From assembly GCF_002848265.1 (NCBI RefSeq), contig NZ_CP025422.1, forward strand, positions 62,001 through 126,000: a DNA stretch of 64,000 bases, read 5' to 3'. This document shows, piece by piece, positions 1 through 64,000 of this stretch; the stretch's first letter is position 1; each line of letters begins with the position of its first letter. The notes beneath the pieces were generated by a model, which was not told the DNA's origin, ran no database searches, and saw only the letters and a program-made list of their open reading frames with translations. Position numbers and translations under genes: made by a program. This stretch comes from Zhihengliuella sp. ISTPL4 (lineage in GTDB: Bacteria > Actinomycetota > Actinomycetes > Actinomycetales > Microbacteriaceae).

Positions 1-937
1 GCTCAACCCGGAATACCTGCTGAACGGCCAGATGAAGATCGATCGTTCGGCGTCCGTCGCCGCCGTGCAGCGGCTCGCCGAGCCGCTCGGTCTCTCCGTG
101 GAGGAGACGGCCCTCGGCATCCTGCGTGTCGTCACCGCCAACATGGCGCGGGCGATCCGCGTGGTGAGCGTGCAGCGGGGCTACGATCCCCGCGAGTACG
201 CCCTGGTCCCGTTCGGCGGGGCCGGCCCGCTGCACGCCTCCCGCCTGGCCAGGGAGCTAGGCATGAGCACCATGGTGGTGCCGGAGATCCCGGGCGCCCA
301 GTCGGCACTCGGCCTGCTGATGACGGACGTGAAGACGGACTTCATGCGCACGCTCATCACGGGCGTTGACGACACCACGGCGGCAGCGGTCGATGCCGTG
401 TTTGACGAGCTCGCGCATCGCGCGACCGAATGGTTCGTCGAGGAGGAGGTGGAGGAGGGCGGTCGCGCCCTTCGCCGCCGCATGGATCTGCGCTACCGGG
501 GCCAGAACTTCGAACTGGCCGTCGATGTTCCCGAGGGGCATCGCTTCGGCGACGACGGTGCGGATGCCGTCATCGAGTTGTTCCACGAGGCCCACGAGCG
601 CGTGTACGGCTACCGATCAGAGGACGCAGCGGTGGAGGTGGTGACCTTCCGTCTCGAGGCGTCCGGTTCGGCCGCCCATGTCGACCTCCGCCGTGACGAG
701 GTCGGCTCGTCCGATCCGTCCGGCGCGATCGTCGAGACGCGGAGCACGTGCTTCGATCCCGCCGAGGGCTACGTCGACACCCCGGTGTACGACCGCGCGC
801 GCCTCACGCCCGGTGACGTCGTCGCCGGCCCGGCCATCGTGGAGCAGATGGACACCACGACCGTCCTGCTGCCGGGAGACGTGTGCCGCGTGGACGCCTA
901 CCGCAACCTCATCGTGGAGATCGGAGAGCAGAAGTGA
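1..937 (+). CDS. hyuA: Hydantoinase/oxoprolinase subunit A, C-terminal part (5' end outside window)
   Basis: The gene runs in from the left edge: the frame is open from base 2, so the ATG at 32 is internal. About 311 residues are visible, against roughly 650-700 for the family. The family is ATP-dependent N-methylhydantoinase/5-oxoprolinase subunit A, which opens cyclic amides such as 5-oxoproline or hydantoins together with subunit B. The hallmark glycine-rich stretch FGGAGPLHA is seen about 67-75 residues into the visible part. The stop codon overlaps the GTG start of the next gene (GTGA), so the two subunits are translationally coupled. The substrate cannot be told from sequence; a gamma-glutamyltransferase gene 8 kb away makes 5-oxoproline plausible. 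Confidence 0.9.
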   Translation, partial: LNPEYLLNGQMKIDRSASVAAVQRLAEPLGLSVEETALGILRVVTANMARAIRVVSVQRGYDPREYALVPFGGAGPLHASRLARELGMSTMVVPEIPGAQSALGLLMTDVKTDFMRTLITGVDDTTAAAVDAVFDELAHRATEWFVEEEVEEGGRALRRRMDLRYRGQNFELAVDVPEGHRFGDDGADAVIELFHEAHERVYGYRSEDAAVEVVTFRLEASGSAAHVDLRRDEVGSSDPSGAIVETRSTCFDPAEGYVDTPVYDRARLTPGDVVAGPAIVEQMDTTTVLLPGDVCRVDAYRNLIVEIGEQK

Positions 938-2568
938 CCGCCATCGAGTTGGATCCCGTGCTCGTCGAGGTCGTGGGCTCCGCCCTCTCGACCATCGTCG
1001 AGGAGATGAGCGAGACGCTGGTGAAGGCCGCGTTCTCGCCGAACATCAAGGAGCGCCGAGACTGCACGGCGAGTCTGTTCGATGCGGAGGGCCAGGCGAT
1101 CGCCCAGGACGAGGGCGGATCGCCCCTGCACCTGGGCTCGCTCATGGGCATCGTCGCCGCGCTGCGCGCGCAGTATCCGCTCGACCAGATCCGTCCGGGG
1201 GACGTGTTCATCGGCAACGATCCGTACACGGGCGGAGGGTCCCACCTCCCGGACATCGTCCTCGCGACGCCCATCTTCGTCGATGACGAGCTGGCAGCGT
1301 GGGCGGCGACGCTCGCCCACCACGCCGACTTCGGCGACCGGGGTCACGCGCACATCTTCCAGGAGGCGATCCGCATCCCTCCCGTGCACCTTGTGCGCGA
1401 AGGGGTGCGACAGGAGGAGCTGCTGCAGCTCATCCTGCTGAACTGCCAGGTCCCGGAGGAGCGGATCGCAGACCTCCGGGCGCAGGAGGCGGCGCTCCGC
1501 GTGGCGGTCACCCGGTACCGCGAGCTCTGCGAGCGCAACGGGGCCGACGTGGTCCGTGCGATCGGCGCCGAGCTGCTGGACTACACCGAGCGCCGCACCC
1601 GAGCGGCGATCGCCGAGTTCCCCGACGGCGAGTACACGTTCGAGGACCGCTTCGACTGCCCGGAGCTGGACGACGAGCTGACCCTGCGCGTGCGCATCGT
1701 CGTCTCGGGGGACCGGATGCTGTTCGACTTCGCCGGCAACCCGCCGCAGGTCCGCGCGAGCGTGAACGTGGTGTGGACCGGTCTGTACGCCGCGGTCTAC
1801 TACACGATCAAGACGCTCATCGACCCGGACATCGCGCCGAACGCGGGCCTGTACCGCCCGGTCACGATCGAGGCGCCGGAAGGGTCGATCATCAACTGCT
1901 CCGCTCCGGCGGCGGTGAACGGCCGCAGCGAGACCTGCCAGCGCATCGTCGATCTGATCCAGGGCGCACTGGCCCCTGCCGTGCCCGAGCGGATCACGGG
2001 CGCCTCGAACGGGGCCAACACCGGCGTGCACTTCTCGGGGCACGATCACGCGCGAGGTCGCGACTTCGTGTACCTCGAGACGATCGGCGGCGGCAGCGGG
2101 GCCCGCTACAACAAGGACGGACTCGACGGCGTGCAGGTCCACATGACCAACACCTCGAACCTCCCCGTCGAGAGCCTCGAGACCGAGTACCCGCTGATGG
2201 TCGAGGCCTACGAGTTCATCGAGGACTCCGGAGGGACGGGGGAGCACCGCGGCGGCATGGGGATCCGCCGCCGCATCCGCGCGGAGGCCGAGGACGTGCA
2301 CTTCTGGTTGGACACCAGCCGGCAGAAGTCGCAGCCGTGGGGCGTCTTCGGCGGAGGTCCGGGGGCGTCGGCCCGTTGCGTGCTCAGCGACGACGCCACG
2401 CCGATCGACCACGGCTACACCGTCCTGCAGCCGGGGCAGTGGGCGTCGATCGAGACGGCCGGCGCCGGCGGGTTCGGCGATCCTGCCGCCCGCCCGGCCG
2501 ACGCGCTCGAGGCCGACGTCCGCGACGGACGGGTGTCGGAGGAGACCGCCCGGCGTCACCGGGACTGA
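934..2568 (+). CDS. hyuB: Hydantoinase/oxoprolinase subunit B
   Basis: A 544-residue protein of the HyuB family, the partner of the preceding gene in ATP-dependent opening of cyclic amides. The GTG at 934 is chosen because it overlaps the hyuA stop and gives the typical N-terminus (TAIELDPVLVEVVGSAL); an upstream ATG at 883 would overlap hyuA by about 50 nt. Family motifs include DEGGSPLHLGS, the metal-site-like GNDPYTGGGSHLPD and NGRSETCQR. Length is normal for the family. The gene ends 9 nt before the end of the convergent LacI gene, so it is probably the last gene of its operon. Confidence 0.9.
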   Translation: MTAIELDPVLVEVVGSALSTIVEEMSETLVKAAFSPNIKERRDCTASLFDAEGQAIAQDEGGSPLHLGSLMGIVAALRAQYPLDQIRPGDVFIGNDPYTGGGSHLPDIVLATPIFVDDELAAWAATLAHHADFGDRGHAHIFQEAIRIPPVHLVREGVRQEELLQLILLNCQVPEERIADLRAQEAALRVAVTRYRELCERNGADVVRAIGAELLDYTERRTRAAIAEFPDGEYTFEDRFDCPELDDELTLRVRIVVSGDRMLFDFAGNPPQVRASVNVVWTGLYAAVYYTIKTLIDPDIAPNAGLYRPVTIEAPEGSIINCSAPAAVNGRSETCQRIVDLIQGALAPAVPERITGASNGANTGVHFSGHDHARGRDFVYLETIGGGSGARYNKDGLDGVQVHMTNTSNLPVESLETEYPLMVEAYEFIEDSGGTGEHRGGMGIRRRIRAEAEDVHFWLDTSRQKSQPWGVFGGGPGASARCVLSDDATPIDHGYTVLQPGQWASIETAGAGGFGDPAARPADALEADVRDGRVSEETARRHRD

Positions 2569-2577
2569 GCGGTCGCG

Positions 2578-3651
2578 TCAGAGGGGGGCGGCGGAACCGC
2601 GCACCAGGAGCTCGGCGGCGAGCATCTGGCGGCGCGGTCCCGTCGTCCCGCCGCGGATGATCCCGACCAGGGTCGTCGTCGCGGTGGCGCCCAGGCGCTG
2701 ACGCGGCTGCTCGATCACGCTGACGGCCGGCTGGACCATGGTCGTCCAGTCCTGGTCGTCGAAACCGATGAAGGACAGATCGTCGGGAAGCGAGAGACCG
2801 CGTGAGCGGATGCCGCGGTAGGTGCCGGAGCTGAGCACGGTGTCGGTCGCGTGGATCGCCGTCACATCCGGATCGCCGGCGAGGAACTCCTCGACCGCCT
2901 TCTGCGATTCCCCCGTGGTGTAGCCGGTGGAGATGATCAGCTCGTCGTCGATGTCGACGCCCGCACGGGTCAGGGCGCGGAGATAGCCGACGAGACGCTG
3001 CGCCGACGGCCGGAGCATCGAGACATCCGCATCCTCCCCTCCGCGCAACGCGAAGCCGTCCAGCGTCGAATCGACCTGGGACGCCTCGGTCACCAGTGCG
3101 ATCCGTCGATGCCCGTCCGCGAGGAGGGCGTTGATCGCCCGCTCCGTCGCGTCGACATGATCGACGGAGACCAGGGGCAGCTCTTCGAGGCCCGGCATCC
3201 GGCGGTCGAGCAGCACGATCGGCATGCCCTCGCCGGCGAGCCGGAGGAGCGCGGTCGGCTCGGCCTGGAACACCGGGGCGATCACGATCCCGTCCACGCG
3301 CTGCTCCGCGAGGAGCTCCAGGGAGCGCGCCTCGATGTCGGCGTCGTTGTCGGTGTTGCTGACGAGCACTTCGAAGCCCGCCGCGCGCGCGGTGTCGGTC
3401 AGCCCTCGCAGCACGGCGGAGAAGAACGGGAGCGCGACGTCGGGCACGACGATGCCGATCGTGTTTGTCGCCCCCGACTTCATCGCTCGCGCCAGCTGGT
3501 TGGGCCGGTAGCCCAGCCGGTCGGCTGCTTCGAGCACCTTCTGGCGGGTGACGTCGCTGGCCGATCCGTTCTGGGCGAGGACGCGGGCGGCAGCCGACTT
3601 CGACACGCCGGCCGCCCGGGCCACGTCGATGATCGTCACTGCTCGCGCCAT
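2578..3651 (-). CDS. LacI-family transcriptional regulator
   Basis: A 357-residue LacI/GalR repressor. The N-terminal helix-turn-helix (TIIDVARAAGVSKSAAARVL) and hinge (YRPNQLARAM) are followed by a periplasmic-binding-protein-like sensor domain ending in SFIGFDDQDW. The ATG at 3651 is preferred over an in-frame start at 3735 because a GAGGGAG ribosome site lies upstream and the HTH then begins at the N-terminus. It is divergent from the peptide ABC operon, whose promoter holds a perfect GGGAACGTTCCC palindrome, the likely operator. It is a paralog of the LacI protein at 23274-24359, sharing the hinge and the FIGFD(D/N)QDW region. Confidence 0.92.
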   Translation of the reverse strand: MARAVTIIDVARAAGVSKSAAARVLAQNGSASDVTRQKVLEAADRLGYRPNQLARAMKSGATNTIGIVVPDVALPFFSAVLRGLTDTARAAGFEVLVSNTDNDADIEARSLELLAEQRVDGIVIAPVFQAEPTALLRLAGEGMPIVLLDRRMPGLEELPLVSVDHVDATERAINALLADGHRRIALVTEASQVDSTLDGFALRGGEDADVSMLRPSAQRLVGYLRALTRAGVDIDDELIISTGYTTGESQKAVEEFLAGDPDVTAIHATDTVLSSGTYRGIRSRGLSLPDDLSFIGFDDQDWTTMVQPAVSVIEQPRQRLGATATTTLVGIIRGGTTGPRRQMLAAELLVRGSAAPL

Positions 3652-3743
3652 GCGTGCTCCCTCGTAGGTCGATCGCATCGTAGCCGACGACTGGACCCCG
3701 CGATCGCCGGAGATCACCGTGCGGTAAATCTTCACCCATCATA

Positions 3744-3800
3744 TTGACATCGTTCCCAACCTGCGTAAGAGTGGGACGCAAGCCCAAAGGGAACGTTCCC
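3744..3800 (+). promoter_or_regulatory. Promoter and LacI-type operator of the peptide ABC operon
   Basis: A perfect -35 box TTGACA (3744-3749) is followed after 16 nt by a weak -10 candidate TAAGAG (3766-3771). A perfect 12-bp palindrome GGGAACGTTCCC lies at 3789-3800, about where transcription would start, and a half-site CGTTCCC sits inside the spacer (3751-3757). This fits steric repression by the divergent LacI protein. The rest of the leader (3801-3986) shows no gene. Confidence 0.7.
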
Positions 3801-3986
3801 AATGGGGCTTGGATCAGCAGTTTCTCCCACCGGAGAAGACAAGAGGAGAGGTTCACCGCAGAACCCGGCGATGGATGCGAGCACCCGAGTCGCTCGCGCG
3901 AACCCCGAACCGGACGTCGGCATCGCCGCCGAGCACGCACTCTCTTCCTCACGCCCCGCGGGGCCCTCAAGAGACGGATTCACAGC

Positions 3987-5588
3987 ATGGAAACTCTCAA
4001 CACCCGAAGCCCGCGCGCAGGTCGCGGACGCGGGGCCAGGATGCTCGCCCTCGCCGGTGCGGCCACCATGGCCGTGACCTTGGGTCTCGCCGGATGCGCG
4101 AGCGGATCGAACAGCGGCGGCAGCGGCGGCGGAACCGCTGCGGACCAGACCCTCACGATCGGCTTCTCCGCGGAACCCCCCGGGTTCAAGACCGGCGTCG
4201 ACCAGGGCTCGGCCAACCGCCAGCTCATCACCCTCGTCCGTCGCGGTCTGCTCAGCTACGGTCCCGACGGAGACGTCGTCCCCGCTCTCGCCTCGGACTA
4301 CGAGGTCAGCGAGGACGGACTCACCTACACCTTCACACTGCGGGATGGGCTGGCCTTCTCCACGGGGGACGAGCTGACCTCTGAGGACGTCAAGCGCACG
4401 TTCGAGTACCTCGCGGTGCCGGAGAATGGTGCGGCCGATCAGACGTCGTTCGCCAACATCGCCAGCATCGACACCCCCGACGAGACGACCGTCGTGCTCA
4501 ACCTCGGCGAGCCGCAGACCGCGCTGCCGAAGATCATCGCCAACCCGCTGAACGCGATCGTTCCCGAGGAGTCCGTCGACGCGGACGGCGTGCCGATCGG
4601 CGCCGGACCCTTCATGGTGACCGAGTACAAGAAGGGCGTCTCGTACACCCTCGAGGCCGACCCGGCCTACTACGACGCCGACGAGGTCGAGCTCGACGAG
4701 ATCGAGATGACCTTCATGGCCGATGCGCAGACGCGCGTGAAGGCCCTCGTCAGCGGTCAAGTGCAGTTCATTGACTACGTTCCTGCAGCGGACTACGCGA
4801 CGCTGGAGAGCGCGAGCGGCGTCACGCTCGACACCGCCCACGGTCTCTACGGAGCGCTGCAGTTCAACCTCACCGAAGGTCCTCTGGCGGTGCCCGAGGT
4901 CCGCCAGGCGATCGCCTACGCGCTCGACCTCGAGGCGATCAACGAGGTGGGCACGCTCGGGTACGGCACCTCGAACGGCGGCCTGCCGATCCCCGAGGAC
5001 AGCGAGTACTACGACGAGGAGCAGGCCACCCACTTCGCGCAGGACGTCGACAAGGCCAAGGAGCTGCTCGCGGAGGGCGGATACCCCGACGGCGGCTTCA
5101 GCCTGACGCTGCTCACCAACTCGCAGTACTTCGGTCACAGCGAGCGCGCACAGGTCATCAAGAGCGACCTGGAGGAGATCGGCATCTCGGTCGAGATCGA
5201 GACGGGCGACTATGCGAACCAGATCGCCAAGGGCAACAGCGGGTCCTACGACCTGATGATCGGCGGACCCCCCGCGGCGATCAACGACCCGTCCGCCCTG
5301 ACCGGCGCGTTCATCGGCGGGCCCACCTTCGTCCGCAGCTTCGGCATCGACCAGGACCTGTACGCCGGTCTCCTCGATGAGGGAGCCAAGACCGCGGACG
5401 GGCCGGAGCGCGAGGCGATCTACCGAGAGCTCGGAGAGATCTACCTCGAGGACGTGCCCTTCGTGACCTGGGGCCAGGGTGCGGCGGCCTACGCCTACTC
5501 GGACAAGCTCGAAGGGTTCGAGATGCTCAGCGGACCGATCGTGTACTCGTCGATGTACAGCCTGGCCGGAGCGCGGCTCACCGACTGA
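3987..5588 (+). CDS. Peptide ABC transporter substrate-binding lipoprotein (family 5)
   Basis: A 533-residue extracellular solute-binding protein of the DppA/OppA type. The N-terminus has an Arg-rich region, a hydrophobic core and a lipobox LAGC with the acylated cysteine at residue 37. Family-5 motifs such as YTFTLRDGLAFSTGDELT follow. ATG 3987 is chosen; ATG 4041 is an alternative that leaves a shorter but workable signal peptide. It starts the operon SBP-permease-permease-ATPase-GGT. A short GC-rich hairpin follows the stop. The ligand is probably a peptide or modified peptide; opines, sugars and nickel are also carried by this family. Confidence 0.92.
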   Translation: METLNTRSPRAGRGRGARMLALAGAATMAVTLGLAGCASGSNSGGSGGGTAADQTLTIGFSAEPPGFKTGVDQGSANRQLITLVRRGLLSYGPDGDVVPALASDYEVSEDGLTYTFTLRDGLAFSTGDELTSEDVKRTFEYLAVPENGAADQTSFANIASIDTPDETTVVLNLGEPQTALPKIIANPLNAIVPEESVDADGVPIGAGPFMVTEYKKGVSYTLEADPAYYDADEVELDEIEMTFMADAQTRVKALVSGQVQFIDYVPAADYATLESASGVTLDTAHGLYGALQFNLTEGPLAVPEVRQAIAYALDLEAINEVGTLGYGTSNGGLPIPEDSEYYDEEQATHFAQDVDKAKELLAEGGYPDGGFSLTLLTNSQYFGHSERAQVIKSDLEEIGISVEIETGDYANQIAKGNSGSYDLMIGGPPAAINDPSALTGAFIGGPTFVRSFGIDQDLYAGLLDEGAKTADGPEREAIYRELGEIYLEDVPFVTWGQGAAAYAYSDKLEGFEMLSGPIVYSSMYSLAGARLTD

Positions 5589-5591
5589 GCC

Positions 5592-5606
5592 GCGCCGCGG
5601 CGGCGC
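5592..5606 (+). other. Short intercistronic hairpin after the binding-protein gene
   Basis: Arms GCGCCG (5592-5597) and CGGCGC (5601-5606) enclose a 3-nt loop just after the stop codon. It may protect the upstream mRNA segment or partly attenuate the permease genes. It is short, and chance is possible in GC-rich DNA. Confidence 0.35.
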
Positions 5607-5630
5607 CCCTCTGACTCGAATGGGTTCTCA

Positions 5631-6587
5631 ATGATTCGTTACATACTGCTTCGACTCGGACTGGGTGTCGTCACCGTCTGGGGCGTCGTGACAGCCGTCT
5701 TCCTGGCGCTGCACGCCGTCCCGGGCGGGCCGGCCTCGATCATCCTCCAGGGGGGTGCCGGCGGCGGGGACGTCAACCCCGCCGCCGTCGCCGCTCTGGA
5801 GAAGGAGCTCGGCCTGGACCGGCCGCTGCTCGTGCAGTACGTCACCTACCTCGGCGACCTGGTCCGCGGCGACCTCGGAGACTCCATCAAGTACTCCGCT
5901 CCCGTGACCGAGATCATCGCCTCGCCGCTCGGCAACACCGTGATCCTCGTCTTCCTGGCGCTCGTGATCGGCGGCGTCGTCGGACTCTCCTTCGGTGTGC
6001 TCTCCGGCAACCGCCCCGGCAGCATCCTCGATCGCGTCCTCTCGGGCCTCATCTCCGTCGCCGTGTCGACCCCCGGCTTCGTGATCGCCATCTTCCTCTC
6101 GCTGGTGATCGGCCTGAGCCTCGGATGGTTCCCCTCTCTCGGCTATCGGGATCCCGCAGACGGATTCGGGCCGTTCCTCTACCACGCGTTCCTCCCCAGC
6201 CTCGCCCTCTCGTTCGGCTTCCTCGCGATCGTGGGCCGCGTGACGCGCACGTCGATCCTGTCGGTCCGCCGCGAGGACTGGGTGCGCACCGCGAGGGGCA
6301 TGGGGCTCTCGGGCGGACGCGTCTTCCGCCGCCACGTCTTCCGCAACGCCATGAACCCGGTCGTGACGGTCGCCGGCCTGCAGCTGGGCGGACTGCTCGG
6401 GGCCACCGTGCTCATCGAGCAGGTCTTCAACTGGCCGGGGATCGGCGGAACCCTCCTGAACGCGATCAACGGGCGCGACTACCCGTTGGTGCAGGGCATC
6501 GTCATCGTATTCGCCGTGGTGTTCATCCTGACGAACCTGCTCGTCGATCTCCTCTACCGATTCCTCGACCCCCGAGTGGAGGCGTGA
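5631..6587 (+). CDS. Peptide ABC transporter permease (DppB-like)
   Basis: A 318-residue inner-membrane permease of the DppB/OppB type. The first membrane helix is at the N-terminus (ILLRLGLGVVTVWGVVTAVF), and further helices follow. The binding-protein-dependent permease signature is seen in RTARGMGLSGGRVFRRHVFRN, the loop that docks the ATPase. It pairs with the next gene as a heterodimeric channel. Its stop overlaps an in-frame GTG of the next gene. Confidence 0.93.
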   Translation: MIRYILLRLGLGVVTVWGVVTAVFLALHAVPGGPASIILQGGAGGGDVNPAAVAALEKELGLDRPLLVQYVTYLGDLVRGDLGDSIKYSAPVTEIIASPLGNTVILVFLALVIGGVVGLSFGVLSGNRPGSILDRVLSGLISVAVSTPGFVIAIFLSLVIGLSLGWFPSLGYRDPADGFGPFLYHAFLPSLALSFGFLAIVGRVTRTSILSVRREDWVRTARGMGLSGGRVFRRHVFRNAMNPVVTVAGLQLGGLLGATVLIEQVFNWPGIGGTLLNAINGRDYPLVQGIVIVFAVVFILTNLLVDLLYRFLDPRVEA

Positions 6588-6592
6588 TCCCG

Positions 6593-7504
6593 ATGAAGAA
6601 CGCGTTCCGGACCATCTGGAACAGGTCGAGCCCCGGCCTGTTCGTGACGACGTGCGTGATGATCCTCGTCGTCCTGTTCATCTTCATCTACCCGGTGCTC
6701 AGCCCGGTGAACCCGCTCGCACAGGATGTCGCGAACGCCTTCGCGCCGGTCGGGAGCCCCGATCACGTGCTCGGCACCGACAACCTGGGGCGCGACACGT
6801 TCGCCCGGCTGGTCGTGGGTCTGCGCACCGAGATCATCGTGTGCGCCTCGGGCACGCTCCTCGCCGCGCTGATCGGCACCCTGATCGGCATCCTCGCCGC
6901 CTACTTCCGCGGTCTCGCCGACCTTCTCCTCATGCGCGTCGTCGACGTCGTGCTCGCCTTCCCGAATCTCGTGTTCGCGATGCTCATCGTCTCGCTGTAC
7001 GGTGCGGGGGACCTGACCGTGGTCGCCGTCTGCGCCATCGCCTTCTTCCCCAGCTTCGCGCGCCTGACCTACGGCGAGGTGCTCTCGCTCCGGCAGGCGC
7101 TCTACGTCGAGTCGGCGGAGCTGTTCGGCGGCACCCGGTGGCAGATCATCCGCGGACCGCTGCTCCGCGGCGTCGGACCCCTCGTGCTCGCACAGGGATT
7201 CCTCACTCTGGCGTTCGCCGTGGGGCTCGAGTCGGGACTGAGCTTCCTGGGGCTCGGCATCACCCCGCCCCGTCCCTCGCTCGGACTGATGATCGCCACC
7301 GGTCAGCAGTACTTCATGCAGAGCCCCTGGCAGCTGCTGATCCCCAGCATCGTGCTCGTCGCCCTGCTCGTTTCGCTCGGATACGTCGCGGACTGGGTGC
7401 GGGATCTGCTCGACCCGCGGGGGGTCACCCGCCGCCGCCGTCCCGGGCGCGGATCCGCCGCCCAGCGGCCCACCAGCATCGTCGGACAGGGGGTCAACGC
7501 ATGA
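6593..7504 (+). CDS. Peptide ABC transporter permease (DppC-like)
   Basis: A 303-residue permease of the DppC/OppC type with an N-terminal membrane helix, a periplasmic loop containing the typical LGTDNLGRDTFARL, and the EAA-type loop ESAELFGGTRWQIIRGPLL. ATG 6593 is preferred because GGAGG (6578-6582) lies 10 nt upstream; the GTG at 6584, which overlaps the previous stop, is too near that site. The stop overlaps the next ATG (ATGA at 7501). Confidence 0.93.
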   Translation: MKNAFRTIWNRSSPGLFVTTCVMILVVLFIFIYPVLSPVNPLAQDVANAFAPVGSPDHVLGTDNLGRDTFARLVVGLRTEIIVCASGTLLAALIGTLIGILAAYFRGLADLLLMRVVDVVLAFPNLVFAMLIVSLYGAGDLTVVAVCAIAFFPSFARLTYGEVLSLRQALYVESAELFGGTRWQIIRGPLLRGVGPLVLAQGFLTLAFAVGLESGLSFLGLGITPPRPSLGLMIATGQQYFMQSPWQLLIPSIVLVALLVSLGYVADWVRDLLDPRGVTRRRRPGRGSAAQRPTSIVGQGVNA

Positions 7505-9195
7505 ACGCACGCGACGAGGTCCTTCTGACCGTCTCCGATCTGGAGATCGCCGTGGACGACAAGCCCATCGTGCACGGCGCATCGTTCACCGTGTCGCGCG
7601 GAGAGGTGGTGGCGATCGTCGGCGAGTCCGGAGCGGGCAAGTCGATGACCGCCATGGCCGTCCCCGCCCTGCTCCCGGCCGGGGCGACGCGCCGCGGCTC
7701 CATCCTCTTCGACGGGACGGAGCTGATCACGGCGTCCGAGGGGGACATGCGGCGCTTCCGCGGCGCCGAGATCGCTTGTGTCTACCAGGAGCCGATGACG
7801 GCGCTCAACCCGCTGCACACGGTGGGCGACTTCCTCGAGGAGGCGATCGGCGCGCACGAGTCGAAGGGATCGCCGCGGCGCCGTGAGCCTCAGGAGCTGC
7901 TCGAACTCGTCGGCCTCGGAGGATTCGACGATCTGCTGAAGCGGTACCCGCACCAGCTCTCCGGCGGGCAGCGTCAACGCATCATGGCGGCCGGCGCCGT
8001 CGCCTGGGAGCCCAAGCTCCTCATCGCCGACGAGCCGACCACCGCGCTCGACGTCACGACGCAGCGCAACCTGCTCGCGATGTTCCGCGACCTCGTGCGC
8101 CGGGAGCGGATGGGGATGATCTTCGTCACGCACGACATGGGCGTCGTCGCCGACATCGCCGACTCCGTCGTCGTCATGCGCAACGGCTTGGTCGTCGAGA
8201 CCGGCGACGTCTACTCGATCTTCGACAACCCTCAGCACGAGTACACGCGGTCGCTGCTCGCAGCGGCACGTGCGCTGCACGGGGCCGAGACGGCTCTCCT
8301 CGAAGGCGGCGGTGCGGATGCCGGAACCGCGGCCGCGGCTTCACGTGAGGCGGCGGAGGACGACGTCGCGCTCCGGGTGCGCGACCTCGTGGTCGAGTAC
8401 AAGCGCTCCGGGCTCCGCAAGCCGCGGACCGAGGAGAACCGCCGGGCGGCGGTCCAGTCCGCGAACCTCACCGTGGCACGCGGCGAGACGCTGGGCATCG
8501 TGGGCGAGTCCGGCTCGGGCAAGTCGACCATCGCACGCGCGATCCTCGGACTCGCCCCCGTCACCGGTGGCTCCGTGGAGCTCGTCGGCGTCGAACTCGT
8601 CGGCCTGAAGGGACGACGGCGCCGCCGTGCGCTCTCCCGTCTCGGGGTCGTCTTCCAGGATCCGACCTCGTCGCTCGACCCGAGCCTTCCGCTCTGGCGC
8701 GTGGTGACCGAGCCGCTGTGGCGGAGCGGTGCAGTACGCGACACGCGAGAGCTCCGCCGCCGCGCGCGCGAGCTCCTGACGGATGTGGACCTCGACCCGG
8801 CGTGGATCGAGCGCCGGCGACACGAGCTCTCGGGAGGACAGCGGCAACGCGTCGCGATCGCGCGGGCAATCTCGCACCGCCCGGACGTGCTGATCGCCGA
8901 CGAGCCGACCTCTGCGCTGGACGTCACGGTGCAGGTGACCGTGCTGGAGCTGCTCGCCCGCCTGCAGCGCGAGCACGACTTCGCCTGCATCTTCATCAGC
9001 CACGACCTCTACGTCGTCTCGACGATCTCGGATCGCGTGCTGGTGATGAAGGATGGTCAGGTGGTCGAGAACGGCCCGACGGATCAGGTCATCCACGACC
9101 CGGAGAACGAGTACACGCGCACGCTGCTGGGAGCCATCCCGGTCCCGGACCCGGTGCTGCAGCGCTCGCGGCGGGAAGCGGAGAGCATCCGATGA
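7501..9195 (+). CDS. Fused double ATPase of peptide ABC transporter (DppD-DppF-like)
   Basis: A 564-residue protein with two complete ABC ATPase domains in one chain. The first has Walker A GESGAGKS at residues 41-48, signature LSGGQ and Walker B LLIADEPTTALD. The second repeats this with GESGSGKS, LSGGQRQRV and LIADEPTSALD. Both also carry the oligopeptide/dipeptide C-terminal extension (PQHEYTRSLL and PENEYTRTLL). It powers the two permeases just upstream. Fusion of D and F subunits is common in actinobacteria; a similar fusion occurs at 58628-60280. Confidence 0.93.
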   Translation: MNARDEVLLTVSDLEIAVDDKPIVHGASFTVSRGEVVAIVGESGAGKSMTAMAVPALLPAGATRRGSILFDGTELITASEGDMRRFRGAEIACVYQEPMTALNPLHTVGDFLEEAIGAHESKGSPRRREPQELLELVGLGGFDDLLKRYPHQLSGGQRQRIMAAGAVAWEPKLLIADEPTTALDVTTQRNLLAMFRDLVRRERMGMIFVTHDMGVVADIADSVVVMRNGLVVETGDVYSIFDNPQHEYTRSLLAAARALHGAETALLEGGGADAGTAAAASREAAEDDVALRVRDLVVEYKRSGLRKPRTEENRRAAVQSANLTVARGETLGIVGESGSGKSTIARAILGLAPVTGGSVELVGVELVGLKGRRRRRALSRLGVVFQDPTSSLDPSLPLWRVVTEPLWRSGAVRDTRELRRRARELLTDVDLDPAWIERRRHELSGGQRQRVAIARAISHRPDVLIADEPTSALDVTVQVTVLELLARLQREHDFACIFISHDLYVVSTISDRVLVMKDGQVVENGPTDQVIHDPENEYTRTLLGAIPVPDPVLQRSRREAESIR

Positions 9196-9226
9196 GCGGA
9201 GCGCGGTCGAACGAGAGGAGCGCCGG

Positions 9227-10828
9227 GTGAGGAGCGAGTACTCGACGCCGGGCCGATACGGGCCCAAGGAGGTCGCCACGGGCGCGCGCGGGATGGTCGT
9301 GAGCTCCGAGCCGATCGCCGTGGAGGCGGGCGCTGCGGTGCTGCGCGACGGGGGCAACGCCCTCGACGCGGCCCTGGCGGTGGCGGCGACGCAGCTGGTG
9401 ACCGAACCGCACATGACCTCGCTGACCGGGGGGATCTCGCTGGTCTACCGCGAGGCGTCGACCGGGCGGGCGGCCTACCTGTCGGGCAACGTGAACGCTC
9501 CGCTGGCCGAGCTGCCCGACTTCGGCGGCGCGGACCTGACCCGTGCGCGGGGAGTGCCCGTGCCGGGATGGTGGCCGGCGTTCGTCGCGGCTCAGGAGCG
9601 GTTCGGCACGATGTCGGTCGGCCGTCTCCTCGCTCCGGCCATCGATGTCGCCCGCGAGGGGTTCGCGGTGTCGCCCTATCTCTTCGGCGAGATGTACAAC
9701 GCCCGGCAGAACCTGGGGCGCCATCCGCAGTCGCGCGCGATGTACTTCCGTGACGGCTCCCTGATCGGACCGGGCCAGGCGCTGGTGCAGGAGCAGGTGG
9801 CGCGGACGCTCGAGCGGCTGCGCGACGAGGGCATGCACTACTACCGCGGGGACTTCGCCCGCGCGTTCTGCGCGGCGAGCGACGCCGACGGCGGCGTCAT
9901 CACCCCCGAGGACTTCGACGCTTACGCCCCTGAGTGGGCGGATCCGGTTCGCGGGACGTACCGCGGCTTCGAGATCATCGGCTCGGCGCCGCCCGACGAC
10001 GGCGGACTGCAGCTGGTCGAGGCGTTCAACATCCTGGAGAACCTCGACATCGCCTCGCTGGGTCCGGCGAGCGCCTCACCGGAGACGCTGTCGGCGCTGA
10101 TCGCGGTGCACAACGCCGTCTACTACGCGCCGCCTCGGGAGCGACGCTTCCGCGAGAACCACCGTGTCATGGACGTGCTGCTCTCGAAGGACTACGCGAA
10201 GCAGCGCTTCGAGCTGCTCGACACCCTCGCCGCTCCGTCCGCGGGCGCACCGCCGACGCCGGGCACGATCCACCTGTCGGTGGTGGATGCCGATCACAAC
10301 GTCGCGACGTTGACGCACTCGCACATGGCCTCGCCGTGGGTGAACGGACTCTTCGCGGAGGGCTTCCAGCTCGCGGGCGGCGGCTCGTTCTTCCAACGCG
10401 TGATGCCGCAACCGGGGGAGCGGGCGACCATCTACCTCGCACCGAGCATGGTGCTGCGGGACGGAGCGCCCGTGATCGCCTCGGGTTCGCCCTCGGTGTC
10501 GCTCGTGGCCTGCGTGCTGCAGAACCTGGTCAACCTCATGGACTTCGGCATGCCGATCGAGCAGAGCGTGGCCGAGCCGCGATTCGGCGCACGCCCTCAT
10601 GACCCGGCGCGGGGATGGGTGCCCGGCACGACCCTCGAGTCGGGTTTCCCGGAAGCGGTGCTGCGGGACGTGCGGAGATGGGCCGGTGCGAACCGGCTCT
10701 GGACGCGGGACATAGGCCCGTGGAACTCGATGACCGGCAACTTCGACGGGATCACGATCGATCCGACGACCGGCGAGATGCGCTCCTGCGGCGATCCGCG
10801 TCGCATGGGCGTCGCGGTGGCCGTCTGA
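9227..10828 (+). CDS. Gamma-glutamyltransferase family protein, divergent
   Basis: A 533-residue Ntn-hydrolase of the gamma-glutamyltranspeptidase family, expected to be made as a proenzyme that cleaves itself before the catalytic threonine. The likely nucleophile is Thr347 in GTIHLSVVD, where classical enzymes have TTHxSVVD. The oxyanion/glycine region reads ASGSPSVSL instead of GSPGG. GTG 9227 is chosen for its AGAGGAG site 6 nt upstream. No signal peptide is evident, so it may be cytoplasmic, acting on peptides brought in by the preceding importer. The changed motifs suggest an altered acyl donor, such as a cephalosporin-acylase-like or oxamate-amidohydrolase-like substrate, rather than glutathione itself. 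Confidence 0.85.
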   Translation: MRSEYSTPGRYGPKEVATGARGMVVSSEPIAVEAGAAVLRDGGNALDAALAVAATQLVTEPHMTSLTGGISLVYREASTGRAAYLSGNVNAPLAELPDFGGADLTRARGVPVPGWWPAFVAAQERFGTMSVGRLLAPAIDVAREGFAVSPYLFGEMYNARQNLGRHPQSRAMYFRDGSLIGPGQALVQEQVARTLERLRDEGMHYYRGDFARAFCAASDADGGVITPEDFDAYAPEWADPVRGTYRGFEIIGSAPPDDGGLQLVEAFNILENLDIASLGPASASPETLSALIAVHNAVYYAPPRERRFRENHRVMDVLLSKDYAKQRFELLDTLAAPSAGAPPTPGTIHLSVVDADHNVATLTHSHMASPWVNGLFAEGFQLAGGGSFFQRVMPQPGERATIYLAPSMVLRDGAPVIASGSPSVSLVACVLQNLVNLMDFGMPIEQSVAEPRFGARPHDPARGWVPGTTLESGFPEAVLRDVRRWAGANRLWTRDIGPWNSMTGNFDGITIDPTTGEMRSCGDPRRMGVAVAV

Positions 10829-10841
10829 CGTCGTCCATCGG

Positions 10842-11185
10842 TCACGGATGCCGGAGACGGGCGCGCGCCGAGAGGCCCTCGCCGTCGGGACGCGCGTCGA
10901 TCTCGAAGACGCAGATCTCCCCCAGTCCTGCGGCGATTCATGCTCGGTGCCCACGAGCCATACGGCGAGCATGCACCCGGGGTCGCCGCTCGCGCTCACC
11001 GTGACCTCGAGCCTGCCGTTCCGCGGCACCCACAGCAGCCGGGTCGGGGTCTCGGTCCGGACGGTCAGGCCGTCAGGGCGGTGGCGATGCGTGCCGCGCG
11101 CGGATCCGACGGGCCCGCTGAACGACCCGGTCAGCAGATTCTCCCATCGGATGCCGCGCATCCGGAACCAAACAAAGCCAAACAA
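10842..11185 (-). pseudogene. Frameshifted and truncated gene remnant
   Basis: On the minus strand a protein-like sequence starts around 11159 (MRGIRWENLLTGSF) and runs about 80 residues in one frame to QDWG near 10920. It then continues in another frame as GEICVFEIDARPDGEG and stops at 10842-10844. A single lost base in the C-run at about 10919-10925 would join the two parts. The joined reading resembles the N-terminal half of a roughly 180-residue beta-sandwich-like protein common in actinobacteria, with the C-terminal half missing. I do not recognise its function. No other gene is seen between 10829 and 11248. Confidence 0.5.
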
Positions 11186-11217
11186 CAGTTGACAGGCTTT
11201 GTTTAGTTATGTTTTGC
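11170..11217 (+). promoter_or_regulatory. Promoter with inverted repeat and GTTT-rich operator
   Basis: A -35 box TTGACA (11189-11194) lies inside a perfect 10-bp inverted repeat, AAACAAAGCC (11170-11179) and GGCTTTGTTT (11195-11204). The stretch 11197-11217 fits CTTTGTTTnnnTwTGTTTTrC, also found at 26431-26451. A convincing -10 box is not seen. Tandem TTTGTTT-type repeats are usual for DeoR-family operators, and a DeoR gene lies at 19064. Confidence 0.6.
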
Positions 11218-11248
11218 TTTGGATAACTTCACTTCAGGGGGAATCCAG

Positions 11249-12406
11249 ATGGACAGCGACGTCATCGTCATCGGACTCGGAGCAGCCGGTTCCGCCGCAC
11301 TCCGTGCAGCCGCACGACGCGGCGTGCGCTGCCTCGGCATCGAGCAGTTCGACATCGCCCACGACCGGGGCTCCTCCCACGGCCGCTCGCGTCTGTTCCG
11401 CAGCGGCACCTCCGAGGGCCCGGAGTACGTCGACCTCGCCGCCCGGTCCCGTCAGCTCTGGAGCGAGCTCGAGCAGGAGACCGGCGAGGAGATCGTCACG
11501 GTCGTCGGCGGCCTCAGCATCGCGGATGCCGGCTCGCCGCTGCTTTCCGACGTGCGCGCCGCCATGGACGCCCGGGACCTCCCGTACGAGACCCTCGACG
11601 CGGCGACGCTCCGGTCGCGGTACCCCCAGCATCATGTGACCGACGGCGATGTCGGGGTGCTCGATCCCGGCACGGGCGTCGTGCGCCCCGAGCTGGCGAT
11701 CCGCCTGAGCGTCGAGGCGGCACGGCGTGCGGGCGCCGAGGTGCGCACGGGTGTGCGGGCGGTCGACATCGCGGAGCGCGGCGACCGGGTCGAGGTGCGC
11801 CTCAGCGACGGATCGAGCGTCTCCGGCTCCCAGGTCGTGGTGGCCGCCGGCGCCTGGACCTCCCGACTGCAGCCGGACTATTCGGTGCCGCTCGTCGTCC
11901 GCCGCGCCGTGCTCAGCTGGTTCCACCCGCGCGAGGGGGCGGAGCACCGCTTCACGTCCGACGTGTTCCCGGTGTTCACCCGCGAGCTCGGCGACGTCAC
12001 CGGGTGGGGTGCTCCGGTGATCGACGAGTACGGCGTCAAGATCGGTCTGCACGACCAGGCCGGGTTTGAGATCGACGACCCGGCGGCGAACGACCCGGAG
12101 GTCGCGTCGTGGGAGCTGGAGCGGGTCGAGGCCTTCTGTGCCGCGCAGTTCGCCGACCTCGTCCCCGTCGCCCGACACGCCCGCGGCTGCATGATCACCC
12201 TGACCCCTGACGAGCGCTTCGCCATCGGCCGGCTCCAGCCGCAGTCCCGCATCGTCACCCTGGCCGCCTGCTCGGGCCACGGGTTCAAGCACTCGGCCGC
12301 CGTCGGCGAGCTCGGCGTGCAGATCGCCCTGGACGAGCAGCCGACCGTCGACCCGAGCCCGTTCGACCCCACCCGATACACCCACCAGAAAGAGGCAGTC
12401 CAATGA
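11249..12406 (+). CDS. FAD-dependent oxidase, sarcosine/fructosyl-amino-acid oxidase type
   Basis: A 385-residue flavoprotein of the DAO/monomeric sarcosine oxidase family, which oxidises secondary amines to imines with production of hydrogen peroxide. The N-terminal dinucleotide fold reads VIGLGAAGS. Cys314 in GCMITLTPDERF matches the cysteine that binds FAD covalently in this family, and CSGHGFKHS closes the flavin site. ATG 11249 follows AGGGGGA. The family includes sarcosine, N-methyltryptophan and bacterial fructosyl-amino-acid oxidases of this size. It starts a tight operon with an amino acid importer, sugar kinases, an aldolase and a reductase, which favours a glycated amino acid substrate. 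Substrate choice is inference. Confidence 0.88.
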   Translation: MDSDVIVIGLGAAGSAALRAAARRGVRCLGIEQFDIAHDRGSSHGRSRLFRSGTSEGPEYVDLAARSRQLWSELEQETGEEIVTVVGGLSIADAGSPLLSDVRAAMDARDLPYETLDAATLRSRYPQHHVTDGDVGVLDPGTGVVRPELAIRLSVEAARRAGAEVRTGVRAVDIAERGDRVEVRLSDGSSVSGSQVVVAAGAWTSRLQPDYSVPLVVRRAVLSWFHPREGAEHRFTSDVFPVFTRELGDVTGWGAPVIDEYGVKIGLHDQAGFEIDDPAANDPEVASWELERVEAFCAAQFADLVPVARHARGCMITLTPDERFAIGRLQPQSRIVTLAACSGHGFKHSAAVGELGVQIALDEQPTVDPSPFDPTRYTHQKEAVQ

Positions 12407-13281
12407 GAGGTAAGAAGCTGTTCAGCACGATGGCCGTGCTGCTCGCCGCATCGCTCGTCGCCGGCTGCGCCGGTCAGAGCTCCGCAGGCTCCGACGACGC
12501 GACCGAGGCCGACTCCGCATCCGCGAAGTACGAGACGGTGAGCCCGGGCGTCATCCAGCTGCTCGTCAACAGCGATGCGGCGCCGTTCGCGTCCGTCGGG
12601 GACGACGACGAGTTCGAGGGGTTCGACGTCGCGCTCCTCACCGAGGTCGCCGATCGTATCGGCGTCGATCTTGAGATCCGCACGCAGGAGTTCGACACCA
12701 TCCTGCCGACCGTCGCGATCGGACAGGCGGATGCCGCGGCGTCCTCCATCGCCGATACGGCGGAGCGCCGCGAGACGGTGACCTTTTCGCTGCCGACGTA
12801 CACCGGCGTGATGTCGATCACGGTCCCCACCGAGTCCGACGTCGAGGAGGCCGACGACCTCGCCGGCAAGAAGATCGGCGTGAAGTCCGCGAGCCGCAAC
12901 GCGGAGTACGCCGAGCAGTACTTCACGGAGTCCGAGCTCATCTACTTCCCCGCCGAGGCCCCGATGTTCAACGCCCTCCAGGCCGGCAACATCGATGCCG
13001 CGTTCTTCGACGGCCAGGCCGCCGACAAGTATGTGAACCAGTACGACGTGCGCATCGCCTTCTCGGCGGTCAACGACGACAACATCGGGGCGGCGATCGT
13101 GCTGCGTCAGGATGCCGATGAGCTGCGTGCCGCGATCAACGAGGCGCTGCGCGAGATCCTCGCCGACGGCACCTACGAGGAGATTTTCACCACCTGGGTG
13201 ACCACGGAGCCGGTGGAGCGTCAGCTGGACTTCCTCACCGGCTACTACGCCGACCACCCGGAAGACACCTATCCGAACTGA
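12403..13281 (+). CDS. Amino acid ABC transporter substrate-binding lipoprotein (family 3)
   Basis: A 292-residue periplasmic-type binding protein of the polar amino acid class. The lipobox is LVAGC with Cys22. The family-3 pattern is clear: FEGFDVALLTEVADRIGVDLE, IADTAERRE and KKIGVKSAS. The start overlaps the oxidase stop (ATGA), so import and oxidation are coupled. A strong hairpin follows before the permease gene. The ligand could be an amino acid, an opine or an Amadori compound; the operon favours one of the last two. Confidence 0.93.
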   Translation: MRGKKLFSTMAVLLAASLVAGCAGQSSAGSDDATEADSASAKYETVSPGVIQLLVNSDAAPFASVGDDDEFEGFDVALLTEVADRIGVDLEIRTQEFDTILPTVAIGQADAAASSIADTAERRETVTFSLPTYTGVMSITVPTESDVEEADDLAGKKIGVKSASRNAEYAEQYFTESELIYFPAEAPMFNALQAGNIDAAFFDGQAADKYVNQYDVRIAFSAVNDDNIGAAIVLRQDADELRAAINEALREILADGTYEEIFTTWVTTEPVERQLDFLTGYYADHPEDTYPN

Positions 13282-13287
13282 GTTCTC

Positions 13288-13323
13288 GAGGGAGGGGCGC
13301 CCGCCGTGGGCGTCCCCTCCCTC
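13288..13323 (+). other. Strong intercistronic stem-loop after the binding-protein gene
   Basis: GAGGGAGGGGCGCCC (13288-13302) pairs with GGGCGTCCCCTCCCTC (13308-13323) apart from one bulged T, with a 5-nt loop. There is no T-run, so it is more likely an mRNA-stabilising or attenuating element that lets the binding protein be made in excess of the permease and ATPase. Confidence 0.7.
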
Positions 13324-13341
13324 CCTGAGACGGGATGAGCC

Positions 13342-14100
13342 ATGAGCGACTTCTTCACCATGTTCTTCAACCTCGAGTACATGCTCGCGGTGCTGCCCGA
13401 CCTCATCGGGGTCGGACTCCTCAACACACTGATCCTCGCGGTCGCCGCCACGGTGATCGCGCTCGTGATCGGCATGCTCGTCGCGATGGCCCTCATCTCC
13501 CGCCACCGCTGGCTGCGCTGGCCCGCGCAGGGCTACATCGATCTGCTCCGCGGTCTGCCAACGATCCTCACGATCTTCCTCATCGGCCAGGGCCTGCCCT
13601 ACATGGGCTTCACGTTCCTCGGCACCAGCGCCTACCCCTACGGCATCGCCGCCCTCGGACTCATCGCCTCCGCCTACATGGCCGAGATCTTCCGCTCAGG
13701 CATCCAGAGCATCCACCACGGGCAGCTGGAGGCCGCGCGCGCCATGGGCATGCCCTACGGCCTCGCGATGCGCATGATCGTCATCCCCCAGGGAGTGCGC
13801 AACGTGTTCCCGGCGCTCACCAACCAGTTCATCAGCATCATCAAGGACACCAGTCTCGTGTACGTGCTCGGTCTGGCCCTCGGCGAGCGCGAGCTCTACC
13901 GCATCGGTCAGGACATGTCGCAGCGCGTCGGCAACCTGTCGCCACTGGTGGCCGCCGGCATCGTCTACCTCATCATCACCATCCCGCTCACGCACTACGT
14001 CAACTGGCTCGACCGCCGGCTGCGCACGGGGAAGATCCCCGTCGTCGCCGAAGAGCCCGCCGTCCCCGGCGACACCCCCACGAAGGCGGTCACCGCATGA
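13342..14100 (+). CDS. Amino acid ABC transporter permease
   Basis: A 252-residue permease of the HisM/GlnP family with several membrane helices and the conserved loop [21 protein letters not shown] followed by [10 protein letters not shown], typical of polar amino acid importers. It forms a homodimer or pairs with itself, as no second permease is present. The stop overlaps the ATPase start. A second ATG 21 nt upstream-adjacent in sequence (13335) lies in another frame and is not used. Confidence 0.93.
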
Positions 14101-14828
14101 ATCCTCTCGTCCGCATCGACGGCCTGGTCAAGGCGTTCGGCTCCCACACCGTGCTCAAGGGCATCGATCTCACGGTCGGGCAGGGGGAGGTCGTGTGCAT
14201 CATCGGCCCCTCCGGCTCGGGCAAGTCGACCCTCCTCCGCAGCATCAACCTCCTCGAGGTGCCCTCGGACGGCACGATCACGGTCGGGGACTCGGTCATC
14301 ACCGACCCGAAGACCGACATCAACGCCGTGCGAGCCCGCGTGGGCATGGTGTTCCAGAGCTTCAACCTCTTCCCGCACATGACGGTGCTCGAGAACATCA
14401 CGGTCTCGCTGCGGAAGGTGCGCGGGCTCTCCGCCGGCGAGGCGACCCGCATCGCCGAGGAGCGACTGGCCGACGTGGGTCTGTCGATGAAGGCGAGCAG
14501 TCGCCCGATCAGCCTCTCGGGCGGGCAGCAGCAGCGCGTCGCGATCGCCCGCGCGCTCGCCATGGAGCCCGAGCTCATGCTGTTCGACGAGGTGACCTCG
14601 GCGCTCGACCCCGAGCTGGTCAAGGGCGTGCTGAACATCATGTCGTCGCTGGCCGCGGGCGGGATGACGATGGTGGTCGTGACCCACGAGATGGGCTTCG
14701 CGCGTCAGGTCGCCGACCGCGTCGTCTTCATGGACGGCGGTGTGGTCGTCGAGGAGAACACGCCGGACGAGCTGTTCGGCAACCCGCAGTCCGAGCGACT
14801 TCAGCGCTTCCTCTCCGAGGTGCTGTAG
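14097..14828 (+). CDS. Amino acid ABC transporter ATPase
   Basis: A 243-residue ATPase of the GlnQ/HisP class. Walker A GPSGSGKS is at residues 37-44, followed by the Q-loop [15 protein letters not shown], signature LSGGQQQRV and Walker [13 protein letters not shown], then the switch histidine in VVTHEMGFA. It energises the preceding permease. Its TAG stop shares one base with the GTG start of the kinase gene, so the importer and sugar enzymes are one transcript. Confidence 0.95.
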
Positions 14829-15859
14829 TGACGCACCAGACGCCGCCGACGCCCGCGTGGTGGCCGGCCCCTTCCGACCTCCCGCTGATGGTTGTCGGCC
14901 CCAACCCGGCGATGGACCGTCTCCAGGTGATCGGACAGCTCGAGCCGGGAGCCGTGCACCGCGTGCGCACGGTCGCCGCACGGGCGGGCGGCAAGTCGTT
15001 CATCGTGGCGCGCAGCATCCGCGCCCTCGGCCCGCACGTCGAGCTGTTCGGCTTCCTCGGAGGAGCGGCAGGGCAACTCGCCCGGAAGGAGTGCACCGAG
15101 CTGGGGATGGGCGACCGGCATACCCCGATCGCCGCGGACACCCGCATCACCCCGGTCGTCGTCGAGGCGAAGACGGGTCGCAGCACCGTGTTCAACGAGC
15201 CGGGGCCGCCGCTCACGGCGGACGAGCAGGCCGCGTTCCGAGCGGCTGTCGACGACGCGCTCGTCGCAGGCCGTGTCGTGGTGTGCACGGGAAGCCTGCC
15301 GCCCGACCTCGAACCCGACACCTACGCTCGGATCGTGGGGGTGGCGAACGAGCGGGGGGCGTACGCCGCGGTCGACGCGAGCGGCACGGTCCTCCGCGAG
15401 ACGCTGGCCGCACATCCGTGGCTGGTGAAGTGCAACCGGCACGAGTTCGAGGGCGTCCTGAAAGAGGATGCCGAGCACGACGACGCCGCGATCCGCGAGC
15501 GCATGCGAGCGCTGGTCGCCGACGGCGTGGGCATCGTCATTGTCACGATGGGGGCGCGGAGCTTCCTCGTCGCGACGGCCGACGGCGTGTGGTCCGTGAC
15601 GGTCCCCACCGTGCCGACGGTGAACGCGACCGGCTCGGGAGACACGTTCCTCGCCGCGTTCATCGCTTCGGTCAAGCTAGGTGCGACCTTCGCCGATGCG
15701 CTCGCCGCGGCGGCCGCGGGTGGGGCATTCAACGCCGCACGACTCGAGCCGGGGTTGATCCCGGGCGCGGAGCTGGCTCCCCTCGCGGAGCAAATCGGTT
15801 TCACGCGGATCGACGGCGCCTCCGCGGCCCGGGCGACCGCCGAGGTCCGCAGCGCATGA
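14828..15859 (+). CDS. PfkB-family sugar kinase (1-phosphofructokinase/tagatose-6-P kinase-like)
   Basis: A 343-residue ribokinase-fold kinase. The N-terminal region NPAMDRLQVIGQLEPGAVHR resembles 1-phosphofructokinase and tagatose-6-phosphate kinase. The C-terminal PfkB signature is NATGSGDTF with the catalytic base Asp272. GTG 14828 overlaps the previous stop by one base; later ATG codons would remove the first strand. Followed by an FGGY kinase and a class II aldolase, it likely makes a ketose bisphosphate for cleavage. Confidence 0.85.
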   Translation: MTHQTPPTPAWWPAPSDLPLMVVGPNPAMDRLQVIGQLEPGAVHRVRTVAARAGGKSFIVARSIRALGPHVELFGFLGGAAGQLARKECTELGMGDRHTPIAADTRITPVVVEAKTGRSTVFNEPGPPLTADEQAAFRAAVDDALVAGRVVVCTGSLPPDLEPDTYARIVGVANERGAYAAVDASGTVLRETLAAHPWLVKCNRHEFEGVLKEDAEHDDAAIRERMRALVADGVGIVIVTMGARSFLVATADGVWSVTVPTVPTVNATGSGDTFLAAFIASVKLGATFADALAAAAAGGAFNAARLEPGLIPGAELAPLAEQIGFTRIDGASAARATAEVRSA

Positions 15860-17058
15860 GCGTGCATCTCGGCGTCGACATCGGGTCGACGAGGACCAAA
15901 CTCATCCTGTGGGACGAGACCGACAGTATCGTCGGGCGGGCGTCCGCGCCCACGCCCGTGGTGCGCGGAGCGGTCGATCGGCGAGATCACGAGGCGGTCT
16001 GGGGCGTCCTCACCGGGCTCGCCGCCGAGCTGCCGCCGTCGCTGCGGCGCGAGGTGGTCGCGGTCGCCGTCGCCTCCGTCGGCGAGGAGATCGTCCTGCT
16101 GTCGGAGGAGGGGCGCTCGCTGCGTCCCACCCCGTGCTGGTACACGCTGTCGCCTCTGCACACCGACGGCGATTCCGTGCGGCGCATCCTCAGCTGGCAG
16201 CTCTTCGCCGATCTGCGCGCCGCTGCTTCCGAGACGCTCTCGGACGCGGCATCCTTCACCGACCTCGGCAGCGGCATCACCATGCGGCTCGCCGGGCTCC
16301 CGGCCGCCGAGGCCGTCATGGACCGCTCCCACGCCTCGCGCACCGGCCTGCTCACCCCGGACGGGGATTGGGACGCCGACCAGCTGCGGGCCAGCGGCGC
16401 CGCCCTCGTGACCGCGCCGCCGCGACTGGTGGAGTCCGGCGCGCAGGTCGGGGTCATCGCCCCCGACGTGGCGGAGGCGTGGGGTCTGCCCCACGGCGTC
16501 CGCATCCACGCCGGAGGCCACGATCATTTCTGCGGCGCGCTCGCCGCCGGTGTCCGTCGAGCGGGTGACGTGTTCGTCTCGGTCGGCACCTCCGAGTCGA
16601 TCGTGCAGCTGATCGACCGCGCCCGGCTGCGGACGATCGAGGATCCCGGCGAGCACGGGTTCTACGTCGTCGGCGGGCTGGGCTACCTGCACCGATCGCA
16701 GCCCTCTGGCCGCGAAATCGCGGGCCTGCTCGAGACGCACCGCGGTCCCGACATCGCCGACCTCTACGCCGAGATCGCCGGCTCCGGCGGCGCGTCGATC
16801 TCGCCCGCCGCGACCGCGCTCGACGCGGCGCTCCGCCGACAGGCGCAGAGCTCGGCCGAGCTGGTCGCCGTCCTCACGAGGACCTCCGGCGTGCCGGCCC
16901 GACGCATCGTCATCGGGGGAGTCCCGGTGACCTCTCCGCACTGGCGGGAGCTACGTCGCCGCGCACTCGACGGAGAGGTCGAATTCATCTACGAGCCCGA
17001 GCTTGCGGGCACGGGTGCGGCGATGCTCGCGGCCACGACGACGGAGAACGAACGATGA
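15856..17058 (+). CDS. FGGY-family carbohydrate kinase, short form
   Basis: A 400-residue kinase of the FGGY (xylulokinase/gluconokinase) superfamily, about 100 residues shorter than most members. The first phosphate loop VDIGSTRTKLILWDE is at the N-terminus. The second domain has GGHDHFCGALAAG, VSVGTSESI and RIVIGGVPVTS. The start overlaps the PfkB stop (ATGA) and the stop overlaps the aldolase start. It probably phosphorylates the free sugar released or imported in this pathway; which carbon is phosphorylated is unknown. Confidence 0.85.
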   Translation: MSVHLGVDIGSTRTKLILWDETDSIVGRASAPTPVVRGAVDRRDHEAVWGVLTGLAAELPPSLRREVVAVAVASVGEEIVLLSEEGRSLRPTPCWYTLSPLHTDGDSVRRILSWQLFADLRAAASETLSDAASFTDLGSGITMRLAGLPAAEAVMDRSHASRTGLLTPDGDWDADQLRASGAALVTAPPRLVESGAQVGVIAPDVAEAWGLPHGVRIHAGGHDHFCGALAAGVRRAGDVFVSVGTSESIVQLIDRARLRTIEDPGEHGFYVVGGLGYLHRSQPSGREIAGLLETHRGPDIADLYAEIAGSGGASISPAATALDAALRRQAQSSAELVAVLTRTSGVPARRIVIGGVPVTSPHWRELRRRALDGEVEFIYEPELAGTGAAMLAATTTENER

Positions 17059-17900
17059 CCGTGCACACCACGGCCGCGCTGATCGAGGGATCGGCGGATG
17101 CCGGCCGCGCGGCGGCGGCGTTCAACGTCGTCCAGCTCGAGCACGCGCAGGGGATCGTCGACGGAGCGGAGCGCGCCGGGCATCCCGTAATCCTCCAGCT
17201 GAGCGAGAACACGATCGGCTACCACGGAGGCCCCCGGGCCATCGCCCGTGGCATGCGCGAGGTCGCCGAGTCCGCCGGGGTGCCCGTGGCGCTGCACCTC
17301 GACCACGTCACGAGCTACGAGCTCTGCGCCCGCACGGCCGACCTCGGATTCTCGTCGTTCATGATCGACGCGGCCTCGCTGCCCTACGACGACAACGTGG
17401 CGCTCACGGCTCGCACGGTCGAGATGGCGGCGGCGGACCGACTCTGGGTCGAGTCCGAGCTCGGCGAGGTCGGCGGGAAGGGTGCGCATCAGTCCGGTGC
17501 GCGCACGTCTCCCGACGAGGCCGCGGCGTTCGTCGCAGCCACGGGCATCCACGGTCTCGCCATCGCGATCGGCTCCTCGCACGCGATGAGCGAGAAGACC
17601 GCGACGCTTGATCTCGATCTGCTGACGCGCATCGGCGCGCAGGTCGAGGTGCCGCTCGTGCTGCACGGCTCTTCCGGCGTGCGCGACCAGGATCTGCTAG
17701 CGGCGACCCGCCGCGGCATCCGCAAGGTGAACGTCGGCACCCAGCTCAATCTGGCGTTCACGCAGGCCGTGACCGACGTGCTCGCGAAGCAGCAGCCCCG
17801 CGGGGGCGACCCCCGCATCTACATCGGCGCCGGTCGCGCCGCCATCGCCCATCAGGTGGAGCGCGTGCTCCACCTGCTCGCCGCCGAATCCGCGGCGTGA
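17055..17900 (+). CDS. Class II ketose-bisphosphate aldolase
   Basis: A 281-residue zinc aldolase of the fructose/tagatose-bisphosphate type. The zinc-site motif HLDHV contains His81 and His84 with catalytic Asp83. ESELGEVGGKG and the phosphate-binding LHGSSGV are also present, with NVGTQLN near the end. It would split a ketose 1,6-bisphosphate (or a 1-phosphate) into dihydroxyacetone phosphate and an aldehyde. Position after two kinases supports this. Overlap with the FGGY stop is ATGA. Confidence 0.92.
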   Translation: MTVHTTAALIEGSADAGRAAAAFNVVQLEHAQGIVDGAERAGHPVILQLSENTIGYHGGPRAIARGMREVAESAGVPVALHLDHVTSYELCARTADLGFSSFMIDAASLPYDDNVALTARTVEMAAADRLWVESELGEVGGKGAHQSGARTSPDEAAAFVAATGIHGLAIAIGSSHAMSEKTATLDLDLLTRIGAQVEVPLVLHGSSGVRDQDLLAATRRGIRKVNVGTQLNLAFTQAVTDVLAKQQPRGGDPRIYIGAGRAAIAHQVERVLHLLAAESAA

Positions 17901-17917
17901 CCACGAAAGGAACCCCT

Positions 17918-18934
17918 ATGACACCGTCACTGCCCACCGTCCCGCTCGGGACGACCGGGATGGAGATCACCCGCGTCGGCCTCGGCGCGTTCGCGATCGG
18001 CGGCCCTGCCTGGTCCTATGGCTGGGGAGCGCAGGACGACGACGACTCGATCCGCACCATCCGCGCGGCGGTGGATCGCGGGATCAACTGGATCGACACG
18101 GCGGCGGTGTACGGCCGCGGCCACTCCGAGGTCGTCGTCGGTCGCGCCCTGCGCGATCTGCCGCAGAACGAGCGGCCCTGGGTCTTCACCAAGGGCGGAC
18201 TCGTGTGGTCGGAGGACGACGCGCTGCAGACCGGCGAGCGCAAGGTGGGCGATCCCGCCTCGCTGCGGCGCGAGGTGCAGGACTCGCTGCGACGGCTTCA
18301 GGTCGAGCAGATCGACCTTTACCAGATGCACTGGCCCGCCGAGGACGGATCCGAGGTCGAGGACTACTGGGGCGCTCTCGTCGAGATGCGCGACAGTGGA
18401 CTGCTGAAGGCGATCGGCCTCTCGAATCACGACGTCGCCCAGCTGGATCGCGCCGAGGCCATCGGACATGTCGACACCCTCCAGCCGCCGTTCTCGGCCA
18501 TCTACCGCGACGCGGCGGCCGACGTGCTGCCGTGGTGCGCGCACCATGCGACCGGCGCGATCATCTACAGCCCGATGCAGTCGGGCCTGCTCACGGGGCG
18601 CATCACCGAGGAGCGCGTGGCGCAGCTCCCCGCCGACGACTGGCGCTCCCGGCATCCCGACTTCTCGGGCGATCGCCTGCGGCAGAACCTGCGGGTGACG
18701 GCTGCGCTCGCCGAAGTGGGCGAGCGGCACGGCATCTCCACCGGGGCAGCCGCGATCGCCTGGGCGCTAGTCTTCCGGGGCGTCAGCGGCGCGATCGTGG
18801 GGGCGCGGACGCCGGAGCAGATCGACGGCTGGGTGAACGCCGGGTCCGTGGAACTGACCGCCGACGACATCGCCTCCGTGGCTCGTGCGATCCGCGATTC
18901 CGGAGCGGGGTCGGGCCCGGACGCGCCTCGCTGA
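17918..18934 (+). CDS. Aldo/keto reductase
   Basis: A 338-residue NADPH-type aldo/keto reductase. The catalytic tetrad can be read as Asp60, Tyr65 (NWIDTAAVYG), Lys92 (FTKGGL) and His138 (QMHWP). ATG 17918 follows GAAAGGA by 6 nt; a GTG at 17897 overlapping the aldolase stop is possible but lacks that site. It is the last gene of the operon. With the oxidase at its start, it could reduce the dicarbonyl sugar (glucosone) released from an Amadori compound to fructose; this is inference. Confidence 0.9.
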   Translation: MTPSLPTVPLGTTGMEITRVGLGAFAIGGPAWSYGWGAQDDDDSIRTIRAAVDRGINWIDTAAVYGRGHSEVVVGRALRDLPQNERPWVFTKGGLVWSEDDALQTGERKVGDPASLRREVQDSLRRLQVEQIDLYQMHWPAEDGSEVEDYWGALVEMRDSGLLKAIGLSNHDVAQLDRAEAIGHVDTLQPPFSAIYRDAAADVLPWCAHHATGAIIYSPMQSGLLTGRITEERVAQLPADDWRSRHPDFSGDRLRQNLRVTAALAEVGERHGISTGAAAIAWALVFRGVSGAIVGARTPEQIDGWVNAGSVELTADDIASVARAIRDSGAGSGPDAPR

Positions 18935-18956
18935 GGAGTCTGCTCCGCGCAGACGG

Positions 18957-18984
18957 GTCCCGTCCCTCCCGAGGGGGGCGGGAC
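18957..18984 (+). terminator. Stem-loop terminator after the aldo/keto reductase gene
   Basis: GTCCCG (18957-18962) pairs with CGGGAC (18979-18984), and the inner CCCTCC can pair with GGGGGG with one wobble. It lies 23 nt after the stop. No T-run follows, as is frequent in actinobacteria. Confidence 0.6.
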
Positions 18985-19063
18985 TCCCGCCGAGCCTGCG
19001 GATGCCGGACACCTACCCCTGCTAGCTTGTCCGTATCCCAGGACGGCAGTGCGGAGCAAGACC

Positions 19064-19852
19064 ATGAAACCAACGTTCGACGTGAGATCCGCTCCGGAGC
19101 GGCAGAACGTCATCCTCGACGTCGCCCGACGGGATGGACGCGTCGGCGTCCGTGAAATCGCGGACGTCCTCGGCGTGACCGCCGAGACGGTGCGCAAGGA
19201 TCTCGACGCGCTGCAGGCGAACGGGCTCATCCGTCGCGTCCATGGCGGGGCGCTCGCCCTGGAGAGCCTGGCGTTCGAGCCCGGGCTGCACAGCCGCACC
19301 GCGCTGCGCGAGGAGAAGACGGCGATCGCCTCCGCCGCCCTCTCGATGCTCCCGTCGGAGGGCGTGGTCCTCATCGAGGCGGGGAGCACGACGTACCGGC
19401 TGGTCGAGCTCGCGCCGCCGGACCTCCGCCTCACCGTGGTCACGAACTCCCTGCCGATCGGGATGCTGCTCAGCAGTCGTCCCTCGTGCACCGTCGTGAT
19501 GATCGGCGGAAGGCTACGTTCCGTGACCATGGGCACGGTCGACGCCCTCGCGGTGCGGGCACTCGCCGACCTGTACGTCGATGTGGCGTTCCTCGGAACG
19601 AACGCCCTGAGCGTCGAGAAGGGGCTGACCACGCCCGACTTCGCGGAAGCTGAGGTGAAGCGCGCGATGCTCGGTTCCGCGCGTCGGTCGGTGCTGCTGG
19701 CCGATCACAGCAAGCTCGGCACGGTCTCTCTGTGCAAGTACGGCGACCTCCGCGATGTCGACACGGTCATCACCGACGACGGCGCCTCGGAGGAGGATGT
19801 GGCCGCCCTCCGCTCGGAGGTCCAACGCGTGATCGTGGCTCCGACTGTCTGA
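19064..19852 (+). CDS. DeoR-family transcriptional regulator
   Basis: A 262-residue sugar-phosphate-responsive repressor. The N-terminal HTH_DeoR domain reads VGVREIADVLGVTAETVRKDL and RRVHGGAL; the C-terminal sensor domain has EAGSTTYRL, VVTNSLP, MIGGRL and DVAFLGTNALS. ATG 19064 is chosen over the GTG at 19049 because GGAG lies in between at a suitable distance. It sits between two oxidase transcription units. GTTT-rich motifs at 11197, 19897 and 26431 are candidate sites, so it may control most of the cluster. Confidence 0.92.
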   Translation: MKPTFDVRSAPERQNVILDVARRDGRVGVREIADVLGVTAETVRKDLDALQANGLIRRVHGGALALESLAFEPGLHSRTALREEKTAIASAALSMLPSEGVVLIEAGSTTYRLVELAPPDLRLTVVTNSLPIGMLLSSRPSCTVVMIGGRLRSVTMGTVDALAVRALADLYVDVAFLGTNALSVEKGLTTPDFAEAEVKRAMLGSARRSVLLADHSKLGTVSLCKYGDLRDVDTVITDDGASEEDVAALRSEVQRVIVAPTV

Positions 19853-19870
19853 CCGACACCAATCGGGTTC

Positions 19871-19910
19871 GTTTTTTATTTGCTTGATCGTCTATCGGTT
19901 GTTTTAGACT
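19871..19910 (+). promoter_or_regulatory. Promoter region of second oxidase operon with GTTT motifs
   Basis: An AT-rich patch holds GTTTTTTATTTG (19871-19882) and TTGTTTTAG (19899-19907). The 8-mer TTGTTTTA also occurs in the operator at 26431-26451. A -10 candidate TAGACT lies at 19905-19910, with TTGATC (19884-19889) as a loose -35 at a 15-nt spacing. Binding by the DeoR protein encoded just upstream is plausible. Confidence 0.5.
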
Positions 19911-20005
19911 GGTCTCACCACTTTGAGAGCGGTCGATGTCGAGCGTCTCGGCGTCTGCCATCGTCCGCCGCAGAACCACGCCTCCCACGGAAGGTCGAGC
20001 ATCGG

Positions 20006-21157
20006 ATGGAAGAAGTAGCCGTCGTCGGCTTGGGTGCAGTCGGCAGCATGGCCCTCTGGCGCCTCGCCTTGCGCGGGGTCCCCGTCGTGGGCTTCGAACG
20101 TTTCGGCCCCGCGCACAGCCGCGGATCGTCGCACGGCGAGACCCGGATGAACAAGATCATCGGCGACCAGCCCGCGCCCTACAAGCCGCTCGCGAAGCGC
20201 GCCGACGAGCTGTGGCACGACCTCGAGCGGGAGACCGGTCTGGAGCTCGTGGTCGAGAGCGGGGGCCTCGTCATCGGCCCGAAGCGCGGTCCCTACGTGA
20301 CCCGGGCCCGCCGGCTCGCCGAGGCGCAGTCCATGCCGTACGAGGAGATCGACGCCGCCGAGGTCCGCCGGCGCTACCCGGCACATGCCGTCGAGGACGG
20401 CGACGTCGCGCTCGTCGACCCGCACGCCGGGTACCTGCGCTCCGAGGACGGCATCCGCGCCGCCCTGACCCGCGCCGAAGCCCTCGGAGCGGAGACGCAC
20501 TTCGGCGCCGCCGTCCGTCTGGTCAGCGATGACGGCGCCGACGGGGTGCTGCTGAGCATCGACGGGGTGGAGCGTCGTTTCCGCCGCGTCGTGCTGAGCG
20601 CGGGCGCCTGGATCCCGCAGGACCTCCCCGGCGCCGTGCCGGTCGCTCCCGTGCGCATCAACGCGACGTGGTTCCGCCCCGAGGGGGGCGACGTGCCCCT
20701 CGACGCGGAGCACTTCCCCGTCTTCATGCGCGAGCTGCCGGACGGACGTATCGGCTGGGGCTTCCCGCAGGTAAGCGACCGCGGCGTGAAGATCGGGCTG
20801 CACGGCCGCTACGGCACCCCGGTCGCCGATGCGACCGCCAACGACAGACCGGTCGAGGCCGCCGAGGTGCGGGCGATCTCCGCGTACGTCCGCGACGCGT
20901 TCCCCGGCCTCGAATCGCTGCCGTCGACGGCTGTGCCGTGCATGGTCACCTGGGCTCCCGACGAGACCTTCGCGATCGGCTCCCCGCGAGACTGGCCGAA
21001 CGTCGTCGTGATGTCGGCGTGCTCCGGCCACGGGTTCAAGTACGCCCCGGCATCCGGCGAGCTGGCCGCGCAGCTCGCTCTCGGGGAGGAGCCGTACGCG
21101 GACATCTCCGCGTTCGATCTGACGCGGTTCGAGCCCGAGCAGGAGGCCCGCGCATGA
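20006..21157 (+). CDS. FAD-dependent oxidase, sarcosine oxidase type (second copy)
   Basis: A 383-residue paralog of the oxidase at 11249. The FAD fold VVGLGAVGS is N-terminal, RGSSHGETR follows, Cys312 in PCMVTWAPDETFAIG is the expected covalent flavin residue, and CSGHGFKYAP ends the flavin site. ATG 20006 gives the usual start; GGAAGG lies 11 nt upstream. The two copies differ enough to suggest different substrates. It is coupled by ATGA to an FrlC-like epimerase, again linking amine oxidation and sugar chemistry. Confidence 0.88.
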   Translation: MEEVAVVGLGAVGSMALWRLALRGVPVVGFERFGPAHSRGSSHGETRMNKIIGDQPAPYKPLAKRADELWHDLERETGLELVVESGGLVIGPKRGPYVTRARRLAEAQSMPYEEIDAAEVRRRYPAHAVEDGDVALVDPHAGYLRSEDGIRAALTRAEALGAETHFGAAVRLVSDDGADGVLLSIDGVERRFRRVVLSAGAWIPQDLPGAVPVAPVRINATWFRPEGGDVPLDAEHFPVFMRELPDGRIGWGFPQVSDRGVKIGLHGRYGTPVADATANDRPVEAAEVRAISAYVRDAFPGLESLPSTAVPCMVTWAPDETFAIGSPRDWPNVVVMSACSGHGFKYAPASGELAAQLALGEEPYADISAFDLTRFEPEQEARA

Positions 21158-21993
21158 CCCTGTCGATGGAGCAGATGACCGGCACGAACTTCCTCTACCA
21201 GCGGTTCACGTTCGCCCGCTTCCTCGACGACATGGAGACCCTGGGACGGCGGAAGCTCGAGCTCTGGGGCATCGCCCCCGAGCTCTACGTACCGGCACTG
21301 TCCGACCAGGACGTGTCCCGCATCAGCGCGGCCATCAGCGAGCGCGGCATGGAGGTGCACTGTTTCACGCCAGAGCAGATCATGTACCCGATGAACCTGG
21401 CGTCGGAAGCGCGGTGGGAGCGCGAGGGTGCCGTCGCCACTTACCGCCGCGCCGCCGAGATCGCGGCGGGACTCGGCGCCCGGTTCCTGTTCCTCGTGCC
21501 GGGGACCGGTCGCGAGGATCTGCCCCGCGACGAGGCCTGGGAGCGCTCGGTCGAAGGACTCGCGGAGGTCTCTGCATACGCCGCCACGCTCGGGATCGAG
21601 TGCCTGCTCGAACCGCTCCAGCGTCGCGAGTCGAACCTGGTCAACGACGCCGAGTCGCTGTCGGCGATGCTCGGCGACGTCGACAGTCCGAATCTGTTCG
21701 TCGTGATCGACACGGTCGCCATGGCCTGCGCGGGGGAGGACATCGCGCGGAGCTTCCGCGTGCTCGGCGACCGCATCCGCCACGTGCACCTCATCGACGG
21801 CACCCCCGCCGGGCACATGCCCTGGGGCCGCGGCGAGCTGCCGCTCGCGACCTACCTGGAGCAGCTCGACGCCGCCGGGTACTCGGGCATGATGACCCAG
21901 GAGCTGTTCGGCTCGCTGGATGCGCTCGACCCGCTGCCTGCACACCGCGAGAGCCTCGAGCGCATCGAGGCGACCCTGCGCGCGATGTCATGA
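21154..21993 (+). CDS. TIM-barrel sugar epimerase/isomerase, FrlC-like (copy 1)
   Basis: A 279-residue xylose-isomerase-like TIM barrel. Segments LELWGIAPELYVPAL, CFTPEQIMYPMN, LEPLQRRESNLV and RHVHLIDGTPAGH follow the pattern of fructoselysine 3-epimerase (FrlC), including the metal-binding Glu of LEPL, the Asp of VVIDTVA, the His of HVHLID and a late Glu in TQELFG. It starts in the oxidase stop and ends in the start of the next flavoenzyme. It would interconvert epimers of a glycated amine or ketose. Copy 2 is at 30520. Confidence 0.82.
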   Translation: MTLSMEQMTGTNFLYQRFTFARFLDDMETLGRRKLELWGIAPELYVPALSDQDVSRISAAISERGMEVHCFTPEQIMYPMNLASEARWEREGAVATYRRAAEIAAGLGARFLFLVPGTGREDLPRDEAWERSVEGLAEVSAYAATLGIECLLEPLQRRESNLVNDAESLSAMLGDVDSPNLFVVIDTVAMACAGEDIARSFRVLGDRIRHVHLIDGTPAGHMPWGRGELPLATYLEQLDAAGYSGMMTQELFGSLDALDPLPAHRESLERIEATLRAMS

Positions 21994-23219
21994 GATCGAT
22001 CGTCATCGGGGCGGGATTCGCCGGCCTCGCCGCGGCCACTCGTCTCGCCGCCGCGGGCCGGGACGTCACCGTGCTCGAGGCGCGGGGCCGGGTGGGCGGG
22101 CGTGCCTGGTCGGAGAAGCTGGGCAACGGCGTCGTCGTGGAGCGCGGCGCGGAGTACATCTTCCCCGGAGAGCACGCCGTACGCGCGCTCGCTGCGGAGT
22201 TCCGGGTGCCGATCGTCTCGCATGGCGTCTCGTACGAGCGGCGCACGCTCGACGGCCGGCGGATCTCCTGGCCCGATCTCCTCGACACCGAGCGACGGGT
22301 ACACGTCGCGGCGCACCACCTTGCGGCGGAGCGATCGGAGGCGTCGGTGCAGGACGCGTTCGCGGCGGCGCTCGGAGAGGAGTTCGCGCGGCATCCGTTC
22401 GTGCGTCGCTTCCTCACCTCCGTCGCCGCGAGCGCGGACGAGATCGGCGTGCACGCGCTGCTCGGCTCCGACCCCGAGAAGCTGATCGACGACGGCGGGC
22501 GGCTGCTCGGCGGCAACCAGAGCCTCGCGACCGCGATGGCGGAGGCGTTGGGCCACGCGGTCCGGCTGTCCTCGCCCGTCGTCGCGGTGCGGCTAGGGTC
22601 CGCAGAGGTGACCGTGGTCACCGCGGGCGCGGAGCGCTTCGCCGCCGAGGAGCTGGTGATCGCCGTCCCGCTCCCGCTGCTCGACGAACTCGGAATGGAC
22701 TTCGCGCTTCCGAAGGGCATCGTCGAGGCGCTCGCCATGCGGGGGATGGGCGATGCCACGAAGTGCGCTGTGGCGCTCCAGAGGGATGTCGAGGACCCGG
22801 CGGTGCAGTCGCCGTCTGAGTTCTCGTGGAGCTGGCAGTCGCGCGACGTTTCCGGAACGGCGCGGGTACCCGCGTTGACCGGGTTCACGGGTGGACCCTC
22901 GGCGGCGCGCTACGCCGGACCGGACGGCGGGGATCTGTGGCTCGACGACGTGCGCGAGCTGCGTGGCGACCTCGAGACCTCCGGCGCTCCCCTGGTCACC
23001 GCCTGGAGCCACGACCCCTGGGCTCGCGGCGCCTACAGCCACCCGCTGCCCGGCTGGCACTCCCGCGACATCGTGGCGTTCGACGAGGTGATCGGAGGCC
23101 GGGTGACCTTCGCCGGAGAGTACATCTCGACCGCCGCGAGCCTCGACGGCGCGGCATCCTCCGGGCGTGCCGCGGCCGAGCGGCTGCTGCGGCGTCGTGA
23201 TGCGCTGCGCGCGCCGTAG
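21990..23219 (+). CDS. FAD-dependent amine oxidase (monoamine oxidase type)
   Basis: A 409-residue flavin amine oxidase. The N-terminal FAD motif is VIGAGFAGLAAATRL, followed by EARGRVGGRAW and ERGAEYIFPGE. The C-terminal flavin-site region is VTFAGEYISTAASLDGAASSG, typical of monoamine/polyamine oxidases. No signal peptide is seen. Coupled to the epimerase gene by ATGA. It could oxidise the amine freed by deglycation or a related polyamine; the substrate is unknown. Confidence 0.85.
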   Translation: MRSIVIGAGFAGLAAATRLAAAGRDVTVLEARGRVGGRAWSEKLGNGVVVERGAEYIFPGEHAVRALAAEFRVPIVSHGVSYERRTLDGRRISWPDLLDTERRVHVAAHHLAAERSEASVQDAFAAALGEEFARHPFVRRFLTSVAASADEIGVHALLGSDPEKLIDDGGRLLGGNQSLATAMAEALGHAVRLSSPVVAVRLGSAEVTVVTAGAERFAAEELVIAVPLPLLDELGMDFALPKGIVEALAMRGMGDATKCAVALQRDVEDPAVQSPSEFSWSWQSRDVSGTARVPALTGFTGGPSAARYAGPDGGDLWLDDVRELRGDLETSGAPLVTAWSHDPWARGAYSHPLPGWHSRDIVAFDEVIGGRVTFAGEYISTAASLDGAASSGRAAAERLLRRRDALRAP

Positions 23220-23260
23220 GTCATGATCGACCCTCGCACGGGCGCTCCGCGACCGTGCGG

Positions 23261-23266
23261 TAGCCT
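23261..23266 (+). promoter_or_regulatory. -10 box of a leaderless LacI transcript
   Basis: TAGCCT ends 7 nt before the GTG at 23274, the spacing expected if transcription begins at the start codon. There is no usable ribosome site. Confidence 0.55.
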
Positions 23267-23273
23267 ACGAGGC

Positions 23274-24359
23274 GTGTCCCGCCAAGCCCCGACCCTCGTG
23301 GAGGTCGCCCGCGCGGCGGGCGTCTCCACCGCGACCGCGGCTCGTGCGCTCGGCAACTACGGACGCGTCAAGGACTCCACGCGGGAAGCGGTGAAGCTGG
23401 CCGCCGAGCGTCTGAACTACCGTCCGAACGAGCTCGCGCGCAGCATGATCACCGGCCGCACGCGGTCGATCGGCGTGATCTGCGGCGACGTGCATATCCC
23501 GTTCTTCGCGGGCGTCGTGCGAGGCATCACCGACGTCGCCCGCGGCCGCGGCTACACGGTGCTGATCACGAACAGCGACGAGGACTGGGAGACCGAGGTC
23601 GAATCGCTCGGCATCCTCGAGAGCAGCCGCGTCGACGGCATCATCATCTCGCCCAGCGACCCGAACCGTGTCGACCACCTCCGGCACTGGGGCGAGGGCG
23701 GCCGGCCGCTGGTCATGGTCGACCGCGCCAGCGCGCGGTTCGAGACGGATGCCGTGGTGATCGACGGGCCGACGGCCATCGAGGCGGCGGTCATCCGCCT
23801 CTTCGACCTCGGGCACGAGCGCGTCGCCATCGTCGGGGAGTTCTCCCCGGACTCCGAGGTCGATCGGCTGTTCGAGGCCCTCGGCTCGGAGGTCGACGGG
23901 GTGGGCGCGTTCGACTTCTCGCCGAGCATCACGCGCCTGATCGGCTACGTGCGGGCGCACCGCACGCGCGGGATCCCGCTGGACGAGTCGCTCATCGTGC
24001 GCAGCGGCGCGTACTCGATCGACGCGGCCGAGCGGGCGACCACGGCGCTGCTCGCCGGTGACGCCGCTCCCACCGCGATCGTCACGACGGACAACTCCAT
24101 GTCGCTCGGGGCGTACCGCGCCGTGCGCAGCGCCGGCCTCCGCGTGCCGGAGGAGCTGTCCTTCATCGGATTCGACAATCAGGACTGGACGGAGTTCGCG
24201 GCGCCGGGCATCTCGGTGATCGATCAGCCCTCCTATGCCATGGGGCAGGCGGCGGCGCGCATGCTCCTCGACCGGGTCGACGGCATGGACGCCCCGGCCC
24301 GCATCCTCACAGAGCCCGCGACCTTCATCGAGCGCGGCTCGGTCGCTCCGCGCGGCTGA
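23274..24359 (+). CDS. LacI-family transcriptional regulator
   Basis: A 361-residue LacI/GalR regulator. The HTH (TLVEVARAAGVSTATAARAL) is at the N-terminus, the hinge is YRPNELARSM, and the sensor domain ends in SFIGFDNQDWTEF. GTG 23274 is chosen from the leaderless pattern and the HTH position; ATG 23223 is an alternative adding 17 residues. It is followed by the SIS-kinase operon, which carries a perfect GTGAGAACGTTCTCAC palindrome, its likely operator. Paralog of the regulator at 2578. Confidence 0.9.
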   Translation: MSRQAPTLVEVARAAGVSTATAARALGNYGRVKDSTREAVKLAAERLNYRPNELARSMITGRTRSIGVICGDVHIPFFAGVVRGITDVARGRGYTVLITNSDEDWETEVESLGILESSRVDGIIISPSDPNRVDHLRHWGEGGRPLVMVDRASARFETDAVVIDGPTAIEAAVIRLFDLGHERVAIVGEFSPDSEVDRLFEALGSEVDGVGAFDFSPSITRLIGYVRAHRTRGIPLDESLIVRSGAYSIDAAERATTALLAGDAAPTAIVTTDNSMSLGAYRAVRSAGLRVPEELSFIGFDNQDWTEFAAPGISVIDQPSYAMGQAAARMLLDRVDGMDAPARILTEPATFIERGSVAPRG

Positions 24360-24452
24360 GACGCGTCGGGCGCCTCTTCGCTACCGGACCGAGTCGGCGC
24401 GGGATCGTCAGGATCGGACCCGATGGTTACCGATCCGTGACCGTCTGGTTTC

Positions 24453-24507
24453 TTGACGTCGTCCGGACGCCTCTGTTAGTTTTCATCGAAAGTGAGAACG
24501 TTCTCAC
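24453..24507 (+). promoter_or_regulatory. Promoter and 16-bp palindromic operator of the SIS-kinase operon
   Basis: The -35 is TTGACG (24453-24458); the -10 candidate is TTAGTT (24476-24481). A perfect 16-bp palindrome GTGAGAACGTTCTCAC (24492-24507) lies at about the transcription start. The AACGTT centre is shared with the operator at 3789-3800. An inverted repeat GGATCGG/CCGATCC (24411-24417, 24430-24436) upstream could end the LacI transcript. Confidence 0.75.
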
Positions 24508-24532
24508 AAGATGATCTCCCGGAAGGTTCGCA

Positions 24533-25564
24533 ATGACTAAGGTGCTCACGCCGCTTCGCCCGATCGAGGCCGACCTCGTCTCCACGCTGGAGGGCGCCGT
24601 CTCCCAGCGAGGTCTGACGCAGCAGATCGCCGCCGACGTGCGCGGGCGCGGCATCACCCGCATCCTGTTCGTCGGCATGGGTGGCTCCTGGGCCTCGTCG
24701 GTGCCGGTCGCCCTGCAGTTGCAGCTCTCCCGCCTCCCGATCCCGACCTTCAACCTCAACGCCGCCGAGTTCAACGCCCAGTACGTACTGAACGTGGGTG
24801 CCACCGACCTCGTCGTCGCAGCCTCGCACTCCGGCGGCACCCCCGAGACCGTCCTCGCCGCCCAGACCGCCAAGGAAAAGGGCGCACTCGTCGTCTCCCT
24901 TGCGATCGGCGCCGACAACGACCTCGCCGCGGCCGCGGACCACTCCCTCGTCTACGGCAGCGACCGCAGCATCACCAGCGCCAAGTACGTGCTGCTGACC
25001 GAGCTCGCGTACTCGATTCTGGAGGCCGCCGGCATCTCCGACGACGTCGAGGCGGGGCGAACCGCTCTCGACGGCATCCCGCAGGCGACGCTCGACGCGA
25101 CCGAAGCCTACGAGGATCACCTGGCCGAGATCGCCGCCTCGTACGGATTCGCCGACAACGTGTTCGTGCTCGCATCGGGCAACCTCACGGGCCTCGCCTA
25201 CCTGCTCTCGGTCTGCTACCTCGTCGAGATGCAGTGGAAAAAGTCCACGCACTTCACCACCGGCGACTTCTTCCACGGCCCGTTCGAGCTCGCGCAGAAC
25301 AACCAGCCGTACATCCTCTTCTCGGGCCAGGACGCCACGCGTGCTCACGCCGAGCGGGCGATCACGTTCCTCGACCAGTACAACGCCAACTACCGGGTGC
25401 TCGACGTCGCGCAGTTCGAGCTGCCGGGCATCGAGGCGTCCAGCCGCGCCCTCGTCCAGCACATCCCGACGGCCTCGATCACGATGCGCCTGGCCGACCA
25501 CTTCGAGTCCGTGACCGGGCACGACCTGGACGAGCGTCGCTACATGCACCGGGTCGCGTACTGA
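24533..25564 (+). CDS. SIS-domain deglycase/isomerase, FrlB-like
   Basis: A 343-residue protein with two sugar isomerase (SIS) domains. The first has FVGMGGSWASS and ASHSGGTPETV (phosphosugar binding). The second half contains TTGDFFHGPFELAQ and ends DERRYMHRVAY, a pattern I associate with fructoselysine-6-phosphate deglycase (FrlB) and the related GfrF. That enzyme splits a 6-phosphorylated Amadori compound into glucose-6-phosphate and the free amino acid. ATG 24533 follows GGAAGG. A PfkB kinase gene begins 3 nt after its stop, the order kinase-deglycase pairs usually have. A plain glucosamine-type isomerase is the alternative. Confidence 0.82.
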   Translation: MTKVLTPLRPIEADLVSTLEGAVSQRGLTQQIAADVRGRGITRILFVGMGGSWASSVPVALQLQLSRLPIPTFNLNAAEFNAQYVLNVGATDLVVAASHSGGTPETVLAAQTAKEKGALVVSLAIGADNDLAAAADHSLVYGSDRSITSAKYVLLTELAYSILEAAGISDDVEAGRTALDGIPQATLDATEAYEDHLAEIAASYGFADNVFVLASGNLTGLAYLLSVCYLVEMQWKKSTHFTTGDFFHGPFELAQNNQPYILFSGQDATRAHAERAITFLDQYNANYRVLDVAQFELPGIEASSRALVQHIPTASITMRLADHFESVTGHDLDERRYMHRVAY

Positions 25565-25567
25565 TCC

Positions 25568-26416
25568 ATGACGCTCTCGATGTGCGCGATCGGCGACAAC
25601 GTCCTCGATCGCTATCCCCAGGAAGGGCTCGCGTTCCCCGGAGGCAGCGCGACCAACGCTGCGGTGTTCGCGAGCCGCCTGGGGGTGTCGTCCGCCTACA
25701 TCGGCATCGTCGGCTCCGACGCCAGCGCCCGATTCATCGAGGAGTGCCTCGAGGCGGAGGGCGTGGACGCCTCGCGCGTGCAGCGTCAGGATGGCCCGAA
25801 CCCGACGACGGACGTTGTGGTCGACGACGACGGCAACCGCCGATTCATCGCCCACACGCCGCCCGAGGCGACGCTGCGCCTGAGGGATGACGACCTGCAG
25901 TTCCTGCGGGGGGTGGACTGGATCCACACGGGTCACAGCAGCTATGTGGAGCACGAGCTCGACCGCATGGCGACGCTGGCTCCGATCTCCTTCGACTTCT
26001 CGAAGCGGGATCTGGACTACGCCGCTCCGCTGCTGCCGCTGGTCGCCGTCGCCACGTTCTCGCGGGACGACGTCGCGTACGACGAGTGCGTCGAGCTGCT
26101 GCATGCGGCCGTCGGACTCGGCGCGGGGTTCGCGCTCGTGACGCGCGGTGCGCAGGGCGCCGTCGCGATGACGCAGGGCACGGTGGTCGAGCAGGCCGCG
26201 AAGCCCACCCGGGTCGTCGACACGATCGGGGCCGGCGACGCGTTCCAGACCTGCCTGCTGACGGAGCTGCTGCGGGGCCAGGACCCGCAGGCCGCTCTGG
26301 ACTCCGCAAGTTCGTTCGCGGCTGAGACCTGCACCTATCGTGGATCGTTCGGCCACGAGCGGATGCTGTCGGAGTTCGCGACGAGGGCCGGTAATGGCCC
26401 TATTGACAGGGCTTGA
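25568..26416 (+). CDS. PfkB-family carbohydrate kinase, FrlD-like
   Basis: A 282-residue ribokinase-fold kinase with the short form typical of fructoselysine 6-kinase (FrlD). The N-terminal signature region is FPGGSATNAAVFASRLG; the C-terminal signature TIGAGDAF carries the catalytic Asp224. It begins 3 nt after the SIS gene, so the two are co-translated. The expected reaction is ATP-dependent 6-phosphorylation of the imported glycated compound, giving the substrate of the SIS protein. Assignment to the FrlD subgroup is inference from context and size. Confidence 0.83.
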   Translation: MTLSMCAIGDNVLDRYPQEGLAFPGGSATNAAVFASRLGVSSAYIGIVGSDASARFIEECLEAEGVDASRVQRQDGPNPTTDVVVDDDGNRRFIAHTPPEATLRLRDDDLQFLRGVDWIHTGHSSYVEHELDRMATLAPISFDFSKRDLDYAAPLLPLVAVATFSRDDVAYDECVELLHAAVGLGAGFALVTRGAQGAVAMTQGTVVEQAAKPTRVVDTIGAGDAFQTCLLTELLRGQDPQAALDSASSFAAETCTYRGSFGHERMLSEFATRAGNGPIDRA

Positions 26417-26451
26417 ATTAACGTGTTTATCTTTGTTTCAGTTTGTTTTAC
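26403..26451 (+). promoter_or_regulatory. Promoter and repeated GTTT operator of the polyamine/opine-type ABC operon
   Basis: TTGACA (26403-26408) overlaps the end of the kinase gene; TTTATC (26426-26431) is a moderate -10 at 17 nt. Right after it, 26431-26451 fits CTTTGTTTnnnTwTGTTTTrC, matching 16 of 21 positions with 11197-11217. The motif covers the expected start site, which suits repression, probably by the DeoR protein. Confidence 0.6.
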
Positions 26452-26528
26452 CAGCGGCGCAAGGTAGCGCCGGGGGCTTGGAAAGCGTGATCGGAACCCG
26501 CTGACACGCGCGAAAGGTGAGGTATGCA

Positions 26529-27644
26529 ATGAATGCACGAATGAGGAAGGGGCTCGCCGCCACCGGTCTGGCGCTGACGACCGCCGTCGTCCTCGCCGGA
26601 TGCTCGACGGGCGGCGACGCAGGAGCCGATCAGGAGCTCGACCTGGCACCCGCGGTCGCCGGCGAGATCGAGTCGGACGTTCTCGACGGCATCACGCTCG
26701 TCTACGCCGGGAACGGCGGCATCACCCAGGAGGGTCAGGACACGGCGATCTGGCAGCCGTTCGGCAAGGAGTCGGGCGCCGTCGTCGAGCAGGACGCCTT
26801 CGAGCTGACGAAGCTGCGTGCGATGGTCGACTCCGGCAACGTGGACTGGAACATGGTCGTGTCGTCGGCGATCGAGGTCGAGCGTTACTGCGGCGAGCTC
26901 TACGAGGAGATCGATCCCGACAAGGTCGACCTGTCGAAGGTGCCCGAGGGCACGCTGGCCGGTGACTGCATGGTTCCGAACATCTTCTACGGCTACGTCG
27001 TCGCGTACAACGCCGACACGTATGGCGACAACGCCCCGCAGACGGCGGCCGACTTCTTCGACACCGAGAAGTTCCCCGGCAAGCGCGGTGTTCCCGTGAC
27101 GCCGTGGATGGAGGCTCCGGCGGTCGAGTTCGCGATGGTCGCGAACGACGCAGACTTCGACGACCTGACTCCGGAGGACTTCACCGCCGGTCTCGAGGCC
27201 TACAGCGCGCTGGGCTCCGACCTGGTGCCGTGGACCAGCGGTGCGCAGTCCCAGCAGCAGCTCGAGAGCGGCGAGGTCGACATGGCCCTCGTCTGGAGCG
27301 GTCGGGGCTATGGGGCGGCCAACGCCGGCGCACCCATCGTGCCGATGTGGGGCGAGTGGGTCATCGCGGTCGACGGCATCGCGGTGCCCAAGGGCTCGGC
27401 GAACGTCGACGCGTCGTTCGCGGCGATCAACTACATGCTCGGCGCCGACCAGCAGGCCGCAGCGAGCGAGCTGACCTCGTACGCACCGGTCAACGTCGAC
27501 GCGAAGCCGGCGGTGTCCGAGCCCCTGACCGACTGGCTCGTCTCCGACCACCTCGACACCGGTCACGCGGTTTCCATCGACTACTGGGTCGAGAACTGGG
27601 ACCAGTTCTCCGCCGAGTGGGCCGACTGGGTCGCCGGGAGCTGA
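26529..27644 (+). CDS. Polyamine/opine-type ABC transporter substrate-binding lipoprotein
   Basis: A 371-residue binding protein of the PotD/PotF class. The lipobox is VLAGC with Cys25. The motifs LVYAGNGGITQEGQD, FYGYVVAYNADTYGDNAP and SQQQLESGEVDMALVWSG are typical. ATG 26529 is chosen because GAGG ends 6 nt upstream; GTG 26517 would include that site. It starts a four-gene importer operon plus an FrlC-like epimerase. Related importers carry spermidine, putrescine and, in Agrobacterium, opines of the mannopine type, which are close to Amadori compounds. Confidence 0.9.
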   Translation: MNARMRKGLAATGLALTTAVVLAGCSTGGDAGADQELDLAPAVAGEIESDVLDGITLVYAGNGGITQEGQDTAIWQPFGKESGAVVEQDAFELTKLRAMVDSGNVDWNMVVSSAIEVERYCGELYEEIDPDKVDLSKVPEGTLAGDCMVPNIFYGYVVAYNADTYGDNAPQTAADFFDTEKFPGKRGVPVTPWMEAPAVEFAMVANDADFDDLTPEDFTAGLEAYSALGSDLVPWTSGAQSQQQLESGEVDMALVWSGRGYGAANAGAPIVPMWGEWVIAVDGIAVPKGSANVDASFAAINYMLGADQQAAASELTSYAPVNVDAKPAVSEPLTDWLVSDHLDTGHAVSIDYWVENWDQFSAEWADWVAGS

Positions 27645-27649
27645 CACAC

Positions 27650-28570
27650 GTGAACGTCACGGCGAACCAGACCGAGACCGAGCGCATCCAGCTCGTCGGC
27701 AAGGCAGGCTCCGGTTCACCGCGCGGACGGGAGGGGTGGCGCGACGCATCGCGTCACCTCTTCCTCACAGCGCCGGCCTTCCTGCTCATCACGCTGTTCT
27801 TCATCTTCCCGATCATCGTGGTGATCGTCGTGAGCGTGACCGACCCGGAGTTCGGCTTCCAGAACTACGCCTGGGTGTTCACCTCGCCGCTCGCGCTCAA
27901 CTCGGCGCTGACGACGTTCGTGATCTCCCTCAGCGTCACCCTCATCTGCCTGCTCCTGGCCTACCCGTACGCGTATTTGATGACCATCGTCTCGGATCGG
28001 ACGCGGGGGATCATGACCATGCTGGTGATGGTGCCGCTGTGGACCAGCATCCTGGTCCGCACGCTGGCCTGGGTCGTGCTGCTGCAGGACTCCGGCCCCA
28101 TCAACGCGTTCTTCGAATCGGTCGGCATCGGGCACGTGCAGCTCATCCGCACGCCGCTCGGCGTCGCGATCGGCATGGCCCAGGTGCTCATGCCGTTCAT
28201 GGTCATGCCCCTCTACTCCTCGCTGTCGCGCATCGAGCCGAGACTCGTCCCGGCCGCGCAGAGCCTGGGTGCGAAGCCGCTCGTCGCGTTCTTCAAGGTG
28301 TTCCTGCCGCTCTCGAAGCCGGGCATCTTCTCCGGCTCCATCACCGTCTTCATCCTGGCGCTCGGCTTCTACATCATCCCGTCTCTTCTGGGGTCGCCGA
28401 AGGACCCGATGTTCCCGTCGCTGATCCAGCTCCAGGTGAGCGGATTCCTCCAGTGGGGGCGCGGTACGGCCCTCGGCGTGTGCCTGCTGGCGGCGGCGCT
28501 GCTCGCGCTGTTCCTGGTGACGAAGCTCACCAAGAGCGGCTTCACGATCCCGGGAGCGCAGAACCGATGA
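27650..28570 (+). CDS. Polyamine/opine-type ABC transporter permease (PotB-like)
   Basis: A 306-residue permease with about six membrane helices; the first is FLLITLFFIFPIIVVIVVSV. The docking loop is RLVPAAQSLGAKPLVAFFKV, matching the EAA motif. GTG 27650 is chosen: it lies 5 nt after the binding-protein stop with GGGAG upstream. Its stop overlaps the next start. It pairs with the following permease. Confidence 0.92.
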   Translation: MNVTANQTETERIQLVGKAGSGSPRGREGWRDASRHLFLTAPAFLLITLFFIFPIIVVIVVSVTDPEFGFQNYAWVFTSPLALNSALTTFVISLSVTLICLLLAYPYAYLMTIVSDRTRGIMTMLVMVPLWTSILVRTLAWVVLLQDSGPINAFFESVGIGHVQLIRTPLGVAIGMAQVLMPFMVMPLYSSLSRIEPRLVPAAQSLGAKPLVAFFKVFLPLSKPGIFSGSITVFILALGFYIIPSLLGSPKDPMFPSLIQLQVSGFLQWGRGTALGVCLLAAALLALFLVTKLTKSGFTIPGAQNR

Positions 28571-29352
28571 GACTCAAGAGCGTCCTCTCCGTCTTCGCTG
28601 TCATCCTCGTCGCGTGGCTGATCCTGCCGACGCTGGTGCTCGTGCCAATCTCGTTCAGCGAGAAGGCGTCGTTCAACTTCCCGTCGCAGGGATTCTCGTT
28701 CCAGTGGTACGAGAACTTCTTCAACGACCGCTCCTGGGTGCGCTCCACCGTGCTGTCGCTCCAGATCGGCCTGACAGTGACCGCGATCTCCGTGGTCGCC
28801 GGGACGCTCGCGGCGTTCGGCCTATCGAAGCTGCGGTTCCGCGGCCGCTCCCTGATCGAGAACTACCTGCTGACACCGATGATGGTGCCCGGCGTGGTGC
28901 TGGCGATCGGCCTTTACTCGGTCTTCCTCCAGTACGGGCTGCTGGGGACCTTCGCCGGCTTCGTCCTCGCGCACACCGCCCTCGCACTGCCGCTCGTGAT
29001 CCTCAACGTCGGCACCAGCATCCAGGGGCTCGACAACCGCCTCGAGCTCGCCGCGGCGAGCCTGGGCGCGAACCGCGTCACGACGTTCTTCAAGGTCACT
29101 CTGCCGCTGATCGCGCCCGGTGTGATCGCGGGCGCCGTGTTCGCTTTCGTGACCTCCTTCGATGAGGTCATCGTCTCCCTGTTCATCCAGTCCCCGGGGC
29201 TCCAGACCCTTCCCGTCAAGATCTACCGAAGCGTCACGCAGGACACCGACCCGACGGTGGCTGCGGTCGCCGTGCTGGTGACGGTGCTCTCCGTCGTCAT
29301 CATCGGCATCGCGCAGTCCCTCACCGGACGCAAGAGAAAGGCTCGGTCATGA
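28567..29352 (+). CDS. Polyamine/opine-type ABC transporter permease (PotC-like)
   Basis: A 261-residue permease of the PotC/PotI class. Helices alternate through the chain, and the docking loop is LELAAASLGANRVTTFFKVTLPLI, followed by AFVTSFDEVIVSLFIQSPG, a signature of this subfamily. ATGA overlaps occur at both ends, with the PotB-like stop and the ATPase start. Confidence 0.93.
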   Translation: MRLKSVLSVFAVILVAWLILPTLVLVPISFSEKASFNFPSQGFSFQWYENFFNDRSWVRSTVLSLQIGLTVTAISVVAGTLAAFGLSKLRFRGRSLIENYLLTPMMVPGVVLAIGLYSVFLQYGLLGTFAGFVLAHTALALPLVILNVGTSIQGLDNRLELAAASLGANRVTTFFKVTLPLIAPGVIAGAVFAFVTSFDEVIVSLFIQSPGLQTLPVKIYRSVTQDTDPTVAAVAVLVTVLSVVIIGIAQSLTGRKRKARS

Positions 29353-30494
29353 GCAACACCTCGATCAAGGCCGCCGTCGTGGACGGCGCGCAGGACGCAG
29401 ATGCCGCGCGCGCCGATGCGAGCAGGGGCATCACGCTCCTCGGCCTGGAGAAGAAGTACGGATCGACGGCGGTCGTCAAGTCGATCGACCTTGAGATCCG
29501 CCCCGGCGAGTTCATGACGTTCCTCGGTCCGAGCGGCTCGGGGAAGACCACGACGCTCAACATGATCGCCGGCTTCACGACCGCGTCGAGCGGCAGGTTG
29601 GAGATCGACGGACGCTCGGTCGCGAACGTTCCCCCGCACAAGCGCGACATCGGCATGGTGTTCCAGAGCTACGCGCTGTTCCCGCACATGGACGTGTTCG
29701 CGAACATCGAGTTCCCCCTCCGCCGTCGCCGGGTGCCGAAGGCGCAACGCACGGCCATGGTGCGGGACGCGCTCGAGATGGTGCGCATGACGGAGTACCG
29801 GGACCGTCTTCCCTCGGAGCTCTCGGGCGGGCAGCAGCAGCGCATCGCCCTGGCCCGCGCCCTGGTGTATCAGCCCGAGGTGCTCCTTATGGACGAGCCT
29901 CTCGGCGCGCTCGACAAGAAGCTGCGGGACTGGCTCCAGTCGGAGATCAAGCGCATTCACCAGGAGGTGGGGTCCACGTTCGTCTACGTGACGCACGACC
30001 AGGAGGAGGCCCTGTCGCTGTCCGACCGCATCGCCGTGTTCAACAACGGCAACATCGAGCAGGTCGGGACGGGCGAGGAGCTGTACGAGCGCCCGAAGAC
30101 CCTGTTCGTCGGCACCTTTTTGGGGGAGTCGACCGTGTTCCGCGGCACCGTCGTCTCGCGTGACGCCGGCGAGGTCGACATCCAGTCCGGCCCCGCCCTG
30201 CTGCGCGCCCGAGGAACGATCGAGGGCGACGACGCGGCGATCCTCGTCCGTCCCGAGAACCTCCGGCTGCTCCCCGCCTCGGCCGTGCGCGCCGCCAGCG
30301 CGACGGGCGACGGCGTGGAGGTCACGGTGCTGTCGGCGACCTACCTCGGTTCGGCCTGGCGCCACACGGTGCGGCTGCCCGACGGCAGCACCGGCCTCGT
30401 CCGCGGGCCGCGAACGAGCGACGACCTCGCGGTCGGCGACCAGGCGTGGCTCGAGTGGGACACGGCGAACGCCGTGCTCCTCCCCGCCGACTGA
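29349..30494 (+). CDS. Polyamine/opine-type ABC transporter ATPase (PotA-like)
   Basis: A 381-residue ATPase. Walker A GPSGSGKT is at residues 60-67, with Q-loop FQSYALFPHMDVFANI, signature LSGGQQQRI, Walker B LLMDEPLGALD and switch YVTHDQEEA. A C-terminal TOBE-type regulatory domain follows (about residue 280 on). The first 27 residues are a non-conserved extension. It completes the importer and precedes the epimerase by 25 nt. Confidence 0.94.
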   Translation: MSNTSIKAAVVDGAQDADAARADASRGITLLGLEKKYGSTAVVKSIDLEIRPGEFMTFLGPSGSGKTTTLNMIAGFTTASSGRLEIDGRSVANVPPHKRDIGMVFQSYALFPHMDVFANIEFPLRRRRVPKAQRTAMVRDALEMVRMTEYRDRLPSELSGGQQQRIALARALVYQPEVLLMDEPLGALDKKLRDWLQSEIKRIHQEVGSTFVYVTHDQEEALSLSDRIAVFNNGNIEQVGTGEELYERPKTLFVGTFLGESTVFRGTVVSRDAGEVDIQSGPALLRARGTIEGDDAAILVRPENLRLLPASAVRAASATGDGVEVTVLSATYLGSAWRHTVRLPDGSTGLVRGPRTSDDLAVGDQAWLEWDTANAVLLPAD

Positions 30495-30519
30495 CCATCC
30501 CACCGAACGGACGACCACT

Positions 30520-31359
30520 GTGACACTCGACGCCTCGCAGATCACCGGAACGAACTTCGTTTACCAGAACTTCGCCTTCGAGCGCTGCCTCGACGACATG
30601 GTCGAGCTCGGGCGCGAGCGCATCGAACTGTGGGGAATCGCGCCGCACCTGCACATCCCGGTCGCGACGGATGCCGATGTGCGGCGCCTGCGTCAGCAGA
30701 TGTCCGATCGCGGGCAGCGGCTGTACTGCTTGACCCCGGAGCAGGTGATGTACCCGGTGAACCTTGGGTCGGACGTCGGGTGGCTGCGCGAGTCCAGCAT
30801 CGCGATGTTTCGCCGCGCCGCGGAGATCTGCGCCGAGCTCGACGGAGAGGTGCTGTTCCTCACGCCGGGGCGTGGCCGGGAGGACGAGGACCCTGCCGAG
30901 CCGTGGAAGCGCTCGATCGACGGTCTGCACCAGGTCGTGGAGTATGCCTCGACCCTCGGCATCCGCTGCGTCGTGGAGTCGTTACAGCGCAGCGAGTCGA
31001 ACCTCGTCTTCGATCTCGAGTCGCTGGTGCGCCTCGACCGCGACGTCGACCACTCGAACATGACGATCGCGCTAGACACGGTGGCGATGGCCGCAGGGGG
31101 TGACACGGTCGAGGGGTACTACGCGGCGTTCGGCGACCGCATCACCCACGTGCACCTCGTCGACGGCGCACCCTCCGGGCATCGCGCCTGGGGTGATGGC
31201 GAACTGCCCCTCGCAGATTACCTGCGCGTTCTCGAACGGCACGGCTACGACGGGATGATGTCGTTCGAGATCTTCGGTGCGGCGTACTCGCGGGAGCCGC
31301 TCGCCGCGCACCGCCAGTGCCAGGATGCCGTGAGTGCCGCCCTGGCGTCCTGGCCATAG
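30520..31359 (+). CDS. TIM-barrel sugar epimerase/isomerase, FrlC-like (copy 2)
   Basis: A 279-residue protein, the same length as its paralog at 21154. Shared blocks are ITGTNFVYQNFAF, IELWGIAPHLHIPV, CLTPEQVMYPVN, SLQRSESNLVF and HVHLVDGAPSGH. One metal-site difference is visible: copy 1 has LEPLQ where this copy has VESLQ, keeping the Glu. GTG 30520 is chosen because it gives the same N-terminus as copy 1. It is the last gene of the polyamine/opine-type importer operon, which suggests it acts on the imported compound. Confidence 0.82.
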   Translation: MTLDASQITGTNFVYQNFAFERCLDDMVELGRERIELWGIAPHLHIPVATDADVRRLRQQMSDRGQRLYCLTPEQVMYPVNLGSDVGWLRESSIAMFRRAAEICAELDGEVLFLTPGRGREDEDPAEPWKRSIDGLHQVVEYASTLGIRCVVESLQRSESNLVFDLESLVRLDRDVDHSNMTIALDTVAMAAGGDTVEGYYAAFGDRITHVHLVDGAPSGHRAWGDGELPLADYLRVLERHGYDGMMSFEIFGAAYSREPLAAHRQCQDAVSAALASWP

Positions 31360-32083
31360 ACAAGCCCAGCCGCGACTTCACGTATGTGAGGATGACGAGG
31401 CTGAGAAACTGCGGCCGATGCCACCAACTTCGACGGGAGGAATGCCATCGCGATCGGTCGCACCGAAGCACTGCGTGGCGGCGAGCGTTAGGGAAGCACA
31501 GTTGAGCCAGACACGGGTCGGGTCATCGGGGAGCGCGACACGTTGACCGTTTCCGCCTTTGGCTTCGGCATCAACGAGGTAGTCGGGCCTGACGGCGTGG
31601 GATTGACGAGTCGAACTGGCCGCCGCGCAGATCGATCCTTTACTGCTGCAAGGAGGTTGTTGGCTTGGGCGGATGCCAGTTGCGGTCCCCGGAACTGCGG
31701 TGTGTCAAGGTTTCCGGTTGGCCCAGGCCTAAGAGCGTCAGCGACTTACGGCGTCGATGATCCGTGGGGGAGAGGGGCGGGCGCGGAGAGCTGCGGCCAG
31801 TGGCCGGAGCCGATAGCGAGCCCCTCGATGTCCTGGATCGCGTGGTGTTGTCCGTCGCCAACGCCGCGCCGTTCCGACGGCAGCAAGACTGGACAATCGA
31901 AGAGTAGCCCCGTTTCGCGCCAGGTGAACGAGAATCAGTCGAACTGTTGCACGCAGGGTCAAATAGTTTGAGCGATATGCCGGGTCTTGGAAAGGACTAA
32001 CGTGCGCAAACACGCGGGTCAACTGTACGATCCCGGGTCGGCTCCAGTGACGACGTACAGTCCACCAGCACATCGCTGCGGTG
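31360..32083. other. Gene-poor stretch, possible decayed DNA
   Basis: About 720 bp with visibly lower G+C than its surroundings and no reading frame with convincing codon bias. A frame at 31543-31971 (142 codons) is open on the plus strand, but its composition is not protein-like and it has no good ribosome site. On the minus strand around 31702-31722 a fragment reads PTGNLDT, as in ABC ATPases, without support around it. I see no RNA gene, inverted repeat ends or integrase here. It may be a scar of lost genes. Confidence 0.4.
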
Positions 32084-32126
32084 AAGGCCCCCGGTGCGGC
32101 TCCTCGAGAGCGGCACCGGGGGCCTT
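32084..32126. terminator. Strong bidirectional terminator hairpin
   Basis: AAGGCCCCCGGTGC (32084-32097) and GCACCGGGGGCCTT (32113-32126) are perfect 14-bp arms around a 15-nt loop. It separates the importer/epimerase operon and the gene-poor stretch from the next gene. Confidence 0.85.
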
Positions 32127-32194
32127 CGCATCCTCGCCTGCGCACCGAAGAGGCGGGAGAGTGTCGTTGCTCGCGTCCCTGCCGCTCGGGGCCG

Positions 32195-32200
32195 TAGAGT
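32195..32200 (+). promoter_or_regulatory. -10 box of leaderless gene
   Basis: TAGAGT ends 6 nt before the ATG at 32207; GAGGG in between is too close to act as a ribosome site. Confidence 0.5.
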
Positions 32201-32206
32201 CGAGGG

Positions 32207-32518
32207 ATGGGAACCATGCAGTACGGCTCCGGCAGCGAGATCCAGATCGAGGACCGCGCCCTGGCCCATCTGAAGGTCGCGATCGCGACCAAACTCCGTC
32301 GGAACGAGAGCTTCACGCTGTCCTGGCGGCACCCCGAGGGCGACGTCCCTGGGCGCTCGACGATCTGGCTGCATCCGTCGATTCCGCTGCGCTTCACCTT
32401 CGGGGAGCCGGAGACGCCGGAGCTGAACGTCAAGTGGGTCCAGGCCCTGATGGTCGAGGCGAGCTCGTCGGGAGGCATCAGCCTCGTGGACGAGGTCGTC
32501 GACGGCCCGGCCGACTGA
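32207..32518 (+). CDS. Small conserved protein, DUF7882 type
   Basis: A 103-residue protein with the pattern MGTMQYGSG, IEDRALAHLKVAI, KLRRNESFTLSW, GRSTIWLHPSIPL and WVQALMVEA. This is a small family widespread in Microbacteriaceae, often named after ATP-dependent DNA ligase although it lacks any ligase domain. Its function is unknown. It is leaderless and stands alone after a strong terminator. Its presence supports a Microbacteriaceae host. Confidence 0.8.
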   Translation: MGTMQYGSGSEIQIEDRALAHLKVAIATKLRRNESFTLSWRHPEGDVPGRSTIWLHPSIPLRFTFGEPETPELNVKWVQALMVEASSSGGISLVDEVVDGPAD

Positions 32519-32527
32519 GCGCTTCCG

Positions 32528-33139
32528 CTACTCGGCGGGGTACGCCTGTGCGGTGAGCTGCCGCGCGAGGTGCGCCGCGTTGCGCGTCGCCGTCGCGATC
32601 GCAGAGCTCACGGCCTCCGGCGTCTCGTCGAGGTCCTTGTAATCCACGGTCTGCATGGCCTCGCCGTTCCAGTAGACCGAGGTCTGCGCGGGGATCGTGT
32701 AGCCGATGTCGTTGAGCGCCTGGAAGAGGATCGCGGAGATGTGGTGCGCGCCGTCCTCGTTGCCGAGCACCCCGGCGAGGGCGACCTTGTCGAAGAGGAT
32801 CGGGCGTCCCTGCTCGTCCGTCTCGCTGAGCTCGGCGTCGAGGCGCTCCAGCACGCGCTGCGCGACGCTGGAGTGCTGGCCCATCCAGGTGGGCGTGACG
32901 AACACGAGGATGTCGGCGTCCAGGACGCGCTGACGCAGGGTCGGCCATTGGTCGCCTTCTCCCATGTCCTTCTCCACGCCGGGGCGGATGTCGAAGTCCA
33001 CGGCGCGGACGAGGTCGCCCGTCACCCCGTGCTCGCCGAGGTCGTCGAGCAGCTGGCGCGCGAGCAGATCGGAGCTCGACGACGCGGGGGAGGGCTTGAG
33101 CGTGCAGGAGATCGCGAGGGCGGTGAGCGGAGTGTCCAT
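32528..33139 (-). CDS. NADPH-dependent FMN reductase/flavodoxin-like protein
   Basis: A 203-residue flavodoxin-fold protein. The N-terminal phosphate-binding region is AISCTLKPSPASSSSDLLA, and the FMN-ring region FVTPTWMGQHSSVAQRVLERLD matches NAD(P)H-dependent FMN reductases/NAD(P)H dehydrogenases. A later block VALAGVLGNEDGAHH is also typical. It ends 9 nt from the convergent DUF7882 gene. It likely supplies reduced flavin or reduces small electrophiles. Confidence 0.85.
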   Translation of the reverse strand: MDTPLTALAISCTLKPSPASSSSDLLARQLLDDLGEHGVTGDLVRAVDFDIRPGVEKDMGEGDQWPTLRQRVLDADILVFVTPTWMGQHSSVAQRVLERLDAELSETDEQGRPILFDKVALAGVLGNEDGAHHISAILFQALNDIGYTIPAQTSVYWNGEAMQTVDYKDLDETPEAVSSAIATATRNAAHLARQLTAQAYPAE

Positions 33140-33227
33140 GCTCCGACCCCACCAGAGATCCGGGCGGAGGCACAGGGCCTTTCCGCGTCCGGGCTATCCT
33201 GGTAGAGCACCGACGACAGGAGATCCC

Positions 33228-33434
33228 GTGATCCTCAGCTTCCTCTTCTTCATGATCATGTTCCTCGGAGGCTTCTGGCTGCTGGGGATCGCCCACGAGA
33301 TGCCGGACACGCTCGCCGCGCTCACGTTCGTCGGCGGCATCCTGCTCGTCTCGCTCGCCCTCGGGTTCGCGATGCGCCAGCGCGGATCCGCGACTCGCCG
33401 CTCCAAGAACTGGACCGGCAGCCCGACCGAGTGA
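33228..33434 (+). CDS. Small two-helix membrane protein
   Basis: A 68-residue protein starting at GTG 33228 with AGGAG (33218-33222) upstream. Two hydrophobic segments (SFLFFMIMFLGGFWLLGI and LAALTFVGGILLVSLALGF) are separated by a short polar turn, and the tail is basic and polar. A TATCCT box lies at 33195-33200. I do not recognise a function. Confidence 0.65.
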   Translation: MILSFLFFMIMFLGGFWLLGIAHEMPDTLAALTFVGGILLVSLALGFAMRQRGSATRRSKNWTGSPTE

Positions 33435-33458
33435 CCACCGCGGGGCCGCGCCCCGCGT

Positions 33459-34061
33459 TCACCGTCGCCGGGCGAGCCTCGCTTCGAGGTTCGCCCGCAC
33501 CGCCGGCCACTCCGGCTCGATGATCGAGTACTCCACGCTGTCCCGCAGTGCACCGTTGCGGTAACGGCTCATCGCTCGCATCACACCGTCCTGCTTCGCA
33601 CCGAGCCGCTCGATCGCCGCGCGGGACTGGAAGTTCACCCACTGGGTCGTCAGGCCGACCCGGAAGACGCCGAGCGTCTCGAACGCATGCCGCAGTAGCA
33701 GCAGCTTCGACTCGGCGTTGGTGCCTGTGCCGTGCGCGGACGGGCGGTTCCAGGTGTAGCCGATGTGCAGCCGGGGGACGTCGGCGACGATGTCGTAGTA
33801 CGACGTCAGGCCGAGGATGCGCCCGGCGGCGTCGAAGGCCGTGAACGGCACCATCTCGCCGGAGGTGACGAGGCCGAGACGGCGGTCGACCTCGGCCGCG
33901 ACGCCCTCCGGCGCCGGAACCGAGGTGTACCAGGCGTTCCTCCACAGGTCGCCCTCCGTGACCGCCTCGATGAGACCGTCGACATGCGACCGGTCGAGGG
34001 GACGCAACTCGACGAGCTCGCCGGTGAGAGTGACGGGGGCGGGGGTCTGGAGGAAGGCCAT
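33459..34061 (-). CDS. GNAT-family N-acetyltransferase (RimJ/RimL type)
   Basis: A 200-residue acetyltransferase. The domain begins at about residue 9 (VTLTGELVELRPLDRSHV), with the acetyl-CoA pocket region GYTWNRPSAHGTGTNAESK (where most members have GxGxxG/A) and AIERLGAKQDGVMR near the end. ATG 34061 is chosen because the longer frame upstream is low-complexity and overlaps the neighbouring gene. The target amine is unknown; the family includes ribosomal protein and small-molecule acetyltransferases. Confidence 0.85.
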   Translation of the reverse strand: MAFLQTPAPVTLTGELVELRPLDRSHVDGLIEAVTEGDLWRNAWYTSVPAPEGVAAEVDRRLGLVTSGEMVPFTAFDAAGRILGLTSYYDIVADVPRLHIGYTWNRPSAHGTGTNAESKLLLLRHAFETLGVFRVGLTTQWVNFQSRAAIERLGAKQDGVMRAMSRYRNGALRDSVEYSIIEPEWPAVRANLEARLARRR

Positions 34062-34099
34062 GGGGCCATTCAACCAGCGCCGGGGGCCCTGCCCGGTCG

Positions 34100-34495
34100 T
34101 CAGGCAGCCGTGACGACCGTTCCCTGCCGTCGGAGCAGGCGCTGGAAGGCGAGGACGATCTCGATCGTCACGTCCAGTTCGAAGGCCAGGCTCGCCACGT
34201 GCGGTCCGCGGAGCTCCTCCGCCGCGGCATAAGCCGCCGGAGTGATCAGGCGCCGGGCGGCCCACTCGTCGGCCTGTCGCTCCTGCCGCGCGCGGACGGC
34301 CGGCTGCCGGGTCGGCTGGTGACCGAGGTGCGCGTGGCCGAGTTCGTGGGCGAGGATGCTGCGCGTGGTCCGTCGGCTCATCCCGGGAGCGAGCCGGATC
34401 GTGCGTGTCAGGGGCTGGAAGCCGCCGGGGGTCGCCCCGGCACGTTCGATGACGCGGAGTCCGAGGTCGTCGGCCAGGCGGAGGAGCTGCTGCAT
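34100..34495 (-). CDS. ImmA/IrrE-family metallopeptidase
   Basis: A 131-residue zinc protease of the ImmA/IrrE family. HELGH lies at residues 50-54 and a downstream ERQADEWAA holds the likely third ligand Glu72. It lies 24 nt after an XRE-type repressor gene on the same strand, the usual pairing in which the protease cleaves its repressor partner upon a stress signal. No phage genes are nearby, so it may be a stand-alone stress switch or a toxin-antitoxin-like module. Confidence 0.85.
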   Translation of the reverse strand: MQQLLRLADDLGLRVIERAGATPGGFQPLTRTIRLAPGMSRRTTRSILAHELGHAHLGHQPTRQPAVRARQERQADEWAARRLITPAAYAAAEELRGPHVASLAFELDVTIEIVLAFQRLLRRQGTVVTAA

Positions 34496-34519
34496 GGGCC
34501 TCCGTCCGGTCGATCTCGT

Positions 34520-34891
34520 CTACTCGTAGAGGTCGTCGGTGTCCGTGTCGCGGGTGGATCCGGATTCGAAGGCGACCTCGCGGGCATTATCGCGCGGGGT
34601 GGCGACATCGGTGCGGCGCCGGAGGGGAGTGACGACCGCCGACATGCCGTCGGCTGCCAGGCGCTCCTCGGCGCGGGCGACGAGCACATGCGGTTCCACG
34701 CCGAGCGTGGCGCACACCGCGTAGACCACGGGCACGGGGATCGAGCGCTTGCCGGTCACGTAGTTGTCCAGGGCGCTCCGGGCGATGCCCACGTCGCGCG
34801 CCATGGCGGCGATGCTGCTGCGCGCGGCCGCGATCTCCGCACGCATCTGACGGCCGACCGCCTCGTTGAACTGTTCGGCTGCTGTCTTCAT
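34520..34891 (-). CDS. XRE-family DNA-binding protein paired with ImmA
   Basis: A 123-residue protein with an N-terminal helix-turn-helix (SSIAAMARDVGIARSALDNYVTG) and a polar, Asp-rich tail that could carry the cleavage site. ATG 34891 (MKTAAEQFNEAV) is chosen over longer starts because the HTH then sits near the N-terminus. It is transcribed with the ImmA gene and divergent from a second small HTH gene, so it probably regulates the 34892-34985 promoter region. Confidence 0.8.
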   Translation of the reverse strand: MKTAAEQFNEAVGRQMRAEIAAARSSIAAMARDVGIARSALDNYVTGKRSIPVPVVYAVCATLGVEPHVLVARAEERLAADGMSAVVTPLRRRTDVATPRDNAREVAFESGSTRDTDTDDLYE

Positions 34892-34973
34892 CCGGCTCAC
34901 CTTAGCAGCGAGGCGAGCGCAGGATGCCGTCATATCGCCTTGTTTTCCTCGGCGGAGTGTCCGTGCGTGAAGG

Positions 34974-34979
34974 TATCGT
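34974..34979 (+). promoter_or_regulatory. -10 box of leaderless mini-HTH gene
   Basis: TATCGT ends 6 nt before the ATG at 34986, the leaderless spacing. The region shared with the divergent XRE gene is under 100 bp. Confidence 0.5.
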
Positions 34980-34985
34980 AGGCGC

Positions 34986-35204
34986 ATGGGGACAGAATTG
35001 CGTCATCTGATGGCATCGGCGGTAGAGGCCGCGCGGCTGCACGCCGGAGTGTCGTTCATCGAGCTCTCGGAGCAGACCGGGATCGCTCCGGCCGCGCTGG
35101 GCGACCTCTTGGAGGAGCGAGCGGATTTCACGATGGAGGATGTGGCGGGGATCGCCGCCGCCCTCGGCGTCCCCGTGACGCGGCTGCTGCCCTGCGCGCC
35201 CTGA
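34986..35204 (+). CDS. Small XRE-type helix-turn-helix protein
   Basis: A 72-residue protein that is little more than one HTH domain: LHAGVSFIELSEQTGIAPAALGDLLEER, then FTMEDVAGIAAALGVPVTRLL. It is divergent from the XRE-ImmA pair. Such small Cro-like proteins often antagonise the neighbouring repressor; that role is inference. Confidence 0.75.
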   Translation: MGTELRHLMASAVEAARLHAGVSFIELSEQTGIAPAALGDLLEERADFTMEDVAGIAAALGVPVTRLLPCAP

Positions 35205-35246
35205 GATGATGCTCGCCCGCGCCTCGGCCGGGGCGGTGCCATGAAG

Positions 35247-35252
35247 TAGCGT
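35247..35252 (+). promoter_or_regulatory. -10 box of leaderless aldo/keto reductase gene
   Basis: TAGCGT ends 6 nt before ATG 35259. Confidence 0.5.
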
Positions 35253-35258
35253 GGGCGC

Positions 35259-36188
35259 ATGAAGACCGTTTCCTTCGGATCGACGACCGCTCCGGCCCTG
35301 ATCGCCGGGATGATGCGCATCGACAGCCTCGACGACGAGCAGATCCGCGACCTGTACCGGACGGCACGCGACGCGGGGATCGACTTCTTCGATCACGCGG
35401 ACATCTACGGCGGGCGGATGCACCACTGCGAAGGGCGGTTCGCCGATGCCCTGCAGCTCGGTGCCGCGGAACGGGACGAGATCGTGCTGCAGACCAAGTG
35501 CGGCATCGTGCCGGCGCAGGGCATGTTCGACTTCTCCTACGACCACATCGTCGGGCAGGTCGAGGGCTCGCTCGCGGCCCTCCGCACCGACCGCATCGAC
35601 GTCCTCCTGCTGCATCGGCCGGACGCCCTGGTCGAGCCGGACGAGGTGGCCCGCGCCTTCGATCACCTCGAGTCCTCGGGCAAGGTGCGGGCATTCGGGG
35701 TGTCCAACCACACACACTCGCAGATCGAGCTGCTGAAGACCGCGGTGCAACAGCCCCTGGTCGCGAACCAGCTGCAGCTGTCCCTCACGCACGCGCCGAT
35801 CATCGCGCAGCCCGTGGCGGCGAACATGGCGGGCCATGACCAGAGCATCGGACGCGACGGCGGGGGCATCGTCGACTACTGCCGGATCCACGGCATCACC
35901 GTGCAGGCGTGGTCGCCGTACCAGAGCGGCTTCGGCGGCGGCGTCTTCCTCGGGCACCCGGACTACCCCGAGCTCAACGCCGTGATCGAGCGTCTGGCGG
36001 AGGCCCATGGAGTCACCCCGACAGCGATCGCCACGGCCTGGATCACCCGGCACCCCGCCGGAATGCAGGTCGTGCTCGGGACGACGACACCGCACCGCGT
36101 CCAGGAGGCGGCGGCCGGGGCGGAGGTCGCGCTCACCCGTGCCGAGTGGTACGAGCTGTTCCGCGCCGCCGGACACCTGCTGCCGTGA
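35259..36188 (+). CDS. Aldo/keto reductase (YdhF-like)
   Basis: A 309-residue aldo/keto reductase. The tetrad reads Asp45 and Tyr50 (FFDHADIYGG), Lys80 (LQTKCG) and His119 (LLLHRPD). The block GVSNHTHSQIELL and the length fit the YdhF group of NADPH oxidoreductases. The gene is single and leaderless; the substrate is unknown. It is not closely similar to the reductase at 17918. Confidence 0.9.
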   Translation: MKTVSFGSTTAPALIAGMMRIDSLDDEQIRDLYRTARDAGIDFFDHADIYGGRMHHCEGRFADALQLGAAERDEIVLQTKCGIVPAQGMFDFSYDHIVGQVEGSLAALRTDRIDVLLLHRPDALVEPDEVARAFDHLESSGKVRAFGVSNHTHSQIELLKTAVQQPLVANQLQLSLTHAPIIAQPVAANMAGHDQSIGRDGGGIVDYCRIHGITVQAWSPYQSGFGGGVFLGHPDYPELNAVIERLAEAHGVTPTAIATAWITRHPAGMQVVLGTTTPHRVQEAAAGAEVALTRAEWYELFRAAGHLLP

Positions 36189-36215
36189 CCCCTCCGCTCC
36201 GATCCGCGCGTCGTC

Positions 36216-36221
36216 TACCCT
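36216..36221 (+). promoter_or_regulatory. -10 box of leaderless PLDc_N gene
   Basis: TACCCT ends 6 nt before ATG 36228. Confidence 0.5.
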
Positions 36222-36227
36222 GAACCC

Positions 36228-36614
36228 ATGCCGTTCCTGTTCTCGCTCCTGGTCATCGCGCTGATGATCGGTGCGCTGATCGACATCATCACGCGCGACG
36301 ACGCGCAGGTGAAGTACCTGCCGAAGATGATCTGGATCATCATCGTGATTTTCCTGCCATTGATCGGCAGTGCGCTGTGGTTCGCGATCGGCCGGGAGTA
36401 CGGGGACGCCGGCGTCCCGCTCCCGCGGATGCGGCGCGCCGAGCGCCCGGCGACCCCGACGGCCGCGGTCACGCGCCCCGCGCCGCCGGTCGACGTCCGC
36501 TCCACCGAGCAGCAGATCGCGGACCTCGACCGGGAGATCGAGGAGTGGCGGCTCCGCGAGGAGATCGAGAAGCGTCGTCGGGAGCGCGGAGACGACGCTC
36601 TTCCTTCGTCCTAG
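36228..36614 (+). CDS. PLDc_N-domain membrane protein
   Basis: A 128-residue protein with two N-terminal membrane helices (FLFSLLVIALMIGALIDII and MIWIIIVIFLPLIGSALWFAI). This is the phospholipase D N-terminal-type membrane module; no HKD catalytic motif is present. A proline-rich linker leads to a charged helix of about 30 residues (STEQQIADLDREIEEWRLRE), possibly a coiled coil. Function is unknown. Confidence 0.78.
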   Translation: MPFLFSLLVIALMIGALIDIITRDDAQVKYLPKMIWIIIVIFLPLIGSALWFAIGREYGDAGVPLPRMRRAERPATPTAAVTRPAPPVDVRSTEQQIADLDREIEEWRLREEIEKRRRERGDDALPSS

Positions 36615-36647
36615 CCGCCGAGCGGTCCGGCCTGCCAGGATGCCGTC

Positions 36648-37592
36648 ATGAGCATCCTCGTGAACGTCGACAACTTCACCCTCGCCGAGACTCACCGCAT
36701 GATGCGCGATCTCCAGAAGGAGGCCGGGGGTGTGGATCGGTTCCTCCACAACAGGGCTCCGGCCGCGATCGACCGGCAGACCGTGATCCGGCTGAACCGG
36801 GACACCCTGTACAGCTTCGCGGTCCTCGACATCAGCGAGGGGGCGACGTTCACCATCCCGGAGCACGGCGACCGCTACCTTTCGGCGATGGTCGTCAACG
36901 AGCACCATTACGTCGATGCGATCTTCCACGAGGCGGGCGAGCACACGCTGTCGGTGGCGCAGTTCGGGACGCCGTACGTCGTGCTGGCCGTGCGCATCCT
37001 CGTGGACCCCGCGGACCCGGCGGATGTGGCGGAGGTGGGGGCGCTGCAGGATCGCATCGCGCTGCACGGCGGTTCCGCCACGCCGTTCGCGATGCCGGCC
37101 TACGACACCGTCAGCCTCGACGAGACCCGCCAGGCGCTGCTCGCGTTGGCGCGGAACCTGCGCGGCTTCGACCGCATGTTCGGCAGCGAGGACGAGGTCG
37201 ATCCGGTGCGGCACCTCATCGGCACGGCGGCGGGCTGGGGCGGGCTGCCGTCATCCGAGGCGAGCTACATCGGCGTCGACCCGCGTCTGCCGGTGGGCCG
37301 GTACGAGCTCACGGTCGGCGAGGTGCCGGTCGACGGTTTCTGGTCGATCTCGGTGTACAACGCGGACGGCTTCTTCGAGCCGAACGATCGCGACGCGTAC
37401 ACGATCAACGACATCACCGGCGTCCGTAACGACGACGGCACGATCACCGTCCGCTTCGGCGACCATCCGGAGGGGGTGCCCAACGTGCTGCCGATCACGG
37501 AGGGATGGAACTACCTCGTTCGGCTCTACCGCCCCCGCCCCGAGGTGCTCGACGGCAGCTGGACGTTCCCGACGCTCCACGAGTCGGCCTGA
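36648..37592 (+). CDS. DUF1254/DUF1214-domain protein
   Basis: A 314-residue protein. The N-terminal part (VIRLNRDTLYSFAVLDISEG) is DUF1254, and the C-terminal part (GRYELTVGEVPVDGFWSISVYNADGFF to NYLVRLYRP) is DUF1214. Proteins with this pair are widespread and of unsettled function; some are annotated as carboxylesterases without proof. No signal peptide is seen. A CAGGAT box 6 nt before the ATG may be a weak leaderless -10. Confidence 0.82.
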   Translation: MSILVNVDNFTLAETHRMMRDLQKEAGGVDRFLHNRAPAAIDRQTVIRLNRDTLYSFAVLDISEGATFTIPEHGDRYLSAMVVNEHHYVDAIFHEAGEHTLSVAQFGTPYVVLAVRILVDPADPADVAEVGALQDRIALHGGSATPFAMPAYDTVSLDETRQALLALARNLRGFDRMFGSEDEVDPVRHLIGTAAGWGGLPSSEASYIGVDPRLPVGRYELTVGEVPVDGFWSISVYNADGFFEPNDRDAYTINDITGVRNDDGTITVRFGDHPEGVPNVLPITEGWNYLVRLYRPRPEVLDGSWTFPTLHESA

Positions 37593-37614
37593 CGGCCTCT
37601 TCGCGCGGCCGCGG

Positions 37615-38601
37615 TCAGGCCGCGTGCGCTCGGGGATCCGCGTCCGCCGCGGCGAAAGAGGCGCGGACGGCTTCCTCCAGGTCCGGGTGGCGGAAGGTGA
37701 AGCCGGCGGCCGTGAGCTTCTCGGGCAGGACCCAGCGGCTCTTCAACACGAGCTCGGTCTCCGTGCGGATGCCGATGGCGCCGAGCTCGAGCATCCAGCG
37801 CGGCATCGGCGGGCCGATCTTCGCCCCCAGCACGCGGCGCACGGTGGACATGAAGGTGACGTTGTCGACGGGGTTCGGTGACGCCGCGTTGACGGGGCCG
37901 TCCAGAGCCGGGGTCTCTTCGAGGAAGTCGATGATGCGCGCCACATCCTCGATGTGGATCCAGCTGAAGCGCTGCCGACCGCCGCGGGCGCCGGGCAGGT
38001 GTGCGGTGCCGGCGGCGCGGCGTCCGGGGCCGACGGGCCAGAACCCGTCGTACTGCGGGCCGCCGAGGCCCAGCCGGGTGAGGGTGCGGAGCGGTTCCAG
38101 CACGCCACCGTCGCCGAGGACGATCGCGCTGCGGAGCGCCACGCGGCGAGTCCCGGGAAGGGCATCGGCGAACAATGCCCGCTCCCACGCCTTGGCGACC
38201 TCGACCGAGAACCCGGTGCCGATCTCGCCGGTGGACTCCGTCATGGGCCGGTCCTCGGCATGCCGGTAGATGGTGGCCGTCGAGGAGTTGACCCAGAGCG
38301 GCGGCGGGGTGGCTGCGCGGGAGATGGCGCGGCTGAGGGCTGCGGTCGTGTCCAGCCGGGAGCGGAAGATCTCGGCCCGGTTGCGCGGCGTATAGCGGCA
38401 GTTCACGCTCTTGCCCGCCAGGCCGATCACGAGGGACGCCCCGTCGACGGCGGCGTCGATGCCGTCCTGGTCAACCCAGGTCAGGTCGCTTCCGGAGCGG
38501 GAGATCGTGACGACCCCGCGGCCGGCGTCCCGCAGGCGCGCCGCGAGGTACCGCCCCATGAAGCCCGTCGCTCCGCCGATGACCACCCGGTCCGTGCTCA
38601 T
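37615..38601 (-). CDS. NAD-dependent epimerase/dehydratase, TIGR01777 type
   Basis: A 328-residue extended SDR protein of the YfcH/TIGR01777 group. The Rossmann motif GGATGFMGRYLA is N-terminal, and WVNSSTATIYRH, SWIHIEDVARII and VNAASPNPV follow. The C-terminal DUF1731-like part ends in LKSRWVLPEKLTAAGFTFRHPDL. The start overlaps the stop of the DUF4166 gene (ATGA), a pairing also found as fusions elsewhere. The substrate is unknown. Confidence 0.9.
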   Translation of the reverse strand: MSTDRVVIGGATGFMGRYLAARLRDAGRGVVTISRSGSDLTWVDQDGIDAAVDGASLVIGLAGKSVNCRYTPRNRAEIFRSRLDTTAALSRAISRAATPPPLWVNSSTATIYRHAEDRPMTESTGEIGTGFSVEVAKAWERALFADALPGTRRVALRSAIVLGDGGVLEPLRTLTRLGLGGPQYDGFWPVGPGRRAAGTAHLPGARGGRQRFSWIHIEDVARIIDFLEETPALDGPVNAASPNPVDNVTFMSTVRRVLGAKIGPPMPRWMLELGAIGIRTETELVLKSRWVLPEKLTAAGFTFRHPDLEEAVRASFAAADADPRAHAA

Positions 38602-39230
38602 GCGTCGTCGTCCTTCCGATCGGGTTCCAGGATGTAGCTGAAGTCGCCGCGGTATTCGTAGAGGCGCCCGAGGAGCGGCGCATCCACGGTGAGCCGAACG
38701 CGCTGGCGCTCGGCCTCGTCGTCCCAGCGCTCGACGAGCCGGACGACAGGAGCCACGACCCGTGGGATGCGGAGCCGGAAGCGCCCGATACGAATGCCCA
38801 CTGCGCGGCTCGTCAGGTGCAGGGCCCCCGCGCGGGGTTCCACGTCGAAGCAGGCCACGATGAGGCCGGGCTCGCCGAGCTCGTCGACGATGCGGCCGTG
38901 CCTCGTCGGAGCGACGGCGTCGCGCATGACCCACGGACCGTCCGCGAACCGGAACGTGCGCTCGGCGATCGCCCGGGAGGCGATGGTGCGGTTCTCGATG
39001 TGGAACGGCACGTCGCGCTCCCAGCGGGCCGCGATCACCCCGCGCCGTTCGAGGCGGCGGAGGAGCGGCCAGAGGGCGCGACGAGGCGTGCCGACGCGCT
39101 GGAAGGTGCCGTCGCCGACGCCGACCATCCCGTCGGGCACGGCCTGGAAGTAGGCCCGCAGCCGTGGATGCAGCTCGGTGAGGCGCGCGCCGAGAGCCCT
39201 CGCATACGGGGACTGCGGCACGGGCGTCAC
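38598..39230 (-). CDS. DUF4166-domain protein
   Basis: A 210-residue protein with HPRLRAYFQAVPDGMVGVGDGTF at its start and VERWDDEAERQRVRLTV with GDFSYILEP near its end, the DUF4166 pattern. It precedes the SDR gene with a 4-nt overlap, so the two proteins likely work together. No catalytic residues are recognised. Confidence 0.82.
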   Translation of the reverse strand: MTPVPQSPYARALGARLTELHPRLRAYFQAVPDGMVGVGDGTFQRVGTPRRALWPLLRRLERRGVIAARWERDVPFHIENRTIASRAIAERTFRFADGPWVMRDAVAPTRHGRIVDELGEPGLIVACFDVEPRAGALHLTSRAVGIRIGRFRLRIPRVVAPVVRLVERWDDEAERQRVRLTVDAPLLGRLYEYRGDFSYILEPDRKDDDA

Positions 39231-39239
39231 GCTTCGAGC

Positions 39240-39872
39240 CTAGCCCTCGGAGGACCCCGCCCGGCCCGCGTCGTCGGTCGGCCGGAGCAGGCGGCCGAGG
39301 AGGGCGAGGGCCTCATGCTGGGGAGCGGCGTCGTCCAGGAGCCATTGGGTCTGCAGGCCGTCCGAGGCGGCGATGACGAGGGCGGCGACCGCGAGCGGAT
39401 CGACGTCCGCGCGGATGTGCCCCTCCGTCTGCTGCTCGCGGACCGTCTCGGCGATGTCGGCGCGCAGGCGCGCGAACCGCTCGGTCGCGAAGGCGCGGGC
39501 GGCGGGGTGCCCCTCCTCGAGAGCGCTGGCGACGAGCGTGGAGTAGAGCTGCACCAGACCGGGCACCTCGCGGTTGGCCCTGGCCGACCGGATCATGCCC
39601 TCGACGGGGTTCGCGGGTTCCGGGTCGGTCTTCCGTTCCGGCGCGTTGCTCTCGACGTAGACGGCGACGAGCAGCTCCTCCAGCGACCCGAAGTAGTGGG
39701 TGAGGGCGGCATGCGTCACCCCCACCTCCTTCGCGATCGCCCGCAGGCTCGTGCGGTCGGCGCCCCGCGCCGCGAACACCTCGATCGCGCGGTCCAGGAT
39801 CTCCTGGCGGCGTGCGATGCCCTTGGCGTAGGCCCCGCGGGGACGCGGATGCTCGGAGTCGTCGGAAGGCAT
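39240..39872 (-). CDS. TetR-family transcriptional regulator
   Basis: A 210-residue TetR regulator. The N-terminal HTH is RRQEILDRAIEVFAARG to LRAIAKEVGVTHAALTHYFGS; the remainder is the variable ligand domain. It lies 9 nt before the DUF4166 gene and is divergent from the TIM-barrel/Gfo-Idh operon. The imperfect palindrome at 39895-39910 is a candidate operator. Confidence 0.9.
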   Translation of the reverse strand: MPSDDSEHPRPRGAYAKGIARRQEILDRAIEVFAARGADRTSLRAIAKEVGVTHAALTHYFGSLEELLVAVYVESNAPERKTDPEPANPVEGMIRSARANREVPGLVQLYSTLVASALEEGHPAARAFATERFARLRADIAETVREQQTEGHIRADVDPLAVAALVIAASDGLQTQWLLDDAAPQHEALALLGRLLRPTDDAGRAGSSEG

Positions 39873-39894
39873 GCGCCGAGTCTATCGACAAGAA

Positions 39895-39910
39895 ACTTCC
39901 ACGTGGAGGT
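39895..39910 (+). promoter_or_regulatory. Imperfect 16-bp palindrome, likely TetR operator
   Basis: ACTTCCACGTGGAGGT has one mismatched pair around a perfect TCCACGTGGA core (39898-39907). It lies 23 nt upstream of the TetR start and 68 nt before the divergent isomerase gene. Confidence 0.55.
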
Positions 39911-39978
39911 ATTCGGTGCTAGCGTGCTCGTGGGGGCTCGACGCCCGCCTGTCACCGATGACCCGAGGAGCACGACCG

Positions 39979-40785
39979 ATGACGATCCAGACCTCTCTGC
40001 AGCTGTTCACGATCCGCGAGCAGCTGGAGGCCGACCTCGAGGGCACCCTCGCCGCGGTCGCAGCGCGCGGGTTCACCGCGGTCGAGCCCTACGACTTCGT
40101 GCGCCGCGCCGAGGCGATGGCCGCCGCGGTGGCGGCCGCCGGGCTGACCGCCCCCTCGGGGCATGCGTTCCTCGCGTCGCCGACCTTTGTGCGCCCGGAC
40201 GGATCCGGCACGACGGCCCCCGTCCCGCCGCCCGCGGAGGTCTTCGCGGCCGCGAAGACGCTCGGCATGGGCACGGTGATCGACCCCTACACCGAGCCCG
40301 CGCGCTGGGAACAGGTCGATCAGATCGTCGAGACCGCCCGGCTGCTCAACGAGGCGGCGGAGATCGGTGCCGAGGCCGGTGTCCGCGTCGGCTACCACAA
40401 TCACGCGCACGAGCTGGAGGCGGTGTTCGACGGTGTGACCGGGCTGGAGATCCTCGCGGCGCACCTCGACGAGCGCGTCGTTCTGGAGGTGGACCTGTAC
40501 TGGGTCGCCCGGGGCGGCGTCGACCCGGTGGCCCTCGTGGAGCGTCTCGGCGAGCGCGTCATCGCGGTGCATGCGAAGGACGGGACGCTCGACCCCGCGC
40601 TGCTGGACGCGTACCCGCCGGCGGATCAGGTGTCCGCCGGTGAGGGAACGGTGCCGCTGCGGGAGGCGATGGCCGCCGCGCCCGCGCTCGAACTCGCCAT
40701 CGTGGAGTTCGACCACTACGACGGCGATCTGTTCGACGCCATCGAGCGCAGCCGGGCCTTCCTCGACGCCGAGGCGGCGCGCTGA
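39979..40785 (+). CDS. TIM-barrel sugar phosphate isomerase/epimerase
   Basis: A 268-residue xylose-isomerase-like protein. It has SLQLFTIREQLEADLEGTLAA at the start, a metal-site His in GYHNHAHELE, LEVDLYWVARGGVDP and IAVHAKDG, and EFDHYDGD near the end. This pattern is common in sugar-catabolic Gfo/Idh loci. ATG 39979 follows GAGGAG by 8 nt. Coupled to the next gene by TGATG. The substrate is probably a keto-sugar. Confidence 0.87.
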   Translation: MTIQTSLQLFTIREQLEADLEGTLAAVAARGFTAVEPYDFVRRAEAMAAAVAAAGLTAPSGHAFLASPTFVRPDGSGTTAPVPPPAEVFAAAKTLGMGTVIDPYTEPARWEQVDQIVETARLLNEAAEIGAEAGVRVGYHNHAHELEAVFDGVTGLEILAAHLDERVVLEVDLYWVARGGVDPVALVERLGERVIAVHAKDGTLDPALLDAYPPADQVSAGEGTVPLREAMAAAPALELAIVEFDHYDGDLFDAIERSRAFLDAEAAR

Positions 40786-41921
40786 TGGTGCGCGGGGGTG
40801 GAGTCGTCGGCGTCGGCCTCATCGGCGCGGGGAACATCAGCGACCAGTATCTGCAGAACCTCACGCGCTTCCCGGACGTGGAGGTGCGGGCGATCGGCGA
40901 CCTCGTCGAGGAACGGGCACGCGCGCAGGCCGCGACGTACGGCGTGCCGCGGGCCGGCGGTGTCGAGGCCGTGCTCGATGATCCCGACATCGACATCGTC
41001 GTGAACCTCACGATCCCCGCCGCGCACGTCGCCGTGTCGGAGGCGATCGTCGCCGCAGGGAAGCACGTGTGGACGGAGAAGCCGCTCGGCGTGGACCGCG
41101 AGGAGGCGCGACGCCTGCTGGAGACGGCGGCCGCGGCCGGACTCCGGGTCGGCGTCGCGCCCGACACGGTCCTCGGTCCCGGTGTGCAGACCGCGAAGCG
41201 CGCCATCGCCCGCGGCGACATCGGCCGCCCGCTGTTCGGGCAGACGACCTTCCAGTGGCAGGGGCCGGAGATCTTCCACCCCAACCCCGCGTTCCTCTAC
41301 GCGAAAGGGGCGGGGCCGCTCCTGGACATGGGGCCGTACTACGTCTCGACCCTGGTGCACGTCTTCGGGCCGGTGGCTGCCGTCGCCGCCCTCGGGCTGC
41401 AGGGGTCGCCGACCCGCCGCGTACAGGTCGGCGACCGTGCCGGTGAGGAGTTCCCGGTCGAGATCCCGTCCACGCTCAGCGTCCTGATGGACTTCGAAGG
41501 CGGCGGTCAGGCGCAGAGCCTCTACAGCACGGACTCGCCGCTGGTGCGGCAGGGGATCGTGGAGATCACGGGAACCGAGGGCACCCTCGTCATCCCCGAC
41601 CCGAACACGTTCGGCGGGCCGATCACGATCACCCGGCCGCTGTCCCGGCACTTCGTGCCGCCGGAGCCGGTGGTGCAGGAGGTCATCGATGTCGCGCCGG
41701 AGGGGGTGCTCGCGGGACGCGGGCTCGGGCTGCTCGACATGGTGCGCGCGATCGCGGAGGACCGACCGCACGTCGCCACCGGCGAGTTCGGATACCACGT
41801 GCTCGACACGCTCCTCTCGATCGAGGAGGCCGCGGCGCGGCGCACCTTCGTGGAGGTCGCGAGCACGCTGGATCAGGTGGCGGCGCTGCCCGCGGACTTC
41901 GATCCCTTCGCGGCGACGTAG
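40785..41921 (+). CDS. Gfo/Idh/MocA-family oxidoreductase
   Basis: A 378-residue NAD(P)-dependent sugar or inositol dehydrogenase. The Rossmann motif GVGLIGAGNISDQYLQNL is N-terminal, and the WTEKPLG motif holds the catalytic-site Lys. The substrate domain begins at about residue 130. Its last 49 nt overlap the end of the convergent ROK gene. With the TIM-barrel partner it would oxidise a sugar and then rearrange or cleave it. Confidence 0.9.
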   Translation: MVRGGGVVGVGLIGAGNISDQYLQNLTRFPDVEVRAIGDLVEERARAQAATYGVPRAGGVEAVLDDPDIDIVVNLTIPAAHVAVSEAIVAAGKHVWTEKPLGVDREEARRLLETAAAAGLRVGVAPDTVLGPGVQTAKRAIARGDIGRPLFGQTTFQWQGPEIFHPNPAFLYAKGAGPLLDMGPYYVSTLVHVFGPVAAVAALGLQGSPTRRVQVGDRAGEEFPVEIPSTLSVLMDFEGGGQAQSLYSTDSPLVRQGIVEITGTEGTLVIPDPNTFGGPITITRPLSRHFVPPEPVVQEVIDVAPEGVLAGRGLGLLDMVRAIAEDRPHVATGEFGYHVLDTLLSIEEAAARRTFVEVASTLDQVAALPADFDPFAAT

Positions 41922-43090
41922 CGGTCCACGTTCGCGGGGGAGAGCACCTCGCGGGCGACCATGATCGCCGCCCCCAGCACCGCCGCACGGTTGCCCGCCT
42001 GAGACTGGACGATCGCGAGGTGCTGGGTGGCGAGCGGGATCGAGCGGCGGTAGACCACCTCGCGGACCCCGGCGAGCAGGTGCTCGCCGGCGCGGGCGAT
42101 GCTGCCGCCCAGCACGATGATCGACGGGTTGAGCAGGTTCACGACGGTCGCGAGCACCTCGCCGACGTCGCGACCCGCTTGGCGGGTGGCCTCGATGGCC
42201 GCCGCGTGGCCGGCGCGGACGAGGTCGACCACGTCGGAGGCGCTGTGCACGTCGTGACCTTCGGCGCGCAGCGCGACGGCGAGGGCGGAACCGCTCGCGA
42301 GCGCCTCGAGATCCCGTTCGTCGCCCGGCTCCCGCCCCGAGCCGGCGCTCATCGGCACCTGGACGTGCCCCATGTCGCCCGCCGATCCCTGGGCGCCGCG
42401 CTGGAGCTGTCCGCCGGCGATGATGCCAGCGCCGATGCCGGTCGAGACCTTCACGAACACGAGGTCGTCCACTCGCGGCCAGCTCGTGGCCTGCTCGCCG
42501 AGGGCGAGGATGTTCACGTCGTTGTCGACGAGGACCGGCACGTCGAACGTGCGCTGCACGTAGCCGGGGACGTCGAAGCGGTCCCAGCCCGGCATGATCG
42601 GCGGATTGGTGGGGCGCCCGGTGGAATGCTCGACGGGCCCGGGGACGCCGATGCCCACGCCCACGAGGGGAAGGCCGTCGGCGGTCGCGGCGAGCAGGGT
42701 CGTCCCCTCCGCGAGGATCGCGTCCAGGAGGGCCTCCGGTCCGTCGCCGATGTCGATCGCGCGGGTGCGCGCGTCCAGGATCACGCCCGCGAGGTCGGCC
42801 ACGGCGACGGTCGCGTGCGTGGCTCCGAGGTCCACGGCGAGGACGAGACCGGCCCGCGGATTGAACGCGACCCGCGCGGGAGGGCGGCCACCGGTCGATA
42901 CGGCCTCTCCGGCCGGGCGCAGGAGGTCGGCGGCCAGCAGCGCGTCGACCCGGGAGGCGACGGTGGAGCGAGCGAGCCCGGTGAGGGCCGCGAGCTCGGC
43001 CTTGGTGCGCGCGTGGCCGTCGCGGAGGATCTGGAAGATCTCGCCCGTCCCGGGGGAGGGCGTCGCGAGCGGCCTCAGCACGTCAACCAT
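41873..43090 (-). CDS. ROK-family repressor without the zinc cysteine motif
   Basis: A 405-residue ROK protein of the NagC/Mlc/XylR type. The winged helix lies near residues 15-60 (ARTKAELAALTGLARSTVASRV), then a sugar-kinase-like fold with AVDLGATHATVAV, VGIGVPGPVEHSTG, VDNDVN and GDMGHVQV. The usual CxCGxxGC zinc motif is replaced by a cysteine-free GSGREPGDERDLEALASG. ATG 43090 is used. It is divergent from the sugar importer operon and probably represses it through the ACTTTTG/CAAAAGT repeat. Confidence 0.88.
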   Translation of the reverse strand: MVDVLRPLATPSPGTGEIFQILRDGHARTKAELAALTGLARSTVASRVDALLAADLLRPAGEAVSTGGRPPARVAFNPRAGLVLAVDLGATHATVAVADLAGVILDARTRAIDIGDGPEALLDAILAEGTTLLAATADGLPLVGVGIGVPGPVEHSTGRPTNPPIMPGWDRFDVPGYVQRTFDVPVLVDNDVNILALGEQATSWPRVDDLVFVKVSTGIGAGIIAGGQLQRGAQGSAGDMGHVQVPMSAGSGREPGDERDLEALASGSALAVALRAEGHDVHSASDVVDLVRAGHAAAIEATRQAGRDVGEVLATVVNLLNPSIIVLGGSIARAGEHLLAGVREVVYRRSIPLATQHLAIVQSQAGNRAAVLGAAIMVAREVLSPANVDRYVAAKGSKSAGSAAT

Positions 43091-43152
43091 GGCGTCAGTA
43101 AAGCACAGCACTTCTCGCAGTCCGCTGTGCGACTTCGGATTCGTTGCAAACA

Positions 43153-43178
43153 ACTTTTGACGAAGTACTAGCAAAAGT
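43153..43178 (+). promoter_or_regulatory. Likely ROK operator over the divergent promoter
   Basis: ACTTTTG (43153-43159) and CAAAAGT (43172-43178) form a perfect 7-bp inverted repeat with a 12-nt spacer, overlapping a TTGACG -35 box (43157-43162). AT-rich inverted repeats of this kind are usual for NagC/XylR-like regulators. CAGACT (43193-43198) lies 7 nt before the ATG at 43206. Confidence 0.6.
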
Positions 43179-43205
43179 CCGTGATGCTGTGTCAGACTCG
43201 CCGCC

Positions 43206-44312
43206 ATGACAACGGATGTCACTGGCACCGGTCTCGGGACGATCCGAACCGGGATCCTCGGCGGGGGCTTCATGGCCCGCGTGCACCGCACGGCCGCCCG
43301 AGATGCGGGCGGCGCGCTGCGCGCCGTCGCCACCCGTTCCGCGCAGGGCGCCAGGGAGGCTGCGCACCTGCTCGGCGCCGCACGGGCCGACGACGTGGAG
43401 GCCTTGCTGGACGCCGACGACATCGACGTCGTCCACATCTGCACCCCCAATGCCACGCATGCCGACCTCGCTCTCCGCGCGCTGAGGGCGGGCAAGCATG
43501 TCGTGTGCGAGAAGCCGCTCGCCACGACCGCCGCTGACGCCGCCGCGCTCGCCGCGGAAGCCGCCGAGAGCGGGCTCGTCGCGGCCGTCCCCTTCGTGTA
43601 CCGCTACCACCCCATGGTGCGGGAGGCCAGGGCCCGCATCGCCCGGGGCGAGGCCGGGGAGCTGCTCACGCTGGACTGCTCGTACCTGCAGGACTGGATG
43701 CTGCGGCCCACCGACGACGACTGGCGGGTGCATTCCTCGACCGGCGGCGCCTCCCGTGCCTTCGCGGACATCGGTTCGCACCTGTGCGACCTCCTCGAGT
43801 TCGTCACGGGGGACCGCATCCGCGCCCTGAGCGCGCGTACCCGTCGGGTGTTCGCCGAGCGGGCGGGGCAGGCCGTCGACACGGAGGACATCGTCGCCGT
43901 GCTCGTCGAGACCGCGGCGGGGGCCTTGGGGACGCTGCTCATCTCGCAGATGGCGGCGGGCCGTAAGAACGCCCTCACCCTGGAGCTGCACGGGACGCGG
44001 CAGAGTCTGCGGTTCGAGCAGGAACGGCCGGAGGAGCTCTGGGTCGGCATGCGGGAGGAGTCGCGGCTGCTGCTGCGCGACCCCGTCACGGCCGACCCGG
44101 AGTCCGCCCGCCTGCAGCGTGTCCCGGCTGGCCACGCCATGGGATATCAGGACGCCTTCAACGGCTTCGTCGCCGACGTCTACGCCGCGATCGCAGGTGA
44201 CGCGCCCGACGGCCTGCCGACGTTCGCCGACGGTCACCGGGCGGCCGTGCTCACCGAGGCTGTGCTCGATTCCGCCGCCCACGAGGGCCGCTGGACGGAG
44301 GTGCCGGCATGA
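43206..44312 (+). CDS. Gfo/Idh/MocA-family oxidoreductase
   Basis: A 368-residue dehydrogenase with GILGGGFMARVHRTA, CTPNATHADLALRAL and CEKPLATT, then GGASRAFADIGSHLCDLLEF in the substrate domain, where Asp and His are the usual catalytic residues. First gene of the sugar ABC operon; the stop overlaps the ATPase start (ATGA). It likely oxidises the imported sugar or glycoside. Confidence 0.92.
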   Translation: MTTDVTGTGLGTIRTGILGGGFMARVHRTAARDAGGALRAVATRSAQGAREAAHLLGAARADDVEALLDADDIDVVHICTPNATHADLALRALRAGKHVVCEKPLATTAADAAALAAEAAESGLVAAVPFVYRYHPMVREARARIARGEAGELLTLDCSYLQDWMLRPTDDDWRVHSSTGGASRAFADIGSHLCDLLEFVTGDRIRALSARTRRVFAERAGQAVDTEDIVAVLVETAAGALGTLLISQMAAGRKNALTLELHGTRQSLRFEQERPEELWVGMREESRLLLRDPVTADPESARLQRVPAGHAMGYQDAFNGFVADVYAAIAGDAPDGLPTFADGHRAAVLTEAVLDSAAHEGRWTEVPA

Positions 44313-45826
44313 CCGCGACGACGACGCAGCCGGTGCTGCGGGTGGCGGGGATCCGCAAGGCGTTCTTCGGCGTGGAGGTGCTGAGAGGCATCGACTTCGA
44401 CGTGCGGCCGGGGGAGGTGCACGGGCTCGTCGGGGAGAACGGTGCGGGCAAGTCCACGCTCATGAAGATCATCGCGGGCGTGCAGCCGGCTGACGAGGGG
44501 ACGATCACGTACCGCGGCGTGGAGGTGCGCCACGCGCACCCGCGGCAGGCGATGGACGCCGGCATCGTCACGGTGTTCCAGGAGTTCACCCTGCTGCCCG
44601 AGCGCACGGTCGCGCAGAACGTCTACCTCGGCCGGGAACCGCGGCGCGCGGGACTCATCGACGTGCGCGCGATGAACGAGCGCACCGCGGAGCTGCTGAG
44701 CGACCTCGGCGTCTCCTTCATCGACCCGCAGGCCAGGGTGGGCTCGCTGACGGTGGCCGAGCAGCAGATCGTCGAGATCGTGAAGGCGCTGTCGTTCGAC
44801 GCGCAGGTGATCTCGATGGACGAGCCGACCGCAGCCCTCAGCGACCGCGAGGTGGAGTTGCTGTACGCGATCATCCGCCGGCTCACCTCCCGCGGTGTCG
44901 CGGTCATCTACGTCTCCCACCGGTTGAAGGAGATCTTCGATCTCTGCGACCGGATCACGATCCTCAAGGACGGCGCCCTCGTCTCCACGGACGAGACCGC
45001 GGCGCTGACCACCGACGAGCTCGTGCGCCGGATGGTGGGGCGGTCGATCCAGTCCTACTTCCCTGACCCGGTCGCCGGTACCGCGGTCGGCGCCCCCCGG
45101 CTCGAACTCGACCGCTGCGGCAACGCCTACGTGGACGGGGTGTCGCTGACGCTCCGTGCCGGGGAGATCGTCGGGGTGGCGGGTCTCCAGGGGTCCGGAC
45201 GCACGGAACTCGTGGAGGGGGTGTTCGGCATCCAGGCCTTCACACGCGGCGCCGTGCGGATCGACGGGAAGCCGGTGCGGATCACCGGGCCGCGCGCGGC
45301 CGTGCGCGCCGGACTCGCCCTCGTCTCCGAAGACCGCAAGGCGCAGGGGCTCGCGCTGGGGCAGTCGATCCTCGACAACGCCCTGCTCGTGGTGCGGAAC
45401 GTGTTCGCGGGGCGCACCGCGGCGTCACGCCGGGAGGTGCCGGGGGTGCTCCGCACACTGGAGGTGTCGTCGCGCGGCCTCGACCAGGAGGTGCGTTTCC
45501 TGTCCGGGGGCAACCAGCAGAAGGTGGTGCTGGCGAAGTGGCTGCTCACGCAGCCGCAGATCGTGCTCTTCGACGAGCCGACGCGGGGTATCGACGTGGG
45601 GGCGAAGTACGCCGTCTACCAGCTGATGCGCGAGCTGGCGGCGCAGGGGAAGGCCGTGCTCATGGTCTCGAGCGAGTTGCCGGAGGTCATCGGCATGAGC
45701 GACCGCATCCTCGTCATGCACGACGGCGAACTCGTCGCCGAGCTGCCGGCCGGTGCGGCCGAGCACGAGATCCTCGCGGCGGCCACCGGCGCCAGCGGTC
45801 CTTCGACGAAGGGAGGCACGCGATGA
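44309..45826 (+). CDS. Sugar ABC transporter ATPase (RbsA/MglA type)
   Basis: A 505-residue double ATPase of the ribose/galactose importer class. The first domain has Walker A GENGAGKS (residues 42-49) and ISMDEPTAALSD; its signature region reads LTVAEQQIVE as usual for this class. The second domain has a degenerate Walker A (GLQGSGRTELVEG) but a good signature LSGGNQQKV and VLFDEPTRGIDVG. This asymmetry is normal for RbsA. Confidence 0.95.
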   Translation: MTATTTQPVLRVAGIRKAFFGVEVLRGIDFDVRPGEVHGLVGENGAGKSTLMKIIAGVQPADEGTITYRGVEVRHAHPRQAMDAGIVTVFQEFTLLPERTVAQNVYLGREPRRAGLIDVRAMNERTAELLSDLGVSFIDPQARVGSLTVAEQQIVEIVKALSFDAQVISMDEPTAALSDREVELLYAIIRRLTSRGVAVIYVSHRLKEIFDLCDRITILKDGALVSTDETAALTTDELVRRMVGRSIQSYFPDPVAGTAVGAPRLELDRCGNAYVDGVSLTLRAGEIVGVAGLQGSGRTELVEGVFGIQAFTRGAVRIDGKPVRITGPRAAVRAGLALVSEDRKAQGLALGQSILDNALLVVRNVFAGRTAASRREVPGVLRTLEVSSRGLDQEVRFLSGGNQQKVVLAKWLLTQPQIVLFDEPTRGIDVGAKYAVYQLMRELAAQGKAVLMVSSELPEVIGMSDRILVMHDGELVAELPAGAAEHEILAAATGASGPSTKGGTR

Positions 45827-46959
45827 GTCACCGCACCGGGGCCCGGCTCCGCATCGACTCGACCGTCATCGTGCTCGGCATCCTGCTGCTCGCCCTCGTC
45901 GTCGGCGCGATCCTCGTCGCCACGGTCGGACGCAACTTCCTCAGCCCGGGGAACATCCGCGACATCCTGACCGGGATGAGCGTGCTCGGTCTCGTGGCGA
46001 TCGGGCAGACGCTCGTGGTGCTCGGCGCCTCGCTCGACCTCTCCGTCACCTACGTCATCAGTCTGTCGAGCCTGCTCGCGGCGACGATGATGGCCGGGAA
46101 CGCCGGCAACATCCCGCTCGCCGTGATCGTGACGCTCCTGGTGTGCGCGGGGATCGGGCTCGTGAACGGGCTCATCGTGACCGTGCTCAAGGTCAACGGC
46201 TTCATCGCGACCCTCGGCATCGGGCTGATCCTCCAGGGCATCCTCAACACGAACTTCGAGGGATCGGCGGGCGAGGTCCCTTGGGCGTTCCAGCTCATCG
46301 GCGCGACGGGCGTCGGCCCGGTGCCGGTGTCCACGCTCATCATGATCGCGCTCGCCGTGCTGGTCTGGGTGCTGCTGAACCGCACCCGCACCGGCGCGCA
46401 CCTCTACGCCGTCGGCGGCGACCCCGAGATCGCCCGGCTCTCCGGCGTCCGCACCCGCATGCCGCTGATCTGGGCGCACGTGCTGTGCTCGGTGTTCGCG
46501 GGGCTCGCCGGTCTCCTGCTCGCCAGCCGTCTCGGCGTCGGCAGCCCGACAGTCGGTCAGCAGGGCGGCTACGCGCTGCTCTCCATCGCCGCGGTCGTGC
46601 TCGGCGGCACGCTGCTCCTCGGCGGACGCGGCTCGATCTGGGGCACCATCGGCGGTGTCGCCATCCTCGCCGTCGTCGACAACGTCATGAGCGTGCTGCA
46701 GGTGAACCCGTTCCTCAAGGACGTCGTGCGCGGCATCGTCATCGTGGCCGCCGTCGCCGTCTACAGCCGGCGGGCCATCGTGCGTCGCCGTCCCCGCTTC
46801 GGCGCCGGCGGCACGCGCACCGGGGGAGACGACGCCGCGAAGGCGGCCGAAGCGGACATGGCGGTCGCGGCCGCCGAACTCGCCGATCCGACCACCGAGG
46901 TCGCCGCCGTCGACAGCGCCGGGGATACCGCCTCCGCGCGGGAAGGAGGGCGCTCATGA
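45823..46959 (+). CDS. Sugar ABC transporter permease (RbsC type, 1)
   Basis: A 378-residue permease with many membrane helices, including GQTLVVLGASLDLSVTYVISL, the segment that typifies ribose-class permeases, and VNGFIATLGIGLILQGI. A polar Ala/Asp-rich tail of about 50 residues at the C-terminus is unusual. It couples to the next permease by ATGA; two different permeases suggest a heterodimer. Confidence 0.93.
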   Translation: MSHRTGARLRIDSTVIVLGILLLALVVGAILVATVGRNFLSPGNIRDILTGMSVLGLVAIGQTLVVLGASLDLSVTYVISLSSLLAATMMAGNAGNIPLAVIVTLLVCAGIGLVNGLIVTVLKVNGFIATLGIGLILQGILNTNFEGSAGEVPWAFQLIGATGVGPVPVSTLIMIALAVLVWVLLNRTRTGAHLYAVGGDPEIARLSGVRTRMPLIWAHVLCSVFAGLAGLLLASRLGVGSPTVGQQGGYALLSIAAVVLGGTLLLGGRGSIWGTIGGVAILAVVDNVMSVLQVNPFLKDVVRGIVIVAAVAVYSRRAIVRRRPRFGAGGTRTGGDDAAKAAEADMAVAAAELADPTTEVAAVDSAGDTASAREGGRS

Positions 46960-48005
46960 ACGCGCTGCGCACGCTCCTCAGCCCCCGCGGAGCGGTCTTC
47001 CTGCTGCTCGTGATCCTGCTCGTCGCGGTCGCCGTGCTCAACCCGAGCTTCGCCGAGCCCGGCCAGTTCATGCGGTACCTGCAGCGCGTCGCCCCCATCG
47101 CGATCGTCGCGATCGGACAGTACTTCGTGATCATCACGGGGGAGTTCGACCTCTCCCAGGGTTCGCTCATCACGGCGCAGGTCATCATCGCCGGCAACCT
47201 CGTCGGCCAGGACGACGCCCGCACCCTTCCCGTCCTGCTGCTCATGATCGTGTTCGGCGTGGTCGTCGGGCTCGTGAACGGCGTCCTCACGACGCTGTTG
47301 AAGGTGCCGTCGTTCATCGTGACGCTGGGCATGATGCTCGCCCTGCTCGGCGGCGTGATGTGGTGGACGGGCGGCGCGGCCACGGGGAACCCGGCCGACA
47401 GCTTCCGGGAGATCGGCCGCGGCGGGATCCGCGACCTCCCCGTGCTGGAGTTCCTGCCCTGGGCCGTGCTGCTGCTCGCCGCGTGGCTCGCCCTCGGCAT
47501 CGTCATCACCAAGCGCCCCCTGGGCAAGACCCTCATCGCGATCGGCGACAACGCCCGCGCGGTGGACTACGCCGGTGCCCGCCGGGCCTGGGCCACGACC
47601 CGCGCGTTCGTCCTGTCCTCCCTCTCCGCCACGCTCTCCGCCGTCCTGCTCGTCGGGTACGCGGGGGTGCACCCGTCCGTCGGCCGCGGCTACGAGTTCA
47701 CTGCGATCACCGCGGTGGTGCTCGGCGGCGTCGTGCTCGGCGGCGGGCGCGGCTGGATCGTCGGGGCCGTGGCCGGCGCCTTCGCGCTGGAGGCGCTGTT
47801 CCTGCTCCTGAACATCGCGGGCGTCCCCTCCACCCTCCGCGACGCGGTGCAGGGCGTCATCATCATCGCGGCCGTCGCCTATGCGGGTGTCGCCTTCCGA
47901 GCCCGCCGCCGGCGCGGTCCCCAGCCGACGGACGTCCCTACCGCGGGGACCGAGAACGCCGAGAACCGCACCACCGCATCAAGCCCTACAACCAGAGGAG
48001 ATTAG
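46956..48005 (+). CDS. Sugar ABC transporter permease (RbsC type, 2)
   Basis: A 349-residue permease with the ribose-class segment GQYFVIITGEFDLSQGSLI and VPSFIVTLGMMLALLGGVMWW. It forms the channel with the preceding gene. The binding-protein gene begins 2 nt after its stop. Confidence 0.93.
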   Translation: MNALRTLLSPRGAVFLLLVILLVAVAVLNPSFAEPGQFMRYLQRVAPIAIVAIGQYFVIITGEFDLSQGSLITAQVIIAGNLVGQDDARTLPVLLLMIVFGVVVGLVNGVLTTLLKVPSFIVTLGMMLALLGGVMWWTGGAATGNPADSFREIGRGGIRDLPVLEFLPWAVLLLAAWLALGIVITKRPLGKTLIAIGDNARAVDYAGARRAWATTRAFVLSSLSATLSAVLLVGYAGVHPSVGRGYEFTAITAVVLGGVVLGGGRGWIVGAVAGAFALEALFLLLNIAGVPSTLRDAVQGVIIIAAVAYAGVAFRARRRRGPQPTDVPTAGTENAENRTTASSPTTRGD

Positions 48006-48007
48006 CA

Positions 48008-49216
48008 ATGCGACGATCGATGAAGATCGCCACCGCAGGGGTGGCCCTCTTCGGCCTCATCGCGCTCGCCGGGTGCACGACCGACCCGTCCGTGGCGCCG
48101 GCGGAGTCGGAGAACCCCGAGGAGGCGGCCGAGACCACGGAGTGGTTCGACCAGGAGCTCTTCGACAAGCAGGACGAGGAGCGTGGCATCGACCCCCAGG
48201 GTCCTGCCGACCAGCCCTACCTCCAGCACATCAACGCCGAAATGGTCGACACGTCGGAGTTCGCCAGCACCGGGGCCAAGAAGGCCTGCTTCGCGAACGC
48301 CTCGATCTCGAACCCCTGGCGGCAGACGGGCTGGATCACGATGAACGAGCAGCTGAAGGTGCTGCAGGAGTCGGGCGCGATCAGCGAGATGGAGACCCGC
48401 GACGCGCAGGACTCCGACGACACCCAGATCGCCGACATCGACTACTTCATCTCCGAGGGGAACTGCGATGTCTTCCTCATCTCGCCGAACAGCACGGCGG
48501 CGATGACACCCGCGGTCGAGCGGGCGTGTGAGACGGGCAAGCCCGTGGTCGTGTTCGACCGGGGCGTCAACACCGACTGTCCTGTCACGTTCATCCACCC
48601 GATCGGCGGCTTCGCTTGGGGGATCGACACCGCGGAGTTCCTCATCGACAACCTCGAAGAGGGCGACAAGGTCGTGGCTCTCCGGATCCTCCCGGGCGTC
48701 GACGTGCTGGAGCACCGCTGGGCCGGAGCCGAGAAGCTGTTCGAGGAGGCCGGGATCGAGGCCGTCGACCACTTCACCGGGGCCGACCCCGCCGAGATCA
48801 AGAGCATCATCAGCGACGAGCTCGCCAAGGGGGACGTGCACGGCATCTGGATGGACGCCGGTGACGGCGCCGTCGCCGCCATCGAGGCCTTCGAGGACGC
48901 CGGTGCGGACTACCCCGTGATGACGGGTGAGGACGAGATGAGCTTCCTGCGCAAGTGGAAGGACACGGGTCTCACCGGCCTCGCTCCGGTGTACTCGAAC
49001 TTCCAGTGGCGCACTCCACTGCTCGCGGCGCAGATGATCTTCGCGGGTGAAGAGGTGCCGAAGGAGTGGGTACTCCCGCAGAAGCCGATCACCGAGGCCG
49101 AGCTGGACGACTACCTCGCGGCGAACGAGGGGATGCCCGATGGCCACTACGCCAAGTTCGGCGGAGAGGACCTTCCCGGGTACCCGACGGTCTGGCAGGA
49201 GCGCCAGATCCCGTAA
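48008..49216 (+). CDS. Sugar ABC transporter substrate-binding lipoprotein
   Basis: A 402-residue binding protein with lipobox LALAGC region and Cys23. The periplasmic-binding fold 1 pattern is clear: [50 protein letters not shown] and [16 protein letters not shown]. It is longer than RbsB because of an Asp/Glu-rich N-terminal extension and a long C-terminus. AGAGGAGA precedes ATG 48008. The ligand is likely a sugar or glycoside; a stable hairpin follows. Confidence 0.92.
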
Positions 49217-49222
49217 CCCCGT

Positions 49223-49272
49223 GCGCTCCCGCTCTTCCGCTCCGCCTGTGCGGAGTGGGAGGGTGGGAGCGC
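49223..49272 (+). other. Long intercistronic stem-loop after the sugar-binding-protein gene
   Basis: GCGCTCCC (49223-49230) pairs with GGGAGCGC (49265-49272), and the inner GCTCCGC and GCGGAGT also pair around CTGT. It is either an mRNA-stabilising element that favours binding-protein expression or a leaky terminator before the two isomerase genes. Confidence 0.7.
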
Positions 49273-49294
49273 CCGCACGATCACAAGGACAACG

Positions 49295-50146
49295 ATGCCC
49301 CGCACGATCGCCGTCAACACCTGGGTCTGGACGTCTCCGCTGACGGACGACACCCTGGAGCCGCTCGCCCGCACGGCGGCGCGGATGGGCTACGACGCCC
49401 TGGAGCTGCCGCTGGAGAGCGTCGGCGACTGGGACCCGCTCCGGGCCCGGGCCGTGCTGGACGGCCTCGGCATGGGCGCGGTCGTGGTCGGCGCGATGGG
49501 TCCCGGCCGCTCGCTGCTCGCACGCGCCGGAGACGTCGCCGCGACGCAGGACTACCTCCGCGCGTGCCTGGACGCCGCGGCCGTGCTCGGGGCCTCGGTC
49601 GTCGCCGGACCCTTCTACGCCCCGACCGGCGTCACCTGGCGCATGGACGAGACGGAGCGGGCGGAGGTCGTCGGCGAGCTCCGGGAGAACCTCGCTCCGC
49701 TCGCCCGGGAGGCCGCGGCGATCGGCGTCACGTTGGCGGTGGAGCCGCTCAACCGCTACGAGACCAGCGTGCTGAACACGGTCGCGCAGAGTCTCGACGC
49801 GCTGGCGCCGCTGCTCGGTGCCGGGGTGGGGCTGGCGCTCGACACGTACCACCTCAACATCGAGGAGAAGCGCCCCGCCGACGCGATCCGTGCGGCCGGC
49901 GCCGCCATCGCGCACGTGCAGGTGTGCGGCAGCGACCGCGGTGCCGTGGGCGACGACCACACCGACTGGCCGGAGCTGCTCCGCGCGCTCGACGACGCCG
50001 GCTACCGCGGCGCCCTGGGGCTGGAGAGCTTCACCGGGGAGAACGCGACGATCGCCGTGGCGGCCTCCGTGTGGCGGCCGCTCGCCGCCAGTCAGGACGA
50101 CCTCGCCGCCCGCAGCATCGCCCACCTCCGCGCCCTCGGCGCTTGA
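49295..50146 (+). CDS. Sugar 3-epimerase-like TIM barrel (allulose/tagatose epimerase type)
   Basis: A 283-residue protein of the D-tagatose/D-allulose 3-epimerase group. The Mn-site motifs are [14 protein letters not shown] (Glu), [12 protein letters not shown] (Asp), [11 protein letters not shown] (His) and LGLESF (Glu). It starts [14 protein letters not shown] as usual. Sits downstream of the sugar importer and would epimerise the C3 of a ketose or a keto-sugar produced by the Gfo/Idh enzyme. Confidence 0.87.
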
Positions 50147-50154
50147 ACCCCCTC

Positions 50155-50182
50155 CCGCGATATGAAGCCCCGCGATACGAAG
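50155..50182 (+). repeat. Short tandem duplication before the isomerase gene
   Basis: CCGCGATATGAAG (50155-50167) and CCGCGATACGAAG (50170-50182) are 15 bp apart with one mismatch. The second copy merges with the AGGAG ribosome site of the next gene. Confidence 0.6.
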
Positions 50183-50190
50183 GAGTATCC

Positions 50191-51198
50191 ATGAGCAGTC
50201 ACCCGGTCACCCTGTTCACCGGCCAGTGGGCCGACCTGCCGTTCGAGGAGGTGGCCCGCCTCGCCGCGGAGTGGGGATACGACGGGCTGGAGATCGCCGC
50301 GTCCGGCGACCACCTCGACCTCCGTCGAGCGGATGAGGACGATGCCTACGTCGCCTCCCGCCGGGAGATCCTCGACCGGCACGGCCTGCAGGTGTTCGCG
50401 ATCTCCAACCATCTCGCCGGGCAGGCGGTGTGCGACGACCCGATCGACTTCCGCCACGAGGGCATCCTGCGCCCGTACGTCTGGGGCGACGGCGAGGCCG
50501 AAGGCGTCCGGCAGCGGGCGGCGGAGGACATGAAGCGTGCGGCGCGCGTGGCCGGGAAGCTCGGCGTCGACACCGTCGTCGGCTTCACCGGGTCGGCCAT
50601 CTGGCCCTACGTCGCGATGTTCCCGCCGGTGCCGGAGGCGGTGATCGCCCAGGGCTTCCAGGACTTCGCGGACCGGTGGAATCCGATCCTCGACGTGTTC
50701 GACGGCGAGGGCGTGCGCTTCGCCCACGAGGTGCATCCGGGGGAGATCGCCTACGACTACTGGTCGAGCGTCCGCGCCCTCGACGCGATCGACCACCGCG
50801 ACGCGTTCGGCTTCAACTGGGACCCCTCGCACATGATGTGGCAGAACATCGACCCCGTCGGTTTCATCGTCGACTTCGCGGACCGGATCTACCACGTCGA
50901 CTGCAAGGACACCCGGCTGCGGCCGCGGAACGGCAGGGCGGGTGTGCTCGGCTCACACCTGCCGTGGGGCGACCCGCGGCGCGGCTGGGACTTCGTCTCC
51001 ACCGGCCACGGCGACGTGCCGTGGGAGGACGCCTTCCGTGCGCTCGACGCGATCGGCTATGACGGCCCGATCTCGATCGAGTGGGAAGACGCCGGAATGG
51101 ACCGCCTGCATGGCGCCCCCGAGGCGCTCGGCTTCGTGCGCTCCCTGCTGTGGCCGCCGCCGGCCGCCGCCTTCGACGCCGCGTTCCGCCACCAGTGA
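50191..51198 (+). CDS. TIM-barrel protein of the keto-glycoside lyase/isomerase type
   Basis: A 335-residue protein with [61 protein letters not shown] and [17 protein letters not shown], ending in IEWEDAGMD. Metal ligands are likely the Glu, Asp, His and Glu of these blocks. It is a common actinobacterial family; members act as catalytic subunits of C-glycoside deglycosidases and other 3-keto-sugar enzymes, which is the basis for the name. The small partner subunit of those enzymes is not seen here. AAGGAG precedes ATG 50191. Confidence 0.82.
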
Positions 51199-51209
51199 GA
51201 GACCGGGCC

Positions 51210-51503
51210 ATGCCGATCCAGCACACCGTCGTCTTCCGCCTGGTGCATCCCGAGGGCTCCGCCGAGGAGCGGGAGTTCCTCGCCACCGGCCACGCCGTGC
51301 TCTCCGCGATCCCCGGGGTCGGCGATTTCTCGATCCGTCGTCAAGTCAGCGCGAAGAGCGCCCTGCGCCACCAGTTCTCGATGGTGTTCGCCGATCAGGC
51401 TGCGTACGACGCCTATGACGCGCACCCCGCGCATCGGGCGTTCGTCGCGGAGCGCTGGCTCCCCGAAGTCGCGGAGTTCCAGGAGTACGACTTCGTGGAG
51501 TGA
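51210..51503 (+). CDS. Dabb-domain (stress-responsive A/B barrel) protein
   Basis: A 97-residue protein with the dimeric alpha/beta-barrel pattern IQHTVVFRL, LSAIPGVGDFSIRRQV and FADQAAYDAYDAHPAHRAFV. It follows the lyase-like gene by 11 nt and ends the operon. The family is found in sugar and aromatic catabolic operons; its role is not defined. Confidence 0.82.
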   Translation: MPIQHTVVFRLVHPEGSAEEREFLATGHAVLSAIPGVGDFSIRRQVSAKSALRHQFSMVFADQAAYDAYDAHPAHRAFVAERWLPEVAEFQEYDFVE

Positions 51504-51516
51504 CGGGCCGGCCGGC

Positions 51517-52503
51517 TCAGGGCTCCCGCAGGCGGACGAGGCGCTCGTGCCCGGTCTCCTCGAGCTCGGCGATGTCGTCGCGCGACTTGAGGAAGTCCGA
51601 GAACGAGCGGTAGCCGAGGGCCTTCTCGCTGAAAGACGGGTCCATGCGGCGCATGTGCGTCTTGACCGCGGAGCTGTGCAGCCACTCGTCGGCACCCGCC
51701 TTGTCGTGACCGAGACGCAGCGCCCGCTCCAGGAGCCGCGTGGCCTCGCCCTGGTCGTCGATCTTCTCCTCGACCTTGGGTTCGTCGGCGGTGGTCTTCG
51801 TCTTGACCTTCGCGCGCGACTTCGACGCTGTCTTGGGCTTCGGGGCACCCGTGTCCGCGGCGGTGGGGGTGGAGGGCTCGGCTGGGGCCTCGACCACAGG
51901 GGACTCCGCCACAGGCGCGGGTGCCGCCTTGGTCGGACGCGCCACGCCGGGGAGCGAGTCGTACGACTCGAACTCGTCGCAGGCGGCCGCGAGGGATTTC
52001 GCCGTCGACCCGGCGACGCCCACCCCGATCACGTAGCGCCCCAGGCGCTTGCAGCGCTGGGCGAGCGGCACGTAGTCGCTGTCGCCCGCCACGATGACGA
52101 CATGGGTCAGGTCCGGCAGCCGGAACATGTCCTCGACCGCGTCGACGGCGAGCCGGATGTCTGCGCCGTTCTTGGCGTACGCGGCGGCGGGGAAGAGCTG
52201 CACGAGGTCCACCGCGCGCGCCACGAGCTGCGAGCGGTACTCGGCGTTGACCGGCGACGACCAGTCCGCGTACGCCCTCGTCAGCACGAGCGTGCCGAAG
52301 GACGCCGCGTAGTCGATGATCGCGCCGACCTCGATCATGGCTCGGTTCAGCCGCTCGGCGACCTCGGGGTCGTTCGGGTTCTCCGTGATGCGCTGGCGGT
52401 CCTTGCCGTAGGAATTGCGGCCGTGGACGCGGTCGTACCAGGAGATGACGATGTTGTCGAAGTCCAGGTACACCGCCACGCGGGCGTCGGTCGTCTCAGC
52501 CAC
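51517..52503 (-). CDS. NYN-domain protein with C-terminal OST-HTH/LOTUS domain
   Basis: A 328-residue protein. The N-terminal NYN (PIN-like) nuclease domain has acidic residues Asp14 and Asp16 (YLDFDNI), Asp115 (NGADIRL), and Asp141 and Asp143 (GDSDYVPL). A low-complexity Ala/Pro/Lys linker (about 185-245) leads to a LOTUS-type domain (AVKTHMRRMDPSFSEKALGYRSFSDF). Such LabA-like proteins are thought to act on RNA. GTG 52503 overlaps the end of the upstream Gfo/Idh gene by 8 nt, so they are co-transcribed. Confidence 0.87.
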   Translation of the reverse strand: MAETTDARVAVYLDFDNIVISWYDRVHGRNSYGKDRQRITENPNDPEVAERLNRAMIEVGAIIDYAASFGTLVLTRAYADWSSPVNAEYRSQLVARAVDLVQLFPAAAYAKNGADIRLAVDAVEDMFRLPDLTHVVIVAGDSDYVPLAQRCKRLGRYVIGVGVAGSTAKSLAAACDEFESYDSLPGVARPTKAAPAPVAESPVVEAPAEPSTPTAADTGAPKPKTASKSRAKVKTKTTADEPKVEEKIDDQGEATRLLERALRLGHDKAGADEWLHSSAVKTHMRRMDPSFSEKALGYRSFSDFLKSRDDIAELEETGHERLVRLREP

Positions 52504-53491
52504 GGTCGTCCTCCTCGCCGGGGTACCGCACGCCGATCTGCGCGCGGATCTCGTCGAGGGTGCCCATGATGGCGACGCTCTCCGCGAGGGGAAGGATGTC
52601 GCCCTCGAGGATCCCGTCGCGGACGAGGCGCTCGGCGGCGAACGCCTGGTACTGCATGCCGCGGCCCTCGATGGATGAGATGTACTCCTCCTGCACGGTG
52701 CCGTCCGGCAGCACGAGACGGAAGGTGGTGGGCGCGTACCAGACCCGATCGATGTCGATGCGGGCTTCGGTGCCGACGATGCTCGCGGCGTTGGGGCCGG
52801 CGCCGCGCGAGGAGGACAGGCTCGTGGAGACCGCGCCGCCCTCATGGGTCATGACGGTGGCGACCTCGGAGTCGGCTCCGGTCTCGACCAGCCGCCCGAC
52901 CGCGCGGATGGTGGTCGGCGCCCCGAGGACGTCCCAGATGAACGAGATCGGGTAGATGCCGAGGTCGAGCAGCGCGCCGCCGCCGAGCTCGAGCGCGTTC
53001 AGGCGGTGCGCGGGGTCGGTGGGGAGCTGCTGCGTGTGGTCGGCGCTCACGGCGCGGATCTCGCCCAGCGCCCCGTCGGCGAGGAGTTCGCGGATGCGGA
53101 CCATGTGCGGCAGGTATCGGGTCCACATCGCCTCCATGACGAGCAGTCCGCGCTCGGCGGCGAGCCGCTGGAGGTCTTCCGCCTGGGCGCGGTTCACGGT
53201 GAACGCCTTCTCGACGAGCACGTGCTTGCCATGCTCCAGCGCGAGCCGGGCGTTCTCGTGGTGCATCGGGTGCGGCGTGGAGACGTAGATGATGTCGACG
53301 TCGGGATCGGAGACCAGCGCCTCGTATGACGGATGCGCGCGCGCGATGTCGAACCGCGACGCGAACGCGTCGGCCGACTCCTGCGAGCGCGAACCCACGG
53401 CGACGAGGTCGAGGCCGGCCGTGCGCAGATCGGATGCGAAGGCGCCGGCGATGCCGCCGGTCGCGAGGATTCCCCAACGAAGTCCAGTCAT
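52496..53491 (-). CDS. Gfo/Idh/MocA-family oxidoreductase, EKA type
   Basis: A 331-residue dehydrogenase. The N-terminus is GILATGGIAGAFASDL, and the usual EKP motif reads VEKAFTVN, as in the dihydrodiol/aldose-dehydrogenase-like branch. LDLGIYPISF follows in the substrate domain. ATG 53491 is used, with a TACGCT -10 box 6 nt upstream. Divergent from the LLM monooxygenase. Confidence 0.9.
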   Translation of the reverse strand: MTGLRWGILATGGIAGAFASDLRTAGLDLVAVGSRSQESADAFASRFDIARAHPSYEALVSDPDVDIIYVSTPHPMHHENARLALEHGKHVLVEKAFTVNRAQAEDLQRLAAERGLLVMEAMWTRYLPHMVRIRELLADGALGEIRAVSADHTQQLPTDPAHRLNALELGGGALLDLGIYPISFIWDVLGAPTTIRAVGRLVETGADSEVATVMTHEGGAVSTSLSSSRGAGPNAASIVGTEARIDIDRVWYAPTTFRLVLPDGTVQEEYISSIEGRGMQYQAFAAERLVRDGILEGDILPLAESVAIMGTLDEIRAQIGVRYPGEEDDRG

Positions 53492-53497
53492 CCTCTC

Positions 53498-53503
53498 AGC
53501 GTA
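53498..53503 (-). promoter_or_regulatory. -10 box of the leaderless Gfo/Idh gene
   Basis: Read on the minus strand, TACGCT ends 6 nt before ATG 53491. Confidence 0.5.
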
Positions 53504-53516
53504 GAGGGTGGCGCGT

Positions 53517-53541
53517 GTGACCGTCTGTGACATCCGGTGAC
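53517..53541 (+). promoter_or_regulatory. Three phased GTGAC repeats in the divergent promoter
   Basis: GTGAC occurs at 53517-53521, 53527-53531 and 53537-53541, exactly 10 bp apart, so on one face of the helix. A similar array lies at 54986-55020. This looks like a regulator site controlling both divergent genes. It is not a GlnR box, whose half-sites are 11 bp apart with GAAAC. Confidence 0.6.
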
Positions 53542-53582
53542 TCCCGGCTTCCTCCCCGTGGCCCGGGTGGTGGCCGCGCTCC

Positions 53583-53588
53583 TACCGT
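53583..53588 (+). promoter_or_regulatory. -10 box of the leaderless LLM gene
   Basis: TACCGT ends 6 nt before ATG 53595; the repeat array lies about 45-65 bp upstream. Confidence 0.5.
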
Positions 53589-53594
53589 GTCGGT

Positions 53595-54989
53595 ATGACG
53601 GAACCCCTCGTGATCGGCGCCATGGTGCGCACCCTCGGCGCCTATCCCTCCGGGTGGCGGTACCCCGGAGCGCACCGCGACCCCGCGGCGGACGCTGACA
53701 TCCTCCGCCGCATCGCGCGGGAGGGGGAGGGCGCGGGTCTGGACTACCTCTTCTTCGGCGACTGGCTCGCAACCGGACCCGACCTGGAATTCCGAGACCC
53801 CTACCTCCTGGCACGCATCGATCCACTGAGCGCGGTGCTGTTCCTCGCCGGGGTGACGTCGCGGATCGGGCTCATCGCGACGGTGAACACCACCTATGCC
53901 GACCCGTATGCCACGGCGCGGGCGCTGGCCTCGCTCGACGTCCTCACCCGGGGCCGGGCGGGGATCAACCTCGTCACCGGTGCCGAGCCGCGCGCGGCAG
54001 GGAACCACGGTCGCGAGGCCCACGCCGACACCGCCACCCGCTACGACCGGGCGGAGGAGTTCGTCCTCGCCCTCCGACGGCTCTGGGACTCGTGGGATGA
54101 GGACGCCTGGATCGCGGACGCCGAGCGCGGTGTGCTCATCGACCCGCGGGGGCTCCGCGCCGCCGATGTCGCGGGCGCACACGTGCGGGTCACCGGTCCG
54201 CTCAACGTCGCGCGTCCACCGCAGGGCCGCATCCCGATCGTGCACGCGGGGACCTCGCCGCGGTCGCGGGCGCTCGCGGCGACCGCCGCCGACCTCGCGC
54301 TCATCGCCGCCCCGACGCTCGCCGACGCCGTGGCCACGCGGCGGCTGCTCCGGGAGATCGCGGCGGACGCCGGCCGCCCGGCGGAGGAGTTGAAGGTCAT
54401 CGCCCCGGTGCTGCCCGTCGTCGCGGAGTCCGACGCCGCCTCCCACCTGATCGTCCGGAGACTGCTGGAACTGGTGCCGCTCGCGGAGAGGACGCAGCAG
54501 GACCGTCCCGGGTTCCCGCCGAACCGCACCGTGGACGCCCTGGCCGACGCGCTGGAGGTGGCCGCCGACGACCCGCTGCGCGCCGCGGCCTTCGATGCCC
54601 CCGTGACGGCCGCCGAAGAGGCACGCCTGGGAGAGAGGGGCGCCGGGCTCGTCGAACGGCTCGCGCGGATCGCCGGACTCGCGGTCGGGGCGGAGCCGGC
54701 GCTGACCTGGCGGCATCTCGTCGCCGCGCACGCCGTCCCTGCGGCCTTCGTCGTCGGCGATTCCGGCACGATCGCCGACCATTTCGAGAGCTGGCGCGAC
54801 GAGGGGGCCGCCGACGGCTTCAACGTCCTGTCCGCGTTCCAGCCCGCGCAGTTCGAGGCATTCACCCGCCTCGCGGCCCCCGAGCTCCGCCGTCGCGGCC
54901 TCCTCCGCACCCCGGACGAGACCGGCGAGGGGGTCGGCGCGGAGACGCTGCGCGACCGCCTCCGTATGACGTCGCATGTCGGCGCGTGA
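53595..54989 (+). CDS. LLM-class flavin-dependent monooxygenase (NtaA/SnaA/DszA type)
   Basis: A 464-residue bacterial-luciferase-like TIM barrel of the long NtaA/SnaA/DszA group. It has AGLDYLFFGDWLA, VTSRIGLIATVNTTYADPY, RGRAGINLVTGAEPRAAGN and PIVHAGTSPRSRALAA, the FMN and substrate region. These enzymes use FMNH2 and oxygen to cleave C-N or C-S bonds. The insert between about residues 270 and 350 is typical. It lies 120 nt upstream of an ABC importer operon containing a second LLM protein and is likely part of the same system. Confidence 0.88.
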   Translation: MTEPLVIGAMVRTLGAYPSGWRYPGAHRDPAADADILRRIAREGEGAGLDYLFFGDWLATGPDLEFRDPYLLARIDPLSAVLFLAGVTSRIGLIATVNTTYADPYATARALASLDVLTRGRAGINLVTGAEPRAAGNHGREAHADTATRYDRAEEFVLALRRLWDSWDEDAWIADAERGVLIDPRGLRAADVAGAHVRVTGPLNVARPPQGRIPIVHAGTSPRSRALAATAADLALIAAPTLADAVATRRLLREIAADAGRPAEELKVIAPVLPVVAESDAASHLIVRRLLELVPLAERTQQDRPGFPPNRTVDALADALEVAADDPLRAAAFDAPVTAAEEARLGERGAGLVERLARIAGLAVGAEPALTWRHLVAAHAVPAAFVVGDSGTIADHFESWRDEGAADGFNVLSAFQPAQFEAFTRLAAPELRRRGLLRTPDETGEGVGAETLRDRLRMTSHVGA

Positions 54990-55020
54990 CCACGGGTGTC
55001 GTCTCGCGACATCCGGAGTC
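54986..55020 (+). promoter_or_regulatory. Phased pentamer repeats before the ABC operon
   Basis: GTGAC (54986), GTGTC (54996), GCGAC (55006) and GAGTC (55016) recur every 10 bp. The third unit with its flank, GCGACATCCG, matches GTGACATCCG at 53527. From that unit to the -10 box the distance is 46 bp here and 56 bp at the LLM gene, one helical turn apart. Confidence 0.55.
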
Positions 55021-55051
55021 CGCCACCTCGCCCCCGCCCCCTGCCGCTTCC

Positions 55052-55057
55052 TACCGT
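55052..55057 (+). promoter_or_regulatory. -10 box of the ABC/LLM operon
   Basis: TACCGT in the context CCTACCGTG, the same as at 53583. Here the ATG is 52 nt further on and has its own GAGGAG site, so this transcript has a leader. Confidence 0.5.
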
Positions 55058-55109
55058 GAACACCACCCGCACCCCGCACCCTGCCTTCCGAACCCGAGGA
55101 GTCCCCCGC

Positions 55110-56744
55110 ATGAACCGCCGCCTCATCCGCACCGCCGCCGTCGCGGTCCCGCTCGTCCTGGCCGGCGGCCTCGCCGCCTGCGCCTCCTCGCCTGCCCCGG
55201 GGAACACTCCTGCCGACGCGGGGGACCCCGTCCCCGGCGGCACCCTGACCTACCTCGAGCACCAGCCCTACACGAACCTGTACCCGCCGCAGGCCGGCTT
55301 CTACCCGAACGGTGGCATCGTCAACAACATCGCCGCGCGGCTCACCTGGCAGAACCCGGAGACGCTCGAGATCGAGCCGTGGATCGCCGCGGAGTGGACC
55401 GTGAACGACGACGCCACCGAGTACACCTTCGACCTCAATGCGGACGTGACGTTCTCGGACGGCACGCCCGTCGACGCCGCCGCCGTGGCGAAGAACTTCG
55501 ACACCTACGGCCTGGGCGATGCCGAACGCGGTCTCACCGTCTCCGAGGCCATCAACAACTACGCCGGCAGCGAGGTCGTCGACGAAGACACCGTGACGTT
55601 CCGCTTCAGCGCGCCGGCGCCCGGATTCCTGCAGGCGACGTCGACCATCAACTCGGGACTGCTGTCCCCGGAGACGCTGGACGGCACGATCGAGGACTTC
55701 GGCGCCGGCAGCGCGGAGGAGATCATCGGCTCCGGGCCGTTCACCGTCACCGGCGAGAAGCTCGGCACCGAGTACACGCTCACCGCCCGCGACGACTACG
55801 CCTGGGGCCCGGACAGCGCAGAGAACGACGGTCGTCCGTACCTCGACGCGGTGCACGTGCTGGTCACGCCCGAGGATTCCGTCCGCATCGGGTCGCTGCT
55901 CGCGGGCCAGGCCGACTACGTCCGCTACGTCCAGGCGTTCGACGAGGACCGCGTGGAGGGGGCCGGGTTCACGCTGTACGCGCCGCAGACCCGCGGCGTG
56001 AACAACTCGATCGCCCTCCGCCCGGAGAACCCGCTGCTGTCCGACATCCGCGTGCGTCAGGCGATCATCGCCGCGGTCGACGCGCAGGAAGTCGTCGACA
56101 CCCTGTTCACCGAGAACTACCCGGTGGCGACGTCCGTGCTGTCCTCGCAGGCCGCGGGTTACAAGGACGAGTCCGCGCACTACGCCCACGATCCGGAGAA
56201 GGCGGAGGCGCTGCTCGACGAGGCGGGCTGGGAACCCGGCTCCGACGGCGTCCGCGAGAAGGACGGCGAGCGGCTGTCGATCACGGTCTATGAGGCCAAG
56301 CCGCAGCCGCTGTCGAAGCAGACGCTGGAGCTCGTGGCGCAGCAGCTCGCGGAAGCCGGTGTCGAGCTCATCGTCAAGCCGGGCGACGCGGGCAGCTACG
56401 CGGAGGACACGCGCGATCCCCTGAAGACGGGGTTCTACCACTCGATGGTCGGCCGTGCCGATCTCGATGTGATCAAGAGCCAGTACTTCACGACGAACCG
56501 CGACGTGCTGATCTCGCAGGATGCGACGCTCGACGAGCTGCTGCTCGCCGTCGCCTCCGAGCCGGACGCCGAGAAGCGGGTGGCCGCTTCCCAGGCCGTG
56601 CAGGACTATATCGCGGAGCAGGCGTACGTGATCCCGCTCTTCGAGGAGCCGCAGGTCTACGGTGCGGCCACGTACGTGCACGGCGTCGCGTTCGAGTCGG
56701 TCGGCCGGCCCACGTTCTCCGGCGTGTGGCTCGCGGAGCACTGA
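55110..56744 (+). CDS. Peptide-type ABC transporter substrate-binding lipoprotein (KPN_01854-like)
   Basis: A 544-residue family-5 binding protein. The lipobox is LAAC with Cys24. Then GGTLTYLEHQPYTNLYPPQAGFYPNGG, a start typical of the subgroup found with LLM monooxygenases (I recall it as the KPN_01854 family). ATG 55110 follows GAGGAG. First gene of a six-further-gene operon. The ligand is unknown; the monooxygenases suggest a sulfur- or nitrogen-bearing organic compound rather than a peptide. Confidence 0.9.
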   Translation: MNRRLIRTAAVAVPLVLAGGLAACASSPAPGNTPADAGDPVPGGTLTYLEHQPYTNLYPPQAGFYPNGGIVNNIAARLTWQNPETLEIEPWIAAEWTVNDDATEYTFDLNADVTFSDGTPVDAAAVAKNFDTYGLGDAERGLTVSEAINNYAGSEVVDEDTVTFRFSAPAPGFLQATSTINSGLLSPETLDGTIEDFGAGSAEEIIGSGPFTVTGEKLGTEYTLTARDDYAWGPDSAENDGRPYLDAVHVLVTPEDSVRIGSLLAGQADYVRYVQAFDEDRVEGAGFTLYAPQTRGVNNSIALRPENPLLSDIRVRQAIIAAVDAQEVVDTLFTENYPVATSVLSSQAAGYKDESAHYAHDPEKAEALLDEAGWEPGSDGVREKDGERLSITVYEAKPQPLSKQTLELVAQQLAEAGVELIVKPGDAGSYAEDTRDPLKTGFYHSMVGRADLDVIKSQYFTTNRDVLISQDATLDELLLAVASEPDAEKRVAASQAVQDYIAEQAYVIPLFEEPQVYGAATYVHGVAFESVGRPTFSGVWLAEH

Positions 56745-56760
56745 GGATCACGGTGACCCC

Positions 56761-57741
56761 ATGACCTTCGTCCTCCGACGGGCCGGGCAGGCCGCGATCG
56801 TGCTGATCGCGGCCTTCACGGCCACGTTCTTCCTGCTGCAGCTGCTGCCGGGAGACGCCATCCTCATCAAGTTCTCCGACCCGAGCCTGGGGCTCTCCGC
56901 CGCTCAGCTCGACGACATCCGCGCGACCTACGGTGCCGACGTGCCCTGGGGGGAGCAGTATCTGCACGCGGGGCTCGGCTTCCTCGCCGGCGACTTCGGA
57001 TACTCGACCCAGTACGGCACCCCGGTGCGGACGATGCTCGCCGAGGCGCTGCCCGCCACGCTGCTGCTCGCGGCGCTCGGACTCCTGGTCGCGGTCGTGC
57101 TCGCGGTGCTGATCGCTGCGCTCTCCACGCTCGCGCCCTTCGCCTGGCTGCGGGACGGTCTGCGGCAGGTGCCGGGACTGTTCGTCGCGGTGCCGGTCTT
57201 CTGGCTCGGGATCCTCCTCATCCAGGTGTTCTCGTTCGGTCTCGGCTGGGTGCCGATCGTGGGGGCCGATCCCGTGAGCGGCCTGATCCTGCCGGTCCTC
57301 ACGCTCGCCGTGCCGATCTCGGCGCCGCTCGCCCAGGTACTGGTCCGCTCCATCGACCGGGTGCAGGCGCAGCCGTTCGTGACCGTGGTTCGGGCGAAGG
57401 GCGCGCCGCCGGCGTGGGTGCTCACGCGGTCGGTCGCGCGCAACGCCGCCGTCCCGACCCTCACCATCGCGGGGGTGCTGTTCGGAGAGCTCGTCGGAGG
57501 CGCGGTGGTCACCGAGACGGTGTTCGGCCGCACGGGCCTCGGACGTCTCACGGAGCAGGCCGTCGCGAACCAGGACATCCCGGTGCTGCAGGGGGTGGTG
57601 CTGCTCTCGGCCCTGGGGTTCGTAATGATTAGCTTCGCCGTCGACCTGGCCACGCCGCTGATCGATCCGCGGCAGCGGCGATCGGCGCGCGCCGCCCGGT
57701 CCCGCCCCGTCCGTCCCGCCGCCCAGGAGGTACCCGTATGA
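56761..57741 (+). CDS. ABC transporter permease (DppB-like)
   Basis: A 326-residue permease with an N-terminal helix (AAIVLIAAFTATFFLLQLLPG), further helices, and the docking loop FVTVVRAKGAPPAWVLTRSVARN. It ends GVVLLSALGFVMISFAVDLATPLIDPR as DppB proteins do. It partners the next gene. Confidence 0.93.
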   Translation: MTFVLRRAGQAAIVLIAAFTATFFLLQLLPGDAILIKFSDPSLGLSAAQLDDIRATYGADVPWGEQYLHAGLGFLAGDFGYSTQYGTPVRTMLAEALPATLLLAALGLLVAVVLAVLIAALSTLAPFAWLRDGLRQVPGLFVAVPVFWLGILLIQVFSFGLGWVPIVGADPVSGLILPVLTLAVPISAPLAQVLVRSIDRVQAQPFVTVVRAKGAPPAWVLTRSVARNAAVPTLTIAGVLFGELVGGAVVTETVFGRTGLGRLTEQAVANQDIPVLQGVVLLSALGFVMISFAVDLATPLIDPRQRRSARAARSRPVRPAAQEVPV

Positions 57742-58631
57742 CCGCTCCCGTGATCGCGGAGACGTCCCTCGAGACGCCCGGTGCGCTGCCCGCGCCGGCC
57801 GCACCCACCCGCGTCTCCCCATCCCGTCCGCGACGACGCTTCCGCGCCTGGGGCCTGTATCTGGCGTTCGCGGTCGTCGCCGTGGCGGTGCTGTGGGCGG
57901 TGATCCCCGGGGTCTTCGCACCGGGCGATCCGCTGACCGGCGTCCCCGCCGACAAGCTCCTGCCGCCGAGCGGCGCGCACTGGTTCGGGACCGACGCGCT
58001 CGGCCGTGACCTGTTCGGCCGGGTCGTGCACGGCGCGGTGCACTCCCTGTCGGGGGCGCTCATCGCCGTGACGGTCGGCCTCGCGCTGGGGACGCTCCTC
58101 GGGGCTGTCGCCGGCGCGACCGGCGGCGTCGTGGACGACGCGCTGATGCGGATCGTCGACGTGCTGCTGGCGATCCCGGGGCTGCTGCTGTCGCTCTCCG
58201 TCATCATCCTGCTCGGCTTCGGCACCGTGAACGCGGCGATCGCCGTGGGCCTCGGCAGCGTCGCCGCCTTCGCCCGGCTCATGCGCGCGGAGGTGGCGCG
58301 GGTGCGCCGTACCGAGTACGTCGAGGCGGCCTTCGGCAGCGGCGGCACCTTCGTCGCCGTGCTGCGCCGGCATGTGCTCCCCAACGCGCTCACCCCGATC
58401 ATCGCGCTCGCCGCCTTGCAGTTCGGCACGGCGATCCTCGCCATCTCCACCCTCGGCTTCCTCGGCTACGGGGCCCCGCCGCCCACCCCCGAGTGGGGGC
58501 TGCTGATCGCCGAAGGACGCAACTACATCGCGACCGCCTGGTGGCTCACGGCGCTCCCCGGCCTCGTGGTCGTCGCCGTCGTGCTCAGCGCCAACCGCAT
58601 CAGCCACCGGCTCGGAAGGAGCACCCGATGA
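57738..58631 (+). CDS. ABC transporter permease (DppC-like)
   Basis: A 297-residue permease. A 35-residue cytoplasmic N-terminus precedes the first helix; HWFGTDALGRDLFGRVVHG and the docking loop EAAFGSGGTFVAVLRRHVLPN are typical of DppC. ATGA overlaps join it to both neighbours. Confidence 0.93.
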   Translation: MTAPVIAETSLETPGALPAPAAPTRVSPSRPRRRFRAWGLYLAFAVVAVAVLWAVIPGVFAPGDPLTGVPADKLLPPSGAHWFGTDALGRDLFGRVVHGAVHSLSGALIAVTVGLALGTLLGAVAGATGGVVDDALMRIVDVLLAIPGLLLSLSVIILLGFGTVNAAIAVGLGSVAAFARLMRAEVARVRRTEYVEAAFGSGGTFVAVLRRHVLPNALTPIIALAALQFGTAILAISTLGFLGYGAPPPTPEWGLLIAEGRNYIATAWWLTALPGLVVVAVVLSANRISHRLGRSTR

Positions 58632-60280
58632 CACTGGACACACCTCCGACCGCGTCCTCAGCCACACCCGTCCTCACGGCGACGAACCTGCGGGTCTCGT
58701 ACGCCGGCCGCGAGGTCGTGCACGGCCTCTCCTTCGCCATCGCCGAGGGGGAGACCCTCGCCCTCGTCGGCGAATCGGGCTCGGGCAAGTCCACCACGGC
58801 GCACGCCCTCCTCGGTCTACTGCCGGAAGGGGGACGGGTCGAGGGCGGCCGCGTCCGGCTCGGCGACCTCGAGATCTCCGGATGGTCGGATCGGTCGTTC
58901 CGCAGTATCCGCGGGTCCGAGATCGGACTGGTGCCGCAGGACCCGACCACGTCGCTCGACCCGGTGCGCCCCGTCGGCGTGCAGGTCGCGGAGGTCCTGC
59001 GTCTGCACGGGTATCGCGACCGGCGGTCCCGGAACGCCCGGGTGCTCGAGCTCCTCGACCGCGTCGGGCTGGACGACCCCGACCTGCGCGCCCGACAGCA
59101 TCCGCACGAGCTCTCCGGCGGCATGCGGCAGCGGGTCCTCATCGCGGCCGCGATCGCCCTCCGCCCTCGGCTGCTCATCGCGGACGAGCCCACCAGCGCC
59201 CTCGATGCCACGGTGCAGCGCCGCGTGCTGGATCTGCTGGACGAGCTGCAGCGCGAGGACGGCACGAGCATCCTGCTCGTGACCCACGACCTCGGCGTCG
59301 CCGCGGACCGCGCGGCGCGGATCGCGGTGCTGAAGGACGGCCGCATCGTGGAGCAGGGACCGAGCGCGCGGGTGCTCGCCGAACCGGCGGACCCGTACAC
59401 GCGGCAACTGCTCGCCGACGCGCCCGCCTTCACGACCGGCTTCCGGCGTCCCGACACGCCGCCGTTCCTCCGGGATGCCGCGGCGGTGGCCGCCGAGAAG
59501 CCGTATGAGGTCGTGGCCGCGGGCCTCGTGAAGGAGTTCCGGGTCGCGGGTCGTGAGCGCTTCCGCGCGGTCGACGACGTCTCCTTCCGGGTGCGGCGCG
59601 GGACGACCCATGCGCTGGTCGGCGAGTCCGGATCGGGCAAGTCGACGACCGCACGCCTGGTCACGCGCTTCCTCCGTCCGGACGCCGGGACCGTGGAGCT
59701 CGCGGGGGCGGACGCGACGGCCGTCGAGGGGGCGCGATTGCGTGTGCTGCGCCGGCGGATCCAGCTCGTGTACCAGAACCCGTTCGCCTCCCTGGATCCG
59801 CGGCAGCAGATCGCCGACATCGTGGCCGAGCCGCTGCACAACTTCCGCATCGGGGGCCGGTCCGAGCGTCGGGATCGCGCGGTCGCGCTGCTGGAACGCG
59901 TGGCGCTGCCGGCGGATGCCGCCCGCCGCACGCCGAGCGAGCTGTCCGGCGGGCAGCGACAGCGGGTCGCGATCGCGCGGGCGCTCGCCGTCGACCCGGA
60001 GATCCTCGTGCTCGACGAGGCGGTGTCGGCGCTGGACGTGACGGTGCAGGCGCGCATCCTCGAACTGCTCGCCGCGCTCCAGGCCGAGCTCGGACTCACC
60101 TACCTCTTCATCTCGCACGACCTCGCCGTGGTGCGCCGCATCAGCCACACCGTCTCGGTGATGCACCGCGGGCGCATCGTGGAGGACGGGCCGACCGAAG
60201 AGCTGTTCCACGACCCGCAGCACGAGAACACCCGGGAGCTGCTGGCCGCGGTCCCCGGTCGAACGGAGATCATCGCATGA
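58628..60280 (+). CDS. Fused double ATPase of the ABC transporter (DppD-DppF-like)
   Basis: A 550-residue protein with two ABC domains. The first has Walker A GESGSGKS at residues 48-55, signature LSGGMRQRV and LIADEPTSALD; the second has GESGSGKS, LSGGQRQRV and VLDEAVSALD, with Ala in place of the usual Pro-Thr. It powers the two preceding permeases. Similar in layout to 7501-9195 but not closely alike. Confidence 0.93.
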   Translation: MTLDTPPTASSATPVLTATNLRVSYAGREVVHGLSFAIAEGETLALVGESGSGKSTTAHALLGLLPEGGRVEGGRVRLGDLEISGWSDRSFRSIRGSEIGLVPQDPTTSLDPVRPVGVQVAEVLRLHGYRDRRSRNARVLELLDRVGLDDPDLRARQHPHELSGGMRQRVLIAAAIALRPRLLIADEPTSALDATVQRRVLDLLDELQREDGTSILLVTHDLGVAADRAARIAVLKDGRIVEQGPSARVLAEPADPYTRQLLADAPAFTTGFRRPDTPPFLRDAAAVAAEKPYEVVAAGLVKEFRVAGRERFRAVDDVSFRVRRGTTHALVGESGSGKSTTARLVTRFLRPDAGTVELAGADATAVEGARLRVLRRRIQLVYQNPFASLDPRQQIADIVAEPLHNFRIGGRSERRDRAVALLERVALPADAARRTPSELSGGQRQRVAIARALAVDPEILVLDEAVSALDVTVQARILELLAALQAELGLTYLFISHDLAVVRRISHTVSVMHRGRIVEDGPTEELFHDPQHENTRELLAAVPGRTEIIA

Positions 60281-61344
60281 GCACCCTCCCTCGTCCCACC
60301 GTCGCGTTCTTCACGCGGCTCCTCGACGACGCGTCCCCGGCCGACCGCTACCGCCTCGCCCTGGCGCAGATCCAGCACGCCGAGGAACACGGGGTGGGGC
60401 GCGCGTGGGTGGCGCAGCACCATTTCCGGGCGGCGGAAGGCGGGCTGCCCTCGCCGCTCGTCTTCCTCGCGCACGCAGCGGCACGCACCTCGGGGATCCG
60501 GCTCGGCACCGGGATCATCACGCTTCCCCTCGAAGACCCGGTCCGGGTGGCTGAGGACGCGGTGGTGGCCGACCTGCTCGCGGACGGGCGGATCGACCTC
60601 GGCCTCGGCAGCGGCGGCACCCCGTCATCCTTCGCGCCCTTCGGGGAGGACGTGCGCGACAAGGGGCCCACGTACGACCGCAAGCTCGGCGTCCTGCTCG
60701 ACGCTCTCCTGGGCCGCGACGTGGGTGCGGGGAACACGCTGTATCCGGACGCGGGGTCGCTGGCCGCGCGGATCTGGCAGGCCACCTTCTCGGCATCCGG
60801 CGGCCATCGCGCGGGCATCCACGGCCACGGGCTCCTGCTGTCCCGCACGCAGCCTCGCCCCGCCGACCGCCTGCACGCGCCGCTGTCCGCGCTGCAGGAC
60901 CCCATCATCGACGCCTACCTCGACGCGCTGCCCGCCGGGACGACGCCGCGGATCACCGCCTCCCGCACCGTGTTCGTGGCGGACGACCGCGCCGAGGCAC
61001 TCCGGTTCGCCGAGGTCGGGTTGCGGCGAGCGGCCGAGGGCTTCCGTCTGCAGGGCCAGACCATCCCCGGAGACGACCTCGACGACCTCATCGCCGCTCT
61101 CGACACGCATCTCGGCACGCCCGAGGAGGTCGCCGCCTCGCTCGCCGCCGACACCACCCTGCACCGGGCGACCGAAGTGGCGTTCCAGGTGCACTCGGTC
61201 GACGCGCCGCACGCCCACGTCCTGCGGTCGATCGAGTTGTTCGCAACGGAGGTCGCTCCGGCCCTCGGCTACGCGCTGACCCCGCCCGACCCCGAGACCA
61301 CCCGCACGTCCGAGAACACCCCCACCGTGAAGGAGAACGCATGA
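60277..61344 (+). CDS. LLM-class FMN-dependent monooxygenase (KPN_01858-like)
   Basis: A 355-residue luciferase-like protein: TVAFFTRLLDDASPADRYRLA, GVGRAWVAQHHFRAAEGG, RLGTGIITLPLEDPVRVAED and GRIDLGLGSGGTPSSFAPFG. The subgroup is, from memory, the KPN_01858 family, always found with a peptide-type importer and AhpD-like proteins. It would use reduced FMN supplied by a reductase encoded elsewhere. Overlaps both neighbours by ATGA. Confidence 0.88.
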   Translation: MSTLPRPTVAFFTRLLDDASPADRYRLALAQIQHAEEHGVGRAWVAQHHFRAAEGGLPSPLVFLAHAAARTSGIRLGTGIITLPLEDPVRVAEDAVVADLLADGRIDLGLGSGGTPSSFAPFGEDVRDKGPTYDRKLGVLLDALLGRDVGAGNTLYPDAGSLAARIWQATFSASGGHRAGIHGHGLLLSRTQPRPADRLHAPLSALQDPIIDAYLDALPAGTTPRITASRTVFVADDRAEALRFAEVGLRRAAEGFRLQGQTIPGDDLDDLIAALDTHLGTPEEVAASLAADTTLHRATEVAFQVHSVDAPHAHVLRSIELFATEVAPALGYALTPPDPETTRTSENTPTVKENA

Positions 61345-62018
61345 CCGCCGACATCGTCGACCAGCTGACGGGGGTGACGCCGGAGCTGGATGCGCTGCGT
61401 CGTCGCCGTCCCGTGACCAGGGAGCAGCTCCAGGCGAGCTTCGACGCGCTGTTCCACCCGGTCTCCGTGGCTCCCGTCTCGCTCGCGGAGCGCGCGCTCA
61501 TCGCGGCGTTCGCGACCGCTCTCGCCGGTGCCGACGACCCCACCGGAGAGTTCTACGCCCGGAGGGCCCGCGAGATCGACCCGAAGCGCGCCGTGATCGT
61601 CGCGCGGGAGGCAGAGTCCGCCGCGACCACCGGACCGTTCGGCGCCTACACCGAACGCGGGCTGGAGGCGGAGAGCACCGACGGCGCGCGCTACCTCCCG
61701 GACGAAGCGGCAGCGACCGCCCTGGGGGAGCGTCTCGCGGCGGCTCTCGCGCACACGCACCTGCTGGTGTTCCGTCCCCGCGAGGCATCAGGCGCCGACC
61801 TCGGCCGCCTCCACGACGCCGGCTGGTCGGCGGACGGCATCGTGACCCTGTCGCAGCTCGTGGCGTTCCTCACCTTCCAGCAGCGGGTCGTCACCGGCCT
61901 GCGAGTGCTCCAGGACGCCGGACTCACCGCCACCGCCACCGACACCGCCGCCGACCCCGACACGGACACGGACACCGCCACCGACACCGCTACCGACACC
62001 GCCGAGGAGGCCGCATGA
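61341..62018 (+). CDS. CMD-domain protein (Avi_7170-like) with acidic repeat tail
   Basis: A 225-residue carboxymuconolactone-decarboxylase-like helical protein. SLAERALIAAFATALAGADDP and LTVAFLTFQQRVVTGLRVL-type segments are conserved; the redox CxxC of AhpD is absent. The last 30 residues are an Asp/Thr/Ala repeat encoded by a hexamer-rich tract, not expected in the family. Likely acts with the next gene; I recall the pair as the Avi_7170 and Avi_7169 families. Confidence 0.82.
   Translation: MTADIVDQLTGVTPELDALRRRRPVTREQLQASFDALFHPVSVAPVSLAERALIAAFATALAGADDPTGEFYARRAREIDPKRAVIVAREAESAATTGPFGAYTERGLEAESTDGARYLPDEAAATALGERLAAALAHTHLLVFRPREASGADLGRLHDAGWSADGIVTLSQLVAFLTFQQRVVTGLRVLQDAGLTATATDTAADPDTDTDTATDTATDTAEEAA
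61926..62003 (+). repeat. Hexamer-rich tandem repeat in the CMD gene
   Basis: Units of the form ACCGCC, ACCGAC and ACGGAC recur in frame, coding the Thr-Ala/Thr-Asp tail. All unit changes keep the frame, so length can vary by slippage without breaking the gene. Confidence 0.65.
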
Positions 62019-62623
62019 CCGCCGCCGACACCGTGCTCCGGCACGATGACGCCCCCTATCCCGACGCCTTCACCCGCGCCGAGGTCGGCTGGACGCCGCA
62101 CCTCGCGCCGCTGGCGGAGGAGGATCTCACCCCGCGGCATCTCGACGGCCTCGTCGACGCCGCCCGCGCGAAGAACGAGTACTTCCGGCTGCTCGCGCGC
62201 GACCCCGAGGTGCTCCGCGCGCGCACCCTCGTCGACAAGGACATCTTCTACAACACCGCGGAGGGGCTTCCCCGCGCTGAGCGGGAGCTCGCCGCGACGG
62301 CCGCCTCTCGGCGCAACGGCTGCGTGTTCTGCGCCTCCGTGCACTCCCGGTTCGCGGCGCACCACGGCAAGCGGCCGGAGGACGTCGATGCACTCCTCGC
62401 CGAGGGCGTGGACGCGGATCTCGGGGAGCGCTGGAACGCGATCGTCGCCGCCGCGGTCGCGCTGACCGACACGCCCCGCGCGTTCGGTCCCGCGCATATC
62501 GCGCGCCTCCGTGCGGCCGGACTGGACGATCTTGAGATCGCGGACGTCGTGCACGGCGCGGCCTTCTTCAACTGGGCGAACCGGCTGATGCTCTCGCTCG
62601 GCCGCGCCGTCGCTCCCGCCTGA
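62015..62623 (+). CDS. AhpD-like alkylhydroperoxidase-domain protein (Avi_7169-like)
   Basis: A 202-residue AhpD/CMD-fold protein with the redox motif Cys103-Val-Phe-Cys106 and His110 (CVFCASVHSR), as in AhpD. It may reduce peroxides or peroxy-intermediates made by the monooxygenases. Last gene of the operon; convergent with the anti-sigma-like gene, with a small hairpin between them. Confidence 0.88.
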   Translation: MTAADTVLRHDDAPYPDAFTRAEVGWTPHLAPLAEEDLTPRHLDGLVDAARAKNEYFRLLARDPEVLRARTLVDKDIFYNTAEGLPRAERELAATAASRRNGCVFCASVHSRFAAHHGKRPEDVDALLAEGVDADLGERWNAIVAAAVALTDTPRAFGPAHIARLRAAGLDDLEIADVVHGAAFFNWANRLMLSLGRAVAPA

Positions 62624-62694
62624 CCTCGCAGGCGGTCAGGCCCAGCCAGCTGCCCAGCCAGCTCTTCGGAGGACGTCACCAGAGACGTCGACCC

Positions 62695-62711
62695 ACCGTG
62701 AGGTTCACGGT
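62695..62711. terminator. Small hairpin between convergent genes
   Basis: ACCGTGA (62695-62701) and TCACGGT (62705-62711) form a 7-bp stem with a 3-nt loop. The same interval has CCCAGCCAGCT twice and two GACGTC sites. Could end both transcripts. Confidence 0.4.
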
Positions 62712-62717
62712 CGTGCC

Positions 62718-63860
62718 CTATTCGTCGCAGGTTGCGATATCGGTGGGCGCGGCATCGACGACCGAGGTCGTCACGGTCGTCCAGCTCGTCGTCGTCCCCG
62801 CGGGGAAGCTGGCGAACGCGGTGAGTGTGACTTCGCGTTCGCCGATGTACCGCCCGGTATCGGGGTCGATGATGATGTCGTATTGGACATGGTTCGTCGG
62901 TTCGAACCGGCCGATCGCGATCCCGGTGGTGCCGTTCAAGGTCGCTTGCTGATCCGTGATCGTCACTCCCGGGATCAGCGCGGCTGCTTTGTACAGCGCT
63001 GCCCGGAACTCGGCGGGCGCGGTCCCTCGCTCGAGAGCGCTCGTGATCCACTCGAGCGCCTGTCCGTCGCGAGACTGCCCGGAGGTGCCGTTCAGCTCGT
63101 GGATCTTGCTGAGGAGCTCGGCCGGGTCGCGCGGGAGGGCGTCGTCGTCGACTCTCGCGGCCGTCATGGTCCGATACCCCGCCAGGCTGTGCCCATCGGG
63201 GCCGATCCCTCCAGGGAATCGCCGGATGACGCTCGAATCGGCCGGGTAGAAGTTCACTGCCTGTTCGCTGGCGAAAGCCTCGGACCTGGGACCGAAGGTC
63301 TGCAGTGGCCACCGTCCGCATTGGATCCATACCCAGTCGTCGTCACGATCAGCGGGCACATAGAGTTCGTCGTGGTAGCCGTCGATCATGGAAACGTCGC
63401 CTTCCGTCACCGTGTTTCCGTTGTTCGCTCTGATCTTCTCGGCATCCGCTTCGAGAGTTCCGACGGCACCGAAAGCGCCGTCGGTGCGAACGAACAGGTA
63501 CTGCCCCGGTCCGACGGCCGGGTCGCTGACCTCCATGGTCGCGAGCGCTGCAGAGTGGAGCGCACTCGCCGCGGCGGGATCGGCTCCGCCATTCCACTCG
63601 GCGACGCCCAGAACGTCTGTGGCCACCAGCGCGGCCACGAGACCTGCGGCGCCCAGCATGGAGAATCCAGCCCACGCAAACGTGCGTCGACGTGTCGGCG
63701 CGGGACGAAACCTCGTGTTGTCCCCCAGGTGCGAGAAAAGCGCCACAGCCATTTCGCCGCCGATGCGTTCGGCGAGAGCGTCTCGTCCGCGCGTCAGCGC
63801 CGCGGCGCTCGGTGCACGGGAATCGTCACGCGTGCTGCGGAGCAGCGTCAGCTCGTCCAT
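62718..63860 (-). CDS. Putative membrane-anchored regulator (CU044_5270-like), sigma-factor partner
   Basis: A 380-residue protein. The N-terminal cytoplasmic part (about residues 1-70) is followed by one membrane helix (GFSMLGAAGLVAALVATDVLG) and a long outer domain with GQYLFVRTDG, DELYVPADRDDDWVWIQ and VLIPGVTI-like strands, as in CU044_5270-family proteins. ATG 63860 follows AGGAGA and overlaps the sigma gene by 35 nt. The layout is that of an anti-sigma or sensor partner; an anti-sigma motif is not clear. Confidence 0.75.
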   Translation of the reverse strand: MDELTLLRSTRDDSRAPSAAALTRGRDALAERIGGEMAVALFSHLGDNTRFRPAPTRRRTFAWAGFSMLGAAGLVAALVATDVLGVAEWNGGADPAAASALHSAALATMEVSDPAVGPGQYLFVRTDGAFGAVGTLEADAEKIRANNGNTVTEGDVSMIDGYHDELYVPADRDDDWVWIQCGRWPLQTFGPRSEAFASEQAVNFYPADSSVIRRFPGGIGPDGHSLAGYRTMTAARVDDDALPRDPAELLSKIHELNGTSGQSRDGQALEWITSALERGTAPAEFRAALYKAAALIPGVTITDQQATLNGTTGIAIGRFEPTNHVQYDIIIDPDTGRYIGEREVTLTAFASFPAGTTTSWTTVTTSVVDAAPTDIATCDE

Positions 63861-64000
63861 GATCCGTCTCCTGTTCGATCGAGGTGAGGGCGGCTGCGCG
63901 ACGGAGCTTCCGTCGCGCCCGGTTGAGTCGTGAGCGCACGGTGCCGACGGGCACCTGCATCGCCTGAGCGATCGCCGCATAGTCGAGATCTCCCCACGCA
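63826..64000 (-). CDS. RNA polymerase sigma factor, ECF type, C-terminal end (5' end outside window)
   Basis: The frame enters from the right edge on the minus strand and ends at the stop 63826-63828; 57 residues are visible. DYAAIAQAMQVPVGTVRSRL followed by NRARRKLRR is the sigma region 4 helix-turn-helix that binds the -35 element. It overlaps the next gene's start by 35 nt, the usual coupling of an ECF sigma factor to its regulator. Confidence 0.85.
   Translation of the reverse strand, partial: AWGDLDYAAIAQAMQVPVGTVRSRLNRARRKLRRAAALTSIEQETDHGRADAAPQHA

Follow-up and report, generated by a model that had tools for sequence, protein, structure and literature searches.

A stack of gene blocks in Zhihengliuella sp. 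ISTPL4 with a probable role in dual-route catabolism of ketosyl amino acids

Gene blocks of the island

The window is the whole 64-kb stretch of DNA that was analysed. Its positions 11249–31359 hold 20 genes, every one on the plus strand according to gene calls and Pfam/NCBIfam scans. These genes are a stack of separable blocks rather than a single 20-kb unit. Block A is composed of the oxidase OxA, an amino-acid-type importer, a FruK-type PfkB kinase, an FGGY kinase, a class II aldolase, an aldo/keto reductase, and a DeoR regulator. Block B is composed of a LacI regulator, an FrlB-like deglycase, an FrlD-like kinase, and a polyamine-type importer. The island continues to the left of 11249 and past the left edge of the window, where a second deglycase/kinase pair (SIS2 and FrlD2) forms one operon with an ATP-dependent hydantoinase/lactamase. 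A first-pass annotation of this DNA had placed an oxidative and a kinase/deglycase route in one 20-kb locus. The two routes do lie together here, but as separable blocks of a system extending beyond that range. The importers, SIS protein, FrlD-like kinase, FrlC-like pair, sugar kinases, aldolase, and aldo/keto reductase that it listed are all present by gene calls and profile scans; of its three sugar regulators, two are found in 11249–31359, while the third falls outside.

Block A begins with OxA (11249–12406), which is followed by a SocA-like substrate-binding protein (SBP_3; 12403–13281; profile scan), a permease (13342–14100; profile scan and tree), and an ATPase (14097–14828; profile scan). 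The binding protein is 35% identical to SocA, and the permease and ATPase are 57% and 66.5% identical to the respective halves of SocB; the permease value contrasts with 32% for the pRAO166b permease. In a quick tree with long outgroup branches, the permease lies within a 17-row SocB-containing clade (SH-aLRT 96) and outside its 13-row SocB subclade (99). Judged by these identities and the tree, the importer beside OxA is a relative of Agrobacterium's Soc importer, whose substrate, deoxyfructosyl-glutamine, is an Amadori compound. Santhopine is the same as fructosyl-glutamine, and soc carriers degrade it (PMC8262997). Downstream lie a PfkB kinase of FruK (1-phosphofructokinase) type (14828–15859; profile scans and tree), an FGGY sugar kinase too divergent for naming (15856–17058; profile scans), a class II fructose/tagatose-bisphosphate-type aldolase (17055–17900; profile scans), the aldo/keto reductase (17918–18934), and the DeoR-family regulator (19049–19852). 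The nearest NCBIfam model of the reductase is YdjG (methylglyoxal reductase) and those of the regulator are GlpR and AgaR, all below cut-off. The reductase was rejected as a block-A marker because its close relatives lie mostly elsewhere. Specifically, among 15 other family genomes, relatives occur in block A in two, beside an oxidase locus in G033, beside an amino-acid importer in G027, and in neither setting in ten; the context survey comprised 12 loci in 11 genomes, with G124 left out of the count.

A second oxidase, OxB (20006–21157; profile scans), is 42% identical to OxA. It is followed by a TIM-barrel FrlC-like 3-epimerase (21154–21993) and a flavin amine oxidase (Amino_oxidase; 21990–23219), the best solved relative of which is the 4-methylaminobutanoate oxidase 7rt0. 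The latter is a third flavoenzyme, missing from the first-pass list.

Block B begins with a LacI regulator 41% identical to SocR (23223–24359; profile scan). In its tree, the SIS deglycase (24533–25564; profile scan) clusters with FrlB/GfrF to the exclusion of GlmS and AgaS; the latter two are long branches, and E. coli FrlB is basal. The deglycase keeps the EMQW glutamate (E232), the FHGP histidine (H248), and the C-terminal RRYM-V-Y motif; this Glu and His are the catalytic residues in FraB. Its best solved relative is 3eua, a putative fructose-aminoacid-6-phosphate deglycase (153 bits), presumably B. subtilis FrlB. The FrlD-like PfkB 6-kinase (25568–26416; profile scan) groups with FrlD apart from RbsK, FruK, PsuK, and YihV (99 SH-aLRT). 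The phylogenies thus agree with the FrlB-like and FrlD-like names first given to the two proteins. The SIS scores 80 bits against the NCBIfam FrlB model (cut-off 430) and is not the E. coli equivalog; the kinase scores 145 against the FrlD model (cut-off 247). Profile scans then identify a polyamine/opine-type, PotD-like binding protein (26541–27644), PotB-like (27650–28570) and PotC-like (28567–29352) permeases, a PotA-like ATPase (29349–30494), and a second FrlC-like TIM-barrel epimerase (30520–31359). FrlC is the best NCBIfam model for both epimerases, at 139 and 119 bits, below the cut-off of 305. FrlC-like genes (E ≤ 1e-50) are found in three of 198 other family genomes, each time within about 10 kb of a SIS gene.

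In the left module, HyuA, whose gene starts left of the window directly 3' of SIS2 and FrlD2, and HyuB occupy 1–2568 on the plus strand. A LacI regulator 39% identical to SocR follows on the minus strand (2578–3651), and then, on the plus strand, an Opp-type importer of SBP_5, two permeases, and a fused double ATPase (4041–9195) and a gamma-glutamyltranspeptidase-family protein (9227–10828). HyuA and HyuB score 613 and 252 bits against the CapA/CapB models, below the cut-off of 1000, and 550 and 294 bits against the N-methylhydantoinase 7hk5. By sequence, they belong to the two-subunit ATP-dependent cyclic amide hydrolase family of hydantoinases, caprolactamases, and 5-oxoprolinases.

The OxA branch and its relation to SocD and the sarcosine oxidases

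As the first-pass annotation had stated, two DAO-family oxidases are present. OxA (Pfam DAO, 153 bits) is an FAD oxidase from a branch of the MSOX/MTOX superfamily, to which OxB also belongs, and is proposed to act on ketosyl amino acids. The branch is near, yet outside, the sarcosine and N-methyltryptophan oxidases. In trees built without the Corynebacterium and Arthrobacter enzymes, OxA and OxB fall in a 28-row clade lacking MSOX, SolA, and TrSOX (support 100/99), and in a 39-row clade lacking the same enzymes (support 99) when order-level rows are included, upon which OxB is no longer placed as the sister of OxA. SocD forms a separate clade (100/100) and gives no BLASTP match to OxA or OxB at 1e-5. 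OxA and OxB are not members of the SocD family; a grouping with sarcosine-only enzymes is not seen either. Both oxidases retain Cys315, Lys265, Lys348, and His269 of MSOX, and OxB also retains Phe256; SocD has neither the Cys at 315 nor the Lys at 265. Cys315 is the covalent-FAD position. Tyr254 is replaced by Trp in both oxidases, and Tyr55 and Tyr317 are lost.

One alternative is that the island serves catabolism of sarcosine or N-methyl amino acids within a creatinine/N-methylhydantoin pathway, together with the hydantoinase, an NCS1 permease, and isochorismatase-type hydrolases leftward. OxA and OxB score 342 and 320 bits against the NCBIfam N-methyl-L-tryptophan oxidase model NF008425, above its cut-off of 257, their best solved relatives are sarcosine oxidases, HyuA/HyuB match 7hk5, and one locus (L055) has HyuA-HyuB-oxidase-Opp, with an oxidase of the OxA branch. 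However, the separate clade and the altered pocket residues argue against this reading, creatinine breakdown does not explain the tie of HyuAB to SIS and FrlD in other loci, and it gives no role to the sugar kinases, aldolase, and reductase. We consider it improbable.

Elsewhere, OxA-branch members adjoin Soc-type importers in absence of SocD. Among 16 family genomes with a Soc-type permease (E ≤ 1e-70), the adjoining oxidase is a SocD orthologue in eight and of the OxA branch in five, and neither is present in three. Because L204 has SocR (45%), SocA (67%), an importer, and an OxA-branch oxidase in a single cluster, the OxA branch appears to take the place of SocD; L206 is similar. The branch is more than an amadoriase branch, since eight of the 16 branch oxidases in the family tree have no block gene nearby save weak generic matches, and seven of 16 order-level loci lack either importer type.

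Conservation of the blocks and candidate regulatory sites

Conservation of neighbours was inspected across Microbacteriaceae. Two further genera within the family (L043 and L044) carry the complete block A (9/9 genes); none of the 16 OxA-branch loci examined outside the family within the order has it. Block B is also found alone in other genomes. The combination of oxidase and kinase/deglycase within one locus is recurrent rather than unique to this genome: true SocD, FrlD, and SIS share a locus in six cases (L076, L077, L078, L087/L161, L088/L162, and L228). No described cluster with both routes was found in titles and abstract openings, mostly of papers outside subscription.

SIS, FrlD, ABC, HyuA, and HyuB genes occur together in L003, L004, and L005, and a locus from another family (L221) has LacI-Opp-(FrlC)-SIS-FrlD-HyuA-HyuB in one cluster. 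The HyuAB-SIS link rests on these four loci and the present genome. HyuB matches (E ≤ 1e-60) are found in 17 of 199 family genomes, nine of which were left out of the neighbourhood check; besides the present genome and G033, all six examined carry HyuAB with no SIS in the surrounding stretch. HyuB was hence rejected as a within-family marker of the Amadori link.

The heptamer TTTGYTT occurs six times in the window (shuffle mean 0.46), exclusively in the promoters of OxA, OxB, and the block-B importer. The OxA promoter (11170–11219, plus strand), a candidate DeoR operator, has it at 11170 (minus strand), 11198, and 11213, with a 21-bp motif at 11197–11217. This motif, built from the same two sites that it later matches, recurs with two heptamers upstream of the block-B importer operon (26431–26451, plus strand). 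A single heptamer lies upstream of OxB (19879–19885, plus strand); that this promoter shares more than one heptamer with the others was rejected, as the 21-mer matches no better than shuffles. The enrichment and confinement to three promoters suggest that OxA, OxB, and the block-B importer are under common control. L044 has five copies of the heptamer against a shuffle mean of 1.7, and the gap between PfkB and DeoR accounts for four; the heptamer is also present upstream of an OxA remnant. L043 shows no excess over shuffles (2 vs 1.8), although one copy lies between oxidase and DeoR. TTTGYTT is absent from L001, L003, L004, and L005 and lies only at the edge in L002. Upstream of SIS, the perfect palindrome TGAGAACGTTCTCA (24493–24506), which has no second match in the genome even with one mismatch allowed, is a candidate LacI operator.

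These data bear on the view that blocks A and B are unrelated neighbours, with block B handling an Amadori compound and block A a different kind of N-substituted amino acid, for example a mannityl opine or other sugar-amine. Each block occurs alone in other genomes, their importers and regulators are unlike, half of the OxA-branch oxidases of the family lack such a context, and the block-A permeases group by themselves next to the SocB subclade. Against this stand the six loci uniting true SocD with SIS/FrlD and the heptamer common to the three promoters, which in L001 and L002 is missing between FrlD and PotD. We regard two separate systems as unlikely.

Relatives of OxA (E ≤ 1e-60) and SIS2 (E ≤ 1e-35) are missing from all nine congeners sampled. 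This absence, three ABC importers, and dedicated regulators are in keeping with an island that is accessory and catabolic. A role in repairing or detoxifying glycated metabolites, instead of food use, would account for a deglycase, the amine oxidases, and a reductase whose nearest model is methylglyoxal reductase, but hardly for the importers, the regulators with candidate operators, and the absence from congeners; it is very improbable.

Proposed dual-route catabolism and known systems

From gene content, family placement, conserved blocks, and shared sites, we infer that these genes are probably part of an island for dual-route catabolism of ketosyl amino acids, i.e. Amadori compounds (e.g. 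fructosyl amino acids) and probably their C3 epimers. In block A, the Soc-related ABC importer would bring in a ketosyl amino acid, and OxA would oxidise its C-N bond, releasing the amino acid along with H2O2 and glucosone, a 2-keto-aldose. Glucosone may then be turned by the aldo/keto reductase into a ketohexose, which the FGGY and FruK-type PfkB kinases would convert to a hexose 1,6-bisphosphate for cleavage into trioses by the class II aldolase. In block B, the PotDBCA-type importer would import a glycated amine, the FrlC-like enzymes would convert C3 epimers, the FrlD-like kinase would phosphorylate O-6, and the SIS deglycase would release hexose 6-phosphate and amine. LacI may control SIS/FrlD via TGAGAACGTTCTCA, and DeoR probably acts on OxA, OxB, and the block-B importer via TTTGYTT.

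A more tentative extension, which we consider possible but doubtful, is an undescribed pathway that would degrade lactams or hydantoins in glycated form (e.g. N-fructosyl-5-oxoproline) and make up, with blocks A and B, one co-regulated system with three entry routes for glycated amino acids. After uptake by the Opp importer, HyuAB would open the ring with ATP to give a free secondary amine, and only after this step could the FrlD-like kinase and SIS (in L055 the OxA-branch oxidase) split sugar from amino acid. The portions of the literature searched gave no fructosyl-pyroglutamate.

Known systems share parts of this set. The soc operon of A. fabrum pAtC58 (socR, socABCD; deoxyfructosyl-glutamine) likewise has a LacI regulator, an amino-acid-type importer, and a DAO-superfamily FAD oxidase in one locus. 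In contrast, the oxidase here is no SocD orthologue, the block-A regulator is DeoR rather than LacI, and a reductase, FGGY and FruK-type kinases, and an aldolase are present where soc has SocC (Gfo/Idh). E. coli frlABCDR (fructoselysine) shares relatives of the deglycase (25% identical), 6-kinase (32%), and 3-epimerase (26–30%), but it has FrlA instead of an ABC importer and FrlR instead of LacI; here the epimerases lie apart from the SIS-kinase pair, and the deglycase/kinase pair is present twice. The frlBONMD genes of B. subtilis (alpha-glycated amino acids) share the 3eua-like SIS and an ABC importer, which belongs to another family than the one here. Oxidase and kinase routes are contrasted in PMC12632257, with B. 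subtilis placed in the latter. Clusters with Soc, FrlD, and SIS genes elsewhere in the Microbacteriaceae (L076, L077, and L078) combine both routes as here but have true SocD, whereas this locus has the other oxidase branch and a set possibly leading to trioses. Monomeric sarcosine and N-methyl-L-tryptophan oxidases share the fold family and the Cys315 and Lys265 positions with OxA/OxB, which differ in their separate branch and changed pocket.

The island may provide a concrete model for actinobacteria feeding on Maillard products and Amadori opines, with a proposed path from left-over glucosone to trioses. The OxA branch, unrelated to SocD, may act on glycated amino acids and would be useful for enzyme screening. 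A tie between FrlB/FrlD enzymes and hydantoinase-type ring opening would, if shown, be a new step.

Gene content of the island and its first block

The genome carrying the island consists of one contig of 3.53 Mb, and the window, G000:C1:62001-126000, has a G+C content of 70%. The first-pass annotation had proposed two-route catabolism of Amadori compounds at 11249-31359. Gene calls and domain scans bore out its gene list with two corrections. This range encodes two sugar regulators rather than three, and the two DAO-family FAD oxidases, OxA (11249-12406) and OxB (20006-21157), are joined by a third flavoenzyme that the list had missed, an Amino_oxidase protein at 21990-23219. Among solved structures, this protein matches 4-methylaminobutanoate oxidase 7rt0 best, along its full length and with 157 bits. 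This flavoenzyme lies in the OxB-FrlC operon and could cleave a glycated GABA or amine on the other side of the nitrogen. Many neighbouring genes overlap or almost abut, as in operons. At 43272-51198, a further ABC importer is followed by genes that resemble those of sugar enzymes, as judged from translated starts only.

Block A (11249-19852) runs in the order OxA, SBP_3 binding protein, permease, ATPase, PfkB kinase, FGGY kinase, aldolase, aldo/keto reductase (AKR), and DeoR. By tblastn labelling of fetched stretches, L043 and L044 have all nine genes; they represent two further genera of the family, which is taken to be Microbacteriaceae from its named relatives. In L043, AKR and OxA are 70% and 56% identical to those of the window. 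As SIS was not found in the genomes of L043 and L044 (E <= 1e-25), block A can occur by itself. In the kinase tree, its PfkB falls with FruK of E. coli (97 SH-aLRT), and the FGGY kinase has weak xylulokinase matches. AKR relatives (E <= 1e-80) occur in 15 other family genomes, 14 of which were placed by context, with G124 left out. They lie in block A in two of the 15, adjoin an oxidase locus whose aldolase is cut in G033 and an amino-acid importer in G027, and have neither setting in ten.

The block A importer resembles that of the soc operon on pAtC58, whose gene names socA-D we assign by gene order, presumably as in Baek 2003. Permease, ATPase and binding protein are 57%, 66.5% and 35% identical to their soc counterparts, and SocR has 39-41% identity to both LacI proteins. 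A quick tree with 22 permeases (SH-aLRT supports) makes the window permease sister to that of L043 (99) and places it near that of L044 (86). Because it falls in a 17-row clade with SocB (96) that also takes in L155, L156 and L157, three importers with no oxidase beside them, and lies outside SocB's own 13-row subclade (99), the importer appears to be Soc-related, not strictly SocB. It points to Amadori compounds as the substrate. According to PMC8262997, santhopine is an Amadori compound of fructose and glutamine, soc- or nic-carrying isolates broke down the corresponding compounds apart from a single exception in the case of nicotine, and soc genes occur in Rhizobiaceae, Microbacteriaceae, and Micrococcaceae.

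An oxidase that may take the place of SocD

SocD relatives occur in 16 of 199 family genomes (E <= 1e-25), eight of them close (46-55%), and none was found in the island's own genome at this limit. The Soc-related permease is also present in 16 of the 199 (E <= 1e-70; 20 genomes at 1e-45). SocD adjoins it in eight, an oxidase of the clade of OxA and OxB (the OxA branch) accompanies it in five (own genome, G002, G129, G035, G053), and neither is beside it in three (G003, G024, G085). Elsewhere in the order, L204 has SocR (45%), an OxA-branch oxidase, SocA (67%) and the importer consecutively, and L206 has the oxidase, SocA (49%) and the importer. The OxA-branch oxidase may be a non-orthologous replacement of SocD. 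Oxidases without the block context count against this reading: weak generic matches aside, no block gene lies near eight of the 16 OxA-branch oxidases of the family tree, and among 16 order-level loci two have a Soc-related importer, five (L194-L198) an adjacent Pot-type importer, two (L199, L200) a Pot-type match that is weak or distant, and seven neither importer type.

In a 49-row tree (ultrafast bootstrap/SH-aLRT), OxA groups with the G002 and G129 oxidases (98/92), with OxB (98/87) and with the pZXY group (99/96). Both oxidases stand apart from MSOX, SolA and TrSOX, which lie outside the OxA branch (wider clade, 100/99); SocD orthologues form a distant clade (100/100). A quick tree enlarged to 60 rows, 11 of them from order level, recovers a 27-row branch (94) and OxA with G002 and G129 (88); OxB lies inside this branch, no longer as sister of OxA. 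The L204 and L206 oxidases group there with pZXY, L017, L022, L199 and L208 (93 SH-aLRT); seven family rows, six of them without Soc-type context, form a separate group (93). In L194-L198, from five genomes of a single genus, an OxA relative (44-47%) and a polyamine-type ABC importer lie side by side in convergent orientation. The Arthrobacter plasmid pZXY22 (L126, CP017423.1) carries LacI, oxidase and Soc-related importer with a glutaminase close by, possibly a fructosyl-glutamine operon.

In MSOX numbering, both OxA and OxB keep Cys315, Lys265, Lys348, and His269. OxA also keeps Arg52 and Glu57, where OxB has Lys and Gln. Both have Trp in place of Tyr254; Tyr55 is Thr/Gly and Tyr317 is Ile/Val in OxA/OxB; Phe256 is Ala in OxA and Phe in OxB. 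Two family oxidases outside the branch (L028, L034) keep Tyr55, Tyr254, Phe256, His269, and Tyr317. In view of the roles of these positions in MSOX, the pattern argues for a different substrate with an amino-acid carboxylate, its identity not being proven.

Block B and the pairing of the two proposed routes

Block B (23223-30494) comprises LacI, SIS, an FrlD-like kinase and the PotDBCA importer. The best solved relative of SIS is 3eua (153 bits vs 25 for GlmS), and the protein carries EMQW and FHGP motifs and a C-terminal RRYM. The proposed FrlB and FrlD likenesses held: a 37-row quick tree separates SIS from GlmS and AgaS and puts it with FrlB/GfrF, although the branches of GlmS, AgaS and E. 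coli FrlB are long, and the kinase is placed with E. coli FrlD (99 SH-aLRT). On the Raoultella plasmid pRAO166b (L125, NZ_CP041389.1), LacI, SIS (43% to that of the window), PfkB, an amino-acid importer and a TIM barrel are consecutive, and Klebsiella plasmids have SIS matches of about 43%. The order LacI-SIS-FrlD-PotDBCA is found again in L001 and L002, and in L075, whose genome is probably that of L002; FrlC and OxA/OxB matches were not found in the stretches examined of these three. Four of the 199 family genomes have FrlC-like genes (E <= 1e-50); one of them is the island's own, and all three others have SIS within about 10 kb. Neighbour conservation is present within blocks, with block A kept in L043 and L044, block B in L001 and L002, and FrlC linked to SIS in 3/3, but the blocks occur separately.

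Pairing of an oxidase with the kinase/deglycase set is recurrent among relatives. In L076, L077 and L078, the genes for SocA, the SocB-type importer, SocD, FrlD and SIS run colinearly and SocR is transcribed divergently; SocD lies within about 10 kb of SIS/FrlD in L087/L161 and L088/L162. Of the eight close SocD loci in the family, five thus have SIS/FrlD nearby, as does L228, which comes from another family. By a rough estimate, with 20 SIS places spread over some 660 Mb, about 0.005 would be expected within 10 kb of eight loci by chance. The 5-kb contig L223 has SocR, SocA, permease, SIS and FrlD; SocD was not seen there.

Possible ring opening, shared promoter sites and distribution

An NCS1 permease, a second deglycase/kinase pair (SIS2, FrlD2) and HyuA adjoin the window on the left; HyuB, LacI, an Opp importer and a gamma-glutamyltranspeptidase-family protein follow within it. 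The last (9227-10828), under the TIGR00066 cut-off, adjoins the Opp importer. HyuA and HyuB best match caprolactamase and N-methylhydantoinase, under equivalog cut-offs. One cluster of another family (L221) combines LacI (55%), Opp, SIS (76%), FrlD (56%), HyuA (76%), HyuB (81%) and a partial FrlC-like match (33%). L003, L004 and L005 have SIS-FrlD-RbsACB-type importer-HyuA-HyuB, and L055 has HyuA-HyuB-oxidase-Opp. Since SIS-FrlD and, in L055, an oxidase are linked to HyuAB, both proposed modes of sugar removal attach to this ring-opening family, which is the basis for a possible ring-opening route; SIS was not seen at six further family HyuB loci. Left of the window, G000:C1:48523-53426 (L012) encodes a dihydropyrimidinase-like protein, two isochorismatase-type hydrolases (nearest NCBIfam RutB/biuret hydrolase) and, by eye, a RidA-like protein, possibly a neighbouring hydantoin or pyrimidine pathway.

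TTTGYTT occurs six times in the window against a mean of 0.46 and a largest count of 3 in 50 dinucleotide shuffles, each time in a promoter: OxA (3), OxB (1), and PotD (2). L044 has five (shuffle mean 1.7), four in the PfkB-DeoR gap and one just upstream of OxA; L043 has two (mean 1.8, no excess), one between oxidase and DeoR. L001, L003, L004 and L005 have no TTTGYTT, L002 has it at its edge only, and neither L001 nor L002 has one in the gap between FrlD and PotD. The OxA and PotD promoters share 16/21 positions, equalled by 0/60 shuffles. The 21-bp pattern matches its two sites perfectly by construction, because it was built from them; at up to 3 mismatches it has three genomic matches vs two for the reversed control. 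The third (3 mismatches) lies in L012, which has one TTTGYTT, upstream of an OxA remnant. This remnant (G000:C1:46136-46483, left of the window; 91% to residues 17-132, with its own TTTGYTT promoter) is a decayed duplicate of the oxidase. Upstream of SIS stands TGAGAACGTTCTCA, which has no second match in the genome when up to 1 mismatch is allowed. In 7/7 SIS genes examined, GAACGTTC is found upstream at a distance of no more than about 110 bp (window, SIS2, L001-L005). DeoR and LacI would be the candidate binders of the TTTGYTT and TGAGAACGTTCTCA sites.

In the order sample, 9/9 congeners lack relatives of OxA and SIS2 (E <= 1e-60 and 1e-35), so the island looks accessory. Of the proposed two-route locus, the presence of both enzyme sets stands; the arrangement is a stack of blocks, of which block A occurs alone in L043/L044. 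Judged from sequence, it is probably a stacked, co-regulated island for glycated amino acids. It is best regarded as a variation on the soc and frl systems, differing from the former in its non-SocD oxidase and from both in a possible ring-opening branch.
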